Assembly: GCA_020342235.1 (NCBI GenBank)
Contig: CP073217.1
Span: forward strand, 496,001 to 560,000
Origin: Saccharomycopsis phalli
Taxonomy: Eukaryota; Ascomycota; Saccharomycetes; Ascoideales; Saccharomycopsidaceae
Length of the DNA stretch: 64,000 bases
Reading direction: 5' to 3'
The stretch's first letter is position 1. The number at the start of each line of letters is the position of its first letter. Under the pieces are notes generated by a model. That model saw only the letters and a list, made by a program, of their open reading frames with translations, did no database searches and was not told the DNA's origin. A program made the translations under genes and the position numbers. Positions 1 to 64,000 of this stretch are shown here, one piece after another.

Positions 1-243
1 CGACACTTTGGCCCTCGACTCATTATCTGGATAGAGGTACTGGAACACATACACTAGCTGGAGAAGGTACAAGGCGATCCAGTAGACAAATATAACAAAC
101 AAGTTTCCTGTAAATGGCGTGAGACCCACGTTGAATGGGTCGTCCTGGTTGATGCTCTTGCCTCCAAAGATCAAGTACCTAAACGAACCGTAAAAGGACA
201 AAATCAACGTGGCAAGCGTAACTAGAAAGTTTTGGTTCGACAT
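1..243 (-). CDS. N-terminal part of a membrane protein (runs off window start)
   Basis: An open frame of 81 codons runs from an ATG at 243 to base 1 with no stop, so only the N-terminus is inside the window. The peptide begins MSNQNFLVTLATLILSFYG. It has two hydrophobic stretches, about residues 6-20 and 48-68, separated by a polar loop containing the residues NQDDPFNVGLTPF. This is the look of a polytopic membrane protein. The hydrophobic pattern and yeast-like codon use support a real gene. I do not recognise the family and assign no function. It is divergently arranged with EFG1, with about 500 bp of shared upstream sequence. Confidence 0.6.
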   Translation of the reverse strand, partial: MSNQNFLVTLATLILSFYGSFRYLIFGGKSINQDDPFNVGLTPFTGNLFVIFVYWIALYLLQLVYVFQYLYPDNESRAKVS

Positions 244-600
244 TGGATTGAAGATCAGGGAGTCCGAAGCTTATATATCAATCCATGATTGCTTGCAGCA
301 GGCTGCCTGGCTCTTGACAGCTGCAAGGGGGTTGGCAAATAAGTGTGGCCAAACATCGATTGGCAGTTTTTAATGGCATTGTGGGTTTCTAATGGTACAA
401 TCTATTATATGACATGTTAGACTAAGACATGGTGAGCGCACAGCTAGGAAATGGTGGCACGTGAAGAGGTATTAAGCTATACTGATGTAATGCCTGACGT
501 CAGTTAATAAGTGATGAATCCTAGTCAATCATCGCTGATTGGCGAGCCTTGCCAATTACTATTGATTATAAATGTCTACAATTTAATCCCGTCAATATCC

Positions 601-660
601 CCATTTTGTTCATCTCCATTTTGTCTATCTCCATTTTGTCCATCTCCATTTTGTCCAGTG
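601..660. repeat. 15-bp tandem repeat, four copies
   Basis: Four head-to-tail copies of a unit close to CCATTTTGTCCATCT, with a few substitutions, lie in the 244-742 spacer upstream of EFG1. The rest of that spacer is AT-rich, with nothing else recognised. Confidence 0.85.
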
Positions 661-742
661 ACACTCCCTCGGCCTTCCCGCCATTTTGGTACATGATCCA
701 TGCATAGAGATGCAATGGCATTGAATTTTTTTACTCATCACC

Positions 743-1366
743 ATGCCGTCCAACCCAAAGGATAATCGAGATAGCAGCGCGAAATTGAAAAAGAAAAAGC
801 GGGATCTCGAGCGGTTGATCAACAAAAAGGACCTTCCGTCCAACATCCGCGCTGAGAAACAAAAAGTCTTGGCCGGAATAGAGTTCCAGCTCCAGAATTC
901 TGCCAGCAGCATCAAGGAACAAAAACTTGCAAAGAAGTATCACATGGTGAAGTTTTTTGAAAAGAAAAAGGCATTGAAGAATTATAAGCGTATTGAGAAG
1001 CAGTATTCGCTGGAACAGGATAAAAAGGAGCGCAAGAAGTTGAAGAAAAAGTTGGACCACTGCATCGTCGACCTTCTCTATGTGGTCAACTTCCCCAGGG
1101 ACGAAAAGTACATCTCGTTGTATCCAAAGGAGACCAGCGACTCTTCTGCGGGGAAAAAGGAAAACACAAAGACCGATGACTTGCGGATCGAGCACAAGAA
1201 GCGAATCCAAAAGCAATTGGAGGACAGCACTTTGCCAGTTACCCTAGACGAGATTTTGCTGGGCAACATTGACCACCGGAAGTTGCAAAAGACCGTCAGC
1301 ATGGCTGAGCCTGATAGAATCCAGAAACCAAAGGCTCTGCAGGAAGAAGACGACTTTTTTGAGTAA
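743..1366 (+). CDS. EFG1: rRNA-processing protein Efg1
   Basis: A 207-aa, very lysine-rich protein matching fungal Efg1, a nucleolar factor needed for early 18S rRNA processing in the small-subunit processome. Features I recognise from the family are an N-terminal basic helix (KLKKKKRDLERLINKK), the LPSNIRAEKQK segment, the central block with KKYHMVKFFEKKKALKNY, the segment YVVNFPRDEKYISLYP, and the acidic end DDFFE. The length is near that of S. cerevisiae Efg1 (233 aa). The ATG at 743 is the first in frame and directly precedes the conserved region. Most of the protein should be coiled coil. Nothing appears truncated. Confidence 0.9.
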   Translation: MPSNPKDNRDSSAKLKKKKRDLERLINKKDLPSNIRAEKQKVLAGIEFQLQNSASSIKEQKLAKKYHMVKFFEKKKALKNYKRIEKQYSLEQDKKERKKLKKKLDHCIVDLLYVVNFPRDEKYISLYPKETSDSSAGKKENTKTDDLRIEHKKRIQKQLEDSTLPVTLDEILLGNIDHRKLQKTVSMAEPDRIQKPKALQEEDDFFE

Positions 1367-3233
1367 GGCATATGTATATTGGCCTCTTGTGCCGTGTTTA
1401 ATACACTCAGAGTGGCATGTCCTGGAATTGGGAAATTGCAAATGGCATCCACGAGACTACAGCTCTTTGCCGTGCCCAGACAAATTGTGTAAGGTCTTTT
1501 ATCAACTGTTGGGGAATCTATTTGCGGTTTTGAGTTTGGCCTGCCTTGTTTGGTATGGCGAATCCCTACCGAAATTGGAAGCGCACTGGCGAATTGGCTT
1601 TGCCATATTTTTCTTCCATGCTATTGTATACAAAAATATACACTCGATAGTAATACGTTGTATTGGATATAAGGCGAACGTATCTCTGAAGACGTGCTTT
1701 GATTCCTATAGTTAGACACTACTGAAATGCCACCTAAGACATGCTGGGCAGTAGAGTTGTTTATGCCGATATTGGTGTGTTTACAAACAAACTAATCTGG
1801 AAATACATCGGGGTTGTCTAAAAGTTGTGTAAAGGAACATAAGCCACGGAGCAAGGGATTCGTACTGTTGATCTTGCTATTGATTGTTGGTGGTGGTGGT
1901 TGATTGTTGTTGATTGTTATTGATTGCTATTAATCTTGCTCGACAAATAGGCAATTATATAATAGCATCGTTCTCATTGTAATGTATTTCCCAGTCTATC
2001 AAGATGCAAATGTCCAAGACATGCCGAACAATGGAAATTATTTGTACCTTACCAAAGAAAGATTTGCAAAGTTGACAAATAGACCAATGTGGAAACCTCC
2101 AACTATTGTCTCGGAAATGTGTAAATGAATAGCCTCTTACTGTAAACAAGTTGTACACCAAGCAGCGGTTCGATTATGTAAATCAACTGGTTCAAAAAAT
2201 GACCATTTACTAGCAGTATACTCGGTAAAGTCGTGATAGTTTCATAGGTGTTTTAGAGTCCGCACTGTATGTTGGAATTATCCACGACCTAATCCCGGTT
2301 ACAGAGTATGGATAAGTGGTTCATTGATAACATAACGGCTCGGCACAGTGAACAGAGCTCAGGGAGCTTCAGATCATCACAAATAGCCAAGAAACTATAC
2401 AGGTTGACAGAAAAATTCAGAACTCAAATTTTTAACCAACGTCTAGTTGTTCCATCTCATAAATCCAGGACGAAACCTCAAATTTGAATCTTTAGAAACC
2501 CTGGACTCTAGACTAAGGTTAAAAATACAACTGAACAGTATAACCCGATTAAAATCATTAATTAGATTCAAAGCCTTTACCATATGCTAAAATCCAACTT
2601 AGTCTATCCAAGTACTCTTGACCTGTGGCTATAGACAGTGCGTCTGGTGGTTCATACCCTGGAAACCCACTCAAAGAGTATGTAAACGATACAAGAGCAC
2701 TATCGAATGGCGTTGGAAGTGGAACCAAAAATCCTTCTCGTGCCCTTTTTGAAAGACGGACTAAATTGGTTGGCAGGTGCCTCTAGCTAGACCATGAGTC
2801 AAGGATCATTCCTATAACCAGACTAGTCGAACGTACCTGCCAAGCACTATTGGACTTTTCCAAAGCAGCTGGTAGACATACGTAGATCTGGCATCTATAC
2901 TGTATATCGATTCTTTGATACAAAGTGCTAATATGACACACTATGGAAACGACATCTTAATATTACTGGTTATTCTGGAGATATTTTTAATTGACAACTA
3001 GAATTGAAAATTTGTCGTTTCCACTATGCTTCAATCAAATCTTGAAGTCGCTGTTTAGCATAAACGGATAACATTCCCAATTCAAGTAATCAGTACAGAT
3101 GTCACCAATCACTGATTAAATATATAGTCAAATAGCAAAGGTTATTTTCATAAATGTAAATACATTACTGCTTCAAATCACCCATGAACCAACGAATGTT
3201 GGATCATTACACATGTAAAACCGTCTACTCCAC
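1367..3233. other. Intergenic, no gene recognised
   Basis: About 1.9 kb of AT-rich sequence between the EFG1 and SLH1 3' ends, which are convergent. It has a low-complexity TTGATTGTTG-type run at about 1871-1935. Short open frames here lack yeast-like composition or recognisable motifs. I see no tRNA, LTR ends or LINE similarity. Confidence 0.6.
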
Positions 3234-6200
3234 TTAAAATTGATAATCCTCAACATAACGAATAGGTAAGGCATCATTTATACACACCACTTGCAACATA
3301 TGCCCCTTGAGCGCTTCTGGAATGACAAATTTCGCCGTCACCTTGCCCTTGCCATTGACCAACTTCGGGGCGCCTCGTTTGATCAAATACAACTCCAGGA
3401 TGCTGAGATCGGCAACAATGAGAAACCAGCCGTCCTTTTGCAGCTTTGGATAGCGCGAGCAGTAAGCCTTAAAGTCGCCAGGCAGCTTGTTGACATAGTC
3501 TAGCGTGACTTGCACGTCTTGGTCAACGTGCGAGATGGACACTTTTGCAACTGGCAAGCTGCAAGCAACGTCTACAAACTTGCGGACAGCGCGATTACGT
3601 TGCACAAGTGGCAATTTGCGGACCTCTGCTGGCAGCAAGCTGGCCAAGGATTCGAGGGAAACTTGTGACGGGTCCTGATCCGGGCTGAACCCCGGTAAGG
3701 TGAGCACCATATCCTGGTCGAACCAGCAGCCTTGCTTGACGCAGTGGAGAAGCGAAATAAAGGTTTCTACGGCCGCAAGGTAGCCCAACTCGGAGGCGAC
3801 GTCGATCAACGCTTGGATGATTCTGAGAGCCTGATCGAGGACGGTGTTTGTGTCCTGGACGTAGTCGGTGATTGGGAGCTCGATACGGGATAGGTACGCC
3901 TGGAGAAGCAAGAAGGTCTTGACATGGGGATCGCAGAGCAGAAGGTCAAATACCGACTCGGCGGGGTAGCGCATCAGGCTGCTGAGTTCCGAGTTAATGA
4001 GTTCCTCGCCATGGCGTGTAGGAAGCTCGTCATACTCCACGGCAAGAGCAAGGGTCTTGAGTGCGGCTTGGAATGGGAATTGCAATGTAGATTTATCCCT
4101 GAGCTCGTGCAAAGCATGTCTGACGGTGCGATGGGAAATGTAGTAGTAGGACGCGATTTCCAAAAACGGCGTAGCAGCAAACGTGCCATTCAGGCGTACT
4201 GTCAAGCAGGAGGACTGGTTCAAGTTATCAATGGTGGTTTCAACCAACTTGCTGAGATATGCATTGACGCCTTCGGGCGAAGTATCTTCAACACCATAGT
4301 AGGTCGGGTTGCTGTATATCCGGCGGAACAAAAACGTCCACGAGAGAAACTCGAGCGCAGACTGGGGACTGGTGATTGTTTCGGCTGCGATCTCAGCACC
4401 AATGTGGTCGTCTAGCACCTTGTGCAACGAAGACTCGACCGGGAACCCGACGTTGAGAAAGTACTTGTAAAACGTCTTGGTACGTTCCTTGGTGTAGACA
4501 ATGGCAATCCCGCTGGTGTCGTACGCCGGTCTCCCGGCACGTCCCATCATCTGGAGCACGTCGGTGAGGTCCATGTCGCGATACGCCTCGATTTTCGCGT
4601 CAAAGAACTGCGTACCCTTGACGATGACCAAATGGGCAGGCAAATTGACTCCCCAGGCCAACGTAGATGTGGCCACAAGGATCTGGATCTTGCCCTGCTC
4701 GAACAACGCGTGGGAAATCTTGCGGTCGGACTCGACCAATCCGGCATGGTGGAGCCCAATGCCGAACTGGAGCGACAAACGGAGGGTGTCGTCGGTGACG
4801 GCGCGGCAGTGCTGAGCGATTTCGTCGTCGGACATCCGGACAAACCGTTTTGGATTGTCCTCGAGCCCACAGAGGTGGATCAAGTCGAGGGCCGTGAGTC
4901 GGGTTTGCCGACGGGACGCGACGAAGATCAAGACTGGCTTTGTCGGCGAGTGCTGCTTGATTGCGCTGAACGCGGGGCGGTTCATTTTCTTCATCAACGG
5001 GCAGAAGCTCAAGTTGTCGGGGAACCCCTCGATGTACATTTGGAGCGGCACGGGCCGTACCGACGGTGGGAAATTGAACAAGCCGGTGCTCGGAACACCG
5101 AGCCACGAGGCCAAGTCGACGGCATTGGCCACTGCCGTTGACATTCCGAGCATCCGGACGCGGTTTCCCGTGGCCGAGCCAATGTAGTTCATACGCAGCA
5201 CGATCATCTCCAAGATGGGGCCTCTGTCGCTGGCCAAGAGATGGATTTCGTCCATGATGACCAACGCGACCTGCTTGACGAACGTGCGGGTGTGCCAGTT
5301 CCGCGAAATACCGTCGAATTTCTCGGGTGTGGTGACGATTATGGAGGCGTCGCGGATGTCGCGCGGGTCTGCGGCGGAGTCGCCCGTGAGCTCGACCAAC
5401 CGGAACCCGGTCGGCCCGCACAACTTCCGGCGCCAGTCGTCGACCCGCTCGCGCACCAACGCCTTCATTGGCGCAATGTACACCACTTTGGACCCCGGAT
5501 GGGCGTACAACGCGCGCCACACCGCGAGTTCCGCGGCCACGGTCTTGCCTGAGCCGGTGGGCGAGCCGACAAACGCGCTCGCGTCGCTGTGGTAGAGCGA
5601 GTGGAACACCATGGTCTGCATGGCGTTGAAGTATGAGAACCGGTAGATGCCCTCGATTGTCGGGTTCCCGAGGGCGGCCACCGGGAGCGGCTGCAACCGG
5701 AGGAGCCGCGTGGTGAGCGTCGCGTTGTCCGGCCGAACGAGCTGCCCGAGTGCAGCCGCATGCGTCGACTCCCCGCCGAGCACCCGGTCGTTCACTGCCC
5801 GGACCGTGAGCTGCCCCGGTGCCGGATCCGGAAGCGGCACCATGAAGTTGAGCTCGTGGCTCTGGTTGAAGTTCCGTCCGCTGATAAGCACCCGGTCGTA
5901 GTGGAGAAGCCGCTCGGTCTCGCTGTCGGCGACAAACACCCAGAAAAGCTGCACCGTGCCATGTTGCTGCCGGTCCCAGACAAAGTCCGGCTCAAGCACC
6001 ACATGCACCCGCAACACGCTACTGGTGATGGGAAAGATCTCGGCGTCGATCTGGAGCATCGGGAACCGGCTCGCAAGCCGCGCGAGCCGCAGACCCATCC
6101 CCTGATTGTGCACCAAGTCGCCCAACTCGCCGCTGGACATATCCTTGAGGTCGCCCACGGACGGGTTTTTTGCGGCCAACGCGCGCTGCACCGGGGCCGG

Positions 6201-9026
6201 GAGGTCGTACTGCGCAAACGGGTGGTCAAACGGCCAGCGGCGGAGGTCGACCGCCTTGCAGAGCTCGAGCATGAGCCGCGCAAGGCCGCCCCAGCCGCGG
6301 TGGAGGGCCACGAAAAAGAGCGCCCGCCCGATCCGGGCCGCGTTCTGGGCCACGTAGTTGGCGTCGGAGATGAGGGCCAGGTTCCGCGGACTGAGGTTGC
6401 TGATGTAGCTCTGCAAGAGGATATTGGTCTTCCCCTGAGGCGTATCTGGGCCGCCGGGAACCTGGCACACTGCTCCGTCCAGAAGTAGCTGCAATTCCAG
6501 CACCTCGTCCTGCCGCGAGCTGATGTTGTCAAACTCGCTACACACGCTGATGGTCGCCAAGATATCTGCCTCGGAGGCGTGCGGCTGCAACGTGCGGTTG
6601 AGCAGCTCGACGGTCTCGCTGAGAAGATAAAACTCCGACGCGATCCGGCCCATGTCGCGCGAGATGAACGAGCCGGACCGCTCGTCGAAAACCACCATCT
6701 GGAGCTGGTGGAGCCGCCGGGCAGCAGAGCAGATCATCTCGTGGCGCCGCAGAATGAGCTGCGGGTCCCCCTGGAGATCCTTCCAGTCGAGCCCGTAGCC
6801 GAACGGGTTCTTGCGCATCCGCACAAACAAGTACGTGTACCCCAACCAACGAACACCCTCGTCGACAGACAGAACCGTTCCCAACGCGATCTCCGCGTTC
6901 AAGTGGTCTGCCAACTTCGCCATGAACTTGGATTCGATCGGGTGCTGTTGGCTGAGAAGCGAGAAGTAGTGGTCCAACTTGCTCGACGTCGTGCACAACA
7001 CAGCTGTACCAAATCGCTCGTATTGCGGCCGCCCGGCTCGCCCAAAGATCTGGATCACGTCCGAAATGCCCACATCCACCTGTCCGCCGCGTTTCGGGTC
7101 GTAAATCTGTGTACCTTTCACAATCACCGTCGACGCTGGTAAGTTCACACCCCACGCTAAAGTCGCGGTACAAACAAGCACACGCACTGCCCCAGCAGCA
7201 AACATCCTCTCCACCAAGTTTCGGTCGCTCCGCAACATCCCAGCATGATGAACCGAGAGCCCGTGGGGGAAGAGCTCCCTGACGTCACGTGACCGGTGGC
7301 TCTGGGCGACTTCGCGGGAAAAAGCCGAGCCGTCCAGGGCAAACTCGGCGGTCTCTTGGTGCTGTTGCGCCATGGAAATAAACGTCTGCGCGGTGGAAAC
7401 CGTGTCTTTCCGGGAGTGTACAAACACCATCGCCTGTTCGCCGCGCCGGAGACTCTGTAGCACCTGTTCGTACGCGATTTCGTCCAAATCGCGTCGGCTT
7501 TCTTTCGAGCCTTCCTTCAGGCGCACGCCCAAAAGCACCTGTTTGAGTGGAATCGGCCGGAACGCCTGGCTAAAGTAGAACATTCCCACCTGCCGGTTGA
7601 CGCCCAAAAAGTCCGCCACGTCCACATAATTGGGAAGCGTCGCTGAAAGCCCCACGACCCGGATCATCAGCTGACTCAGCTCCACCTGGCGCAACGTCCG
7701 AGCAACCAACGTCTCCAACACAGAGCCTCGGTCTTCATGAAGCAAGTGCACCTCGTCGATGATGAGCAACCGCACTTTCGACACGAGCTCATTGTCGCCA
7801 GTGGCTTTGCGCGTGACCACGTCCCACTTCTCGGGAGTGGTGACGATAATTTGCGTGCTGAGAATCTCGTTCTTGCTCAATTGCATGTCCCCAGTGAGCT
7901 CGCGCACCTTGATGTTCAACCACTTGAGCTTCAGGCTGAACTTGTCCACGATTTCCGCCGCCAACGCCTTGAGCGGTGCCACGTACACCACCTTGAACTC
8001 GTCGTAGCTCACGTCCACATTCGGCCCCAGCACCCGCGAAAACTGACCCACCGTGTTGAGAACTGCCAACATTGCAATGTCCGTCTTTCCCGCACCCGTA
8101 GGCGCGCAAATAAGCATGTTCTCGTTCGTCTGGTACCCGACAGGATACACCAACGATTGCACCCGATTCAACGTCTTGTACCCCTTGAAAGTACCCTGGC
8201 ACAACCGGTCCAAGTCTGCAATGGCAATCGTGTCTCCCTCCTTGGTTTTCGCCGCGTCCCGGTTCACTGGGATTATGATTTCCTCGTACCGGGCATGGCT
8301 CTCTCGCACCGGCTCAGAGTGGGCTTTTGACTCCTGGAATACATGTGCATAGAGCTTCGGGGACGCTGAGTATGTCAGCGGGAGAATCTTGGCGTTTTTC
8401 GCCAACTCAAGGTTGTGTTTCACCATCCGATCTCGTTCCTGTGGAGTCAACAAATGCTTGCTGCCAAACGACGTACCAAACGACGTCTTTTTTTCCTCGC
8501 CAGCGTCCACAATCTCCTGCCGATGCTGTACCAACTTGCCAATCAAGTCAAATGACTCAAACCCTAGCAAGTCGAAAAGTAGCGACTGGAGTGCCTCATC
8601 CGACTCGTCAGACTTGAGACTGTCCAAGATCCGACTATACAAATCTTTGATTCCCCCCTCGCTGTGCCGCTCCACGTCCTCAATCTCGCCCCGGATCTCC
8701 TCCAAGATGTGAGCATCCGTACTTGGAACCCCGCCGGAATCTTCGTCATCATACATTTCCTGTATTTCCTGCTTGGTAACCACAGGCATTTCTTTGATCC
8801 GACGCATCAACTCATTGAAGACCTTTTTCTCTCCCCAATTCTCATTTCCCATTGTCTGATCCCCACTTTGTTTCTTTTGGTCCTGTTGGTTCTTTTGGTC
8901 CCCACATTCCTGATCCAGTTCTATAAAACTCCCACCAGCAATCATGGCTAATCCTTCGGACATTTTCGCCATGGCATCCATAAACGACCTTGTCGAATCC
9001 GCATTGTAGCTTGTTCCATGAAACAT
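3234..9026 (-). CDS. SLH1: Ski2-like tandem RNA helicase Slh1 (ASCC3 orthologue)
   Basis: A 1930-aa Ski2/Brr2-type protein with two complete helicase cassettes, each followed by a Sec63 domain. Cassette 1 has Walker A APTGAGKTD near residue 307 and DEVH near 423. Cassette 2 has SPTGSGKT near 1157 and DEIH near 1260. Each also shows the late helicase motif GRAGRP. Slh1 is the helicase of the RQT complex, which splits collided ribosomes in ribosome-associated quality control. Brr2 is the nearest alternative, but Brr2 is longer (about 2160 aa) and its second cassette has a degenerate Walker B, whereas both sites look intact here. The length fits Slh1 (1967 aa in S. cerevisiae). The N-terminal 200 residues are acidic and Gln-rich. 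The middle of the gene (about 5.2-7.2 kb) is clearly more GC-rich than its ends. Confidence 0.92.
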   Translation of the reverse strand: MFHGTSYNADSTRSFMDAMAKMSEGLAMIAGGSFIELDQECGDQKNQQDQKKQSGDQTMGNENWGEKKVFNELMRRIKEMPVVTKQEIQEMYDDEDSGGVPSTDAHILEEIRGEIEDVERHSEGGIKDLYSRILDSLKSDESDEALQSLLFDLLGFESFDLIGKLVQHRQEIVDAGEEKKTSFGTSFGSKHLLTPQERDRMVKHNLELAKNAKILPLTYSASPKLYAHVFQESKAHSEPVRESHARYEEIIIPVNRDAAKTKEGDTIAIADLDRLCQGTFKGYKTLNRVQSLVYPVGYQTNENMLICAPTGAGKTDIAMLAVLNTVGQFSRVLGPNVDVSYDEFKVVYVAPLKALAAEIVDKFSLKLKWLNIKVRELTGDMQLSKNEILSTQIIVTTPEKWDVVTRKATGDNELVSKVRLLIIDEVHLLHEDRGSVLETLVARTLRQVELSQLMIRVVGLSATLPNYVDVADFLGVNRQVGMFYFSQAFRPIPLKQVLLGVRLKEGSKESRRDLDEIAYEQVLQSLRRGEQAMVFVHSRKDTVSTAQTFISMAQQHQETAEFALDGSAFSREVAQSHRSRDVRELFPHGLSVHHAGMLRSDRNLVERMFAAGAVRVLVCTATLAWGVNLPASTVIVKGTQIYDPKRGGQVDVGISDVIQIFGRAGRPQYERFGTAVLCTTSSKLDHYFSLLSQQHPIESKFMAKLADHLNAEIALGTVLSVDEGVRWLGYTYLFVRMRKNPFGYGLDWKDLQGDPQLILRRHEMICSAARRLHQLQMVVFDERSGSFISRDMGRIASEFYLLSETVELLNRTLQPHASEADILATISVCSEFDNISSRQDEVLELQLLLDGAVCQVPGGPDTPQGKTNILLQSYISNLSPRNLALISDANYVAQNAARIGRALFFVALHRGWGGLARLMLELCKAVDLRRWPFDHPFAQYDLPAPVQRALAAKNPSVGDLKDMSSGELGDLVHNQGMGLRLARLASRFPMLQIDAEIFPITSSVLRVHVVLEPDFVWDRQQHGTVQLFWVFVADSETERLLHYDRVLISGRNFNQSHELNFMVPLPDPAPGQLTVRAVNDRVLGGESTHAAALGQLVRPDNATLTTRLLRLQPLPVAALGNPTIEGIYRFSYFNAMQTMVFHSLYHSDASAFVGSPTGSGKTVAAELAVWRALYAHPGSKVVYIAPMKALVRERVDDWRRKLCGPTGFRLVELTGDSAADPRDIRDASIIVTTPEKFDGISRNWHTRTFVKQVALVIMDEIHLLASDRGPILEMIVLRMNYIGSATGNRVRMLGMSTAVANAVDLASWLGVPSTGLFNFPPSVRPVPLQMYIEGFPDNLSFCPLMKKMNRPAFSAIKQHSPTKPVLIFVASRRQTRLTALDLIHLCGLEDNPKRFVRMSDDEIAQHCRAVTDDTLRLSLQFGIGLHHAGLVESDRKISHALFEQGKIQILVATSTLAWGVNLPAHLVIVKGTQFFDAKIEAYRDMDLTDVLQMMGRAGRPAYDTSGIAIVYTKERTKTFYKYFLNVGFPVESSLHKVLDDHIGAEIAAETITSPQSALEFLSWTFLFRRIYSNPTYYGVEDTSPEGVNAYLSKLVETTIDNLNQSSCLTVRLNGTFAATPFLEIASYYYISHRTVRHALHELRDKSTLQFPFQAALKTLALAVEYDELPTRHGEELINSELSSLMRYPAESVFDLLLCDPHVKTFLLLQAYLSRIELPITDYVQDTNTVLDQALRIIQALIDVASELGYLAAVETFISLLHCVKQGCWFDQDMVLTLPGFSPDQDPSQVSLESLASLLPAEVRKLPLVQRNRAVRKFVDVACSLPVAKVSISHVDQDVQVTLDYVNKLPGDFKAYCSRYPKLQKDGWFLIVADLSILELYLIKRGAPKLVNGKGKVTAKFVIPEALKGHMLQVVCINDALPIRYVEDYQF

Positions 9027-9267
9027 TTTTGCCTTGGTATCGATAACTAATCAGAAAAACTCCAGTGCCAAAATTGCAGAAAAGTAGTCTACACCTGCCA
9101 AATTGATTGAATTTAAAAAAATTGAATTTTAAAAAATTGAATTGCAAGACTATTCCAATGACAAGCTCGTTCAATTATAACACTAATCTGATTGTAACAC
9201 TAGTTGATTGTAAAACAGTTGATCACTTGCTAAAGATATGCAAAAGTAAAAAATGCTGCAAAAAATG

Positions 9268-9340
9268 TGCCCTCACTCAGATTCGAACTGAGGATCGCCA
9301 CATTACTAGTGTGGCGCCTTACCAACTTGGCCATAAGGGC
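9268..9340 (-). tRNA. tRNA-Thr (anticodon AGU)
   Basis: On the minus strand a 73-nt cloverleaf can be drawn. The acceptor stem is GCCCTTA with TGAGGGC plus discriminator A. The D arm contains GGCCAAGTTGGTAAGGC. The anticodon stem CCACA/TGTGG encloses the loop CTAGTAA with anticodon AGT. The T arm carries TTCGAAT. There is no intron. A- and B-box sequences are canonical. It lies about 240 bp upstream of SLH1, a usual position for a yeast tRNA gene. Confidence 0.95.
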
Positions 9341-10665
9341 TTGTTGTGCAATTTTTTTGAGAGGCCTTAATGACGACAGAGTATTCCGCCTCGTTGCCAA
9401 TAAACACAAGATATATCCCAAGGAAGTATAACTATTGGCATTTATATATAGTCGTTGGTTACCTAATTTGACAGTCCATTAGCAGACCCCTATTTTTAGT
9501 GTGTATTGGCTCAGGTAAATGAATAAATAGATATTATTGTGAGCTCAGGAATGTGCCAAAGTAATAGTACTCTGAGGCTAAGGTACTGCCCTAATATACC
9601 AATGAATATAAAATTTCATATTGAAGATACATCTTTACCAATTTTCATCTTCATATAACCAATATTGAGTATTGTTGTGGCTATATTATACTTAAATGTG
9701 CAACAATCTACACAGGTGTTCAGCAGCATTCAGAGCTTTCTAGCCTTGTCATTGATGTACTAACAAAAAACCTTAGACTGTAATCAATCATAAGGAAAAA
9801 CTTAATACGTAAATACGGCCCACAATATTAAATAAATAATATTGTAGGTTCGGAGCACAGAACTATCAGTAACTACTACAACAATTATACATTGTTCCAA
9901 TCGATACCGTAATATACATTCTGTATATAAAATCCTGAACTAAATATTTTGGCGCAGTAAATCCCTCTTATAAGGCATTATAGGTAGGGTAATACTGCTT
10001 CATCCGGTTGCAACCACATCATCAATAATCGTGGTTACGAGACCAAGAACTCTGATAGGATAAGTACATTTCACTAATGTACGTCAGTCATCATATAATT
10101 TTAATTCAACTAACATACCATACCACGTATTTTTGTCAATTGGCAATGCGAATCTTCAAGTTCAATAACCTGCTTGTTTCAAAGGTATCTCATTATTCTT
10201 TCCCAGTAAGCCTATTTCCTTACATCAAAAACAGGAAATAACAAGCTCTTTGTCTTATTCACAAACATCAGCCATAAAGCATCGTCAAGATAGTTGTCAA
10301 TGGAGGTCTTCAAGATATTTCTACAGCCGTGTCCTGTAGATTGCAAATACGCAGCCTGTTTTACTGGGAATTGTAAATGGAAAAACTTGTCCAATTTATT
10401 AAACCCCGCTTGTAAATTACGGCAAAGCAGGGATCTTTGTAATTAATCCATGTCGTCTGTTATTGGTTGACCCAAGAGATCTCAATTGCAGATCATGAGA
10501 CCACACACAACAGAAATCGGTCAATTTAAGCAACGGCTCTTATATGCGCTTGGATTCGGTCCTATTTACAGAACAAGGTTTTTCCATATTAGCACCGTTG
10601 CAGGCCCATCTACAACTGGAACGTAAAGTTTATATTAAAATTAAAAGGCCATTTGCATACGCAGC
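9341..10665. other. Intergenic, no gene recognised
   Basis: About 1.3 kb of AT-rich sequence between the tRNA and the FTR1 3' end. A 60-codon minus-strand frame at 10212-10394 has no recognisable motif. No LTR ends or LINE tail were seen. Confidence 0.55.
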
Positions 10666-11860
10666 CTACTCGAAAGTCATTTCTTGTACCTTTCTCAAGT
10701 CCAGGAGTCTTTCCGCCTCGGTCTTAGCCTTCTTCTTCTTCTTCAAGTAGTACTTTGGTGACAACTTGGCAAGAGTCAAGTTCTTGGTCAAGGGCAAATG
10801 GCCGTGTTTCTCCTCATACAACATCATAAAGAGCGCGACAATGACGGCAAGCCAATAAAGGTTATACGAGAGAACACTGCCCAAAGTAGCCGTATTCTGC
10901 CATCCTAGGATCGCATTGAAGACGTCCCAGCCGTTGTCAGTGAGTGGGTTGCAACAATTCACGTGCCACACTGTGGTGGAGATGTCGTAGGACCCAGGGC
11001 CAGAGCCGGATTCTGCAGCATCGCCGCCGGTCTTTTTGCTGAAACGGTAGTTTTCAAAGAACCAGACGCCACGGGACATCAATCCTGCGGCTATGAGGTA
11101 CAATATACCCGTGGAGATGATCAAAAACACCTGTAAAGAAGAGTTCAGGCCCCAGTAGTACATGGCGATGCCGACAACGAGACCGGCAATCAAGCCTACA
11201 ATGACAGGAATAGGAAATGCAGTGGCAGGGGTGCCCAATCCCACACCTCCGACGAAAATAACGGCCTCCATACCTTCTCTAAGGGTGGTGATGAAGGGAA
11301 GAATGAAAAGGGCATATTTCTTTGTGAATTTTCCAAAGCTGAAGCGATGTTTTTTCCCAGACTTTGAGTCAATGAGGGCCTCGGCCAACTGGATACGCCA
11401 TTTTTCTTGCATTTTCTGAATCCGTAACATGGCAATACCCATGATGGAAATGAGAACCGTGGCGATGATGCAGAAGATACCTTCCCACAAGTCCTCAGAC
11501 TTGGACCAGAGATTGGACCCGAGAGTGTAAAACACTCCGATAAAGGTTCCTCCGAGTATAAGACAGATGAGAATGCCTGCAAACGCACCAAAGTACACTT
11601 GTCTCTTGAGCTTCTTGTACACGGTCTTCTGTCGCTGGTGCTCTTCGAGGTTTACCGAATGGTCCTCTGATTCTTCAATGAGCTTCTGATCGCGTCTGAT
11701 CCGGTCTCCCATGCTCTGCCTAAGAAAGGCGAGCAACACAGAAACGACGATCACAGCCTCGAGAGTCTCTCTGAGGATGACAAAGAAAATCGCTGTTGTT
11801 AGTAGGGAAAGCGGTACACCGATACGTACTGACGCTGAAGTATTTATTTCCCGCGGCCAT
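10666..11860 (-). CDS. FTR1: High-affinity iron permease Ftr1 (spliced)
   Basis: Iron permease that works with a multicopper ferroxidase (Fet3 type) in the plasma membrane. I read two exons, 11860-11830 and 11792-10666, giving 385 aa that begin MAAGNKYFSVTIFFVILRE. This restores the family N-terminus (NKxFxVxxFF then RExLEA) and is preferred over the unspliced start at 11874, which gives an unrelated leader. Both iron-binding REx2E-type motifs are present: RETLEA near residue 19 and REGMEA in the middle. The conserved blocks SAEDLWEGIFC-like (here SEDLWEGIFC), HVNCCNP and GWQNT are also present. About seven membrane segments are expected, with a Lys-rich cytoplasmic tail. No FET3 partner gene is in this window. 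Confidence 0.93.
11793..11829 (-). other. 37-nt FTR1 intron
   Basis: On the minus strand the segment begins GTACGT, contains a perfect TACTAAC branch site and ends ACAACAG. The branch A lies only a few bases from the 3' AG. Removing it changes frame by one and joins the ATG at 11860 to the conserved Ftr1 N-terminus. The length is unusually short, so this rests on the protein match plus the three splice signals. Confidence 0.75.
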
Positions 11861-11900
11861 GGATGGATTTTCAAGAAAATAGTGGACCTAAATACTGATT

Positions 11901-11910
11901 GATCAGATAA
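11901..11910 (+). promoter_or_regulatory. Candidate iron-GATA repressor site (ATCWGATAA)
   Basis: GATCAGATAA lies about 41 bp upstream of the FTR1 ATG and matches the extended element ATCWGATAA bound by fungal iron-sensing GATA repressors (Fep1, Sfu1, SreA families). Iron-dependent repression is inferred from the family; only the motif and its position are seen. Confidence 0.5.
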
Positions 11911-14328
11911 TCAGTCTTGGCCCTGCAGCTGGTGGCCGTGCAAACTGAAATCAGACGGTGCTTGGCACTACAGGAGCGCAGAAGAAATGTAGGCAAGTAC
12001 ATAGTATATGGGGTGTGTCTTGTGGTGATTTACAGGACAAGATGATGATTATTGTCGGTCGAAATGGTGGATAAACGACAGAAAGATGGTGGAGTCTCGG
12101 TCATGCAGGTGAAAAATTTGACATTTTTCACTCGCCCAATTGAGGAATTGTGATTGGGAGAAGTCAAAGTAATGAAATGAAGGATGAAATGAAGGAATGA
12201 AATGCAGGAGTGGCCGATGAATTACAAGGTGGACATAATATAATTGGAGAGCTAGCAGGGTTTTGTTATATGTTTTTGGGGTGGAAGAAGCTTGATTGTG
12301 AAACGAGTGCCGATCTTGTAATGAGGCACAGAACACTAGTGTAGAAAATGTACAAGCGGGGGAATGGGCTGGGAATGGGCTAGGAATGTAATTAAGTAAA
12401 GTGGTGAACGGAGGTGAATAGGCGGAGGTGAATAAGCGGTGATGAATAAGCGGTGATGAATGGACAAGGTAAATACAAAGGTACAGGCAAAAAGCAACAA
12501 ATGAGAAGTAACGCATGAGAAGCGAATGAAAAGTAAATGAGTAGAAGTGAGTAAGAAGTTATGAATGGAGTAGCGAATGAAGTAACAAATAAAGTAACAA
12601 ATGAATAACAAATGAAGTAACAAATCAGTAGCAAATAAGTAGAAATGAAGTAACAAATAAAGTCAACCGAGCAGGCAAGCATAAGTGCCATTTGGTCACG
12701 GGTAATGTGTAAACCAAATGGGTATACGGAAAAACTCAGCCGGGTTACTCTTGGTACTATGCAAGTGCGAGTGTACCGGGTAATGTTCACTTGGTAGAAG
12801 TGGACCGGATTGAAGGATGGATATTATAAACTAAACCCAGCAAATTTTAAAAAAAATGTCCAAAGCAAATAAGTAACCCGCACCTCAGGTATTACATCAC
12901 CTAGTAATATTGTTCAAAAAGCAACTGGAGTTAATTCTCAAGGCTGCATATGAGCAAACATATGTTTAGTAAACAGTCCGACCCAACAGATCTACACACG
13001 ACAATCTAAATGGAATAAACTCAAGAGATGGAGGGTTTTTACTTGATCTATTCGAGGAGATTATTAAATCTTTTTTTTTACTCAAGACACTGTAAATTAA
13101 CAGGCAATTCAACAAGCTAATTAGTGGTCTTGGCACATTGTATGCCCCGGGTAATTCATTTTGCCCCGTTTAGTCGTGCGGGTGCCTATATATGTCCGGG
13201 TAAATGTAATCGTACCAGTTAAGTAGGCAGTTAATGGGGGTTTGCCAAGGCACAACTGGAGACTGAAACATTTATTTTTGTGGGTTAAAGCTGCATAAGC
13301 TGCAAATTGGAATAAAATGCAGTTAACAAACGTGCCAAGGTGCACGTGACTCGGGCTAGTATTATGATGTTGGTGAGTGATGGAGTGGGGGGAAGAGAGG
13401 AGACAGAATATACAAACAAATGGATGGGAGCTCTGAATAGGGTTGAAATGTGGCCAAAGAAGGTTCAATTGGGACAGAATGCGGAATGTCACAGGACGGA
13501 AATGGGGCACAAAAGTGACAGAAACGAGAGTGGTGGGGGGAGCAAGATGGGGATGGTAACATGTCAGAAATAGATTTAGTGGTGGGGGAGCAAGATGGAT
13601 GACGGGGTAGTGTGAATAAGGGTAGTATGGTGGGGCATACAGAGTTGTGAGTGATGTTACCAATCTGGAAATCTGGAAATCTGGAGATTTTGTAATGTGG
13701 GGGAGATGCTGGAAGGATATTGAGGGCAGAGGAATGGTAGATTCATTATGGGTAAATGAGAAATGTGTTGATTTGAGGCATAGAGATCTGGGGGATGAGA
13801 TCTGGGGGTGGATGTAGTATTGAAGGATTATCAATGGATTGTCAACGAATTGTCAATGGCTGTATCATCAATTTCACATCAATGGATACATCCACAAGTG
13901 GATATCTGGGTGGTATTGGAAAAATTGGAACATGGAGAAAAGGACATTTGAGGAATGGACATGTTGAGAAATAGATGCGTCAAGAAATCAAGGGTGCATG
14001 TGAGTACTGAATTATATGAGAATGAAAACCTAAAGCATGACGTGTAATATTTATTGGTCATGTGGCATATGGGCCATTGAATATATTATTACATCACCAT
14101 AGAAGTATATAAGCTAGTCATGGGCAGACTCAAACGATATCAAGTGATAGCTTTTGTCAACGACATTTAGCTGTTGCGTCTGTTGAAAAAACCCAGTGTG
14201 GATTGCCTCATTTAGTTGAATCTGATTTAATTTCGCTTACTCACCCCACACAATTGCCCTTGGTACAGAAACTCTTGGAGTAAGAATATCCTATTTTTCT
14301 TGGCGTTTTAAACGTACTTGGCAGACGG
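11911..14328. other. Long low-complexity intergenic region
   Basis: About 2.4 kb between the divergent FTR1 and permease genes. From 12160 to 12660 it is built of degenerate purine-rich repeats such as AATGAAGTAACAAAT and GGTGAATAAGCGG. From 13370 to 13830 there is a second G/A-rich stretch (units such as GGTGGGGGAGCAAGATGG and ATCTGGAAATCTGG). Long open frames here, up to 237 codons at 13121-13834 minus, are pyrimidine-biased and Ser/Pro/His-rich with no motif. I read them as by-products of base composition. Confidence 0.6.
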
Positions 14329-14336
14329 TATAAAAG
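14329..14336 (+). promoter_or_regulatory. TATA box of the ACS permease gene
   Basis: TATAAAAG lies 35 bp before the ATG at 14364. The short spacing implies a short 5' leader. Confidence 0.5.
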
Positions 14337-14363
14337 AAGCCCGAGGACACACATTGCATCAAA

Positions 14364-15911
14364 ATGTCCGAAGACAAGATCTCTGAAAAATCAATTTCCT
14401 TGGACGAGAAGGAAAAGGCCACTCATGTGGAGACGAGCTCGTTAGACCATCCTGTGGACTCGTATGAAGCTCGGTTGCTTGAATTGAAAGAAATTGTCGG
14501 TGAAGGCCGCGAGGAACAGGAAAAAAAGTTGCTTTGGAAGATTGATCTCCGGATGCTTCCGATGCTCATGATTATCTATGTGTTGAACTACCTTGATAGA
14601 ACAAACATTGCCACGGCACGACTTGGCAGTTTGGAGAAGGACACAAATCTCCATGGGAACCAGTACAACACGGTGATTGCCATCTTTTACGTCGGGTATG
14701 TCATCACCCAGATCTTCTCCAACCTTGTTCTCAACAAGACCAGACCGTCTTTGCTTCTTCCAGCGGTCATGTGTGGCTGGGCCCTTGTTTCTGCATGCAG
14801 TGGTGCGGTCCAAAGCTATGGAGGCTGGGTCGCGATTCGGTTTGTGCTTGGGTTTGTGGAGTCGCCGTTTTTCGCCGGTGCCATCTTTCTTCTCTCCTCG
14901 TGGTACACCCAAAAGGAATTGGCAACCCGGCTTGCCATCATGTACACTGCGTCGCAAATGTCGCAGGCTTTTGGTGGGCTCATTGGCCAGCGTATTTTGA
15001 ACCGTTTTGAGACAGACAACCTCGGCATTTCCGCCTGGAGATGGCTTTTCATCATCGAGGGAGTCATTACCGTGCCGTTTGCCGTTTTGGCCATGTTCAT
15101 TCTCCCAGACTACCCAAAAAACACAAAGTTCCTCAACGAAAAGGAACGTGCCTTGGCCCAGTTGCGTATCCTTGAGAATGCCTCCAGAGAAGATGCCGAC
15201 GAAGGAACCTTCCTCTACCACATGAAGCTTGCATTTACCGACCCAACGTTGTATCTCCTCTGGATCATGCAACTTGGTACCGTTACTGCTGCCACTGTTA
15301 ACGCATACTTCCCTACAATCGTCGGCACTCTTGGATATGGCCGGACAAAGACGTTGCTCCTCACTGCTCCTCCTTGGTTTTTCTCGGCCATCTACACCTG
15401 TATCTGCTGCTTGCACTCTGACAGAACAAACGAGCGGTTCTGGCACATCATTGTATCGCTTCTTATCGCTTTGGTCGGCTTCGTCATCTCTTGTGCCACT
15501 ATGCACATTGCTGCCCGCTACTTCTCCATGTTTCTCATGTTGGCCATCTATGGGGCTTTCAACGTCATTCTCGGATGGCTTGCTACCTGTATTTCTCGGC
15601 CGCCGGCTAAACGTGCAGTGGCATATGGTTTTGTCAACGCCTTTTCCAACGCCTCTTCCACTTATGCTTCCTACTTTTACCCATCAAAAGACGGTCCAAA
15701 GTACTTGATGGGCATGATTTGCAACATTGTGTTTACAGGATTGGCCATTGCTGCTGCTGTTGCCTTGTTGTTCTACCTCAAGTACAGAAACAGAAAGTTG
15801 GACCAGGCTAATGAAGAGGATTTGGCAACCGAGGGTGTCGCCATTGGATCCCGGACCAAGGCTTTGGCTGCCAAATGGGACTGTGATCCTACTTATAGAT
15901 TTCCGTTATAG
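14364..15911 (+). CDS. MFS permease, ACS (Dal5/Tna1-like) family
   Basis: A 515-aa major facilitator with about twelve hydrophobic segments flanked by charged tails. The family signature LNYLDRTNIATARL sits at the end of TM1, followed by the usual YNTVIAIFYVGYVITQI segment and RFVLGFVESPFFAGA in TM4. This places it in the anion:cation symporter family with the yeast allantoate/ureidosuccinate (Dal5), nicotinate (Tna1) and biotin (Vht1) carriers. Substrates differ widely in this family and I cannot pick one. A DAL3 gene is in the same window but about 36 kb away, so a purine-degradation link is only a possibility. The start at 14364 fits the TATA box and an acidic cytoplasmic N-terminus. Confidence 0.88.
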   Translation: MSEDKISEKSISLDEKEKATHVETSSLDHPVDSYEARLLELKEIVGEGREEQEKKLLWKIDLRMLPMLMIIYVLNYLDRTNIATARLGSLEKDTNLHGNQYNTVIAIFYVGYVITQIFSNLVLNKTRPSLLLPAVMCGWALVSACSGAVQSYGGWVAIRFVLGFVESPFFAGAIFLLSSWYTQKELATRLAIMYTASQMSQAFGGLIGQRILNRFETDNLGISAWRWLFIIEGVITVPFAVLAMFILPDYPKNTKFLNEKERALAQLRILENASREDADEGTFLYHMKLAFTDPTLYLLWIMQLGTVTAATVNAYFPTIVGTLGYGRTKTLLLTAPPWFFSAIYTCICCLHSDRTNERFWHIIVSLLIALVGFVISCATMHIAARYFSMFLMLAIYGAFNVILGWLATCISRPPAKRAVAYGFVNAFSNASSTYASYFYPSKDGPKYLMGMICNIVFTGLAIAAAVALLFYLKYRNRKLDQANEEDLATEGVAIGSRTKALAAKWDCDPTYRFPL

Positions 15912-15934
15912 TGTGCTCTCTTGATTTCAAAGTG

Positions 15935-16048
15935 GGCTTTCTATAAATTTGCTTTATTTTCAATAGACGGTGTGGACAATGTAGATTTTTTGGCTTTCTA
16001 TAAATTTGCTTTATTTTCAATAGACAGTGTAGACAATGTAGATTTTTT
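15935..16048 (+). repeat. 57-bp tandem duplication in permease 3' UTR
   Basis: Two near-identical copies (period 57 bp) beginning GGCTTTCTATAAATTTGC and ending in a T run, starting about 24 bp after the stop. They probably duplicate the 3' end/polyadenylation region. Confidence 0.8.
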
Positions 16049-16506
16049 TTTTCAGCCTGATGCCATATCCTTTACCAGTGTTTCATGATATTTTAGATTT
16101 GCAAAGAGATTTACTGGTTACCATTGAGATGGTCAGTTTTATCAACTGACAATCCGCACATTGATGGCCAGCAAGATTCTTACCACGACAACAAAAGAAG
16201 CTGTTTGGCAGCATTTCTGATTCGCAATTCGGTGGGATATTTATGAAGCTGGTGGATGAGAAGTCGTGTATGGAGAATCGTTTCTCCGTCTTGTACATTT
16301 TGGGCATTGATAATGTGGAAAGTTGCTGCAAGAAATGACAGCCATCTGTCAATCTTTGATTGCCTTTTGGAGGCATGTTCCTTTACATCTGAATACGATC
16401 ATCTGAATACAAGAGCGTAGCTGAGTACAGAGTGTAGCTGAGTATTCGAGTGATTCTCTTTAAGTAATTTTGTTTCATTGGTCAAGGCTACAGTACTCCA
16501 GTATAG

Positions 16507-16704
16507 AATCAGTATACTATAATAATAATAATATTTATTTTTGTATTTAGCTATATATTGTCTCCCGCAATACGGTTATTCGACAGATATATTTTCACTC
16601 AGGAACATCCTGAGGCAGCATTTCTATTGAAGAAAACCCTTTGTCAACCCTCATTTGGTTGCTTGGGATTAAAAACTTCAATGGGGGCAGTAATCAGTAT
16701 ACTA
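16507..16704 (-). mobile_element. Short 5'-truncated LINE insertion with target-site duplication
   Basis: A 172-bp insert (16520-16691) consists only of the LINE 3' UTR on the minus strand, including its (TAA)n tail as seen on the plus strand. It is bounded by a perfect 13-bp direct repeat AATCAGTATACTA at 16507-16519 and 16692-16704. The same sequence forms the 3' end of the large LINE at 29884-33775. The perfect duplication suggests a recent insertion. The stretch from 16049 to 16506 holds a 97-codon minus frame (16083-16376) without recognisable motifs. Confidence 0.9.
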
Positions 16705-16979
16705 ATACATTAGTAAAATGGTTGAAAATGACTAGAGTCTTTTCAACTCCATCAATGCTAGTGATTACCATGCAATGATGCAGAGAGTGTCATGCAATGA
16801 TTCTTTGCACAAGATATAGTTTCATGAGAATTGCCATGGTCTATGTTATTTGGTTTATTTTAAGCATTTTTAGAGGGTGTAATGATCAAGTGTTGGAAAT
16901 GGCCTACAAAAGGTTGGTTTGTTGAGCATGGGCCTCGACATGATGCATTGAACTTTGCCAGATGAGACAATTTGACATT

Positions 16980-17165
16980 GAGATGGATATTGAAGCAGGT
17001 ATCAAAGCAGATATTGAGGCATATATCAAAGCAGATATTGAGGCAGATATCAAAGCAGATATTGAGGCAGATATGAAAAGAGTTATAAAATAGTTATAAA
17101 GCAGTTATAAAATAGTTATAAAACAGTAATAAAACAGTAATAAAACAGTAATAAAACAGTTATTG
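16980..17165 (+). repeat. Two adjacent short tandem repeats
   Basis: Units of about 24 bp alternating GCAGATATTGAGGCAGATATC-like motifs are followed by ACAGTAATAAA/ATAGTTATAAA units of 10-12 bp. The surrounding spacer 16705-17624 contains no other feature I can support. Confidence 0.75.
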
Positions 17166-17624
17166 AAATAGACATCTGACCAAGTCAAGCCAATTCACAA
17201 GATCAACACCATGACTTAAATCCTTCATATGTACCACCAACTTGGCCAGCTTTCTTCCCATTTCCATATACCCTTTTCTAATTGTCAAGCCAGGTCTCAG
17301 GAAACGAACCGTGGAATAGATTCAAGTGTAGGGACATGTACATAAACCAGATTGGAATGGGACATGTGCGTAAACCAGATTGGAATGGGACGTGGAGTGA
17401 AAAGTGGGGTAAAAGCAACATAAAAAGAGGCACAGTAATGTAAAGAGGGGCAGAGTAATATAAAGAGGGGGTAAAGAGGAGTATGGCAAAACAGAGGAGT
17501 AAAATCCAACGAGTATTCAACAGTAAAGAGTAGCAAAGAGTAAAGGGCAGGTGATGTGGAAAGTATTCCAATGCGCCCCAATGCACTCCATGTATAAGGT
17601 ATTCTGCACATCTCCTCTTCCATC

Positions 17625-18056
17625 ATGTCTTGGTATCAGAAGGAATTTTCGCTTCCTCGCAGAGGCAAGGGCATCTATCTCATCACAAAGGATGTTCTTG
17701 GTAAGATTGGCGACGACATTGAGCGGTTTCAGATTGGCAACCTCAATCTTTTCATCAAGCACACCTCCTGCGGGCTCACCTTGAATGAAAACTTTGACCC
17801 CTCAGTGAGAGAGGACATAAACAACGTGTTGGATCATTTGGTGCCTTACGATGAGCCATACTACACACATAACGACGAGGGGCCTGATGATTTACCAGGA
17901 CACGTCAAGTCGTCGTTGTTTGGTACCAGCATTGACATTCCTATTACCAATGGTAAGTTGAATCTTGGGACTTGGCAGGGGATTTATTTCTGTGAGTTTA
18001 GAGAGTATTTGCACACTCGGACCGTGGTTGCTACCGTTAATGGGGCTTTGAAATAG
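17625..18056 (+). CDS. YjbQ/UPF0047 family protein
   Basis: A 143-aa protein matching the small, widely conserved UPF0047 (YjbQ) family. Family hallmarks are the segment IKHTSCGLTLNENFDP near residues 44-59, the acidic/histidine stretch with YTHNDEGPDDLPGH near 81-94, the small segment SSLFGTSIDIPI, and the C-terminal GTWQGIYFCEFRE block. Family members form trimers with a metal-binding site built from the conserved His and Cys residues. Bacterial members have been linked to thiamin phosphate synthase activity, but the cellular role in fungi is not settled. The length is the full family length and the ATG at 17625 directly starts the conserved domain. Confidence 0.9.
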   Translation: MSWYQKEFSLPRRGKGIYLITKDVLGKIGDDIERFQIGNLNLFIKHTSCGLTLNENFDPSVREDINNVLDHLVPYDEPYYTHNDEGPDDLPGHVKSSLFGTSIDIPITNGKLNLGTWQGIYFCEFREYLHTRTVVATVNGALK

Positions 18057-18248
18057 TAATACATGTCTGTGTGTTTTTGTAGCTGGCCAATGGTCCTTGG
18101 GAGGATTCTACTTGGGCAAATGGTTATAAGTATTGTGAGAGTTGGTCAAGGAAATTACAAGATCCGATTATTGTAGGAAGTATTTGACTTCCTTATTGAA
18201 TCGACTCTTTTTTCGTGTAAATTGACCTTACCTGGTGTTTTTACCAGA

Positions 18249-18327
18249 GTACGAGTCTCTGAGATTAGTCGAGATATTTCCAAGTCTGTACGAGTCTCTG
18301 AAAGTAGTCTAGATATTTCCAAGTCTG
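18249..18327 (+). repeat. 39-bp tandem duplication
   Basis: Two copies beginning GTACGAGTCTCTGA and ending in ATATTTCCAAGTCT lie in the 18057-18880 spacer between the convergent UPF0047 and RIX7 genes. Nothing else is recognised in that spacer. Confidence 0.75.
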
Positions 18328-18880
18328 TATCCACGTCATACTTGGAATAGTCAAGCTATAGCTATTTACCAAATCTAGTTCAGCCACTGTATTACGATTT
18401 TTATTCCATCTATGCAATTTTTACATCAACCAGTTCAATGGCTTTTTGTATAGTTGCTCTTCCATTGTCTATGTTTTGTTCTGCTGCAATACACTGGCTG
18501 TTACCTTGCTACTTGGCCTCGAGATTCGTCTGATGGTGTTCCTGCCGAATGAATCGTGCGATGTATGATTTTCCTAACCATATTTCTGCCTTTAATTTTA
18601 CATCAATTGAATTTGCAAAGCATCAGAACCATTCAGTAGTGAGTACTTCTTGATTATAGGCATGGATAATCTACAAGAACGAGGAATGTGAGATTATAAC
18701 TTGACAGAACCGATTCACAATGAAATTACAATCACAACGAAACCAACATAGTGGGTAACAGAAACAAGTACAAGATTCCAAATGGAGCTGAATCAAGACA
18801 ATGAACCAGCAATCAATGCCAAAAGCATCTTTATAACTATACATACAATAGACAATCGACCTCACCTACTTATGGCTAAC

Positions 18881-21022
18881 TCACTCCAACTCGGTAATCA
18901 CGCCATTCATCTTCTCACTAATGGAATGATACTTTGCAAGTTCGTCGGCCGAAACACTCGCCTTCACGGACTCCAATGCCTGCTGAAAGTCCTCTGACGT
19001 GACGAAAATGTCGTTTTCATCGCCACCAGTCACCTTTTCGTCCAAATTTTCAATGTTCGTGTAGAACCGCTTCTTCAACGCACAAACACCGGCCTCACGC
19101 ACCAACGACGCCAAATCTGCTCCAGAAAAAAACAGCAATCTCTCATCCTTTGAAACGTCTTCAAGGTCAACCGACAGATCAAGCGGTGTGCGATTCGAGC
19201 GCACAATCGCCCTCAAAATCTCAAGACGCTCCGCCTGAGTAGGTAACTCCACATACAAGGTCTTGTCAAGTCGACCAGGCCGAAGCATGGCAGGATCAAT
19301 AATGTCCGGCCGGTTAGTAGCCCCGATGACGAAGATGCCGTTTCTGTCGTTAAGTCCGTCCAACTCGGTCAAAAGAGTGTTGACGACCCTGGAAGACGAT
19401 TCAGATAAGCTAGTGTCACGTTTAGGAACTAGAGCATCCAACTCGTCAAAGAAGATGATACACGGCACAGAAGCCCTGGCGCGCGTGAACACCTGCCGCA
19501 CTGCCTTTTCAGACTCGCCTACGTACTTGTTCAACAACTCAGGGCCCTTGATGCTGATGAAATTAGCCCGTGACTCGTTTGCCACTGCCTTGGCTAGCAA
19601 CGTCTTACCACATCCTGGAGGACCCCACAAGAGAACCCCACCAGGAGCGGAAATCCCCACTCTAGCGTACAATTCGGGCCGTTTGATTGGCTGAACCACT
19701 GCCATGTGAAGCTCGACACGAATCAGTGCCAATGCTCCTATGCTGGCCCAGCTGACGTCCGGAATCGTTGCAAAACCTTCTCGTTTGGCAGTAGGCTGGA
19801 TCGTTGGGAGTGCGGTTAGAAAGTCCTGCATGGTGATGCTGAGCGGCGCAAGTTGCTCGGGAGTGAGTGGCAGCGGATGGAGCTTCATAAACTTTTCAAT
19901 GGTGGAAAGCGAGTCGAACCCGTCAATGTCCATCGAACTATCGGCGAGATTCGCAAAAATCCGCTTGATTGCCGCAACTCCAGCTGCTGTTGCCAACGCC
20001 TTCAAATCGGCTCCCACATATCCCGGAGTGCGCTTAGCCAACTCGCGGAAATCAAGCGCACCTTCAATTTTGAGCCCTGCGGTCATGCTCTGCAAAATGT
20101 GCAGTCTTTGAGTCTCATTCGGCACATTGAGACAGATTTCCCGGTCAAATCGTTCCGCACGTCGTAGCGCAGGGTCCAATGCGTCCGGCCGGTTCGTAGC
20201 CCCAATGAGAATCACCGGCTTGCCGTGGTTTTTCTCCATCAGAAGATCATCAATGCACGTGAGAAGCTGGGCCACAATCCGTTTCTCCATTTCCCGCTGG
20301 GCTCCATCTCGTTTAGGCGTGATTGCATCGATCTCGTCAATGAATACAATACACGGAGCCAAGCTCTTTGCCTCTTGGAACACCTCCCGCACTTTTTTCT
20401 CGCTCTCTCCCGACATGCCACTGACTATTGATGGTGCAGAGATGGAAATAAACGGCACTTTCAAGTCGCCAGCAAGCGCATTTGCCAACGTCGTCTTGCC
20501 ACATCCAGGAGGACCGTGTAGAAGCACGCCTCGTGGCGGATTGATTCCTGTAGCGGTATAAATCTCAGGATGACTAATCGGGGCACCCACAAGTTCCATG
20601 AGCTGGCTGACCACATCATCAATACCGCCTAGCTGTGCAAGTGACGCATCTGGCGGACTCCGGTCCTTGGCTCGCTTATTGGGCTTGTTTCCAGAGTCTT
20701 TGCTGCGTTTCCTGCCATTTTTCTCAGGAACCTCGGCCGATTCCTTGGTCGATTCCTTGGCAGATTTCGCCTCCTCGTCTTCCTGGAGCGTCTGGAGAAC
20801 CCTCTTGACCGACTTTTCAATCAAATCCCGCTTTGTCCGGCCCAATGTCGCGTCGTTGGCCACCACAAACCGCACAGTCTCTGACACCGCCAACAGTTTC
20901 ACCAGCACGTTTTCCTCGGCCTCCGGGCCATTCTCGGCCTTGAGTGCTAGAAATTGGTCCACCAAGGCCGCAATCTTGGTGTCCATTGACTGGGTGAGAC
21001 TGAGTCCTTTGGGTCTGCCCAT
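18881..21022 (-). CDS. RIX7: Tandem AAA ATPase Rix7 (NVL orthologue)
   Basis: A 713-aa protein with two AAA modules after an N-terminal domain and a basic nuclear-localisation-like stretch (KKNGRKRSKD, about residue 113). D1 has GPPGCGKTT near residue 171 and DEIDAI near 229. D2 has GPPGCGKTL near 468 and DELDAL near 526. Both have SRH arginines (ATNRPD ... RRAERFDRE; ATNRPD ... RPGRLDK). Rix7/NVL removes Nsa1 from pre-60S particles in the nucleolus. Cdc48 and Afg2 are alternatives, but the N-terminus and the D1 segment AERFDREICLNVPNE fit Rix7. It is somewhat shorter than the S. cerevisiae protein (837 aa), mainly in the linker regions. Confidence 0.9.
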   Translation of the reverse strand: MGRPKGLSLTQSMDTKIAALVDQFLALKAENGPEAEENVLVKLLAVSETVRFVVANDATLGRTKRDLIEKSVKRVLQTLQEDEEAKSAKESTKESAEVPEKNGRKRSKDSGNKPNKRAKDRSPPDASLAQLGGIDDVVSQLMELVGAPISHPEIYTATGINPPRGVLLHGPPGCGKTTLANALAGDLKVPFISISAPSIVSGMSGESEKKVREVFQEAKSLAPCIVFIDEIDAITPKRDGAQREMEKRIVAQLLTCIDDLLMEKNHGKPVILIGATNRPDALDPALRRAERFDREICLNVPNETQRLHILQSMTAGLKIEGALDFRELAKRTPGYVGADLKALATAAGVAAIKRIFANLADSSMDIDGFDSLSTIEKFMKLHPLPLTPEQLAPLSITMQDFLTALPTIQPTAKREGFATIPDVSWASIGALALIRVELHMAVVQPIKRPELYARVGISAPGGVLLWGPPGCGKTLLAKAVANESRANFISIKGPELLNKYVGESEKAVRQVFTRARASVPCIIFFDELDALVPKRDTSLSESSSRVVNTLLTELDGLNDRNGIFVIGATNRPDIIDPAMLRPGRLDKTLYVELPTQAERLEILRAIVRSNRTPLDLSVDLEDVSKDERLLFFSGADLASLVREAGVCALKKRFYTNIENLDEKVTGGDENDIFVTSEDFQQALESVKASVSADELAKYHSISEKMNGVITELE

Positions 21023-22360
21023 GAAAATTTTTTGAAAAAATATGCAAGTACAAATGATCCAATGCTAAGGTGGAGGATTTATTGTAGACCATTTATTCAA
21101 GACGATTTATTTTGTAGTGGACTTTGTAGTGGATTAATTTTGTAGACCAATTTATTTAATTTAGCTAGTCATCATTATTTGGTTGTGTAATTTTTGGTAA
21201 TTATTTTCTTATACTGGTTTATAGCATTGATGAAAATGTCCGATGACAATGGGAAACGGTGAATAGCACAACTATGAAATGATAATTATGAAATGATAGC
21301 CATGAAATGATAATTATGAAATGATAGCCATGAAATGATATTACAGCGATAATATTTCAAGTGTTGTGCAATTCTCCCAACTTAGACATTTCACCCATCT
21401 GCAATGTACTTCGTCTAGCGAGAAACTCCTCCATCTCTTGATTGATTACAGTTATAAGTAGACATCATTGATTAATTAAAGAGTACTATATGTTTTATTG
21501 TTCCTTGAAATAAAATGATTGATTCAATGATTAAGAGATGATCACACCATTGTTGTCCTCATATTGTTGAAGATCTCGGAGAGTAACAAGATCGACATCA
21601 ATCACATTCATCAAGGAGATCACTGGTACACATATCCAAAGTTAAGGATAACTAAATGCATCTTAGAGAAGAATATAAATAGAATAGAAAATAGCTAGAA
21701 TAGTAACGAGAATTAGAATATTTACAATAGTAAGATATGGAAGTCGTTGAGAGAAATGTTAGATGACGACACATATAACGTAACCTAATTTCCTGTTATA
21801 GTTATCATTTTACCATCAAATGGCCATCCTATGCTTTGGTCATGTGATACATCAGAGCCGTACTTTGTAGCATAACATGCCAGGGCACTGATCTTTGCAG
21901 CACTGTTGAAATCATCCCATGAACTTATAAACTGCATAAAATATCCATGATTCGTTTTTGCTGAGACCTCCTATGAGTAACTAAATAATTTCCCAAACAT
22001 TAGTGGGATACCTATATAGTGGTGTCGTCCTTTATCATGAGCAGCAAAGTATCAATCTCCCTCGGGAATGTAGTATAGATATTTCCTTGGGTAAGTATTA
22101 GTAAATAGTTCCTCACTAACGAGTAGTCTATAAAATTCTAAAATGCTGCCGCATACACGTTTGACGACTCAGAACCCCGCTGTGTCCTTTTCTAAATGAT
22201 ACAGGATTTTTAGTAGTTGTACTGGTAATTTGTGCATGGGGCAAGCAATGGGCTTTCGCCTCAGGTACTAGCAAGGTAGCCTACCATTGGATTATTACTA
22301 AACTTGAATTGAACCTAGGACGAAGCCTTCCTATGGGATAAACTACTGCGCGAAACATGA
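21023..22360. other. Intergenic; left border of the repeat island
   Basis: AT-rich spacer upstream of RIX7. A 28-30-bp tandem array of the type ATGAAATGATAATTATGAAATGATAG lies at about 21270-21345. From about 22050 onward the sequence resembles segments found further right in the island (for example the CCGCATACACGTTTGACG block at 22147-22215). The accessory region therefore begins near 22.05 kb. Confidence 0.55.
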
Positions 22361-22706
22361 TGTCGTAGTTAATAGTTTCGTCTGGAATAGACATAGTATT
22401 ATGGTGAACTATAAACTACTTAATTATTTGTTTTGTTCCTTTAGGATCTGGATAACCGGATTGGGCTCTACTAGACATAATGTCTAGCTGAATTGTTCAG
22501 GTGTAATCGTGTGTTTTCTATAAGGAGGAAGTCCTCCTTATATAGACCATTTGGATCTCTTAGCAGGTCTTTATCCTCCAATAACAATGTTTCCAATATC
22601 ATCGGCTGAATTACTTAGTCTTATCAACACCGGGAGTCAGCATGAATATTGCCGACACCGATGTTGCACTAGTGAACTTGTTTTGCAGTGGTTGTTAACC
22701 TCGACA
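22361..22706. mobile_element. Solo LTR, family A, with 5-bp target duplication
   Basis: A 346-bp element with TG...CA ends: it begins TGTCGTAGTT and ends AACCTCGACA, giving short inverted termini. It is flanked by a perfect 5-bp direct repeat CATGA. Related copies lie at 29976-30316 and 35335-35676. No internal retrotransposon region is present. The copies differ from one another at many positions, so they are not recent. Confidence 0.82.
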
Positions 22707-22835
22707 CATGACAACCCCCACCACATGCTATTTTAACTGTTGAGTCATTTTTTAGTTGCCTTACGATCCCAATGATATTCATAATTTAAATTGATTGATA
22801 TTTAGCTCTTTTTATTTGACATATCAAATACCAAT

Positions 22836-22987
22836 CTAGAGTGTGCTGACGCAAATCATTAGATGCCGTGGAAACATGAATTTAACATTAGCATCGAAAT
22901 GGCGTCCGCACGAGGCATGAATAATATCCATGACGCACCATGGGATTAATATTTATATTAATCACTCCCATCTGCTTGTAATCATCA
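22836..22987 (+). promoter_or_regulatory. Conserved promoter block of the island gene family
   Basis: About 150 bp directly before the ATG is shared by all family copies. It contains GATGCCGTGGAAAC, ATTAGCxTCGAAATGGC, GCAxGAGGCATGAATAATAT, then an ATTAATATxxATATTAA stretch and a CCACTTGTAATCATCA-like sequence at the ATG. Equivalent blocks lie at about 28385-28565, 33838-34021, 36395-36616, 39520-39686, 42700-42879 and 45108-45299, and on the minus strand at 26214-26370. Its conservation exceeds that of more distal flanks, which suggests shared regulation or very recent duplication. Confidence 0.7.
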
Positions 22988-23983
22988 ATGAAACCTTTGG
23001 CTATTTTTCACATCCTTTTAGCTATGCTCTTGATGGAGCTTGGCCTTGCGTCTCCAGTCGATGGTACTCTTTTTGCTCGTGACAATTCCATCGACAAATT
23101 GCTCGAATCTGGGGGTATGACAGGTCCAAATGCCCCGGACACAATTCGTTCTCTGAAAGCCCCGGTATATTGTAAAAACGAACGGGAGCAAAGCGTGGCT
23201 CTTGCATACGACTTTCAGCATCAGAACCTGGCGCTCTCCATCCGTGGATTATGGAAGAATCCATACGAAACGACTGCTACCAGTTCAATATTCCTGAAAA
23301 ATCAAAATATTAGGGAATTGTTCCTGGAGAAATCATCTGTGTGGAGTCCTGACTGGTTGACCAAACATTGGGAAAAACCTAACCCAAACACTCCAAACAT
23401 AGAGACTCTCCGCCATGTTGACGATTTCTCGTCCTTGAAATCGGAATGCTACGAGTTCCCGAGCAATCTGTGGGAAAACAATGCAATGTACAAAGCGTTG
23501 GACCAATTAAATGCCAAGGGAGAATTGACACTGGACCAGTCCCAGACATTTACCAATTTGATTGCTCAAGGAAAAATAGACTCGCTTCAAAGAGCAATTG
23601 TCCAAGACTATATTGCAGCCGTTGGAAACTTCTTTATGCGCAAAGAAAAACTTCGTGACCAACTTACATTCAGATTGACGTTTCAATTTGGTAAGATTGT
23701 CAGTCCGGAAATGCTTAAGGACCAGTTGGAATCACTTAGAAATGCGCATGTTATTGGGAGAAAGGTTCCTGGCCCAAATGGTAAGCCCATTTGTCAGATT
23801 GAGAAGGTGTTGTCTCTCTACACACACAGACGTAATGGTCCAATCCTGAATGCTGAAGTTGAACTCATGCCACAATATGCTAAAGAAGTTACAGTGCGAG
23901 TTAATAATGAGTGTGTGGCCAATTTCAACTCCTTGGATGACATTGAGTACTGTTTCCCGGGAAAGCAAGGACAATGCAATTGA
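22988..23983 (+). CDS. Secreted RNase T2-like family protein, copy 1
   Basis: A 331-aa protein with a cleavable signal peptide (hydrophobic core FHILLAMLLMELGLA, likely cut before SPVDG). By-eye alignment with ribonuclease T2 gives LSIRGLWKN for CAS I (HGLWP), HWEKP followed by an insertion and TLRHVDDFSSL...ECY for CAS II (WxHEWxKHGTCxSTL...CY), then QDYIAAV for the DYFxxAv helix, and PICQIEKVLSLY for the core strand. The CAS I histidine is Arg here, so ribonuclease activity is doubtful. Six cysteines (CKNE, ECY, PIC, NEC, YCFP, QCN) could form three disulfides. It is the leftmost copy of the array. Its role is unknown. The 3' flank is shared with the copy at 36617. Confidence 0.75.
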   Translation: MKPLAIFHILLAMLLMELGLASPVDGTLFARDNSIDKLLESGGMTGPNAPDTIRSLKAPVYCKNEREQSVALAYDFQHQNLALSIRGLWKNPYETTATSSIFLKNQNIRELFLEKSSVWSPDWLTKHWEKPNPNTPNIETLRHVDDFSSLKSECYEFPSNLWENNAMYKALDQLNAKGELTLDQSQTFTNLIAQGKIDSLQRAIVQDYIAAVGNFFMRKEKLRDQLTFRLTFQFGKIVSPEMLKDQLESLRNAHVIGRKVPGPNGKPICQIEKVLSLYTHRRNGPILNAEVELMPQYAKEVTVRVNNECVANFNSLDDIEYCFPGKQGQCN

Positions 23984-24890
23984 GGCTTAGTTTAGCAGGC
24001 CTAAGTGAAGCGTGATGCAGCAATAAATATTACCAATAAGATCAATGTGCTCTTTTGGGGTAGAAAAAGGTGTAATTCCTTGGGATACTGTAAACAGTGT
24101 AGATGCAAATGGCACGATAGACCATGTGATGAAAGTAATGACATCATTAACTGGTGGTGGATAGTTGTGTCTCGTACTAGATTCAGCTGTTGAGTCGATT
24201 AAGCTAGATTACTGTGAATCAATCACAGTGTATGTCGCTTGATTATTCGCCTGACCACATATAGAGTCCTTAACTCTAATAAATAAAGCATGTGGCTTGG
24301 TGGTAACCATTTTGAAGCCTGAGCGATTACTCTAATATCTATATGAGCTAGTTCTTAGGGGTTCCCGGGGTCAAAATTGAATTCTTCCTGTAGATTTCTC
24401 GTAGGAATTGGTGCAGAGATAGTCAAGAAAGGTCCTATTACTGGTAATTTTCTGTAATGGTTGCTTAAGCTATACCCTAGACGGCTGTGCCAGTTTTAGT
24501 GCGTAGGCTTTCGCCAAATCAACACTTGTCATTAGTAGCTTATTGCTTTCTGGAGCTCAATTGGGAGTCCCAACTAATATCCGTCAGTATAGCGTTGATG
24601 GCAAATGACATGCTTGATAGAGTTTATTTGTTATTTTCGAGCCTCTGTTGTGTTGACGTTGTTTGGAGGAGATCCTGGAGCCCTGGGAAGTGGTTGAAGG
24701 GTTCTGTGACCCTCGAAATAGTCCCAATGCAGTATTACTGTTACCGAAAACTCTTGATCAGATTGCTTGCCACTTTCAGGGATTAAAAACTTATATTGGA
24801 GTTGTATTTCTGATTCATGTTGCTTAATATGAGTGTCAAGTCTGGATGACTTTGAAGCAAACTTGGCAGTTGATTCACGTGCCGTGTTCT
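23984..24890. repeat. Segmental duplication: 3' flank shared with 37613-38525
   Basis: The flank after copy 1 can be followed, with scattered differences, along the flank after the copy at 36617. The best match is at 24480-24880 with 38130-38510, sharing GGAGATCCTGGAGCCCT and GGGATTAAAAACTTATATTGG. In the right-hand copy this flank continues into recognisable LINE coding sequence, so this piece is probably the 3' end of an older LINE carried along in the duplication. Short open frames here are not convincing genes. Confidence 0.65.
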
Positions 24891-24891
24891 G

Positions 24892-25251
24892 ATAATAATA
24901 TTTATTTTTGTATTTGCTATATATTGTCTCCGGCATTATGGTTATTCGACAAATATATTTTCACTCAGGCACATCTTGAAACAGCATTGCTGTTGAAGTA
25001 AGCCCTTTGTCAGCCCTCTTTCGACTGCTTGGGATTGAAACTTCAATGTGAACGGTTGTATTGGTTTTGTAAGAAGCCTTTTCATTCTTGTTACCAAACT
25101 TGGCCGCTGAATCTCATCATATGGAGGAATCATGTTCCAACACATTTTGGTAAAACTTAATGAGTTTGTAGACTGATTTCTGGTCGGTGCAACGCTTTTT
25201 CAATTATGTTGCGTATGTCATTAGTGGAGTCTAGTATTTCACCAATGCGGG
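24892..25251 (-). mobile_element. 5'-truncated LINE copy (twin of 40738-41120)
   Basis: Minus-strand LINE 3' end with the TAATAATA tail at 24892, the 3' UTR, and the last codons of ORF2 (peptide WNMIPPYDEIQRP). It stops abruptly at about 25251, in the 3' flank of the broken family copy. An identical breakpoint, ACCCGCATTGGTGAAATACT, occurs at 40738 beside another family copy. The two are therefore descendants of one insertion. Confidence 0.85.
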
Positions 25252-25309
25252 TCTTGTTGATAATATTTACTGTCACACCATGCTTCATTTAGCCTTGCTA
25301 AACTAAGCC

Positions 25310-26213
25310 TCAACTGAAATTTCCACGCTTATCAGGGAAACAGTAATTAACGTCATCCATCGACGCGAGATTGCCCATACATTCTCCCTTTGCCAGCTCA
25401 CTAATTTCTGGAGCCGGCCGTAGCTTGAGGGAAAGTTTTTTATCCAGGATTGCACCATTACCCTTGAGACTGTAGAATGCTAATACCTTATCAATCTTGC
25501 AAAGAGGATTGTTGTGTCTGTCCACGGTAGTTTTTCCACTAACATGCGCATTTTTAAAGAGTTTCAACTGGTTCTTAAACTCTTCCTGATTGTAAATCTT
25601 ACCAAAGTCAAATGCCTTGCCAAATTTACCTTGGTTACGAAGGTTTTCTCCTTTCATGAAAAGATTCCCAACTGCTGCGATGTAGTCTTGGGCAATTTCT
25701 CTTTGAAGCGAGTCTGATTCTCCTTGAGCAGTCAATCTGGAAAACTCATCGGACTGTGCTGGTGACAATTGGTGGCTGGTATTTAATCCATATAACACTT
25801 TGTATAATTCGTTATTGTCCCACGTGATTCTCTGGTTATAACATTACAGTCTTAAGGATGAGAAATCATCAATATGGAGGAGAATTTCCTTGGCTGGAGT
25901 GTCCTTGTAAGGATGTTTCCAAAAGCTGGTCAACCAGCGAGTGTTCCAAAGTTGTGTTCCTGGCGAAAACAACAGCTCAAGATTTTCGTCTAACCAAAAT
26001 CTTGAGCTGGTAGTTGTTGTCTCGTATGGATCCTTCCATAATCCGCGGATAAAGAGCTGTTTGTCTTTAGGCAGAATGTTGTATTGCAAGCACCACATCT
26101 CGGATCTGTTCATTTATACAATAATTCGGAGATTCCAAAGACCGATTGGAGACGCAAGGCCAAGCTCCATAAAGAGCATGGCTAAAAGAATGTGAAAAAT
26201 AGCTAAAGTGTTC
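25310..26213 (-). pseudogene. Broken copy of the secreted RNase T2-like family
   Basis: The only minus-strand family member. It retains the signal peptide start (MNTLAIFHILLAMLFMELG), the IRGLWKDPYET block, the LLHIDDFSSL block and the C-terminal half with QDYIAAV, PLCKIDKVLAFY and NYCFPDK. A stretch after the signal peptide is missing and the reading frame is interrupted, about two to three breaks in all, so no full-length product is expected. Upstream DNA resembles that of the copy at 36617, while downstream DNA (with the LINE) resembles that of the copy at 39687. Confidence 0.85.
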
Positions 26214-27100
26214 ATTGATGATTACAAGTGGATGGGTATGATTAATATTTATATTAATTTCATAATGTGCCTTGAATATTATTCATGCCTCATGCCGCTG
26301 CCATTTCAATGCTAATGTCAGATTCATGTATCCACGGCATCTAAAGATTTGCGTCAGAACACCTTAGATGGAAATTTTATTTTTAAACAAAGCGAGGTGA
26401 AATATTAATCAATTTAAATCATGAGTATCATTGGCATAGTACTGCAACCAGAAAATAAATCAAAATTTGTTGTAACATGTGAATATTTGATGCCTCGAGG
26501 TCAAGAACTATTAATGGCACCAATATCAATTCCAGTACAGTCAATTATTAATTATTGGTTATAATAAAATTTTTTATTTAATTTTACGGCTATACTAGGC
26601 TCTGCTGGAGAAGGAAATCGGGATTTCACCTTCTAAAAAAACTAAGCACGGTGCCGCAAAATCGGAGTCGAAAGAAAATCCTTTGAATGGGGATAAAAAC
26701 TTTCGGCTGGATCTTTAAGGAACTGTTGAAGAGAGATGACTTAGAAGGAGCCACAGAGTCTCGCCCCAGAGGGACTACCTGCCCGTCCGCCCTTCCTGTG
26801 ATGGTGTAAAATAAAAAAGGAATCTAATCATCCAGCACTAACGTGTAGTATCCTATAAGCAAATAAACTGATTTTGTGTCTGTGAAGAGGCAGCGAATCT
26901 GCGCTCTAGTTGAGGCCATTACCAATCATTTCCTGTGTGAATACCACTAAACTTAAGTATGATACGTCATGAAATATGGACGGATTTCGCACCTAGAGCA
27001 CTTTGGATTGCAATCCAGATTAAACTGCTAACTAGTTCTTGATATCAAGTTTTTCCATGTAGAAGTTGACTGATGGGGCTACAATTTTCTTTGGACCAGT
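26214..27100. repeat. Upstream flank duplicated, inverted, at 36.0-36.6 kb
   Basis: Reverse-complemented, 26214-26830 follows 36000-36616. It shares the promoter block, the CTCGAGGxCA-containing segment and the GATTTTGCGGCACC/TCCCCATTCAAAGG segment. No gene is supported. The rest, to 27100, is unassigned AT-rich sequence. Confidence 0.65.
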
Positions 27101-28050
27101 CAAGGTCTCAGCTAGTAAGGGTTTATCTTTGGCAGTTGTAACCACTGGTGAATCCGTTCCGTAAAGGGTTCTATAGTGTATTGGAAGAAGTAATATCACC
27201 AGTATCTACTAACTTTTGCCATTCCTTGGTCATCTTCGTCTTTTTTTGGTCTTTAAGGACCTGTTTTTTCCATCCTTACACGGCCAATAACTGGGTGTCC
27301 GTCTTTTCTGATTGGGCTTGGGCTAACACTTCCGCATTGTGATATATGATTGATACAGATTCTGTAAATGATCTTTGATATGGTGCGCTCATATCAAGAA
27401 CTCTCGTATGAGAGGATAGGAGTAGGCGTCTCGGTTTGTGACTCCAAGTACTGGTTGCTAGTTAATGCTTTATTGTAGGGGATTTTGCAGAGTAGTATTA
27501 GCGAATCATCTCATACATGTTCCTATTGCGACTCGTTTTTGAAGTAGTTGGATCGGAAGCATTCCTGCTTGGATGTTGAGGATTCCGGTTAGAGTCGGTT
27601 TCAGCTTTCCAAGTGCGTTACGCAATGAAATGTTGTAACATACTCTGATGGCTTCAATTTGTGTTTTGGTTAACTTATGGTAGAAGATTTTTAGTCCATA
27701 GGTGATGAGAGGTAGCGTACATGTCTTGAACAAGATTAGCGTGGGTTTCCCCCTGGTTCCATTTGTGATACGACTGATAGCCTATATCCGCCCGGTGGAT
27801 CTCTTTAATTAAAGTATCATGTTCCCAATGTGTTGTCAGAAGCTTAATTTCGAGTCTAAGGATATCCCTAGTAGCTTCACTTTTATGGACTCTTCCTTTG
27901 ATTTCCCATATGGAGGATGAAGGATTGAGCCGCTTGATTTCACAAAGAATCTGATATATTGTAGTTTTCCCCCATATTCAAAGTCTGTATAATTTTCTTG
28001 GGCCCACTGGTGGCATATGCTGAGGCTCTTTGAGAGTACCCTTTGAGGTC
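27100..28050 (-). mobile_element. Degenerate LINE fragment (older subfamily)
   Basis: Minus-strand remnants of LINE ORF2 downstream of the catalytic RT core. The piece at 27506-27733 reads FKTCTLPLITYGLKIFYHKLTKTQ, and further pieces (27750-28030) read like the HQWxQEN...YGxKLQYIRF and VKLLGISLDSKLS blocks of the larger LINE at 29884-33775. Frames are interrupted in several places and no tail is visible. Confidence 0.75.
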
Positions 28051-28079
28051 TTAATTATTAGTATAAGAAATTGAAATTC

Positions 28080-28215
28080 CTCCCTATACAGGTTGTAACG
28101 CCTCAGAACTCCAATATGCACTTTTCTGAATGATACATGGCTTCTAATACATTATATAGTTAAAAATATCTATCAAAGAACAATTGGCCGTACTGATATG
28201 GTTATTAGTGCAGTG
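28080..28215 (+). repeat. Distal upstream block repeated before family genes
   Basis: A segment with ACGCCTCAGAACTCC, TTTTCTGAATGATACA and ATCTATCAAAGAACAATTGG. Related copies occur at about 22147-22215, 35780-35990, 39365-39470, 42575-42690 and 44850-44955, always a few hundred bp upstream of a family gene (after 22.2 kb with an LTR between). It is either part of the duplicated unit or an undescribed element end. Confidence 0.6.
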
Positions 28216-28565
28216 CATATCAATATTCCTTGGCTTCAAGGCTTCAAAAAATCACATGACACATTGAACAATATTCTAATTATATCCATTCACCGTCTTC
28301 ATTGCCGTAGAGACAATATTCAGAAAATATGGCAATTAGTATTATAGCCCTCTTTACTTGCAATATGTTCAGAATATCCATCCAAAGTATTCCGGAAGAC
28401 GCAAATCTTTAGCTGCCGCTAAAACGTGAATTTAGCATTCGCCTCGAAATGGCACCGGCATGAGGCATGAATAATATTCAAGGCACAATGCCTAGAATAA
28501 AATATTCAAGGCACATTATGGGATTAATATAAATATTAACCATACCCAAACACTTTTCATCGTCA

Positions 28566-29639
28566 ATGAACACTTTAGCTATTTTTCACATTCTTTTAGC
28601 CATGCTCTTTATGGAGCTTGGTCTCGCATCGCCGGTCAATAGTACTCTTTTTGCTCGTGACAATTACATCGACCAATTGCTCGAATCTGGGGGTATGACA
28701 GGCCCAAACGCTCCAGTGGCAATTCGTCCTCTGAACCCTCCGGGTTATTGTAAAAACGAGGAGGTCCGCAAAGCGGTGCTTGCGTACGACTTTCTGAAAG
28801 AAGATCAACAGTTCTTCATTCGTGGATTGTGGGAGAATCCATACGAAACGACTGCTACCAGCTCAAGATTCTTGCCAAATCAAAACATTAGGGAATTGTT
28901 CCTGGAGCAGTCATCTGTGTGGGATGCTCTCTGGATGCGTGAGTTTTGGGAACATCCTAAATCAGACACTCCAGGAAAGGAAATTCTCAGTCATCTTGAC
29001 AATTTCTCAACCTTAAGAGAGGCATGCTATGAGTTTCTGAGCGTTTTGTGGAAAACCAATACAATGTACAACCAGTTGAGCAAATCAAAGGCCAAGGGAG
29101 AATTGACACCTGACCAGTCCAAGGCATTTTCCAAATTGATTGCCCAAGGAAAAAAAGATTCGCTTCAAAGAGCAGCTGCTCAAGACTACATTCTAGCGGT
29201 CCAGAGAGCGTTCATAACTAATGGACAACTTCGTAACCGATTTGACTTGAAGCAGGCGTTTGAATTCGGCCAGGTTTACAGCCGGTCAGACCTTAAGAGT
29301 GCATTCAGAATCTTCCCGTATGCACATGTTATCGGGAAAATCTTTCCTGGGCGAAAGGGCAAGGCTATTTGCGCAATTGATAAGGCACTAATTTCCTACA
29401 GTATCAAAAGTTCCGGCTCGATTCTGCAACACGGAGCACTCCTTCAACTACAAGAAACGCAACCAATTGAGCCGCAATCCAAAGATGAGTGTGTGGCCAA
29501 TATTATGTCATTAGATGAAAAGAAGTATTATTTACCTAACCATAATGGCACTTACACTGACATAGAGTACTGTTTCCGTGACACGAACGGCAATTGCAAA
29601 CAAGTTGGCTTTGACTGGTCTTGGCCTTGGCTGGGCTAA
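28566..29639 (+). CDS. Secreted RNase T2-like family protein, copy 3 (extended C-terminus)
   Basis: A 357-aa family member with the same signal peptide and order of blocks: FIRGLWEN (CAS I-like, Arg for His), FWEHP then ILSHLDNFSTL...ACY (CAS II-like), QDYILAV, AICAIDKALISY. It is the copy whose FWEH tetrad is closest to the T2 FWEHEW motif. It is longer than its paralogues because the C-terminal cysteine segment appears twice: a first version (KKYYLPNHNGTYT) without cysteines and a second (IEYCFRDTNGNC), followed by a Trp-rich tail WSWPWLG. Function unknown; secretion is predicted from the signal peptide only. The promoter carries one extra copy of the 25-29-bp AGGCA/TGCCT unit. Confidence 0.75.
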   Translation: MNTLAIFHILLAMLFMELGLASPVNSTLFARDNYIDQLLESGGMTGPNAPVAIRPLNPPGYCKNEEVRKAVLAYDFLKEDQQFFIRGLWENPYETTATSSRFLPNQNIRELFLEQSSVWDALWMREFWEHPKSDTPGKEILSHLDNFSTLREACYEFLSVLWKTNTMYNQLSKSKAKGELTPDQSKAFSKLIAQGKKDSLQRAAAQDYILAVQRAFITNGQLRNRFDLKQAFEFGQVYSRSDLKSAFRIFPYAHVIGKIFPGRKGKAICAIDKALISYSIKSSGSILQHGALLQLQETQPIEPQSKDECVANIMSLDEKKYYLPNHNGTYTDIEYCFRDTNGNCKQVGFDWSWPWLG

Positions 29640-29975
29640 ATCAATTGAAATGAGGAAGTATATAATGTCAATAAAAGTAACGAGTTTATCTGATGTAGAA
29701 ATTAGCAGGAGTGACTATTTGAAATACCGTAAATAACGTGGTTGGAACTGACATGTTTCATCACAAGACGGGAGTAATAATATCTATTTTGGTGGATGTT
29801 TCCTCTGACTTGATTTATTTCTGGAAGGTGGGGTGTTCTCCTGGGCACTGGATCGAGTACAGAGTCTATCCACCGAATTAATTAATAATATTTATTTTTG
29901 TATTTAGCTATATAACGTCTCCAGAACCCCGGTTATTCGACAAATCGATCTTCACTCAGGAACATCCTGGGATAG

Positions 29976-30316
29976 TGTTGTGGTTAACTAACCGGTGCAG
30001 AGTAGGTCCAGTATTTAAAGCAGAATCAGAAATAGCGTTCCGGACCCAGTCACAGAATACAATAGCGCGTCAGTTGATCAACGGTAACCACCGTCTGATG
30101 GGTGTACAGCAATCTCTCATGAGAATCGGCGTTCTCTATAAGAAGGCCTACCGTTCGCCGCAAATATAACGACCACAAGACCAATTCAGCTGGATATATT
30201 TATATAGCAAAACCCAATCTGTTTATCCAAATCCTAAAGGAACAAAACAAACAATTAAGTAGTTTGTAGTTCACCGTAATACTATATCTAATCAGGGTAG
30301 ACTTATAAACTACGAC
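29976..30316. mobile_element. Solo LTR, family A, nested in the LINE 3' UTR
   Basis: 341 bp beginning TGTTGTGGTTAACTA and ending AAACTACGACA, in inverse orientation to the copy at 35335-35676. LINE 3' UTR sequence continues on both sides (AACATCCTG to the left, GCATTGCTGTTGAAG to the right), so it inserted after the LINE. No internal region. Flanking duplication is not clear, consistent with age. Confidence 0.8.
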
Positions 30317-30473
30317 AGGTCGCATTGCTGTTGAAGAAAACCCTTTGCCAACCCTCATTTGGTTGCTTGGGATTAAAAACTTCAATGGAGGCAGTTATAT
30401 TGTTGGCGCTGAGTGCTTGTGTTGTGTAAGAAGCCTGGTCACTCTTGTTGTCGAATGTGACCGCTGAATCTCA

Positions 30474-33424
30474 TCATGTGTTGGAGGAATCATATTCCAA
30501 CACGTTCCGGTAGAATTCAAGGAGTTTGTGGACTGATTTTTGGTCGGCAATCAATTTTCCAAGCGTATTGCGTATGCCATGAGTGGAATCTAGTGTGTCA
30601 TCAATGCGCGATAGAATTCGAGCTTCTAAGATCTCTGGACATCGGAGGTCATGTATGATGGAGGGGGAGTGAATCCCGCATCTTTTGCAGTTTGGGTCAT
30701 CATTGCCAAATAATTTGGGCAACGAACTGTCTGTGAGGCTCTTTCCACTTAGTAGTTGTGATGCCAAACTGAGGATTGCCTTGGGGCCTGCAAGCGCTTC
30801 CGTAAGGAGGAGCTTGGTTTTGTCTCGGTGCACTTTGAACGGTCTGGTGCTGATTTTGCGTGCGTTCCTATAGTGGTTTGGAAGTGATTCACTGGCTGAG
30901 GTGACCATTTCCTGCCACTCTTGCCAAGGACTTGAGTAGGATCGTTGGTGGTGGAATACAACTTTCGATATAGATGATCGGGGTGGACGTGGGTCTGAGG
31001 AGGCCTAGCGCCAGTCATAGGATTGAGTTGAATATCACACTGACCTGACTCCATTGGGTTTTTGTCATGCTGTGATAGAACACCTCGAGTCCATACGATA
31101 TGATGGGGACTGCACACGTTTTAAACAGTATTATCGTGGTACGTCCTGTGGTTCCTCGTGTCATTCGGCGTAAGTACCTTATTTAATCAGCAGTGCGGCG
31201 CATCTTGGACAATGTTTGCCTTAGATGGCTCCTGAGGCTGAGTCTTGAATCAAGGGTAATGCCTAATAACTTGACCTCGTTTGTTTCCTCCTTTCGTCCT
31301 CCGTTCGGAAGTTGGAGGCTGGATTCACAGTTCGGTAACCGTCTTCGATTCGGAAAGAATCGTATGTATTGTAGTTTCGGGCCATAGTCAAAGCTTGTGA
31401 AATTCTCTTGACCCCATTGATGGCATTCCTGTAAGCACTGTTGAAGTGTATGCTCAATGTCGCTACAGGATCCCTTTTTGACAATTGTAATGTCGTCAAT
31501 GAATCCTAGGGCCACTGCTCCTTTCCCTTTGAGTCGGTTGTAGAGGTCGTGGGTGTAGATCATGAAGAGGATTGGAGAAATTGGAGAGCCTTGTGGGACT
31601 CCGAACGTAACGGAGAGGTGCTGATCTGATAACTGTCCATCAATTTTTTAGCTGAGTGCTTTGGTTCTGGAGGAAGTTACTAGTCCAATTGATTATCTCA
31701 GGTGGAGTGCCGACGGCCTGCATCTTTTGTAGTAGGATCAGGTGGCTCATGTTGTTGAAGGCACCTTCAATGTCGACTAGGACTGCTCCGGAATGGTTGG
31801 AGTTGTCTAGTGGCATTTTCTGGTGGTCCTTGAGGTGAGTCTGGGCGTGGAACTTGAGATTATTCACAAAGGTTGTAACCGCATCCGTTGCACAGTACCC
31901 TTTGCGCTCCCCCAAATTGGTAAGATGGAAGTTGGATTTTGGCGACCAATCTTTGAGTCATGATTGACTCGAAGATTTTCCCAAGTATATTGAGTAAGCT
32001 AATTGGTCGAAATGACTTTGGTGTCTCATAATTGGCTTTTCCTGGCTTCGGGATTACTACCGTGATGCTAGTTTTCCACTGTTTGGGAAATGCTCCAAGT
32101 TTGAGGCAGGCGTTGTAGATCAATTCCAACTGGTCAGGGAAGGTTTTCCCATGCCAAAGCTCCCTGATTTGACCAACTTACCGTTGATCAGGACCTGGGG
32201 CTTTTTTGAGCTTTAGGTATCTGATGGTGTTGAATATTTCCTCCTTCGTTATTGGTTCAATGTCGTTCCAATGAGTGTAGTGCGGTTGGAACGAAGCTGA
32301 CGTGAGGCTCTCATTCACGGTGATCTATGGGTAAAAGGTTTTGCCAAAGGCTTTGTGCTGTTCCTCGTACAGCTTCATCATTCTAGGGCATTTTACTGGG
32401 TTTGTGTATCTGTAAGCAGTCCAAATGGTGGTGTGATCCAACTTGAGTAAGAAATCATTCCAGCACCTGGATTTGGCTTTTTGAACAGTTTCCTGAAAGG
32501 CCTTCTGAGCATTGCTTCGTTCTGGATCGTCCATTGCGAGGCTAGTGACGGTTCGATACACTTCTTTGACTTCTTGAGTGAACCACCTTTTTGAACGACT
32601 ATTTACTAGTTTCATCGGGGTGTTTCTGTCAATTAGTTGCCTTAGAGTCTGATTTAACTTGGCGGATGCCCTGTTTAATTCATCCTCTGCGTGGATGGCG
32701 CTTGCGAACCGACGTTTATCTAGTGTTGCACGAACCTTTGACCAGTCCGTTTTAGAGTAGTTATGCATCGTTTTTGGCTTGATCTTGTCCGACATGTCGG
32801 GAGGGCGGAGTGATACACGAAAACCGAATTGCCGAAGCCGAATTGCCGAAGCTTTGGCTGTGGTGTCACTTGTCCTTCCAACTTATCGCTGATTAAGATA
32901 ACATCAAGAGTGTTTCCGTCACGGTGTGTGGGCTGGTCTATGATATTAAGGCACTGAAGTTTCCCCATTTCCATAATGTCATCGATCCTTATTGAAAGTT
33001 TCTTGTTTTTCTATAATGTAGTTTCTCACTAGTTTCAGCGACCGGGACTTGAGGTGGGCTTGGAATCGTGCGGCGCATTGTAGATGTTGATGATGTCTAC
33101 AACTTGCTTTCGTGATTCTAAGGTGATTCCAACACAGTCTCTGTGTTTTAATTCATTGACATACCTTGTGCGGTAGCCATATTGTTGATCTTTAATTTTC
33201 TTGTTAACATATGTCGTGGCCCTAGGTCGGGCCGACTGGTCGTTTACCTCAGGGAGGTAATCATATTTGTCATAGGCGGCATGGTTGCAAGTCTCATTGG
33301 GGTTGTACTGACGCGCAGTTTCCTGGACTAATAATATAACTGCCGAATTCTTGTAATGGTCAAGGACCGCTTCAAGATGCGGTCTTCGTTTCTGGATGTT
33401 GATCGAGATGATTGTTATCTTCAT
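30474..33424 (-). pseudogene. LINE ORF2 (endonuclease-reverse transcriptase), broken
   Basis: Recognisable pieces in order: endonuclease N-terminus at 33424-33035 (ISINIQKRRPHLEAVLDHY ... LLVQET) and its end at 32974-32720 with THRDGNTLDVILISD. The RT pieces include FPKQWKTSITVVIPKPGKAN and FRPISLLNILGKIFE (32129-31860), DIEGAFNN (31915-31640) and the catalytic GFIDDITIV (31563-31183). A C-terminal knuckle C-x2-C-x8-H-x3-C (CKRCGIHSPSIIHDLRC) lies at 30908-30474. About 980 codons if continuous. The pieces lie in different frames with at least five interruptions, so this copy is inactive. Confidence 0.88.
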
Positions 33425-33777
33425 TGTGATCCAACTTGGCTTGAGTCACTGTGGGAAACCATCTGAGTTCGACTTGACCGTAGATTATATCTTGATGTCA
33501 AGTTTTCATCAGTAGCTGGGTAAGTCTCCGCCGTATGGATCACTAGATCTTTTGGGATCTTGGGTTGACTGGAGGGGTCACTCATGGCGTTCGGGTTTCC
33601 CGGTGTGCCGCTTTGTGCGTTGGAAGCAGGAATTATGGAAAATGGTTGGATCGTTTTTGACTTGGAGCCTCGGCTTTTGCGTGGCCGTTGCGGTGACTCT
33701 TTGAGGAGGTCAAGATGAGTCCGTTTCCGGATGAGGACAATCTTTGAATTTCTTTTCTTGTTCAATTGCCATGCCAA
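33421..33777 (-). pseudogene. C-terminal remnant of LINE ORF1
   Basis: A basic, Ser/Pro/Lys-rich frame of up to 118 codons ends in TGA overlapping the ORF2 start as ATGA (bases 33424-33421). Its apparent ATG is formed by host flank, so the natural ORF1 start has been lost with the 5' end of the element. The ATGA overlap suggests that ORF2 is translated by termination-reinitiation; this is inference from the arrangement. Confidence 0.65.
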
Positions 33778-34021
33778 TGATATTCAGAATTTAAATTAAT
33801 TGATATTTCAGTTCCCTTTAACTGAAATATAAAATATCCATCTAGGGATTTCCAACGCAAATCATTAAATGCCGTTGAAACGTGAATCTGACATTAGCCT
33901 CGAAATGGCACCCGCATGAGGCATGAATAATATCCAAGGCACAATGCATACTATAATATATACAAGCCGTATTATGGAATTAATATAAATATCAACCATA
34001 CCGACTCACTTTTCACTATCA

Positions 34022-35014
34022 ATGAATACTTTAGCCATCTTTCACATCCTTTTAGCCATGCTCTTTATGGAGCTTGGTCTAGCAACTCCAGTCGAAAGTA
34101 CACTTTTTGCTCGCGGCAATGACAACGACCAATTGATCCAATCCATTGCCATTAAAGATCCAAATGTTCCGAGCGCAATTCGTTCTCTGAGTTCCCCAGA
34201 ATATTGTCGAAGCGAACAAGAGAAAGACGTGACTCTTGCATACGACTTTGTACCTAAAAGCCAGGGACTCTCCATCCGTGGGTTATGGAAGGATACATAT
34301 GAAAGTACGACCACCAGCAGAAGATTTTTTCCTGATCAAGACATTAGGAAATTATTTCTGAAAGAATCACTGGTGTGGAAAGCTGACTGGTTGAAAAATC
34401 TTTGGGAATATCCTAATAAGAACACCCCAAAAGTACAGACTCTTTTCCATGTTGACGATTTCACGTCCTTGAAGCTGGAATGCTACGACGCGCACACCCC
34501 GTGGAACCAGGTCAAAAATTATAACAAGTTGACACAATTATTTGACGAGAGAAAATTGTCGCCAGCTCAGTCTCAGGAATTTTCCAGATTATCTGCTATT
34601 GGAAAAATTATCTCGCTTGAAAAAGCAATTGTCCAGGACTACTTCACGGCGGTCGGGAACCTCTTCTTTTCCGAAGGAGAACTTCGAGACCAAGCGCTAT
34701 TCAAAGACACATTTCAATTTGGTAAAATATACAGCCCGGCAGAGATTATGTATCAGTTTCAACACTTTTCACATGCTCGTGTCATAGGAAGGGTCATTGC
34801 TGGCAAAAATAATAAGCGTCTTTGTGTGGTTGAAAAGGTATTGGCTTCTTACAAACTCACAGGTAGCAGTCCGATACTGCATGACGGAGTTGGTATCTTT
34901 CCACAACCGAATTCGAGTGGCAGTATGCTAGAAGTTGGTGAATGTATGGCTAAACTGGACTGGGCAGATAACATAGATTTCTGTTTTCCAAAAAAGTCTG
35001 GAAAATGCGGCTGA
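34022..35014 (+). CDS. Secreted RNase T2-like family protein, copy 4
   Basis: A 330-aa family protein. The signal peptide is followed by TPVESTLFARG. Blocks are SIRGLWKD, LWEYP, TLFHVDDFTSL...ECY, QDYFTAVGNLF (closest of the copies to the T2 DYF motif), RLCVVEKVLASY and FCFPKKSGKC. It keeps the six-cysteine pattern. It is more divergent than other copies near residues 36-50 (IQSIAIKDPNVP where others have LESGGMTGPNAP). The LINE at 29884-33775 ends about 245 bp upstream, outside the proximal promoter block, so expression could be preserved. Function unknown. Confidence 0.75.
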   Translation: MNTLAIFHILLAMLFMELGLATPVESTLFARGNDNDQLIQSIAIKDPNVPSAIRSLSSPEYCRSEQEKDVTLAYDFVPKSQGLSIRGLWKDTYESTTTSRRFFPDQDIRKLFLKESLVWKADWLKNLWEYPNKNTPKVQTLFHVDDFTSLKLECYDAHTPWNQVKNYNKLTQLFDERKLSPAQSQEFSRLSAIGKIISLEKAIVQDYFTAVGNLFFSEGELRDQALFKDTFQFGKIYSPAEIMYQFQHFSHARVIGRVIAGKNNKRLCVVEKVLASYKLTGSSPILHDGVGIFPQPNSSGSMLEVGECMAKLDWADNIDFCFPKKSGKCG

Positions 35015-35334
35015 GATTTGAAATTAGCAGGCCTAATTAAAGCGATGTGTAGCATTAATTAGAATTCAATAAGATCAATGTGTTTTATAGTGTAGAAAGA
35101 GGTAGGAGTAATTTTTTGGAACACTGTGAGCAGTGTATATGCGTCAAGTATATCTATTTGACTCGGCAGAAAAGAGATCATTATACCATAAAGCACGTAA
35201 TAGATGAATAAACACTTAATCATCGCACAATCATTCAGGTCTAGCTGAGTAATAAAAGAATATGGTTGTATTTCCTTACTGCTAAGAAGCTACCTAAACA
35301 GTGGCCCCATCCTTTGTCGTAATGGGTTAAACAT

Positions 35335-35676
35335 TGTCGTAGTTTATAGGTGTACCCTGAATAGACATAGAATTACAGCAAACTATAAACTACTTAATTG
35401 TTTGTTTTGTTCCTTTAGGATTTGGATAACCGGACTGGGTTGTGCTAGATAAAGATATCCAGCTGAATTGGTCCTGTGGTCGTTATATTTGCGGCGAACG
35501 GTAGGCCTTCTTATAGAGAACGCCGATTCTCATAAGAGGTTTTTGTACACTAGTCAGACGGTGGTTACCGTTGATCAGCGGACGCGCTACTGTAGTCTGT
35601 AGCTGAGTTCGGTAAGCTACTCCTAACTCCTCCTTGAATACTGGACCTATTCTGCAGTGGCTAGTTAACCACGACA
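35335..35676. mobile_element. Solo LTR, family A
   Basis: 342 bp, TGTCGTAGTTTATAG ... GTTAACCACGACA, flanked by AACAT and AATAT (possible decayed 5-bp duplication). It matches 29976-30316 in reverse orientation over its whole length. No internal region. It lies between family copies at 34022 and 36617. Confidence 0.8.
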
Positions 35677-36616
35677 AATATCTATCTTCTCTGGAACCCG
35701 ATATAGATATAGTCTTGGATAAATATCAATTAAGACAAATCTCTTTTAATGTGTAGCCTGTGACAATTTAAAATTTGCGTCATTCAGGTCTGACGGCTCA
35801 TAAACCCACTGTGTCCATTTCTGAATGAGTTGAGGTTGAATAACTGAAGAATAAGGGTATACTTGAGGTTCTAATCTTAATGATTAGTCTAGGAGTAGAT
35901 TGAACCTTAACAGAATGACACTGGATTTAACATGAATTGAATAGTTAAAAATAGCTATTAATAAACACGTTCGTGCTAGAATAGCATATCATTTTTTACA
36001 GCATCACAGGAAGGGCAATGCTCTATAGCTCCTTCTAAATCAACATTCTTCAGCCATTTCTTAGAGATCAAGTAGAAAGTTTTAATCCCCATTCAAAGGG
36101 CTTTCTTTCGACTCCGGTTTTGCGGCACCATCTTTATTTATTTTAGAAGGCGAAATCTCAATTTCCTCCTCCAGCAGAGCCTAGTATAGCTGTAAAATTA
36201 AAAATTATAATTATAACTAATAATTAACAATTGACAGTACTGGATTGGATATTAGTGCCAATTAATAGTTTTTGACCTCGAGGCATCACATGCTCACGTG
36301 TTACAACAAACTTTGATTTATTTTCTGGTTGCATTATCATGCCAAAGATACTCATAGTTTAAATTGATTAATATTTACCTCTCTTTATTTGAAATATCAA
36401 ATATCAATCTAGAGTATTCTGGCACAAATTATTAGATGCCGTGGAAGCGTGAATCTGACATTAGCTTCGAAATGGCACGCACATGAGGCATGAATAATAT
36501 CCAAGGCACAATGCCTAGCATAAAATATTCAAGGCACGATGCCTAGCATAAAATATTCAAGGCGTATTATGGGATTAATATAAATATTAATCATACCCAT
36601 CCACTTGTAATCATCA
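35677..36616. repeat. Upstream flank of copy 5, shared with the broken copy
   Basis: Contains the distal block (about 35780-35990), a segment matching 26580-26830 inverted (36000-36200), and the promoter block. Here the promoter unit with AGGCACAATGCCT plus ATAAAATATTC is present twice in tandem (36500-36562), against zero or one in most copies. No gene is supported. Confidence 0.65.
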
Positions 36617-37612
36617 ATGAACACTTTAGCTATTTTTCACATTCTTTTAGCCATGCTCTTTATGGAGCTTGGCCTTGCGTCTCCAGTCGATGGTACTCTT
36701 TTTGCTCGTGACAATTCCATCAACAAATTGCTCGAATCTGGGGGTATGACAGGCCCAAATGCCCCGGACACAATTCGTTCTCCGAGCGCCCCGGAAACTT
36801 GTCAAAAAGAACAGGTCCAAAATGTGGTTCTTGCATACGAGTTTCAGCAAAATAACCGGCAGCTATCTATTATTGGGCTATGGAAAGATTCATATAAAAC
36901 ATCTGCTACCAATTCAGTATTCCTGCCAAATCAAAACATTAGAGAATTGTTCCTGAAACAATCATCTGTGTGGAGTCCTTCCTGGTTGACCAGTCATTGG
37001 CAAAAACCAAACCCAAACACTCCAAACATACAGACTCTCCGCCATGCTGATGATTTCTCTTCCTTGAGGCTGGAATGCTACGAGTTCCCGAGCAATCTGT
37101 GGGAAAACAATGCAATGTACAAAACATTGAGCCGGTTAAATGCCAAGGAAGAATTGACACTGGACCAGTCCAAAGCATTTTTCAATTTGATTGCTCAAGG
37201 AGAAAAAGACTCGCTTCAAAGAGCAATTGCCCAAGACTATATTGCAGCTGTCGGGAACTCTTTTATGCATAATGGAAATCTTCGTGATATCCGGAAATTC
37301 AATGAGGTATTCGCAATTGGCAAGATTTACAGCCAGACTGATTTTAAGAAAGAGTTAAGAATGCTTTCAAATATGCATGTTATTGGGAAAATCATGCCTC
37401 GCCCAGGTGGTAAGAATGTTTGTGTGATTCAGAAGGTGTTGACTTTCTACAGTCACAAAGGTAATGTTGCAATCCTGGATAGAAAACTCTCCCTCAAAAC
37501 CCTCCCAGCTCCAGAACTTGGTGAGCGGGAACAGGGGGAATGTATCGGCAATCTCCAGTCTATGGATAACATTAATTTCTGTTTCCCGAACATGCGTGGG
37601 GATTGTAAATGA
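36617..37612 (+). CDS. Secreted RNase T2-like family protein, copy 5
   Basis: A 331-aa protein closest to copy 1, sharing SSVWSP, WEKP/WQKPNPNTPNI and the CYEFPSNLWENNAMYK segment. CAS I-like block SIIGLWKD has Ile where T2 enzymes have the catalytic His. CAS II-like block is HWQKP ... TLRHADDFSSL ... ECY. Later blocks are QDYIAAV, NVCVIQKVLTFY and FCFPNMRGDCK. The signal peptide and the six cysteines are intact. Shared flanks on both sides with copy 1 indicate duplication of a unit of at least 2 kb. Function unknown. Confidence 0.75.
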   Translation: MNTLAIFHILLAMLFMELGLASPVDGTLFARDNSINKLLESGGMTGPNAPDTIRSPSAPETCQKEQVQNVVLAYEFQQNNRQLSIIGLWKDSYKTSATNSVFLPNQNIRELFLKQSSVWSPSWLTSHWQKPNPNTPNIQTLRHADDFSSLRLECYEFPSNLWENNAMYKTLSRLNAKEELTLDQSKAFFNLIAQGEKDSLQRAIAQDYIAAVGNSFMHNGNLRDIRKFNEVFAIGKIYSQTDFKKELRMLSNMHVIGKIMPRPGGKNVCVIQKVLTFYSHKGNVAILDRKLSLKTLPAPELGEREQGECIGNLQSMDNINFCFPNMRGDCK

Positions 37613-38525
37613 GACTTGAGCTTAGCTGGCCTAAATGAAGAGTATTGCAGCAGTAACTAGTATCAACACGACTAGTGAGTTTTTTTGATGTAGAAAGAGG
37701 TATGAGTGGTTTATTTGGATACTGTAGACAATGTAGATGCAAATGACATGATTAACCATATGACACAGCATTAGTTGGTTGTGTATATTGGTGTCTCGTA
37801 CTATATTCAGTATAGATTGATCCCATCAAGCTTGATTGTTGTGTGTCGGGCACAGTATCTGTGACTTGATATCGATCTGGTCCATTCAAAGTCCTCAATT
37901 CCTCTGAAGAATGGGATTTGTTGCATATCATTAATTTGGGATTTGTAGGATTACTCTAATCTCTTGGTATTATGTTTAGGACCCAAATGTTTTGAGTATT
38001 GTTTGTAGAACGTCTCTAGAGCATGTCCCTCTTAGAACTGGTAATGAGGCAGTATTATAGTCAAGGGCCTTATATTAGGTGCTTTTCCTGTAGTGGTAGC
38101 ACAGGTTTGGCCCTAGGTGGTTCTTGAACCAGTTTTGATTCGTGAGCTTTCATCGAATCAACACTTGGCGTTGGTTGAGTGTACATTCTTGAACTCAATC
38201 TAAAGGCTCAGATATAGTTTGTAAGTGTCGCATTGATGGCAAATTATATGCTTGATAGAGTTTATTTGTTACACTCGGACCTCTGTTGTGTTGAAGTTGT
38301 TTGGAGGAGATCCTGGAGCCCTAGGAAGTAATTTGAGGGTCTGCGATCCTTTGAAAGATCCCAAAAGAGCAGTACTGTTACCAGAAACCCTTTATCAGCT
38401 CACTTTCCACTTTTAGGGATTAAAAACTTATATTGGAGTTGTATTTCTGATTCATGGTTAGTGATGTGAGTGAAAAGTCTAGATGTCTTTGAGGCAAGTT
38501 TAATCGCCGATGCACGTGATGTGTT
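37613..38525. repeat. 3' flank duplicated at 23984-24890
   Basis: Partner of the segment after copy 1. No coding gene. The right half grades into the LINE 3' region described next. Confidence 0.6.
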
Positions 38526-38960
38526 GCAGAATGCACCATGTCTTGGCACAATTCAATGAGTTTGGATTGATTTCTGATGGTAAATGCCCTTTCAAGTATG
38601 TTGCATATTCCATTGGAGAGTCTAGTATTTCAGCCATTTGATAGAATATTCACATAGGAGCTCTAGGAATGGGACATCATGAATGGAGTGAATCCCCTTG
38701 TACTGTTTGAGTCTTTGTCATAGAGCTTAGCAACATATAGTCAGTGAGGTATTCACTGAGTAATTGAGAAAACAGAAGATCATATTTTTGCCAAAACTTC
38801 TGATTGAACCTAGTGGGGCGCTAAACATAATGGGGAGTAGTTGATTGGAGAATTACCCATTGATTTTCAATCGAGCTCTTTGGCTACAAACGATATCTAT
38901 TCATGGACTATAGCTGCAGACACCAATAATGGGGATTGATAATTCTGTCTGAAGCCCAAA
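38520..38960 (-). mobile_element. Degenerate LINE fragment (older subfamily)
   Basis: 38520-38770 follows the ORF2 C-terminal region of the main LINE (30480-30760) with many differences, sharing TTCAATGAGTTTG, TGATTTCTGAT, TCTAGTATTTCA and GGAGTGAATCCC. 38930-38965 resembles the segment around 31100. It is older than the (TAA)-tailed copies. 38960-39520 holds no recognised feature besides the distal upstream block. Confidence 0.6.
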
Positions 38961-39686
38961 AATAGTGTCGCGAAATGAATGTTGAAAGAATTCCCCAAGG
39001 ATAAACGTGCTTGATCTTAAGATTCGAGGAATGATTTAAATCCCATGGTTTTCGTGAGACTGGGGTATCTTTAAATATGGACAGGGCGGTTCATGGAAGA
39101 TTATTCGATTAGATCGTAATTTAAGGTGAATTATGTCCTAATTATGGTCGTCTTGATACTATTTCCATTGGATTGAGTGATTAAATTGGCAATTTTTTAA
39201 GTCCCAGTTATGGTCATTTTTAAAGATAATTATAAAAGGAAGAACTACAGTAATGACAGCTATTCTGTCAAATTTACACATTCAAAGTATAAAGCATTTC
39301 CTTTGGCATTTACTCATAGTCCCAGAATTCATCCATTGCAAGATTTAATATTCTCGCATATTCACGTTTGACGGCTTGCAAACCCAACATGATATTTTCC
39401 AAATAATGCCGCACCTCTAATAAATCAGATGACTGAAAATATCTATCAAAGAACAACTGGCCGTAGTAGAATCGATATTAGTGCAGGGATATCAATATTT
39501 CAGCTTGCTTTATTTGAAATAGAAATATTCATACCTTGTGCTCTGACGCAAATCTTTAGGTGCCGTGGAAACGTGAATCTGACATTAGCCTTGAAATAGC
39601 ACTGGTATTGAGGCATGAAAAATGTCCAAGGCACAATGCCTAAAATAATATAAATTTATATTATATTCACCTACATTTAATCACTG

Positions 39687-40679
39687 ATGAACGCATTAGC
39701 CATATATCACATTCTTTTAGCCATACTCGTTATGGCGATTGGTCTTGCGTCTACAGCTGATGATGCTCTTTTTGCTCGCTACAATACCGTCGAAAAGTTG
39801 CTCAAATCCGGGGGAATGACAGGTCGAAATGCTCCTGAAACAACACGGCTTTTGGACTCACCAGAATATTGTAAAAACGAACAGGTCCCCGACGTGGTGC
39901 TTGCATACAACTTTCTGCCTAAATATCAAAGGCTCTTCATCCGGGGATTATGGAAAGAACCATACGAAACAAATTCCATAAGTTCAAGATTTTTGCCGAA
40001 TCAAGATATCAGTCGATTGTTTCCGCGACAATCACCAGTATGGATCGCTGACTGGATGCTTCATCTCTGGGAATATCCTAAACATGACACTCCAAGCAGG
40101 GAGACTCTCTGCCATGTTGACGAGTTCTCATCCTTGAAACTGGAGTGTTATGACCAGAGTACCATGTGGAAGCAGAACAAATTATATAACAAGTTAGCCA
40201 ATGAAAAGACGAAAGGCAAATTGTCACTAACGGAGTCCCAGGAGTTTTCCAAGTTGATTGCCCAAGGAAAAACTGACTCTCTTCGAAGAGCAGTTGCCCA
40301 AGACTATATTGCAGCGGTTCAGAACCTTTTCTTACAAAATGATAGACTTCGTGACCAAGAGGCATTTGGAAAGGCATTTAAGCTTGGCAAGATTTACAGT
40401 CCTGAAGAGTTTAAGAAACAGTTGAAACTCTTTACGAATGCGCATGTTAGTGGAAAAGCTACCACTGACAAAAATAAGCAGCCTCTTTGTGTGATTGATA
40501 GGGTATTGGCTTTCTACAGTCTCGAGGGTGAAGGTGCAATCATGGATAATGGTTTTTCCCTCAAGACAGGAACGGTTTCAAAAGTTAGTGAGCGAGCACA
40601 AGGAGAATGTATGGGCAGTTTCGCGTCGATGGACCCCATTAATTTCTGTTTCCCAGATGTGTCTGGAGATTGCAAGTGA
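39687..40679 (+). CDS. Secreted RNase T2-like family protein, copy 6
   Basis: A 330-aa protein that gives the clearest T2 alignment: FIRGLWKEP (CAS I-like), LWEYP then TLCHVDEFSSLKLECYD (against KHGTCVSTYDPDCYD in RNase Rh), QDYIAAVQNLF, then GKIYSPEEFKKQL and PLCVIDRVLAFYSLEGEGA (against the xIxC...L.EVxxYFxVxG strands). It has an extra cysteine in TLCH besides the six family cysteines. The signal peptide is slightly different (IYHILLAILVMAIGLAS). Its 3' flank carries a truncated LINE 59 bp after the stop, shared with the broken copy at 25310-26213. Confidence 0.78.
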   Translation: MNALAIYHILLAILVMAIGLASTADDALFARYNTVEKLLKSGGMTGRNAPETTRLLDSPEYCKNEQVPDVVLAYNFLPKYQRLFIRGLWKEPYETNSISSRFLPNQDISRLFPRQSPVWIADWMLHLWEYPKHDTPSRETLCHVDEFSSLKLECYDQSTMWKQNKLYNKLANEKTKGKLSLTESQEFSKLIAQGKTDSLRRAVAQDYIAAVQNLFLQNDRLRDQEAFGKAFKLGKIYSPEEFKKQLKLFTNAHVSGKATTDKNKQPLCVIDRVLAFYSLEGEGAIMDNGFSLKTGTVSKVSERAQGECMGSFASMDPINFCFPDVSGDCK

Positions 40680-40737
40680 GGCTTAGTTTAGCAGAGCTAA
40701 ATGAAGCGTGGCGTGACAGTAAATATTATCAACAAGA

Positions 40738-41120
40738 CCCGCATTGGTGAAATACTAGACTCCACTCATGACATACGCAACATTATTGAAAAAGCGTTGC
40801 ACCGACCAGAAATCAGCCCACAAATTCATTGGGTTTTACCAGAATGTGTTGGAACATGATTCCTCCACATGATGAGATTCAGCGGCCAAACTTGGTAACA
40901 AGGATGACAAGGCTTCTTACACAACCAATACAAGGACTAAGCATAAACAATAAGACAGCTCACATTCAAGTTTTTAATCCAAGCAACCGAATGAGGGCTG
41001 GCAAAGGGTTTATTTCAACGGCAATGCTGCCTCAGGATTTTCCTGTGTGAAAATATATCTGTCGAATAACCGTACTACCGGAGACAATATATAGCTAAAT
41101 ACAAAAATAGATATTGTTAT
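40738..41120 (+). mobile_element. 5'-truncated LINE copy (twin of 24892-25251)
   Basis: Plus-strand LINE 3' end. It starts ACCCGCATTGGTGAAATACT, includes the last ORF2 codons (peptide PEIHWVLPECVGT-like region, then 3' UTR with TTTTTAATCCAAGCAACCG) and ends with ATAGCTAAATACAAAAATAG. The breakpoint in the family gene 3' flank is the same base as in the minus-strand twin. Confidence 0.85.
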
Positions 41121-41261
41121 CACTGTTTTTATAACCATGTTAATGAGGTTCATTTATTATGATAACATCTTAATTTGATAGGGATACAAATAACTGAACA
41201 AGATACAATTAACTGAACGAGATAAAAACTTTCTACTAAACCTAGTGAATATGTAAATGGG

Positions 41262-41511
41262 TGTAATAAAGTCCGTACCTACCTTAATTCTTTCTGATAC
41301 AAGACTCGAACTCCAGCGATTAGTATTAGATAATTACCCTAAACACATCTCTTTGACCAGTCGAGGCAATACTAAGGCAGCAGTGCCGTACGCTTACGTC
41401 TCTCCTTTCCTGACTCCGTCACCACTTATATAGCTAATCTCTCCCCCTAAATAGGTCAAGCAAATATATTCTAACTATCTTATCAACACGTATCTTAGTT
41501 ACTATATTACA
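41262..41511. mobile_element. Solo LTR, family B
   Basis: 250 bp, beginning TGTAATAAAG and ending CTTAGTTACTATATTACA, flanked by ATGGG and ATGGA (likely a 5-bp duplication with one change). The right-hand 60 bp match the solo LTR at 48841-49213. No internal region. It is shorter than its relative, chiefly because it lacks the internal tandem repeats. Confidence 0.72.
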
Positions 41512-41689
41512 ATGGACATTGGAGGGGCAATGAGCTTTCGCCTAAATCTTTAGAGGTGACTTGAGCCACCCCTCCTAACATGCTGTAGAAAAAAGGAAAC
41601 CACCAGTCCAGCACAAACGAGTAGAATCCTATAAGATTTTAAGCTTCGCCTTATCTGAAGAATAGACTCAGGCTTAATTAGCGTAGGTA

Positions 41690-42545
41690 ATTCCTTCGTG
41701 TACCTTTTCTTGGGCTTAAAAGGCCAATAGTGCTGGGCAGGTAAAGTCGTAGAACATTAATGGCGTAAGATCCCCCATCTATTTCATGACGGACTAGCCT
41801 ATGCGTTGAATAAAGTCTTTGTTTAGCGCGAAACCAAGCTTTGGCCGCTAAGTAGTTGGCTGATCTTGCTGAGTGTTCGCTTAGGTCCAACTTGGGCTTC
41901 TGAAAGTAATTTTGACTGTTCAGTAATCACTTGAATTGAGCCTTGGCGTAGCGTCTTGTAATGGGACGGGTGCCAGTTCTCATTGGTCAATGAGCTCTTG
42001 CCATTGGTCACCTTTTTCTGTGTAGCTTCTTTTCAAACAGAAAATTTTCTTTGTTTCAGCGGGGCCATTTGTAGCGTGTCAGTATCTGATTCAGTATGAT
42101 CTTGAATTACTTGTTCCGTCCTCTGATTGATCCCTGATGTGACGTCTTAGAATGATCTTTGGCAGGAAATGCTGATATCAAGGGTCTCGAGGGTCTCTTT
42201 GATGAGGGGATACGGGTGGAGTTTTTGTTTCCGACTCCAGATTTAATATAGGTGTCTATGCTCTTTTAGATGGGGTTCCTGGGATTTGTATTAGTGAACA
42301 ATCTGGTGCACTTGTCAATAGCAATCCGTTCAAGTACAAGTGATAGTGGGAGAGGGCCTGACTCAATGTTGAGTATGCCAATCGCAGTTGGTCTTAGCAT
42401 GCCCAAAGCCAGTTGTAGAGCGGCATTGTGACATGCCTGTATCTTTTTCCTCTGGTTCTTTTTGAGCTTGAAGTAGAAAATCTCTAGTCAGTAGGATATT
42501 ATCGGGAGCATGCATGTTTTGAACAAGGTGAGCGATTGTTATCTA
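41690..42545 (-). mobile_element. Degenerate LINE fragment (third lineage)
   Basis: Minus-strand pieces. 42011-41823 reads WHPSHYKTLRQGSIQVITEQ ... LLSGQSL, aligned with SLPNHYRNARKISTRPFKV ... LLSGKSL of the main LINE. The reverse complement of 42300-42545 reads like FKTCMLPIIS ... LALGMLRPTAIGILNIE. Coding sequence is scattered over several frames and there is no tail. 41512-41689 resembles sequence near 22240 and 26815 (TCCAGCAC-AACG-GTAG-ATCCTATAAG), perhaps another old repeat. Confidence 0.7.
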
Positions 42546-42879
42546 ATGCGTAGTCTATCAAAATTTAAAATGCCGCCGCATACACGTTTGGCGGCTCTGA
42601 ACCCCGCAATTTTTGTTTTCTGAATGACACAGGACTTGTGGTACATTTTATGGCTAAAAATAACCGCCAAAGAACAATTTGCCGTGCTGAAATAGATCTA
42701 GGGTGTTCTGACGCAAATCATTAGATGCCGTTGATCGTGAACCCACATTAGCTTCGACATGGCACCCGCATGAGGCATGAATAATATCCAAGCAAGGCAC
42801 TATGCGTAATATAATATATCCAAGCCGTATTATGGGATTAATATAAATATCAACCATACACATCCACTTGTAATCATCA

Positions 42880-43908
42880 ATGAACACCTTAGCTATTTTT
42901 CATGTCCTTTTAGCCATGCTCTTTATGGAGCTTGGTCTCGCGTCGCCGGTCGATGGTACTCTTGTCACTCGGGACAATTACATCGACCAATTGCTCAAAT
43001 CTGGGGGGATGACAGGCCCAAATGCTCCTGAAATGACTCGGTCAGCGAATTCCCCGGAATATTGTCGAAACGAGGGGGTCCGAGATGTGATTCTTGCGTA
43101 CGACTTTATACGTGCATACCAAGAGTTCAGCATCCGTGGATTATGGACGTCTCCGAAAGAAAAAGATGTTATCAGTAAAAGATTTAAGCCCAATCTGAAC
43201 ATCCGGAATTTGTTCCTGAAACAATCAGAAGTGTGGCAGGCTCACTGGATGAATGATCATTGGGAACATCCTAACCGGGGCACTCCAAGCAGGGAGACTA
43301 TCCTCCATGTTGACGAGTTCACGTCCTTGAAACTGAAATGTTATGACCGGAACATTCCATGGAATCAGAACGAAAACTACAAACAGTTGGTCGAACTAGA
43401 GAGAGGAAAAAAATTGACGGAAAAACAGTCTAAGCTATTTACCGACTTGTTTGAGAAAGGACAATCCAACTCGCTTCAAAGAGCAGTTTCCCAAGACTAT
43501 ATTGCAGCAGTCGAAAACTTTTTTATAAAGGATTACAGGCTTCGTGACCAAGATACGTTTAAAAACACATTTAAATTTGGCAAAATTTTAACTCCGAAAC
43601 GGCTTCAACAACAGTTGCAAAGCTTTCCACATGTGCATGTTAGTGGGAAAATTACCGAGAAAGATATCGACAGCAAAACTAAGATTCGTATTTGTAATAT
43701 TAATAAGGTATTGGCTTTCTACAGTCTCAAGGGTAAAGGTGCAATCATGGATGATAGTCTTTCCCTCGAGCAAGGAACAGTTTCACAAGTTAGTGAGCGG
43801 GCAGAGGGAGAATGTATGGGCAATCTCGAGTTGATGGACTCCATTTATTTCTGTTTCCCAGATGAGTCTGGAGAATGCAATATAAAAGAATTAATCAGGC
43901 CTAAATGA
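42880..43908 (+). CDS. Secreted RNase T2-like family protein, copy 7
   Basis: A 342-aa family member. Blocks: SIRGLWTS, HWEHP, TILHVDEFTSL...KCY, QDYIAAVENFF, RICNINKVLAFYSLKGKGA, YFCFPDESGEC. It differs from others by a longer loop before the fifth-strand block (KITEKDIDSKTKIRICNI) and a 12-residue charged tail after the last cysteine. The signal peptide is intact; the propeptide-like segment reads SPVDGTLVTRDNYIDQ. The promoter block is close to those of 34022 and 45300 (CCAAGCCGTATTATGGGATT). Function unknown. Confidence 0.75.
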   Translation: MNTLAIFHVLLAMLFMELGLASPVDGTLVTRDNYIDQLLKSGGMTGPNAPEMTRSANSPEYCRNEGVRDVILAYDFIRAYQEFSIRGLWTSPKEKDVISKRFKPNLNIRNLFLKQSEVWQAHWMNDHWEHPNRGTPSRETILHVDEFTSLKLKCYDRNIPWNQNENYKQLVELERGKKLTEKQSKLFTDLFEKGQSNSLQRAVSQDYIAAVENFFIKDYRLRDQDTFKNTFKFGKILTPKRLQQQLQSFPHVHVSGKITEKDIDSKTKIRICNINKVLAFYSLKGKGAIMDDSLSLEQGTVSQVSERAEGECMGNLELMDSIYFCFPDESGECNIKELIRPK

Positions 43909-44032
43909 AGCGTGGGCTGGTAGTAAATATTATAAAGAATACCAATCTAATTTTTGTGGTTTAAAAAGTTGTAGGACTAATTTTTTGGGATACTCTGAGT
44001 ATTTGGATGCAATCTATTTATAATAATTATAA

Positions 44033-44840
44033 TAATATTTATTTTTGTACTTGGCTATATATTGTCTCCGGAATCACGGTTATTCGACGAATATATTTTC
44101 ACTCAGGAACATCCTGAGGCAGCATTCTGTTAAATAAAGCCCTTTGTAACCCCTAATCTGTTATATGGACTGAAAAACTTCAATGGGACCAGTGTTGTTA
44201 GTGGTTTAACGTGACTGGTTATTGGTTATCCGAGAAGCTTGGTCATCTCTTGGCTTATGCAATTTGGGCCGCTGAATCTGGTGACGATGAACGCAAGACT
44301 CGCCGGGATCTATCATTGCTTGTTTTTGAGGTTATTTAGTATTGCTTTTCCGGGATTTTGTATTGCTCTTTCAGCAGACTTTCGTATATCAGGGTAGTTG
44401 GTGGGGCTTGAATCCGGACACTACCCCATGGTGTTCCCCATAAGGCATGTGATGTTCTCTGGTCAGCCATACTGCTACCCAGTTATTCTGTTTAACTATC
44501 TTATTTGTTCAGCAGTGCGGTGCATCTTCGACAATGTCAGCTTGAGATATCTCCTGAAGCTAAGCCTTGAATCAAGGGCAATGCTCAATAACTTGACTTC
44601 ATTTGTTTCCTCCTTTCGCCCTTGTTCCGGCAGTTGGAAGCTAAGTTCACATTTCGGTAATCTTCTGCGATTCGGGAAGAATCGAATGTACTGGAGTTTC
44701 GGTCCATAGTAAAAACTTGTGCAATTCTCTTGACCCCATTGGTGGCATTCTTTTAAGCATTGTTAAAACGTGTGCTCAACGTCTTTACTATTGCTTATTT
44801 TGATGGTCATAATGACATCAATGAAGTCTAAGGCCGCGGC
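44033..44840 (-). mobile_element. Internally deleted LINE copy
   Basis: The left end has the (TAA) tail and the 3' UTR (44033-44180). 44480-44840 follows 31180-31510 of the main LINE, including sequence for the RT region around the HQWGQEN and KLQYIRF blocks. The C-terminal ORF2 part between is largely missing or unrecognisable. It starts 125 bp after the stop of copy 7. Confidence 0.8.
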
Positions 44841-45299
44841 CCCGTATACACATTTGAAGGCTCAGAACCCCATAATGTTCTTTTCTAGGTGACACAGGAC
44901 TTGTAATACATTTGAGGGCTGAAAATAACTATCAAAGAACAATTTGCCGTTTAGGATTAGATCATGGCACATCAAAATATTTCTTGACCGTAAGCTGTCA
45001 AATGACCACAGTTTACGTCGATCTTTGATTGTTTTCTGGTTCCATTATTAAGCCAATGATATTCAGAATTTATCTTAATTGGGATTTCAGCTCTCTTTAC
45101 TTAAGCATAAAATATCCATCCAGGGTATTCTAACGCAAATCATTACATACCGTAGAAACGTGAATCTGGCATTAGCTTCAAAATGGCACCCGCATGAGGC
45201 ATGAATAATATCCAAGGCACTATGCCTAATATAATATATCCAAGCCGTATTATGGGATTAATAGAAATATCAACCATACCCATCTACTTGTAATCATCA

Positions 45300-46310
45300 A
45301 TGAATACTTTAACTATTTTTCATGTCCTTTTAGCCATGCTCTTTATGGAGCTTGGTCTTGCATCTCCAGTCAAAAGTACTCTTGTCGATCAGGATAATAA
45401 CATTGACAGTTTGCTCAAATCCCGGGGAATGATAGGTCGAAATGCTCCAGGTACAATTAGGCTTTTGGAGGCACCAGAATATTGTAAAAATGAGCAGGTC
45501 CGTAATGTGGTTCTTGCATACGACTTTCTGCCTAAAGATCAACAGCTCTCTATCCGTGGGTTATGGAAGAATCCATACGAAACAAATGTTATCAGTACAA
45601 GATTTATTCCTAATCAAAACATTAAGCAATTATTCTTGCGAGAATCACCAGTGTGGATCGCTGACTGGATGTTAGACCATTGGGAATATCCGTATCAAGA
45701 AACCCCAAAAAAGCAGACTCTTTTCCATGTTGACGATTTCACGTCCTTGAAGCTGGAATGCTACGACCAGAACATTTCATGGGATCAGAACGAAGACTAC
45801 AAACAGTTGGCCCAATTTAGGGATAGGGGCAAATTGTCGACAGTACAATCACAGGAGTTTTCTAAATTGATTACGAAAGGAAAAACTGATTCGCTTCGAA
45901 GAGCAGCTGCCCAAGACTACATTGCAGCAGTTCACAACCTATTCATGCATAAAGAGTTGTTTCGTAATAAAGAAAAGCTTCATAATAAAGGGAAATTTGA
46001 ACGAGCATTTAAACTTGGTAAGATCTACAGTCAGGAAAAGTTTAAGGCTCGGTTGAATGTCTTTCCAAATGCGCATGTTATTGGGAAAATTTCCACGGAC
46101 AAAGACAACAAGCCTCTTTGCAAGATTGATAAGGTGTTGGCTCTTTACAGCCTCAAAAAAACTGGGCCAATCATGAGAAATGAACTCACTCTTGTGAGTC
46201 GGCCAGTGTCAGAAGTTAGTGAGTGGGTAAAGGAGGAATGTATGGGCAATCTCGAGTCGATGGATGACGTTAATTACTGTTTCCCTGATAAGCGTGGAAA
46301 TTGCAGTTGA
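45300..46310 (+). CDS. Secreted RNase T2-like family protein, copy 8
   Basis: A 336-aa protein, last of the array. Blocks: SIRGLWKN, HWEYP, TLFHVDDFTSL...ECY, QDYIAAVHNLF, PLCKIDKVLALYSLKK, NYCFPDKRGNCS. A short in-frame direct repeat (FRNKEKLHNKGKFERAF, where others have RDQxxFxxAF) accounts for its extra residues. The segment after the signal peptide (SPVKSTLVDQDN) lacks the LFAR tetrad of most copies. Its C-terminal end is nearly the same as that of the broken copy. Function unknown. Confidence 0.75.
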   Translation: MNTLTIFHVLLAMLFMELGLASPVKSTLVDQDNNIDSLLKSRGMIGRNAPGTIRLLEAPEYCKNEQVRNVVLAYDFLPKDQQLSIRGLWKNPYETNVISTRFIPNQNIKQLFLRESPVWIADWMLDHWEYPYQETPKKQTLFHVDDFTSLKLECYDQNISWDQNEDYKQLAQFRDRGKLSTVQSQEFSKLITKGKTDSLRRAAAQDYIAAVHNLFMHKELFRNKEKLHNKGKFERAFKLGKIYSQEKFKARLNVFPNAHVIGKISTDKDNKPLCKIDKVLALYSLKKTGPIMRNELTLVSRPVSEVSEWVKEECMGNLESMDDVNYCFPDKRGNCS

Positions 46311-46402
46311 GACTTTATTCAGCTGGTCTAAATGAAGTGCAGTGTGACGGTATATAATTTTAGTAAGACTAATGATGATTTGTGGTGTTGAAAGAGGTGG
46401 TA

Positions 46403-46403
<1 letters not shown>

Positions 46404-46459
<56 letters not shown>

Positions 46460-46479
46460 TAATAATAATAATAATAATA

Positions 46480-46550
<71 letters not shown>

Positions 46551-46594
46551 TTTATTTTTGTATTTAACTATATATTGTCTCTGGAATTACGGTT
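46404..46594 (-). mobile_element. Minimal LINE insertion: long (TAA)n tail plus 44 bp of 3' UTR
   Basis: A 147-bp (TAA)n array (46404-46550, two TATAA-type interruptions) is joined to TTTATTTTTGTATTTAAC and the next 26 bp of the LINE 3' end. Flanks AGAGGTGGTAGTAAT and AGAAGTGGGAGTAAT form an imperfect 15-bp target duplication. The array is therefore an expanded LINE tail, not an independent microsatellite. Confidence 0.82.
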
Positions 46595-46962
46595 AGAAGT
46601 GGGAGTAATTGTATATTGCGAGTAGTATAGATGTAACATGTTGGGCAATAACTTGCGGTTCGATATACTAGGCAATAACAAATGAGGAATATTCTTGATA
46701 ATAATCGGAGATTCAATGTGAGAAAACTAGATTGTTACCACATAGAAATGACCTTGACCATTTAGGCAAACCAATCATACAAGACCATAAACAGGGCAAC
46801 GAGAGAATCATTTAGACACAGAGACTCGACAGTCTATACGAAGCACACAACAAGTCTGTAATTCCATCGGTACAAACATAGCAGAGGGAACTACATTTGT
46901 AATTTGTCCGACACCATCAACTGGCGAGACGTATTCTTGAGCATGTCCAGCTGAATACTTCA
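46595..46962. other. Intergenic; right border of the repeat island
   Basis: Residual family 3' flank to about 46660, then unique AT-rich sequence up to the POP7 stop. No gene or repeat recognised after 46.66 kb. Confidence 0.5.
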
Positions 46963-47415
46963 TCAAGCACAAATTGACTTGGTATAATCATCCCCCGGCG
47001 TACCCAGGCATCCCCTAGCATATATCTTGACTCTCAAGCCACTCACCATGCGCTTCTTCACTTCGTCCCCCTCATCCAGTCTCAATTCGTCCACCACACT
47101 CACGGTACTCGTATTCACCTCCACAATATACCCCAACGACATAAAATGGCACCCCAATTGCAACAAGCGGGGAATGACAATCTGGAGCCCGACCACCACC
47201 ACAAACCCGGGCTTGGAACTCCGTTTTTCGCGCACCGCATCCTCCACTGCGTGCTTCTCGAACCGCTTCAACATCCGGCCGACCTGCTTCACAGATGACA
47301 TGTAAGAAGCCCTGCTCTTCATCTTGAAGACGGTGTTGCGTGCCGAGTGGCGGAAATTTCCCGCAGGGGTGTGCTTCACAAGCATGGTCTTCCCATCAAG
47401 ACGTTTCTCCTTCAT
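46963..47415 (-). CDS. POP7: RNase P/MRP subunit Pop7 (Rpp20, Alba fold)
   Basis: A 150-aa protein with an Alba-type core. The decisive stretch is QLGCHFMSLGYIVEVNTSTVSVVDEL followed by KKRMVSGLRVKIYARG, which matches Pop7 (LALGCHF...IEVYTKTIEVLDE...KKRAVSGVELRIYV). The upstream helix VFKMKSRASYMSSVKQVGRML matches the family segment preceding the first strand. Pop7 pairs with Pop6 to bind the P3 stem of RNase P and MRP RNAs in the nucleus. I chose the ATG at 47415; the next ATG (47385) also keeps the whole domain. The frame remains open upstream to 47706, but that part is antisense to CWC2 and not family-like. The C-terminus extends 17 residues beyond the usual end. Confidence 0.85.
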   Translation of the reverse strand: MKEKRLDGKTMLVKHTPAGNFRHSARNTVFKMKSRASYMSSVKQVGRMLKRFEKHAVEDAVREKRSSKPGFVVVVGLQIVIPRLLQLGCHFMSLGYIVEVNTSTVSVVDELRLDEGDEVKKRMVSGLRVKIYARGCLGTPGDDYTKSICA

Positions 47416-47430
47416 GAAAAGTTTTTTCAA

Positions 47431-48369
47431 ATGGCTGGCAACAAGACAAGGCGACCAGCAAGGGTCCAGGTGGACACAGAGACGTTGAATCAGACGGAAA
47501 AGCCCGAGCAGAACGGGAATGTGTTTAATATATGGTACTACAACTGGGGGGCAAAGGATGGGAGTCAGACCAAGTCTCAGTTCCGTGTGGACATAAAGCG
47601 CGACTCTGGGTACACCAGAGCCAACAAAACCACGGAAGATCTGTACATTTGTGTGTTTTTCGCCAGAGGATGTTGCCACAAGGGCAAGAACTGTGAATAT
47701 TTGCATCGTCTTCCGAAATCCAGCGACAATTTCCCGGCCACAAAGGACTGTTTTGGCAGAGACAAGTTCAGCGACTATAGAGATGACATGGGTGGTGTAG
47801 GCAACTTCCTTGTGTCCAACAAGACCCTCTATGTGGGCAATCTCTTGGTGGATGATGTTGGAAAGGACACGACCATTGAGGAGCTTGTCACGCGGAATTT
47901 CCTGGAGTTTGGCCAGGTGGAACGGCTACGGGTGATTCACTCGCGCAACTGCGCCTTTATTACGTTTAAACGAGAGTGGGACGCCCAGTTTGCAAAGGAG
48001 GCTCTTGCACATCAGTCGATTGTGAAGAATGAAGTTCTCAGTGTGCGATGGGCGAACCAGGATCCGGATCCAAAGGCGAAGGAGCGGGATCAGAGGCAGG
48101 AAGAGCAGGAGGCGATTGAGGCGATTGAGGCGATTTTAAAGAGGAATGATGAGAGAAAGAGGGGAGAGAGAGAGGGGGGGAAGAAGAAGAGAGAAAAGGA
48201 AGAGAGGAAGAGAGAGGATAAAAAGAGAAGAAAGGTTGAAAAGGAAGAGAGTAGCGTAACGAGAAAGGAAACTAATATAACAAAAGAAGATGAAAACGAC
48301 GCTCAAAAATCCAATAACGTCGGCCTCTTGGTCAATGGATATGCCAGTAGTGAGAGTGAGAGTGAATAA
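47431..48369 (+). CDS. CWC2: Pre-mRNA splicing factor Cwc2
   Basis: A 312-aa spliceosomal protein of the NineTeen complex that contacts U6 snRNA and the pre-mRNA at the catalytic centre. Order: short N-terminus with VFNIWYYNW; Torus/CCCH zinc finger CVFFARGCCHKGKNCEYLH near residues 74-92; the connector DCFGRDKFSDYRDDMGGVG; an RRM with RNP2 TLYVGNL near 132 and RNP1-like CAFITFKRE near 174. A highly charged Lys/Arg/Glu tail begins near residue 214 and ends SSESESE. The start MAGNKTRRPARVQV matches family proteins, so I prefer 47431 to the in-frame ATG at 47347, which overlaps POP7. It is divergent from POP7 with 15 bp between the ATGs. Confidence 0.9.
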   Translation: MAGNKTRRPARVQVDTETLNQTEKPEQNGNVFNIWYYNWGAKDGSQTKSQFRVDIKRDSGYTRANKTTEDLYICVFFARGCCHKGKNCEYLHRLPKSSDNFPATKDCFGRDKFSDYRDDMGGVGNFLVSNKTLYVGNLLVDDVGKDTTIEELVTRNFLEFGQVERLRVIHSRNCAFITFKREWDAQFAKEALAHQSIVKNEVLSVRWANQDPDPKAKERDQRQEEQEAIEAIEAILKRNDERKRGEREGGKKKREKEERKREDKKRRKVEKEESSVTRKETNITKEDENDAQKSNNVGLLVNGYASSESESE

Positions 48370-48840
48370 TGACAATACATGTATTATAGAGTATTTTTAA
48401 TGACCTTCTTGTGGAAATTTAATGTTAGTTCCAATTGCTAAGTAATTGTATGATACTCCAAGTTGGACCAACGAGTAAATTCACAAATGAAATAGTACTA
48501 AAATATGAGCTGGTAAAATATAAACGTCTAATAACTGGTAAAATATAATGGTAAAACAACTAGAATATATTTGCTTGATTATTTGTACTTGCAAAGGATC
48601 TCTGAAGAAACAATAAATGGAGTCAAGTGAAATATTCCTTTTTATTACCTCATTTACCCAGTCCATGAATAAATATTACAACCAACTTTAATTGACAGAA
48701 TAACGTCACAATTGGTTTCCTATATGTGCAATCTCAAACATCGCAACGATAAAACTACATATAATATAGAAGCAGAATACAATTTGGAATAATAAAAAAG
48801 GGATACAATTTGGAAAATAGCTAAATTTATTCACTCGACG
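48370..48840. other. Intergenic, no gene recognised
   Basis: AT-rich sequence between the CWC2 stop and the solo LTR. 49214-49637, after the LTR, is likewise AT-rich and forms the PRP28 upstream region. No further feature seen in either. Confidence 0.5.
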
Positions 48841-49213
48841 TGTAATGAAGAAGAAGGTTTACCCTTAATTTTTGGAACTCGGATCGTCCTTGAATTCCTT
48901 TTAGAGGATTAGGACTTTCCCTTTTTAATTGTTATTTCCTATCTGGCTCTTGCTCTTCCTTAAGTGATCTCCCTTTTGGATTATTATTTCCTATCTGGCT
49001 CTTGCTCTTCCATAAGTGATCTCCCTCTTGGATTATTATTTCCTATCTGGCTCTTGCTCTTCCTTAAGTGAAGTTGCCCCAACCGGTTCAACTCCACTTG
49101 ACTCCGATCATAAGCCCTTTATTATCAAGTATAAATAGTCAGACTTTTCTTTGAATAGTCAAGTGAATATATTTTAGCTATTTTACCACTCGTATCCTAG
49201 TTACTATATTACA
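48841..49213. mobile_element. Solo LTR, family B, with 5-bp target duplication
   Basis: 373 bp, TGTAATGAAG ... AGTTACTATATTACA, flanked by a perfect 5-bp repeat CGACG. It contains three tandem copies of a 52-54-bp unit (GGCTCTTGCTCTTCC, then AAGTGATCTCCC, then TTATTTCCTATCT) at about 48930-49075. Its 3' end matches 41262-41511. TATAAATAG at about 49130 may be the LTR promoter. No internal region. Confidence 0.85.
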
Positions 49214-49637
49214 CGACGATTCAAAAACTGTACGAGACACATTATCTATAAAAAGGAAATGGTCCTGGCTAGACTACCTTGACAAGAGATTGCATCAAAA
49301 AAATTATACCTATCCCACAATGATCAAGGATAAAAACTTACAACTTAATCTCAAGATTTGAAAATACTTCTACACTTACTCACTTGGCATATCAACAGCC
49401 CTCTTGTTACCATGAAGATTGTCCAGCATCATATTTTCCAGATAATTTATTCTAGCCTTCACTACAAAAGGTAATAAACTACTCAAATTATTTATATATC
49501 CACCACTTATTCCTATCGTAAGCCTTGCCAATTTACAACATCCCAACTCAAATCTCGACGCTAGTCTCATGCATTTTCATATGCATCCCATCTCATCGAG
49601 TTTCCATCGAGAATATTCACTCAGTTTTTATTTGACC

Positions 49638-51281
49638 ATGCCCGAAATTAAATTCATCAAAAAGTCCAAGCGAGAAAAACGCCAAAAGGATGCAGCAGCC
49701 CAGAAACAGATTGAGCAGATCAACCAGAAATTATCCTTTGAGAAATCCATTGAGCAGAAAAAATTGCAGCGACTAGCCCTTGCTCTGGGCAGAAAAGCCA
49801 CACCAGCCAATGAACCACAAAGGGCCTTGAAGAAGTCAAAAAAGTTCAGCTTCGAGTGGGACAAGGCCGAAGATACGTCTGGTGACTACCAGCCGTTGGT
49901 GGATTACAAAGTCGTGGAGCTGTCTGTTGGCTGGGACGACAAACACTGGACCGAGAAATCGTTACAAGAAATGACAAACCGCGACTGGCGGATTCTCAAG
50001 GAGGACTATGAGATTGGCAGTAAGGGTCTGGTGAAGGAAAATCCGCTTCGAAGCTGGTCAGAGTCGGAAATTCCTCCAGAGATTCTTCGGATCATCGACA
50101 CTTTGGGGTACAAAGAACCGACTCCAGTGCAACGTGCGACGATTCCAGTCGCATTGAAACAAAAGGACGTGCTTGGGATTGCTGAGACCGGTTCGGGAAA
50201 GACACTTGGGTTTGTTGTACCGATTTTGTCCTATGTTTCGCAACTTCCACATCTCACGAGTAGCAACATCAATGAAGGGCCATATGTGTTGGTGCTTGTG
50301 CCCACACGTGAATTGGCCCAGCAGATTCAGAATGAGGTTGCAAAGTTTTGCAAATATCTCAACTACAATTCTGCGGCTATATATGGTGGACATCAATTGG
50401 AGACCAACTCGGTTGATCTCCAGGACGGCATTGAGATCCTCATTGCAACTCCAGGCCGGTTGTTGGACTGTTTGGAGCGCAAGGTGGTGATTCTCAACCA
50501 GTGTTTCTATCTTGTGATGGATGAGGCTGATCGGATGATTGACTTGGGGTTTGAGGATCAGGTGAATGCCATTCTCGCACAGTTACCTAGCGCAAATAGC
50601 CGCAATGCCGCACTTTTGGGAATAAAGAGGAAAACCACACTTATGTTTACTGCAACAATGCCGGCCAGTATCGAAAAAATGGCCACTACATATCTCCAGA
50701 ATCCAAGCACAGTGGTGATTGGGAATCCTGGAAAGGCTGCAGATAGCGTTGAACAAAAGGTGGAATTCTGCAGTGATGATGAGGCGAAAAACCGGCGTTT
50801 GTTGTCGGTGCTTCGTTCAGGGACATATGGTCCGCCTATTATTGTGTTTGTCAACTACAAAAAGACGTGTGGCGACTTGAAGGATTTGATTGAGCAAAAT
50901 ACAAAGTTGCGACCAGTGGTGATCCACGGGTCGAAATCCCAGGAGCAGAGAGAATATGCCATTAAAAATCTTCGCAGCGGCAAGTACGACGTGTTGGTGG
51001 CCACAGATTTGGCTGGAAGAGGTATAGATATCCCTAACGTGTCGTTAGTGGTCAACTACCAAATGTCAAAGCAAATTGAGAGCTATATCCACCGTATTGG
51101 ACGTACAGGACGAGCAGGGAATTCTGGAACTGCCATTACGTTTGTCAACTCGGAAACTGACGAGGGTGTCTTGTATGACTTGAAGAGTACAATTGTCAAG
51201 TCTGAGGTGAGTAAATGTAGTGATGAGTTGATGAGGCATCCGGCAGCACAAGTAAAGAATTTCAAGAGTATCATCAACTGA
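49638..51281 (+). CDS. PRP28: DEAD-box splicing helicase Prp28
   Basis: A 547-aa DEAD-box ATPase. The N-terminal region contains the Prp28-typical WDDKHWTEKSLQEMTNRDWRI. The Q motif (GYKEPTPVQRATIP), AETGSGKT near residue 182, PTRELAQQ, TPGR, DEAD near 294, TAT in place of SAT, and the C-terminal motifs ATDLAGRGIDI and HRIGRTGRAG follow. Prp28 displaces U1 snRNP from the 5' splice site so that U6 can pair. The start at 49638 (MPEIKFIKKSKREKRQK) gives the basic N-terminus expected of the family. An in-frame ATG at 49569 would add 23 residues of unlike composition. Length near S. cerevisiae Prp28 (588 aa). Confidence 0.93.
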   Translation: MPEIKFIKKSKREKRQKDAAAQKQIEQINQKLSFEKSIEQKKLQRLALALGRKATPANEPQRALKKSKKFSFEWDKAEDTSGDYQPLVDYKVVELSVGWDDKHWTEKSLQEMTNRDWRILKEDYEIGSKGLVKENPLRSWSESEIPPEILRIIDTLGYKEPTPVQRATIPVALKQKDVLGIAETGSGKTLGFVVPILSYVSQLPHLTSSNINEGPYVLVLVPTRELAQQIQNEVAKFCKYLNYNSAAIYGGHQLETNSVDLQDGIEILIATPGRLLDCLERKVVILNQCFYLVMDEADRMIDLGFEDQVNAILAQLPSANSRNAALLGIKRKTTLMFTATMPASIEKMATTYLQNPSTVVIGNPGKAADSVEQKVEFCSDDEAKNRRLLSVLRSGTYGPPIIVFVNYKKTCGDLKDLIEQNTKLRPVVIHGSKSQEQREYAIKNLRSGKYDVLVATDLAGRGIDIPNVSLVVNYQMSKQIESYIHRIGRTGRAGNSGTAITFVNSETDEGVLYDLKSTIVKSEVSKCSDELMRHPAAQVKNFKSIIN

Positions 51282-51795
51282 GGTGGTTGTATCAGGAAAC
51301 ATTGAATAAGTTTCTGTGCTTGGGGTAGCGTTTAGTATGAATTTCAAGGTGTTTCTAAATACAATGAAATATTTTAACGGAAGTTGCCAATGCCTCTGAG
51401 GAAAAATGGCTTATACCAAAGACCAATGTTAATTGACACAATCTGCATTAAATTCTTATCTATATAGTGAGCATCTTTTAGAAATAGACCTGACGATGCT
51501 AATGATTTACCTTTTCTCTTGTAAAACGGTTTTTCTACATTCTCATTTGAATCATGGCTTTTTACAGGCCAAAGAAATGAGCAAAATTATTACCATTCAA
51601 CGCCTAAATTAATCTTTTTTTTTTTTTTGAAGTCTTGTGACTAGTGTTGGTACTGCCAATAATTTTTTTCCGTTGGAAAACTTTGCATTAGTGCATTTGA
51701 TTATTCATTCAAGTGCTAATTTCAATATATTGATCTATCTCAGTATAAACCCATGTTTAGCTTATCCGGTTGAACCTTCAAATGTACTGACAATG
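51282..51795. other. Intergenic between convergent PRP28 and DAL3
   Basis: AT-rich, with a T14 run at about 51616-51629. No gene or repeat recognised. Confidence 0.5.
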
Positions 51796-52401
51796 CTATT
51801 TTTCAAACACAACAGTGAATTCAGGCTCAAAGTAACATTCCTGACAATCATCATCATCGACTCCATTCTCGTTAATCATCACAGCAAAGTCCAAATAATC
51901 ATCACTATTTTCTCCCAATGCAATCATTGGAGCATGCCAAGTACCTGCACCATACGTCACTGCTTGATTTGACTTGCAAGAAAATGCCTCAATAGTATTC
52001 GGATCAGGTAATCCATCCAATCCGTTTGATGCACAAACAACAATATATCCTAACCGACTAGCTTCTCGGCCCATGGGTATAAAAGTCTGTGATGAATAGG
52101 GGTGCCGTTCAAGAACCTTTGCTGAATAATTGAATCCTGACGCAGTGGTTGTCATCAGGTGATTTGGCGGGAAACACCTAAATAAGTTTATGTTACCATT
52201 GCTTTGTCCTTGGAAACTGTTGTTGATGTTTGACACCTGTCTGATTTTAATAGCAGTACCGTAGTTTGCTACCCGATCAATTTTCCGCTTACTTACTTCC
52301 TCATCAGGAGAAACAATAGAGCCAAACTTGGCAAACCCATCGATAGTTAGTGGCTTGACTTTGACTTGGATATCGTCGAGTTTAAATGTTTTCAATACCA
52401 T
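51796..52401 (-). CDS. DAL3: Ureidoglycolate lyase Dal3
   Basis: A 201-aa protein of the ureidoglycolate lyase family, which splits ureidoglycolate to glyoxylate and urea in allantoin (purine) degradation. Family segments: SIVSPDEEVSKRK near residue 27, NLFRCFPP near 73, KVLERHPYSSQTFIPMG near 95-110 (including the His and the Q-T-F-I-P-M-G strand of the cupin-like fold), and QAVTYGAGTWHAPM near 145-158. The C-terminal acidic stretch DDDDCQECY is lineage-specific. The length matches S. cerevisiae Dal3 (195 aa). The upstream region has one CTTATC (GATA-type) site at 52584-52589, compatible with nitrogen regulation but weak alone. It is not in a DAL cluster. Confidence 0.93.
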   Translation of the reverse strand: MVLKTFKLDDIQVKVKPLTIDGFAKFGSIVSPDEEVSKRKIDRVANYGTAIKIRQVSNINNSFQGQSNGNINLFRCFPPNHLMTTTASGFNYSAKVLERHPYSSQTFIPMGREASRLGYIVVCASNGLDGLPDPNTIEAFSCKSNQAVTYGAGTWHAPMIALGENSDDYLDFAVMINENGVDDDDCQECYFEPEFTVVFEK

Positions 52402-52680
52402 AATTGTGGATTGCGACCCTTGAAATAGTTATGACAGGGTCCGTGGCAGAATGACAGGAACGATGGTATTATATGCAAAAGCAAAAAACACTATTTTAAT
52501 GATATGCCTCACTAAATCACACGCTTAGTTCTTTTCACCAATCGTCTCAAATGGATTAGGACCTCGCCGGAAAAGTCACTTGCCTTATCGATGTGTGATA
52601 ATGCATGTACCGTGGCTACGGGTCCTTTCGAGGATATTAGGGCCTGGTAAATTCTTGTTGAGTCATACATACCAGACAAG

Positions 52681-54351
52681 ATGGCCGATAAAAGAATTGT
52701 CCAGGTCATATGTTCATTGGCATGGTGTCTTGTTGCTGCTGGGCCCGTTTTTGGTTTTGCTGCATTGAAACCTGTTCTTATAGCTCAAGGAGTGTATAAA
52801 GACAAATGTTCCAATGTGAATGAGAGCAGTGGATCTGGTTCGGCAGTTTGTGCTGAGCAGGATTTGTCATTAAACTATTTGTTTACTTTGGCTGCGGTTG
52901 TGACCAACACTGCTTCACTTTTTGTTGGTGCTATATTGGATAGATATGGACCCCGCACAACTGGAATCATTGGCAGCGGATTACTTTTTGCAGCGCTGTT
53001 GGTGTTGTCAAGTAGTCATTGGCTTGTCAAATACACTGACTCTTATTTGATGGGATACGTTTTACTTGCCTTGGGTGGTCCGTTTGTATTTATTTCATGC
53101 TTCCATTTGGCAAACGCTTTCCCTGGAAACTCTGGTCTAGTGCTAGCATTGTTGACTGGAGCTTTTGATTCATCATCTGCATTGTTTTTAATGTATCGTC
53201 TTGTGTTTTTCTCCAAGTTTGCTCGAAGCTGGGACGTTTCCTTGAGGAAGTTCTTTGGTGTGTATCTTGTGGTGCCGGTATTTATTTTTGCATGCCAGGT
53301 GACAGTGATGCCTCAAGAGAGCTATAATGTGGAGATTTCTAATGATAATGAAGAGCTGTTGGTAATTGAAGAGCCTTTGAATGCACCTGTTGCGATTCGA
53401 GAAGTAGGTTCGTCAGACATGCTTCAGTCTATCAACGAGAATTTGGCACAGTCATTAAATAGTCAGCATCTTTTGACAGATCAGTTTGCACATAGTCGTT
53501 CCAACTCATTCACACAGAAGATCATCACGTCGCGACGCTCATCTATGGCTAGTAATTTGAATTTTGCAGAAGTTCCGCCATTGGAGATTGGCAGATTGGA
53601 AACTGTTATCCAGGAGTCTGGAAGTGGCAGCCGATCAGGAAGTATGGTTTCTGAGTACTTTTCTCAGCAAATAGATACCAATTTTGCCTATAAATCTGGA
53701 ATCTCGTCGGCGATGCATAGTGCTACTGTGCGGCAGCAGTTGACCAGCGTGTGGTTTTTTGCAATGGCGTTGTTTACCTCTATCCAGATGCTTCGAATCA
53801 ATTATTTTGTGGCTACAGTTCGCTCTCAGGAGGAATTTTTGTTGCAGGATCCGGTTGCTGCTCGTAGAATCAACGAGTTCTTTGACTTGGCACTACCCAT
53901 TGGTGGACTCTTGTCGATTCCATTCATTGGGGTTATCTTGGACAATTTCAAGACGGTCAGTGTCATGGCGATATTGTTGTGTGTTTCTTTGGCTATTGGG
54001 GTTATGGGAATTCTTCGTTTTGCTGCAGCAAACTATTGTGGGATCATTTTGATGGTGATGTACCGGCCATTTTATTACACTGCAGTTAGTGACTATTGTG
54101 CCAAGGTTTTTGGATTCAAGACGTTTGGCACGATATACGGGTCGATTATATGTATCAGTGGGTTGTTTAACTTGGTTCAGACCTTTTTGGATCATACTAC
54201 ACACCAGACGTTTGCAATGAATCCGATTCCGGTGAATGTGGTTTTGACTGGGTTGACTGGGGCTATTGGGTTGTTTTTAATTTTGTTTATTTATAGTGAG
54301 GGGAGGAAGAAGGTATGGGGGTCTGGGTATGGGTCTGTAAATAGAGGGTGA
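52681..54351 (+). CDS. FMP42: MFS-like transporter, Fmp42/YMR221C type
   Basis: A 556-aa polytopic protein with about twelve hydrophobic segments in two halves, separated by a hydrophilic Ser-rich loop (about residues 220-360). The N-terminal half contains the MFS loop-2 signature as DRYGPRTTG. The arrangement resembles fungal YMR221C (Fmp42) and, more distantly, SLC43 (LAT3-like) amino acid transporters. Substrate and membrane are unknown; the S. cerevisiae protein was reported in mitochondrial and vacuolar fractions. The Ser-rich central loop (RSNSFTQKI, SRRSSMASN, SGSGSRSGS) is a likely phosphorylation region. The ATG at 52681 begins directly before TM1. It is divergent from DAL3 with 279 bp between. 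Confidence 0.75.
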   Translation: MADKRIVQVICSLAWCLVAAGPVFGFAALKPVLIAQGVYKDKCSNVNESSGSGSAVCAEQDLSLNYLFTLAAVVTNTASLFVGAILDRYGPRTTGIIGSGLLFAALLVLSSSHWLVKYTDSYLMGYVLLALGGPFVFISCFHLANAFPGNSGLVLALLTGAFDSSSALFLMYRLVFFSKFARSWDVSLRKFFGVYLVVPVFIFACQVTVMPQESYNVEISNDNEELLVIEEPLNAPVAIREVGSSDMLQSINENLAQSLNSQHLLTDQFAHSRSNSFTQKIITSRRSSMASNLNFAEVPPLEIGRLETVIQESGSGSRSGSMVSEYFSQQIDTNFAYKSGISSAMHSATVRQQLTSVWFFAMALFTSIQMLRINYFVATVRSQEEFLLQDPVAARRINEFFDLALPIGGLLSIPFIGVILDNFKTVSVMAILLCVSLAIGVMGILRFAAANYCGIILMVMYRPFYYTAVSDYCAKVFGFKTFGTIYGSIICISGLFNLVQTFLDHTTHQTFAMNPIPVNVVLTGLTGAIGLFLILFIYSEGRKKVWGSGYGSVNRG

Positions 54352-54652
54352 GGTTTGCATTGGAGAAGAATGAAGATTTGAGAAAGATGAAGATGGACAA
54401 AGGATGAAGAAATTGCAACACGAAAACTCGTGTATATAATTTGTAGTCAAATACATAAATCTTCAGACACAGTGGGTCAGCAGTGAATTATACAAGGTAA
54501 ATACAAGGTAAGTACAAGGTAAATACAAGGCAATTACAAGGCAATTACAAGGCAATTACAAGGTAAATACAAGGTAAATTGTATCAAGAGCAAACCAATC
54601 ACAAGCCAGTCAGAATCTACAAGCATAACAGACATTTATTAAAGCATCACAT
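54352..54652. repeat. Intergenic with 10-bp tandem repeat
   Basis: Between the convergent FMP42-like and EMC4 genes, units of the type TACAAGGTAAA and ACAAGGCAATT repeat about nine times at 54494-54582. Nothing else seen. Confidence 0.75.
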
Positions 54653-55198
54653 CTAGAAAATTCCAATACTCGTCTCCTTAAAAGTAGGATACACCTCCCA
54701 CGACAACCAGTCACTGGTGCTGTTGGGAATCAACCCCATACTATTTAGTTTCCACACCCCGACGGCCAAGCCAAGGATCTGAGAGCCGATAAACACCAAC
54801 TTGATCACCCAGACATCGTATTTAAGCAGCTTGTCGTCGACGTCCAAAAACTCAAATGTATTGTTGATGTTCAAGATCGCCTGGATCGGATTCACAAACA
54901 ACATGAGGGTCATGGAAATGGAAATGATCTGCAACGAGTTCCCGCTCATGTAGTTCATGAAAATTGTCACTGGCAAAGACTTGACTGGGGCAATGGCGAC
55001 TTCCCAGCCCTTGCTGATCTTCAATTGGTTAATGTGTTTTGAGTTGTCGGACGTCTTGGCCTTTGGCCGGGTCATCTGGAAGCTGCCGGTATGCTCTTTG
55101 TAGCCGGCGGGCGAAACCACATTCTGGGTTTTATATATTGGCGGGTTGTTTATTTCGTTGAACCACGACATGGGTTTATAGACCATGCGCGGCATCAT
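54653..55198 (-). CDS. EMC4: ER membrane protein complex subunit 4
   Basis: A 181-aa protein matching Emc4, a core subunit of the ER membrane insertase EMC. The family block WEVAIAPVKSLPVTIFMNYMSG (residues about 65-86) precedes the first membrane segment. A second hydrophobic segment lies near 130-150, and the C-terminal motif KLNSMGLIPNSTSDWLSWE is diagnostic. Length near S. cerevisiae Emc4 (190 aa). The ATGs at 55198, 55186 and 55171 are all in frame; the last (MSWFNEIN) may be the real start, since family N-termini vary. It is divergent from BBC1 with 77 bp between the outermost ATGs. Confidence 0.9.
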   Translation of the reverse strand: MMPRMVYKPMSWFNEINNPPIYKTQNVVSPAGYKEHTGSFQMTRPKAKTSDNSKHINQLKISKGWEVAIAPVKSLPVTIFMNYMSGNSLQIISISMTLMLFVNPIQAILNINNTFEFLDVDDKLLKYDVWVIKLVFIGSQILGLAVGVWKLNSMGLIPNSTSDWLSWEVYPTFKETSIGIF

Positions 55199-55275
55199 CC
55201 AACAGGCGATGTGCCCCGGGTAACCGTTGATGCCTATAGACTTGTAGTGGCTATAATCTAGCCACTAATACAAAC

Positions 55276-58200
55276 ATGTCGGTGCCGTTTCGAGTGAAGG
55301 CATTGTATGACTACCAGTCGGAGTATGCTGACGACTTGAATTTTGCGGAGAACACTGTGATTACTGTTACTGAAATTGAGGATGATGAGTGGTATTCTGG
55401 GGAGTACTGTGGGGAATCTGGAGAGATTCGCAAGGGGATGTTTCCGCAGAACTTTGTGGAGAAGATTCCGGAGCCTGTGATTCCTTCCAGGCCCAAGAAG
55501 AGGGAGAGTTTTGTGGAGGATATGCTGGGGGGTGTTCTGAAGGGTGTTCTGAAGGGTGTTTTGGAGAATGATGTCATGGATGACACGGAAAAGAAAGCTA
55601 TGGAAAGCAAAGCTATGGAAAGCAAAGCTATGGAAAAGAAAGACATGGAAAACAAAGCTATGGAAAACAAAGCCATAGAAAACAAAGCCATAGAAAACAA
55701 AGCCATAGAAAACAAAGCCATAGAAAACAAAGCCATGGCAAATGTTGATCCAAGGGCCGAGGAAACAAACGTCGAGGGAATTGAATCTAAAACGACTTCA
55801 AAACATCAAGTTTTGCAAGAGTCAAACGACCAAGCTTTACAAGATCATGTTTCAAAAGAACCAAACAGCCAAGGATATGCCGATCCCATTGACAAAATCA
55901 GTAGGCAAGTCGAAAACATTCTGATCAAACCCGCCAAGAAAAACGCCTTGTTCAGCAAGATTGCCGCCTTCAACCAGGAACTGGCTCCCGTGCTTCCAGG
56001 AATGCCAAAGGAGGAGTCTCACGTGCAAAAGAAGTTCTTTGGCGGCGCGTCGTCATATGTGCCTCCTGGATTTGCACAGAAGCCGGCCAAAAAGCCGACG
56101 GTTGCTGCTCCGGCTGTTTCTGAAGCTGCTGTTTCTGAAGAGCCGGAGGCAGTTCCAAAGATGAGCTTGAAAGAACGGATTGCCATGCTTCAAAAAGAAG
56201 AGGAGGCGGCAGCAAAGCGGAGTGCGGAGAAGAAGAAAAAGAAACCTGCACCATTGCCGGTATCCGGAGATTTGGAAGAGGCAATGTCGCGGGGAATCAG
56301 CCGGAAATCTACGGTGGAAGAGGATGAGGAAGAAGTAAAGGAAGAGGCAGAGGGAGAAGAAGCAGATGAAGAGGAAGCAACGGAGAAGGAAGCAAAGGAG
56401 AAGGAAGCAGAGAATATGGAGGACGAAGAAGATGAAGATGAAGATGAAGAGGACGAAGAAGACGAAGAAGAGGCGAGTAAAAGAGCCTTGCGAGAAAGAA
56501 TGGCGAAATTGTCTGGAGCTGGCGGCATGTTTGGGATGGGAATGAACCCATTTGGCATGCCTCTTGGACGTCGGTCGACGAAATCAAGCGAAAAGGAGCC
56601 TGAGCCGGCAAAGAAGGAGAGTCCAGTTGCGTCGAGCAGCGATTTGGCATCAAACATCTCTGAGATCCAGGACGAATTGGATCCATCAGACTTGCGAGAT
56701 GACAGCGAGGGAGTTACCATGGCTCCGGGAGGAGAATCTGAGCTGGACGAGCCGGAGAATAAGGCTGTTCCTGGGTTTGGGACATTTCACGAGCCTGTGA
56801 TGCTTGACAAGGCAAAGATTTTGTCTGATGGCGAGACGACTGGATATGAAGGGGATGAGGATACAGAGGTTCCGATTCTGCGGGAGGAGGACCATGAAAA
56901 GGGAGAGGGGGAGGAGAGGGGTATGGAGAGACGGAGTTTTGATGAAGGCAGCATTGAGGAGAGTTTGGAGAGAAAAAGTTTGGAGAGAAAAAGTCTGGAG
57001 AGAAAAGGTTTGGAGAGAAAAAGTTTGGAGAGAAAAAGTCTGGAGAGAAAAAGTTTGGAGAGAAAAAGTCTGGAGAGAAAAAGTCTGGAGAGACGGAGTT
57101 TTGACAGAAGGAGTGTTGACGGGGAGCGGAATAGTATTCATTTGAGTCGATCAGGGTCGATGCACTCTGCTGTTGAGGCATTTGTACTCGGAAACCCACC
57201 TGTCTTGGAGAATTCCTTGCCAGAGACTGTTTTAGAGACGGAGTCTGTGGTTTCAGAGTCAGTTCCTCCAGTCCCAGGGTCAGTTCCTCCAGTTCCAGGG
57301 TCAGTTCCTCCAGTTCCAGGGTCAGTTCCTCCAGTTCCAGGATCACTTCCTCCAGTTCCAGGATCAATTCCTCCTCTCCCCGAATCAATTCCTCCTCTCC
57401 CCGAATCTCTTCCTCCCCTTCCCGAATCTCTTCCTCCCCTTCCCGAATCTCTTCCTCCCCTTCCCGAATCTCTTCCTCCCCTTCCCGAATCTCTTCCTCC
57501 CCTTCCCGAATCTCTTCCTCCCCTTCCCGAATCTCTTCCCCCTCTTCCACAAGACCCTCCTCACGACATTCCTCTTCCAGAAACACAACCAAGCACCGGA
57601 CCATATGTTCCAGGTGCAGTTCCAGATGCAGCTCCGGATGCTGTTCCAAGTCATGTGCCAAGTTCTGTGCCAAGCTCTGTCCCAGACAACCAGGACATGA
57701 TGAATATTCCACAGTGTCAGAGTCTGACACCTGAACACGTCCCACCTGTTCTGGGAAGTGTCACTGCTGTTTCTGGAAACGTCCCGCCTCCCCCTGGAAA
57801 CGTCCCGCCTATTCCCAGAAATGTCCCAGTCGGTGTCCCACTTGGCGGCGCGAATGTCACTTCAGACACGCGAGGTACTCACCTGAGCGAAACGGGACGA
57901 CGCGGGTCTATTGACAGCATCCGCGGCTCGGTGGAACTTGCCGCGGATCCAATTCCAAGTTTTGCGGGTGTCGATTACCATGCGCTTGGCGAGAAATTTT
58001 CGCGGCTTGATTGGACCGCGGGCGTGCCGCTGGAGGTTGCAGCCGCCAGCGGCGATGTGTTGGTGTATCGCAGCGAGCAGTCTGAGGCGAAACGACACGG
58101 ATTCAGCGCCAAGACCACCGACTACTTTGTCTTGTACGGTGACTACTCGCAGCAGTGGGTGAGCGTCACGTGCGTGGATGACGGCGTGGCGCATGTCAGG

Positions 58201-58695
58201 ACGGCGTGGCGCGCAGCGCCGACGGCTACCCGGGCGACGGTTGCCGCCTGTAGCGGGCGGCACGGTTACGAGCTCTATGAGGAGGCGCAGCGGGTCAACG
58301 GTCAGGTGATCCAGGGGGAGTTGGTGCTGGAGCTTTTGCGCAGGGTTAGTGGGGTGGTGCCGCCAATCGGTACCCGGACGTACGGGGCGGTGGTGTACAA
58401 TCTGAAGCACGGGATCCAGATTGACGGGTTCCGTCCGGGTGACGTTGTGCGGATTGCCGACGCGGTATTCCACGGGCATAACAAGTTGCACCAGCGGATC
58501 CAGTATCAGGTTGGATTTGGTGCGCCGTTGGTGGTGGTGTTGAGTGAGTATGATGTGACGAAGCAAAAGTTGCGGGTGTTTGAGAAGGACAGCAAGGGCA
58601 AGGTCAAGATTGTGAGCTACAAGTTGGCGGACATGATCCGAGGTAGCGTGGAGGTATTCAGGTTGGTTGGATTAGCGTATGTAGAGTGGGATTAG
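55276..58695 (+). CDS. BBC1: Bbc1/Mti1-like SH3 protein of actin patches
   Basis: An 1139-aa protein. An N-terminal SH3 domain (residues about 5-62) shows ALYDY, the acidic RT loop, DDEWYSGE and PQNFVE. The long middle is disordered and contains Lys/Glu-rich, acidic and proline-rich repeats. The C-terminal domain (about 915-1139, starting FAGVDYHALGEKFSRLDW) matches the Bbc1/Aim3 C-terminal domain. Bbc1 binds type I myosins and Las17 at cortical endocytic patches and restrains Arp2/3 activation. The PPLPES and PPVPGS repeats are potential SH3 ligands. The length is close to S. cerevisiae Bbc1 (1157 aa). The C-terminal domain is more GC-rich than its surroundings. The whole frame is open, so the repeats vary without frameshift. 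Confidence 0.88.
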   Translation: MSVPFRVKALYDYQSEYADDLNFAENTVITVTEIEDDEWYSGEYCGESGEIRKGMFPQNFVEKIPEPVIPSRPKKRESFVEDMLGGVLKGVLKGVLENDVMDDTEKKAMESKAMESKAMEKKDMENKAMENKAIENKAIENKAIENKAIENKAMANVDPRAEETNVEGIESKTTSKHQVLQESNDQALQDHVSKEPNSQGYADPIDKISRQVENILIKPAKKNALFSKIAAFNQELAPVLPGMPKEESHVQKKFFGGASSYVPPGFAQKPAKKPTVAAPAVSEAAVSEEPEAVPKMSLKERIAMLQKEEEAAAKRSAEKKKKKPAPLPVSGDLEEAMSRGISRKSTVEEDEEEVKEEAEGEEADEEEATEKEAKEKEAENMEDEEDEDEDEEDEEDEEEASKRALRERMAKLSGAGGMFGMGMNPFGMPLGRRSTKSSEKEPEPAKKESPVASSSDLASNISEIQDELDPSDLRDDSEGVTMAPGGESELDEPENKAVPGFGTFHEPVMLDKAKILSDGETTGYEGDEDTEVPILREEDHEKGEGEERGMERRSFDEGSIEESLERKSLERKSLERKGLERKSLERKSLERKSLERKSLERKSLERRSFDRRSVDGERNSIHLSRSGSMHSAVEAFVLGNPPVLENSLPETVLETESVVSESVPPVPGSVPPVPGSVPPVPGSVPPVPGSLPPVPGSIPPLPESIPPLPESLPPLPESLPPLPESLPPLPESLPPLPESLPPLPESLPPLPESLPPLPQDPPHDIPLPETQPSTGPYVPGAVPDAAPDAVPSHVPSSVPSSVPDNQDMMNIPQCQSLTPEHVPPVLGSVTAVSGNVPPPPGNVPPIPRNVPVGVPLGGANVTSDTRGTHLSETGRRGSIDSIRGSVELAADPIPSFAGVDYHALGEKFSRLDWTAGVPLEVAAASGDVLVYRSEQSEAKRHGFSAKTTDYFVLYGDYSQQWVSVTCVDDGVAHVRTAWRAAPTATRATVAACSGRHGYELYEEAQRVNGQVIQGELVLELLRRVSGVVPPIGTRTYGAVVYNLKHGIQIDGFRPGDVVRIADAVFHGHNKLHQRIQYQVGFGAPLVVVLSEYDVTKQKLRVFEKDSKGKVKIVSYKLADMIRGSVEVFRLVGLAYVEWD
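55580..55740 (+). repeat. 15-bp coding minisatellite (AMESK/AIENK) in BBC1
   Basis: About ten tandem five-codon units encoding A-[MI]-E-[SNK]-K. The last four to five units are nearly identical (GCCATAGAAAACAAA), indicating recent expansion. Confidence 0.9.
56950..57105 (+). repeat. 15-bp coding minisatellite (SLERK) in BBC1
   Basis: About ten tandem units close to AGTTTGGAGAGAAAA, encoding S-L-E-R-K (one unit G-L-E-R-K). Always five codons, so the reading frame is kept. Confidence 0.9.
57262..57560 (+). repeat. Proline-rich coding minisatellites in BBC1
   Basis: About six 21-bp units encoding PPVPGS-x (CCTCCAGTTCCAGGGTCA type) are followed by about ten units encoding PPLPES-[IL] (CTTCCCGAATCTCTTCCTC type). 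Adjacent units are almost identical. Confidence 0.9.
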
Positions 58696-58779
58696 TTCCG
58701 GTGGAGCTTCTGCGGGAGGTGGTAAGTTCCCAGGGATGCGTCCTGCTAGACTAGTAAATGTATTGATGTATCGGTAATG

Positions 58780-59460
58780 TATTTGGCTGTGACTAGAGTG
58801 AATGCATTGATGTATTGGTAATGTATTGGTGTACTAGTAATGTATTGGTGTATTGGTAATGTATTGGTGTATTGATAATGTATTGGTGTATTGGTAATGT
58901 ATTGGTGTATTGGTAATGTATTGGTGTATTGGTAATGTATTTGGCTGTTAGTGAATGTAGTTGGTACTACGGTACGGTGGGATGATTGGCAATGTGAGTG
59001 ATTTCATTTGCCAGGACAGGTACGAGATTCCCAGAATGACATTGTTGGCATGCCTGAATTAGTTGTATTGGTGTAGATGGTAACGTGGGATGATCATGGT
59101 GCTGTGGTTATTCTAAATTATTGATTGGCTAGTTATTGAGTAGTTATTGAGTAGTTATTGAGTAGTTATTGAGTAGTTATTGAGTAGTTATTGAGTAGTT
59201 ATTGAGTAGTCATAAGTAATAATCGATAGAGTACCGATAGAGTACCTCGACAGAATAATCATATTCATTTGTATTCAATCATCACTCTTGATAAAGACTA
59301 GTACTTTATCCAAATTAGTTACTTTGGTTGACTAGTTACATCTGCTGACACTAGTTACGGCTGACACTAGTTACAGCTGACACTAATTACGGCTGACACT
59401 AACTACAGCTGACACTAACTACAGCTGACACTAACCACATAGGTTGACACTAATTACATC
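58780..59460 (+). repeat. Three adjacent minisatellites after BBC1
   Basis: 58790-58945: GTATTGGTAAT/GTATTGGTGTATTG units. 59125-59215: seven or eight copies of the 11-bp unit TAGTTATTGAG. 59335-59455: a 16-bp unit of the type AGCTGACACTAGTTAC in six or seven copies. The remaining spacer to 60060 has a pyrimidine-rich stretch (59865-59960) and no recognised gene. Confidence 0.85.
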
Positions 59461-60059
59461 TTAAAGTCCGCATCTGGCTAGCACATCTTGCACCTATACA
59501 TCTACTTGGCACTAACACATTCTCCATCGCCACTAGCACCTGCCTTGATGAGGTACGAGTAGTCCGTAACATTGACGTACCTTCTACATGAGCTAGCACC
59601 TGGTGTTACTGTACGTCGGCTATCCACCCAGAATTGCAGTGGATGGATGCCATTGCTTTGATGGTTTAATTGGTGCTTTACTGTATGGTGGTTTATCGGT
59701 GCTTTACTGTGTAGTGGTGTAACTGGTGCCTCATTCTAATGGTTTTATTGGTGCTAAATCGTTGCTTTGTTGCTTTTCACGAATTTTAATTGTGCTTCAT
59801 TGCTTGAATGCTTCACTGTTCCATCCTGCTCCTTTTTTGCTTTCAATTACATATCTTTCACTCACCACTTCTCTTCTACCTCTACCTCTACTTGCTCCTC
59901 TACCTCTACTTGCACCACCACCTCTCTTCCACCTCTCTTCCACCTCACCTCTCTTCTCTTGCCAATTGATACGGATCTTTGTACTACGACAATACATGCA
60001 ACGACGATTCCACTAGAATACGCCTTACTCGTTGGCATTAGTGTGCACCACTAGCGCAA

Positions 60060-60535
60060 GATTAGCTTCGGACAGTCCGTCATCAGATGGAAAGCCTACG
60101 ATACGTGGAGCCGAGGAGCTTAGCGAAGCCGGGAAGGTTTAGCGAAGCCGACAGTGTTTAGCGGGTGAGGAAGCATTACAGTGAGTAGCGGTGTTTGAGG
60201 ACGTGTTTGGCGGCGGAACTAAAGGCTAGTGCCGCGGGGTGTCTCAGATACGGTGCTCGGAACGAATTTGTCCCGTCTGAATCCTGAGACTCCATGCCAG
60301 GACTTGCGGCTTATCTGATTGGTGGGGCACCAGCATACATGCCGATGCATAGTGCTGCATGACTATATACTGGCGACTCGTGAGCAGGACTGGCGATCTG
60401 CCAGATGGAGAACAGGGTCGGAGGAGATTGACGGCATAGCAGGCTCAAACCAAGGTCCAACGGCAAGAGGCTACGTAAATGTCTACAGAAGCTGTGGGTG
60501 GCATGCACACCTTAGTTTGGTCATGACACACGGTA
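60060..60535. other. GC-rich non-coding block, possible structured RNA
   Basis: This part of a 2.3-kb AT-rich spacer is clearly more GC-rich and has no convincing ORF. It contains a direct repeat TTAGCGAAGCCG (about 60119-60148) and a hairpin with the perfect 7-bp arms GTCTCAG (60241-60247) and CTGAGAC (60284-60290). I tried RNase P, MRP, SRP and snRNA motifs by eye and could not establish a match. 60536-60999 after it is a TGTTAGAATACTG-type repeat and AC-rich sequence. Confidence 0.3.
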
Positions 60536-60999
60536 CCACGGTACTATTGTTAGCGTATTGTGAATATGTATGATTACAGGGCTGGGACAGGAGGTGTATA
60601 CCAAGAATGGAGAGGTATTGGACAAGTATTGGAGAGGTATTGGATGTTGGAATACTGTAGGATGTTAGAACACTGTTGGATGTTAGATGTTAGAATACTG
60701 TAGGATATTGCAGAATGCTAGACAGCATTCTGAGAGTACTGTCAGAATACCAGGAGAATACTTGAAAAAGATTAAGAACACTGTAAAAGCCTGAAGATTG
60801 TAAAACACATAGACCCTGTAGACTACACTGTAAATTAAAATACAACACCACCACACAACTACAACTACACCACTACATATACACCATAATATCATAACAT
60901 ACAACTCAATACCGAGACACCTCCCAAACTATCTATCCATCTCACCTCACCACCTCCCAAATCACCCATCCATCTCACCTCACCACCCCGATACACCCA

Positions 61000-61539
61000 C
61001 TATATACTATACCCCTGCCGCATCTTAAGCTGGTTCTCCTTCAAATTATTAATCTTCCGCCGCCGCGCATTGATAAACCAGTTGGACAACTGCTGGTTCG
61101 TAAGCCCAGTCTTCATGATAAGATCAAACTTCTCCTTCGAGTTCGGATACGGGTTGCTGAGATTGCTGTTGAGCCAGTCCATCAATATCTTCGTCGTCTT
61201 CTTTGGCAAGTTGCATCGCTTCTTCTTCTTGCTCAAACTGCTCAGCTCACTATCTGACGTGGACGTATTCGCAGCATACTCCTGGCCCTGCGGATATTGG
61301 TACGTGTGGAAATATTGGCTGTGCTTCTCAATGACCGGCGTTGAGAACGTCAGCGACGACCGTGATGACGACAGAGACAGTCCGCCAGTCACGTTGTCGG
61401 GCACTTGTGCCACCAGCGGCGTCGTGTGTGCGTAGCAGTACGATCGGAGCGAGATGTTTGGGTTGTATGTGTTGTTGGAGTAGTCGTAGCTGAGCTCGCG
61501 GTTGAAGTCGAGTCTTGGTGCCATGGCAAAGTTGGACAT
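61000..61539 (-). CDS. TALE homeodomain transcription factor (Cup9/Tos8-like)
   Basis: A 179-aa protein with a C-terminal homeodomain (about residues 106-166). A basic start KKKKRCNLPKK leads to helix 1 TTKILMDWLNSNL. The three-residue TALE loop extension includes NPYPNSKEK. Helix 2 is FDLIMKTGLTNQQ and the recognition helix is LSNWFINARRRK. Fungal TALE factors of this size include Cup9 and Tos8 (repressors of peptide and copper-related genes). I cannot tell the two apart and give no symbol. The N-terminal half is Ser/Tyr/Asn-rich and disordered. A TATATATA sequence at 61574-61581 lies upstream of the start. Confidence 0.88.
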   Translation of the reverse strand: MSNFAMAPRLDFNRELSYDYSNNTYNPNISLRSYCYAHTTPLVAQVPDNVTGGLSLSSSRSSLTFSTPVIEKHSQYFHTYQYPQGQEYAANTSTSDSELSSLSKKKKRCNLPKKTTKILMDWLNSNLSNPYPNSKEKFDLIMKTGLTNQQLSNWFINARRRKINNLKENQLKMRQGYSI

Positions 61540-63074
61540 GTTGTGTGGACGGGAAATCTGTCTGGAGCTGACTATATATATACGTGGAAAAGTGGCCTTG
61601 CTGTCACTGATCTCGATGCAGCGTCAGAAGCAAAGTTTGAGGCCCAAAAAAAAAAATATTCATGCAAGTGCAATCTTAATATGCGAGGTTCACACTACCA
61701 GATTGACGATTTTTCGCCCAACTAACCGTTAGCCATAGATCGGTGGGCTCGAGCCTTCAAAAAGGGAAAGAATTACTTTGCATGCTGATGCAGCAGACTG
61801 CAGACAGATGCCGGGCGGTGGAATGGTTTCACACCGCTGGGGTAACTACACTTTTGACACCTTGACACCGCCACCTCATGCTAAACGAACAGCCAGTTTC
61901 TGGTGGGCAAGTCTTGGCAATGGTTAGACAATTGTGTGCCAAAATGGACCCAGGTTGCAAGAATAGAGGCAAGATACAAGGTGGAAATTGCAAAAGCATG
62001 TCAGAAGTAAAAGAAAACAAAAAAAAAAAAAACATACAAACAAAAAAGCATATAACATACCAAAAAAAGAAAAACATATCAAAAAAAACATACCAAAAAA
62101 AAAAAAACATATCAAAAAAAATATACACACCACACATACAAACGTACAAAAACATAGCATAAAAGAGTGTAATGAAATAAAATAAAAAACATAACAAAAA
62201 AAACATAACAAAAAAAACATAACAAAAAAAACAAAATAGCGCCAGCACGTTTGGAGTAGGAGGAAACACAAAGTCAAAAACTATAAATGCAAAACTTTAA
62301 TCACCAAGCTCCAGTATTCAGTCCCTGGTAGTCGTAAACGATCACGGCCAAGAAAACTTTTTGATCCGATAAATTACCCTACCACCAGTGCCGCCTGATG
62401 AGTCACTCAAACGCTGATCGCAATAGATGGCAATTAACCGAGAGAGGCTGATGGACCCTAAGCAGCTCTCTGTCACCTTCTGACTACGAGTGCCAAAGGG
62501 GCTGCAAAGGAGGAAAAAAAAAAAAACGTAGTGGGCAGAGAAAAAAAAAAACAAAGTGCCTGCCCACAAACAAACAAAAAAAAAAGTACAAGCGCCCCCA
62601 GTTTGTGGCAAGTATTGTGCCATGTCAGGAGGCGTATCGGGCCTGATTTTTAGTGTAGTAGTTCCGTGTGTATTAACTTTTCCAATGACAGCAGAGGGGA
62701 AACAGCCGCGGTATTGAGAAGAACCGCCAAAAGAAAAGAGTGCAAAAAAAAAAAAAAAAAAACATTGCACAAAAAACATTGCACAAAAAACAAAAACACA
62801 AAAACCAAAACGAAATGTACCTGAACCATAATTGTAATGGTACATGGTGAAACTAGGTGAGTACCTTACGGGCAGGAACAATGCTGGCTCCGATGAAGCA
62901 TGAAATGGCACGGGTGTGAGTGGGAAATGGACGACTATATGGCGAATCGATTGAGGTACGAGGCGGTGGCCATCAAGAGATTGGCATTTTTGTACAAAGA
63001 TTTTTTTTTTCCTGAGCCAATACGGAATTCCAGCTTGCGTGCATGAGGCTATCAGCAGTGCTTGGCGCCTGTGT
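61540..63074. other. Intergenic with dense A-rich low-complexity tracts
   Basis: 61990-62240 and 62505-62800 are built of A runs (8-17 nt) separated by CATA, CATTGC or CAAAC, including a 14-bp unit close to CATAACAAAAAAAA. Long minus-strand frames here (for example 62342-63127) are Phe-rich by-products of the T-rich strand. No gene supported. Confidence 0.6.
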
Positions 63075-63608
63075 CTATTTATTGCCATTCTGGGCTTGTT
63101 TGCTGACAAACTGTGCCTTGTGCCCAATCAAATATTCCGACAACCGAGGCAACCCGCTCATGTTGTTCAACGCCCGGTACATACTGTTAGCCTGGTAGCT
63201 GCCCGGCACCATCATGCCTTCCAGGTCGACCTGGATCCACCCAAAAGTATCGTCGACATCTGCACGGCGGCCATACTCCGGCACCCGCCGAAAGTCGTAT
63301 ACGGGCATGAACGAATCCCCGTATACTGCAGCCTCGAGCACATAGCTATAGTCGCGATGCACGTGCCCCGCAAGAAAGCCCTGCAACCGGCTGACAAACT
63401 CGTCATTGGGCACAAAGTTTGAGTCGGAAATCTCAATGGAGCCGGCGCCAATGGAGCGAGACGCTTGGCTCAACCATCCCAACGGCACGTCGCGGGGATC
63501 TGCGCTGAGTGAGACCAGGGCCCTGTCTTTTGGCAACCGGTGGAGGTGGTACCCTAACGAGGAGATTGAGAGGTGACGCTTTAGTATGTTGTAATTTAAG
63601 AGCGACAT
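63075..63608 (-). CDS. Unrecognised protein, probable mitochondrial targeting
   Basis: A 177-aa protein with balanced composition unlike its low-complexity surroundings. The N-terminus MSLLNYNILKRHLSISSLGYH is basic, hydroxylated and without acidic residues, as in mitochondrial presequences. The body has well-ordered segments (VYDFRRVPEYGRRADVDD, FGWIQVDLEG, VPGSYQANSMYRAL, GLPRLSEYLIGHKAQ) that look like a conserved globular domain. I believe this is a real fungal gene of unknown function but cannot name the family. Start: first ATG of the frame. The upstream region is a minisatellite, so transcription signals are unclear. Confidence 0.65.
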   Translation of the reverse strand: MSLLNYNILKRHLSISSLGYHLHRLPKDRALVSLSADPRDVPLGWLSQASRSIGAGSIEISDSNFVPNDEFVSRLQGFLAGHVHRDYSYVLEAAVYGDSFMPVYDFRRVPEYGRRADVDDTFGWIQVDLEGMMVPGSYQANSMYRALNNMSGLPRLSEYLIGHKAQFVSKQAQNGNK

Positions 63609-63757
63609 GAGGGGAGGAGATGAGTATGGAGAGATTGTTGATGAGTATAAGTGGAGATGAGTAGTGTTGCGTGGAAATGAGTAGTGTTGAGTAGTGTTGA
63701 GTAGCGGCAGGTATAATTAAATGATTAATTGCACTGGTAGCAACGTCGATATTATTT

Positions 63758-63882
63758 GCAATTGCAGTGGTAATATTGGCAAACGTCGGAATTAGCAATT
63801 GCAGTGGTAATATTAGCAATTGCAGTGGCAATATTAGCAATTGCAGTGGCAATATTAGCAATTGCAGTGGCAATATTAGCAA
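63758..63882 (+). repeat. 21-bp tandem repeat, about five copies
   Basis: Units close to GCAATTGCAGTGGCAATATTA, the last four contiguous. A related GAGTAGTGTTGAGTAGTGTT run lies at 63658-63706. Together they occupy the 63609-64000 end of the window, with no gene seen. Confidence 0.85.
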
Positions 63883-64000
63883 TCACAATATAACAATAAT
63901 TAGCAACCTCAGTACACAATCTCAGAATACAATGACCAAGTATTGACAATAACCAGGTATTGACCTGTAATAGGACCTTCGGATCTCAAATGCACCCGAC

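Follow-up and report, generated by a model that had tools for sequence, protein, structure and literature searches.

Ribonuclease scaffolds stripped of catalysis are known to have become effectors in plant-pathogenic fungi. The many secreted RNase-like proteins called RALPH form the largest set of effector candidates in powdery mildews, and for one member that has been studied an RNA-binding pseudoenzyme role is proposed (PMC6464244). The window analysed here, meaning the whole stretch of 64,000 nucleotides of yeast DNA, holds an array of genes whose products can be set beside these proteins. It has seven intact family genes on the forward strand: gene 1 (22988..23983, 331 amino acids), gene 2 (28566..29639, 357 amino acids), gene 3 (34022..35014, 330 amino acids), gene 4 (36617..37612, 331 amino acids), gene 5 (39687..40679, 330 amino acids), gene 6 (42880..43908, 342 amino acids) and gene 7 (45300..46310, 336 amino acids). 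A broken copy lies on the reverse strand at about 25316-26215. A sequence-only reading had counted the same seven and a single broken copy, and its ORF starts and ends hold for 7/7. Read in a single frame, the broken copy has one stop between the leader and CAS I and a second right before CY; relative to gene 5, its stretch from leader to CAS I is short by about 29 codons, and a CAS I Arg and a CAS II His are legible in it. The other window proteins are 50-65% identical to that of gene 1, and the mature parts share 41-64% identity across all 21 pairs.

The blocks that the sequence-only reading had picked out by eye recur throughout the array, with I-x-G-L-W at the CAS I position and H-x-D-[DEN]-F-[ST]-[ST]-L..CY at the CAS II position in 7/7 window genes. 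It was also right about the CAS I His, which is replaced by Arg in six genes (genes 1-3 and 5-7) and by Ile in gene 4. In gene 5 the CAS I-like block IRGLW (39939..39953, forward strand) covers residues 85-89, with R86 in place of the T2 His, and the CAS II-like block (40113..40151, forward strand) runs from H143 to Y155 and lacks three residues of KHGTC, namely G, T and Cys. In the host, CTG very probably codes for Ser. The earlier translations took CTG as Leu; reading it as Ser changes few residues (77 and 152 in the gene 5 product) and none in the motifs discussed.

Descent of the family from RNase T2 is near certain from profile comparison. A profile of 17 family members with no T2 protein inside, searched against 177,635 PDB sequences, matched RNase Rh (2.8e-4) and Actibind (7.7e-4 and 9.1e-4), and the next match after these three T2 chains was a P450 (E 1.1). 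With a 48-member profile, the Actibind entries alone were matched (0.0022 and 0.0024) and RNase Rh was lost. In hhalign, 48 members against 53 T2 proteins gave a probability of 96.7, an E of 3.9e-10 and a score of 80.3 over 174 columns; the controls scored far lower, 17.3 with T2 reversed and no more than 24.2 in any of 20 column shuffles. The likeness to T2 first seen by eye is thus backed by the PDB profile search and by hhalign with its controls. One other explanation is that an unrelated orphan family shares two short motifs with T2 by chance. This would fit with the failure of every member scanned singly to reach the Pfam PF00445 gathering score (0/7 window genes, 0/17 alignment members and 0/6 further family rows), with the insufficient hhalign probabilities of the seven window sequences alone (7.2 and 10.0), and with HMMER matches to T2 structures that span only about 76-100 profile positions. 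We regard it as very improbable, as it is contradicted by the PDB matches, by hhalign and its reversed and shuffled controls, and by disulfide cysteines that are jointly kept and jointly lost.

A HMMER seed made from the seven window sequences placed the T2 genes of the genome at E 1.4-1.8, under two unrelated ORFs, and single-sequence or close-profile annotation (Pfam, NCBIfam, PDB and protein database) gave nothing useful. All three genuine T2 genes of the same genome match PF00445; the best non-T2 Pfam match in the family was DUF3879 (0.0036, in L057), under the cut-off. The homology is detectable with diverse members only, and no member scanned singly matches PF00445. An AlphaFold2 model of gene 5 residues 50-330, whose input alignment held window sequences only, has a predicted strand and helix order as expected of T2 (pLDDT 68.4, pTM 0.64, CAS II region poor). 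A joint alignment with T2 proteins placed the QDY helix unlike the profile alignments and was left unused for modelling.

The same architecture was matched 64 times in the genome, and these matches, once grouped by position, amount to 60 gene loci. The loci are spread over seven of the eight contigs, all at least 73 kb from contig ends. Searches with two distant members found 61 and 57 matches, none at a position that adds a locus. The 60 loci are represented by 57 family ORFs (ATG to stop, at least 150 amino acids), some broken loci having no ORF of this length and others two. From these, 48 of 57 entered the larger alignment, which omits fragments and the divergent L054, and 17 of 57 the smaller. 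The tree took 54 of 60 rows (51 family and 3 T2, each at least 260 amino acids); it supports one clade, here clade B, at 100/100 and places the window genes within a 21-row clade (97/99). The expansion had been described as local; the window does hold a cluster, but the family extends to about 60 loci rather than eight.

This wider census also changes the catalytic picture. The CAS I His is present in 16/54 rows with letters at that position (13/14 in clade B, 2/39 derived rows and L054, 1/1), so the family cannot be called uniformly altered. Retention of the CAS II His in every copy, also claimed, is true of the window genes (7/7) and the broken copy but not of the genome, where it stands in 41/55 rows (13/14 in clade B, 27/40 derived rows and L054, 1/1). 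The full H, E, K and H set is complete in 6/14 clade B rows and in L054, as it is in the three genuine T2 genes, and both His are lost in 13/39 derived rows. Within the window the CAS I His is found in 0/7 genes, with CAS II His in 7/7, Glu in 4/7 and Lys in 0/7; a catalytic residue is lost in all seven, and by this loss the term pseudoenzyme seems apt for them. Since the derived rows mostly lack the CAS I His, this larger set, which holds the window genes, is very probably non-cleaving, and clade B, with its catalytic His pair, may cleave RNA. Six cysteines are near-invariant (47 or 48 of 48 rows). The Cys of KHGTC is absent in all 55 family rows with letters there and present in the three T2 genes of the genome. 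After GLW, no Cys was seen in 17 rows except C142 of gene 5, which adjoins H143, and in 48 rows no Cys column there is common to the family.

A hydrophobic leader, judged by eye, is conserved, and from it the family proteins are probably secreted. In nine close pairs 13.6% of aligned positions differ in the leader and 18.5-35.4% in other parts. In some recent duplicates, maximum-likelihood dN/dS of the mature part reached 3.41, 2.53 and 2.19 in the trio L047/48/49, 2.64 in L052/53 and 2.04 in L041/L027; these pairs gave 2dlnL of 8.65-19.04 against a ratio of 1, and all lie outside the window. Among 16 close family pairs, which were hand-picked and partly overlap (the trio, and L053 used twice), six were supported above 1, two below 1 and eight were undecided; the sample includes L025, with a broken leader, and L046, which starts late. 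Between window genes the ratio was 0.40-1.02, with 0/21 pairs supported above 1 and 13/21 below 1 at 2dlnL >3.84. Because none of the 21 is supported above 1, an arms-race signal is not shown for the seven window genes. Fast evolution is likewise seen in the aspartic proteases of this genome (0.30-1.39, 0/15 pairs supported above 1). The value of 0.03 for a T2 comparison pair is saturated (t 11.4) and serves poorly as a reference.

Upstream of genes 2 to 7 lie short palindromes, at 72 bp from the ATG in genes 2 (AGGCACAATGCCT, 28481..28493), 3 (one mismatch, 33937..33949), 6 (one mismatch, 42795..42807) and 7 (AGGCACTATGCCT, 45215..45227), at 45 bp in gene 5 (AGGCACAATGCCT, 39629..39641), and at 100 and 72 bp in gene 4, where AGGCACAATGCCT and AGGCACGATGCCT share 36504..36544. 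Common descent could explain their retention. The heptamer AAGGCAC occurs 32 times in 14.6 kb of upstream DNA and 35 times in the 266.8 kb of other DNA taken, a weak signal because the family promoters are homologous.

The nearest named T2 protein is from Saccharomycopsis crataegensis (60-61%). Examined Saccharomycopsis species are described as predatory and without sulfate assimilation (PMC6508603); ATP sulfurylase had no match in the present genome, and we infer from kinship that the host is a predator too. Saccharomycopsis schoenii is an unlikely host, with six nuclear chromosomes (PMC13148404) and a GC content of 33.84% (PMC6508603) against eight contigs here and about 44% GC in the window. 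Aspartic protease matches in the genome number 45. An association between family clusters and these genes was rejected (4/32 clusters beside one, 2.9 expected, p 0.32).

From sequence, we tentatively infer, at a little below even confidence, that this is a T2-derived, mostly non-catalytic and effector-like secreted family of which the window holds one cluster. We propose that an RNase T2 gene gave rise to a lineage-specific family that would have spread to about 60 loci, with about 40 residues inserted behind CAS II and one T2 disulfide lost. The secreted proteins would be ligands acting on changing targets, most likely where the yeast meets other fungi, whether prey or competitors, and the T2 scaffold would thus carry an effector-like arsenal. 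Members in the window would act by binding RNA, ribosomes or targets of the cell-surface or actin type, and not by cleavage. In favour of an effector-like role, the catalytically dead T2 protein Rny1 H87F/H160F still inhibits yeast growth (PMC3400635); against it, a paper on predator yeasts holds that their killing may not depend on secreted killer toxins (PMC11392346). It is possible, if doubtful, that a predatory yeast here carries some 60 T2 effectors, an enzymatic clade with a larger disarmed set, partly under diversifying selection, as a fungus-against-fungus counterpart of the mildew RNase-like effectors.

Other roles would draw on the same data. The proteins could form an extracellular RNA-binding or RNA-cutting set that scavenges RNA or phosphate, whether from dead prey or from plant material, with the copies without His binding RNA for the active ones. 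Clade B would suit this, with both His in nearly all rows, the full set in some and a basic charge (median pI 9.1 in 13 rows; 6.6-9.0 in the window genes), but the role seems unlikely: it leaves the dN/dS of 2-3.4 in some pairs unexplained, and derived rows without either His exist although the genome has three intact T2 genes. Another possibility is within-species recognition by variable secreted self/non-self ligands, following an S-RNase-like logic. We consider this unlikely too, even with many divergent copies, both clustered and dispersed, a T2 scaffold and diversifying selection in some of them; S-RNases require their activity, whereas a catalytic residue is missing from the window genes, and the copies are paralogues scattered over seven contigs rather than alleles at a single locus.

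Anticodon-nuclease toxins are plasmid-borne in other yeasts. A tblastn search against plasmid records gave no match. Defence by decoys or competitors that cover RNA or ribosomes against RNA-targeting killer toxins or RNA viruses would have a precedent in the Blumeria RALPH protein CSEP0064, proposed to be a pseudoenzyme that shields host rRNA (PMC6464244). Here it is improbable, in that the leader would export the protein, away from cytosolic rRNA and tRNA, and a Pfam scan of ten neighbouring ORFs found no known toxin or immunity protein. We give equally little credence to a structural or storage role at the cell surface, with the T2 fold simply reused under weak constraint. Plants have inactive storage proteins that are T2-like, and the window ratios would agree with such a role; six cysteines kept almost throughout and ratios well above 1 in some pairs are unlike weak constraint.

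If the effector-like reading is true, the family would be an independent case of a disarmed ribonuclease put to this use, with a different RNase fold and in a predatory yeast lineage, and would suggest a general route; it would also supply effector-like candidates for predator yeasts. As the genome retains complete, partial and absent catalytic sets, the path from enzyme to pseudoenzyme is traceable. Such an arsenal would have been hidden so far because single-sequence annotation misses its members. The S. schoenii study sets 263 putative genes that lack homologues, of which 261 are transcribed, apart from the 4,660 genes analysed for function (PMC6508603), and a family of this kind would land in that annotation blind spot.

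Set against known systems, the family is like RNase T2 (PF00445; RNase Rh, Actibind and yeast Rny1) in block order, in the CAS I strand and late strands, and in the partial presence of the CAS II E and H. Two of its cysteines align with C19 and C120 of RNase Rh, which form a pair in that enzyme. It is unlike T2 in the stretch of about 40 residues inserted behind CAS II and in its extra C-terminal Cys, in having neither the KHGTC Cys nor its partner, in the loss of the CAS I His and of the Lys of CAS II from the window genes, and in that Pfam matched none of the members scanned. Plant T2 RNases, S-RNases among them, are active enzymes, and S-RNases are allelic; a T2 scaffold with diversifying selection, in plants at positively selected sites (PMC9762611) and in the yeast family in some pairs, is common to both. 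With the secreted aspartic proteases of Saccharomycopsis the family would have in common its large size and its secretion by a predatory yeast (PMC13148404 and PMC6508603), although those are Pfam-recognised enzymes with 45 matches here, and the T2-derived family has 60 loci that Pfam misses in the members scanned. There is also a likeness to the RALPH effectors of powdery mildews, in family expansion, in the loss of catalytic residues and in secretion, here judged from the leader by eye. A T1/F1-type fold finds no backing at the sequence level, the PDB profile searches listing T2 and no T1 structures. The studied RALPH protein resembles T1 RNases and acts in plants (PMC6464244), whereas the present family is made by a yeast, has a T2 scaffold and includes some members with the catalytic set intact.

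The seven open reading frames and one broken copy of the sequence-only reading were confirmed at their places in the window (genes 22988, 28566, 34022, 36617, 39687, 42880 and 45300, named by their starts). The seven proteins (330–357 amino acids) align over their full length behind a conserved hydrophobic leader, and are 50–65% identical to the first (41–64% over the mature part, 21 pairs). At the position of CAS I, the first RNase T2 active-site block, six read I-R-G-L-W and one I-I-G-L-W, which bears out the proposed GLW block in all seven and the replacement of the catalytic His by Arg in six and Ile in one; the CAS II equivalent is H-x-D-[DEN]-F-[ST]-[ST]-L..CY in all seven. In the broken copy (~25316–26215, minus strand) a single frame still holds the leader, the I-R-G-L-W motif and a CAS II-like block; one stop lies between leader and CAS I and a second immediately before CY, and the leader–CAS I stretch is ~29 codons shorter than in 39687. 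Repeats also lie in this region. A degenerate non-LTR retrotransposon (30360–33440, minus strand), with RT- and endonuclease-like broken ORFs by eye, has a 300-bp piece repeated at 44482–44781, and dispersed repeats at 24892–24998 (~107 bp; best 40 of 293 candidate matches) and 22361–22599 (~239 bp; best 41 of 135) occur beside family genes in many loci, and elsewhere too. The 1.3 kb at 26623–27899 is 79% identical to L026:1426–2730, which adjoins another family copy, and a long TAA microsatellite (46401–46551) directly follows gene 45300.

With the 39687 protein as query, at least 64 matches were found in the same assembly (14.15 Mb, 8 contigs), which merge by position into 60 gene loci; these are spread over contigs C1–C7, and the one closest to a contig end is 73 kb from it. 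As queries, the two distant members L050 and L054 returned at least 61 and at least 57 matches and, compared by position, added no locus in this assembly. The local expansion first described is real in that the window array, with eight loci, is the largest cluster (the second, C6:141772–184337, has six), but it is part of a family of 60 loci spread over C1–C7. Genome-wide there are 17 copies of the palindrome AGGCANNNTGCCT, against 6 of the pattern read backwards. Eight of the 17 are found 45–100 bp upstream of the start codons of seven family genes, six at 71–72 bp. One mismatch allowed, it precedes two further window genes; none was found at that place for gene 22988. Either a regulator site or simple common descent could account for it.

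The relationship to RNase T2 emerges when diverse family members are pooled; those scanned singly gave no score. Scanned singly against Pfam T2, no member matched (0/7 window genes, 0/17 and 0/6), while the genome's three ordinary RNase T2 genes, at other loci (L034, L035 and L036), did. L034 carries the RNase T2-like C-terminal domain PF25488; for one of these genuine enzymes the closest named proteins are from Saccharomycopsis crataegensis (60–61%) and the closest of all is at 70%. When the 150 ORFs taken from the fetched loci were searched with a profile of 57 family ORFs, the three T2 proteins ranked first outside the family (1.2e-6, 2.2e-5 and 0.0036; next 0.53); a profile of the seven window genes reached T2 only at 1.4–1.8, behind two unrelated ORFs. 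Against 177,635 PDB sequences, a 17-row profile retrieved RNase Rh (2.8e-4) and Actibind (7.7e-4 and 9.1e-4), the next match, at 1.1, giving no confident assignment to a different family; with 48 rows Actibind alone was retrieved (0.0022 and 0.0024) and RNase Rh was lost. Alignment by hhalign of the 48 rows with 53 T2 proteins (probability 96.7, E 3.9e-10, 174 columns) scored 80.3, where the reversed control reached 17.3 and 20 shuffles no more than 24.2; 17 rows against the three genomic T2 proteins gave 94.8 and 5.2e-8, and the window genes alone 7.2 and 10.0. The likeness noticed by eye is thereby upheld. In the alignment of 48 rows with 53 T2 proteins, QDY falls on the T2 helix after CAS II and the Y-S segment behind it on the helix after that, with a family insert of ~40 residues ahead of QDY.

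The disulfides C19–C120 and C63–C112 of RNase Rh, the latter linking the WPDxC and KHGTC cysteines, bear on this alignment. Six cysteines are near-invariant (47 or 48 of 48 rows), and the first two align with C19 and C120 in the 17-row profile alignment. In contrast, C63–C112 is absent: no Cys stands at the KHGTC position in the 55 family rows with letters there, nor at the WPDxC place in 17 rows, and a set of 48 rows shares no Cys column at that place. One pair is jointly kept and the other jointly lost, which supports the alignment register. An AlphaFold2 model from the seven window sequences had a pLDDT of 63.5 and a pTM of 0.55, rising to 68.4 and 0.64 with the leader removed and code 12. 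The elements run strand, strand (IRGLW), helices, long helix, helix, helix, strand, strand, the succession expected of the T2 fold, with the CAS II region poor.

Rooted on the three T2 proteins, the tree separates a 14-row clade B (100/100) from the remaining rows, the window genes lying inside a 21-row clade (97/99). The CAS I His is kept in 13/14 clade B rows, 2/39 derived rows and the lone member L054, so the family, contrary to the sequence-only reading, is not uniformly altered; in its place derived rows carry R (16), K (6), Q (5) or N, S, E, D, I or L. Retention of the CAS II His, claimed for every copy, holds for the seven window genes but not genome-wide (clade B 13/14, derived rows 27/40, L054 1/1). 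Both His are absent from 13/39 derived rows, and the complete H+E+K+H set occurs in 6/14 clade B rows and L054. Judged by residues, these counts point to probable enzyme-like and disarmed members side by side. L054 (252–1766) is a very divergent 504-amino-acid protein with an N-terminal extension and an unsure tree placement.

In the window's SLH1, CTG codons lie opposite mostly polar residues of S. cerevisiae Slh1 (by eye, first half of the protein), with Ser four times (450, 453, 849 and 883), Ile once and Leu once, and in the family alignment Leu fills 8.5% of other cells at CTG columns versus 29.3% at TTG columns; translation was therefore by table 12. Pairwise codon ML of the mature part gave dN/dS of 3.41, 2.53 and 2.19 for the L047/48/49 trio, 2.64 for L052/53, 2.04 for L041/L027 and 1.79 for L015/L025 (L025 is broken in its leader). 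Of 16 hand-picked family pairs, six exceeded 1 with 2dlnL above 3.84 (5.6 to 19.0), two were supported below 1 and eight neither; a T2 comparison pair gave 0.03, but is saturated. Nei–Gojobori counts agreed in direction (Fisher p 0.0025 for L047/48, 0.062 for L047/49, 0.027 for L052/53 and 0.27 for L015/L025). Across nine close pairs, differing positions made up 13.6% of the leader, 18.5–20.8% of the CAS blocks and 27.8–35.4% of other parts. For the window genes dN/dS ranged from 0.40 to 1.02, supported above 1 in 0/21 pairs and below 1 in 13/21. The evidence for diversifying selection thus covers parts of the family and does not extend to the window genes. Aspartic protease paralogues L070–L075 (six, one a fragment) also evolve fast (0.30–1.39; supported above 1 in 0/15 pairs).

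Neither the window profile (4522 candidates) nor the 17-row profile (7999 scored) found homologues among 5.8 billion proteins, a database that includes T2 proteins of S. crataegensis and Ascoidea rubescens; the search required shared 5-residue words and may have left out records near this genome, so the empty result is no proof of absence. No published report of such a family was found in the open-access literature, in line with the sequence-only reading that it is undescribed in yeast. The S. schoenii expansions listed in two examined sections (PMC13148404, PMC6508603) do not name it, and the former includes an unspecified cluster of seven extracellular proteins.

The host genome has at least 45 aspartic protease matches, no match to ATP sulfurylase and one PAPS reductase-like ORF of 305 amino acids, which may be an FAD synthase. 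S. schoenii is a predator of fungi that translates CTG as Ser and has no sulfate assimilation genes (PMC6508603). With the CTG reading and the S. crataegensis matches, these traits make a Saccharomycopsis or a near relative the probable host. An effector-like role, directed at a target that changes, would agree with the leader, the copy number, the conserved cysteines, the loss of catalysis in most copies and the diversifying selection seen in some, and kinship with predatory yeasts suggests that the targets are other fungi. A counterpoint, from one report, is that predator yeasts are perhaps not reliant on secreted killer toxins (PMC11392346). Two known systems offer analogies in support of an effector-like role: the RALPH pseudoenzymes (PMC6464244) and Rny1, which still inhibits growth when catalytically dead (PMC3400635).
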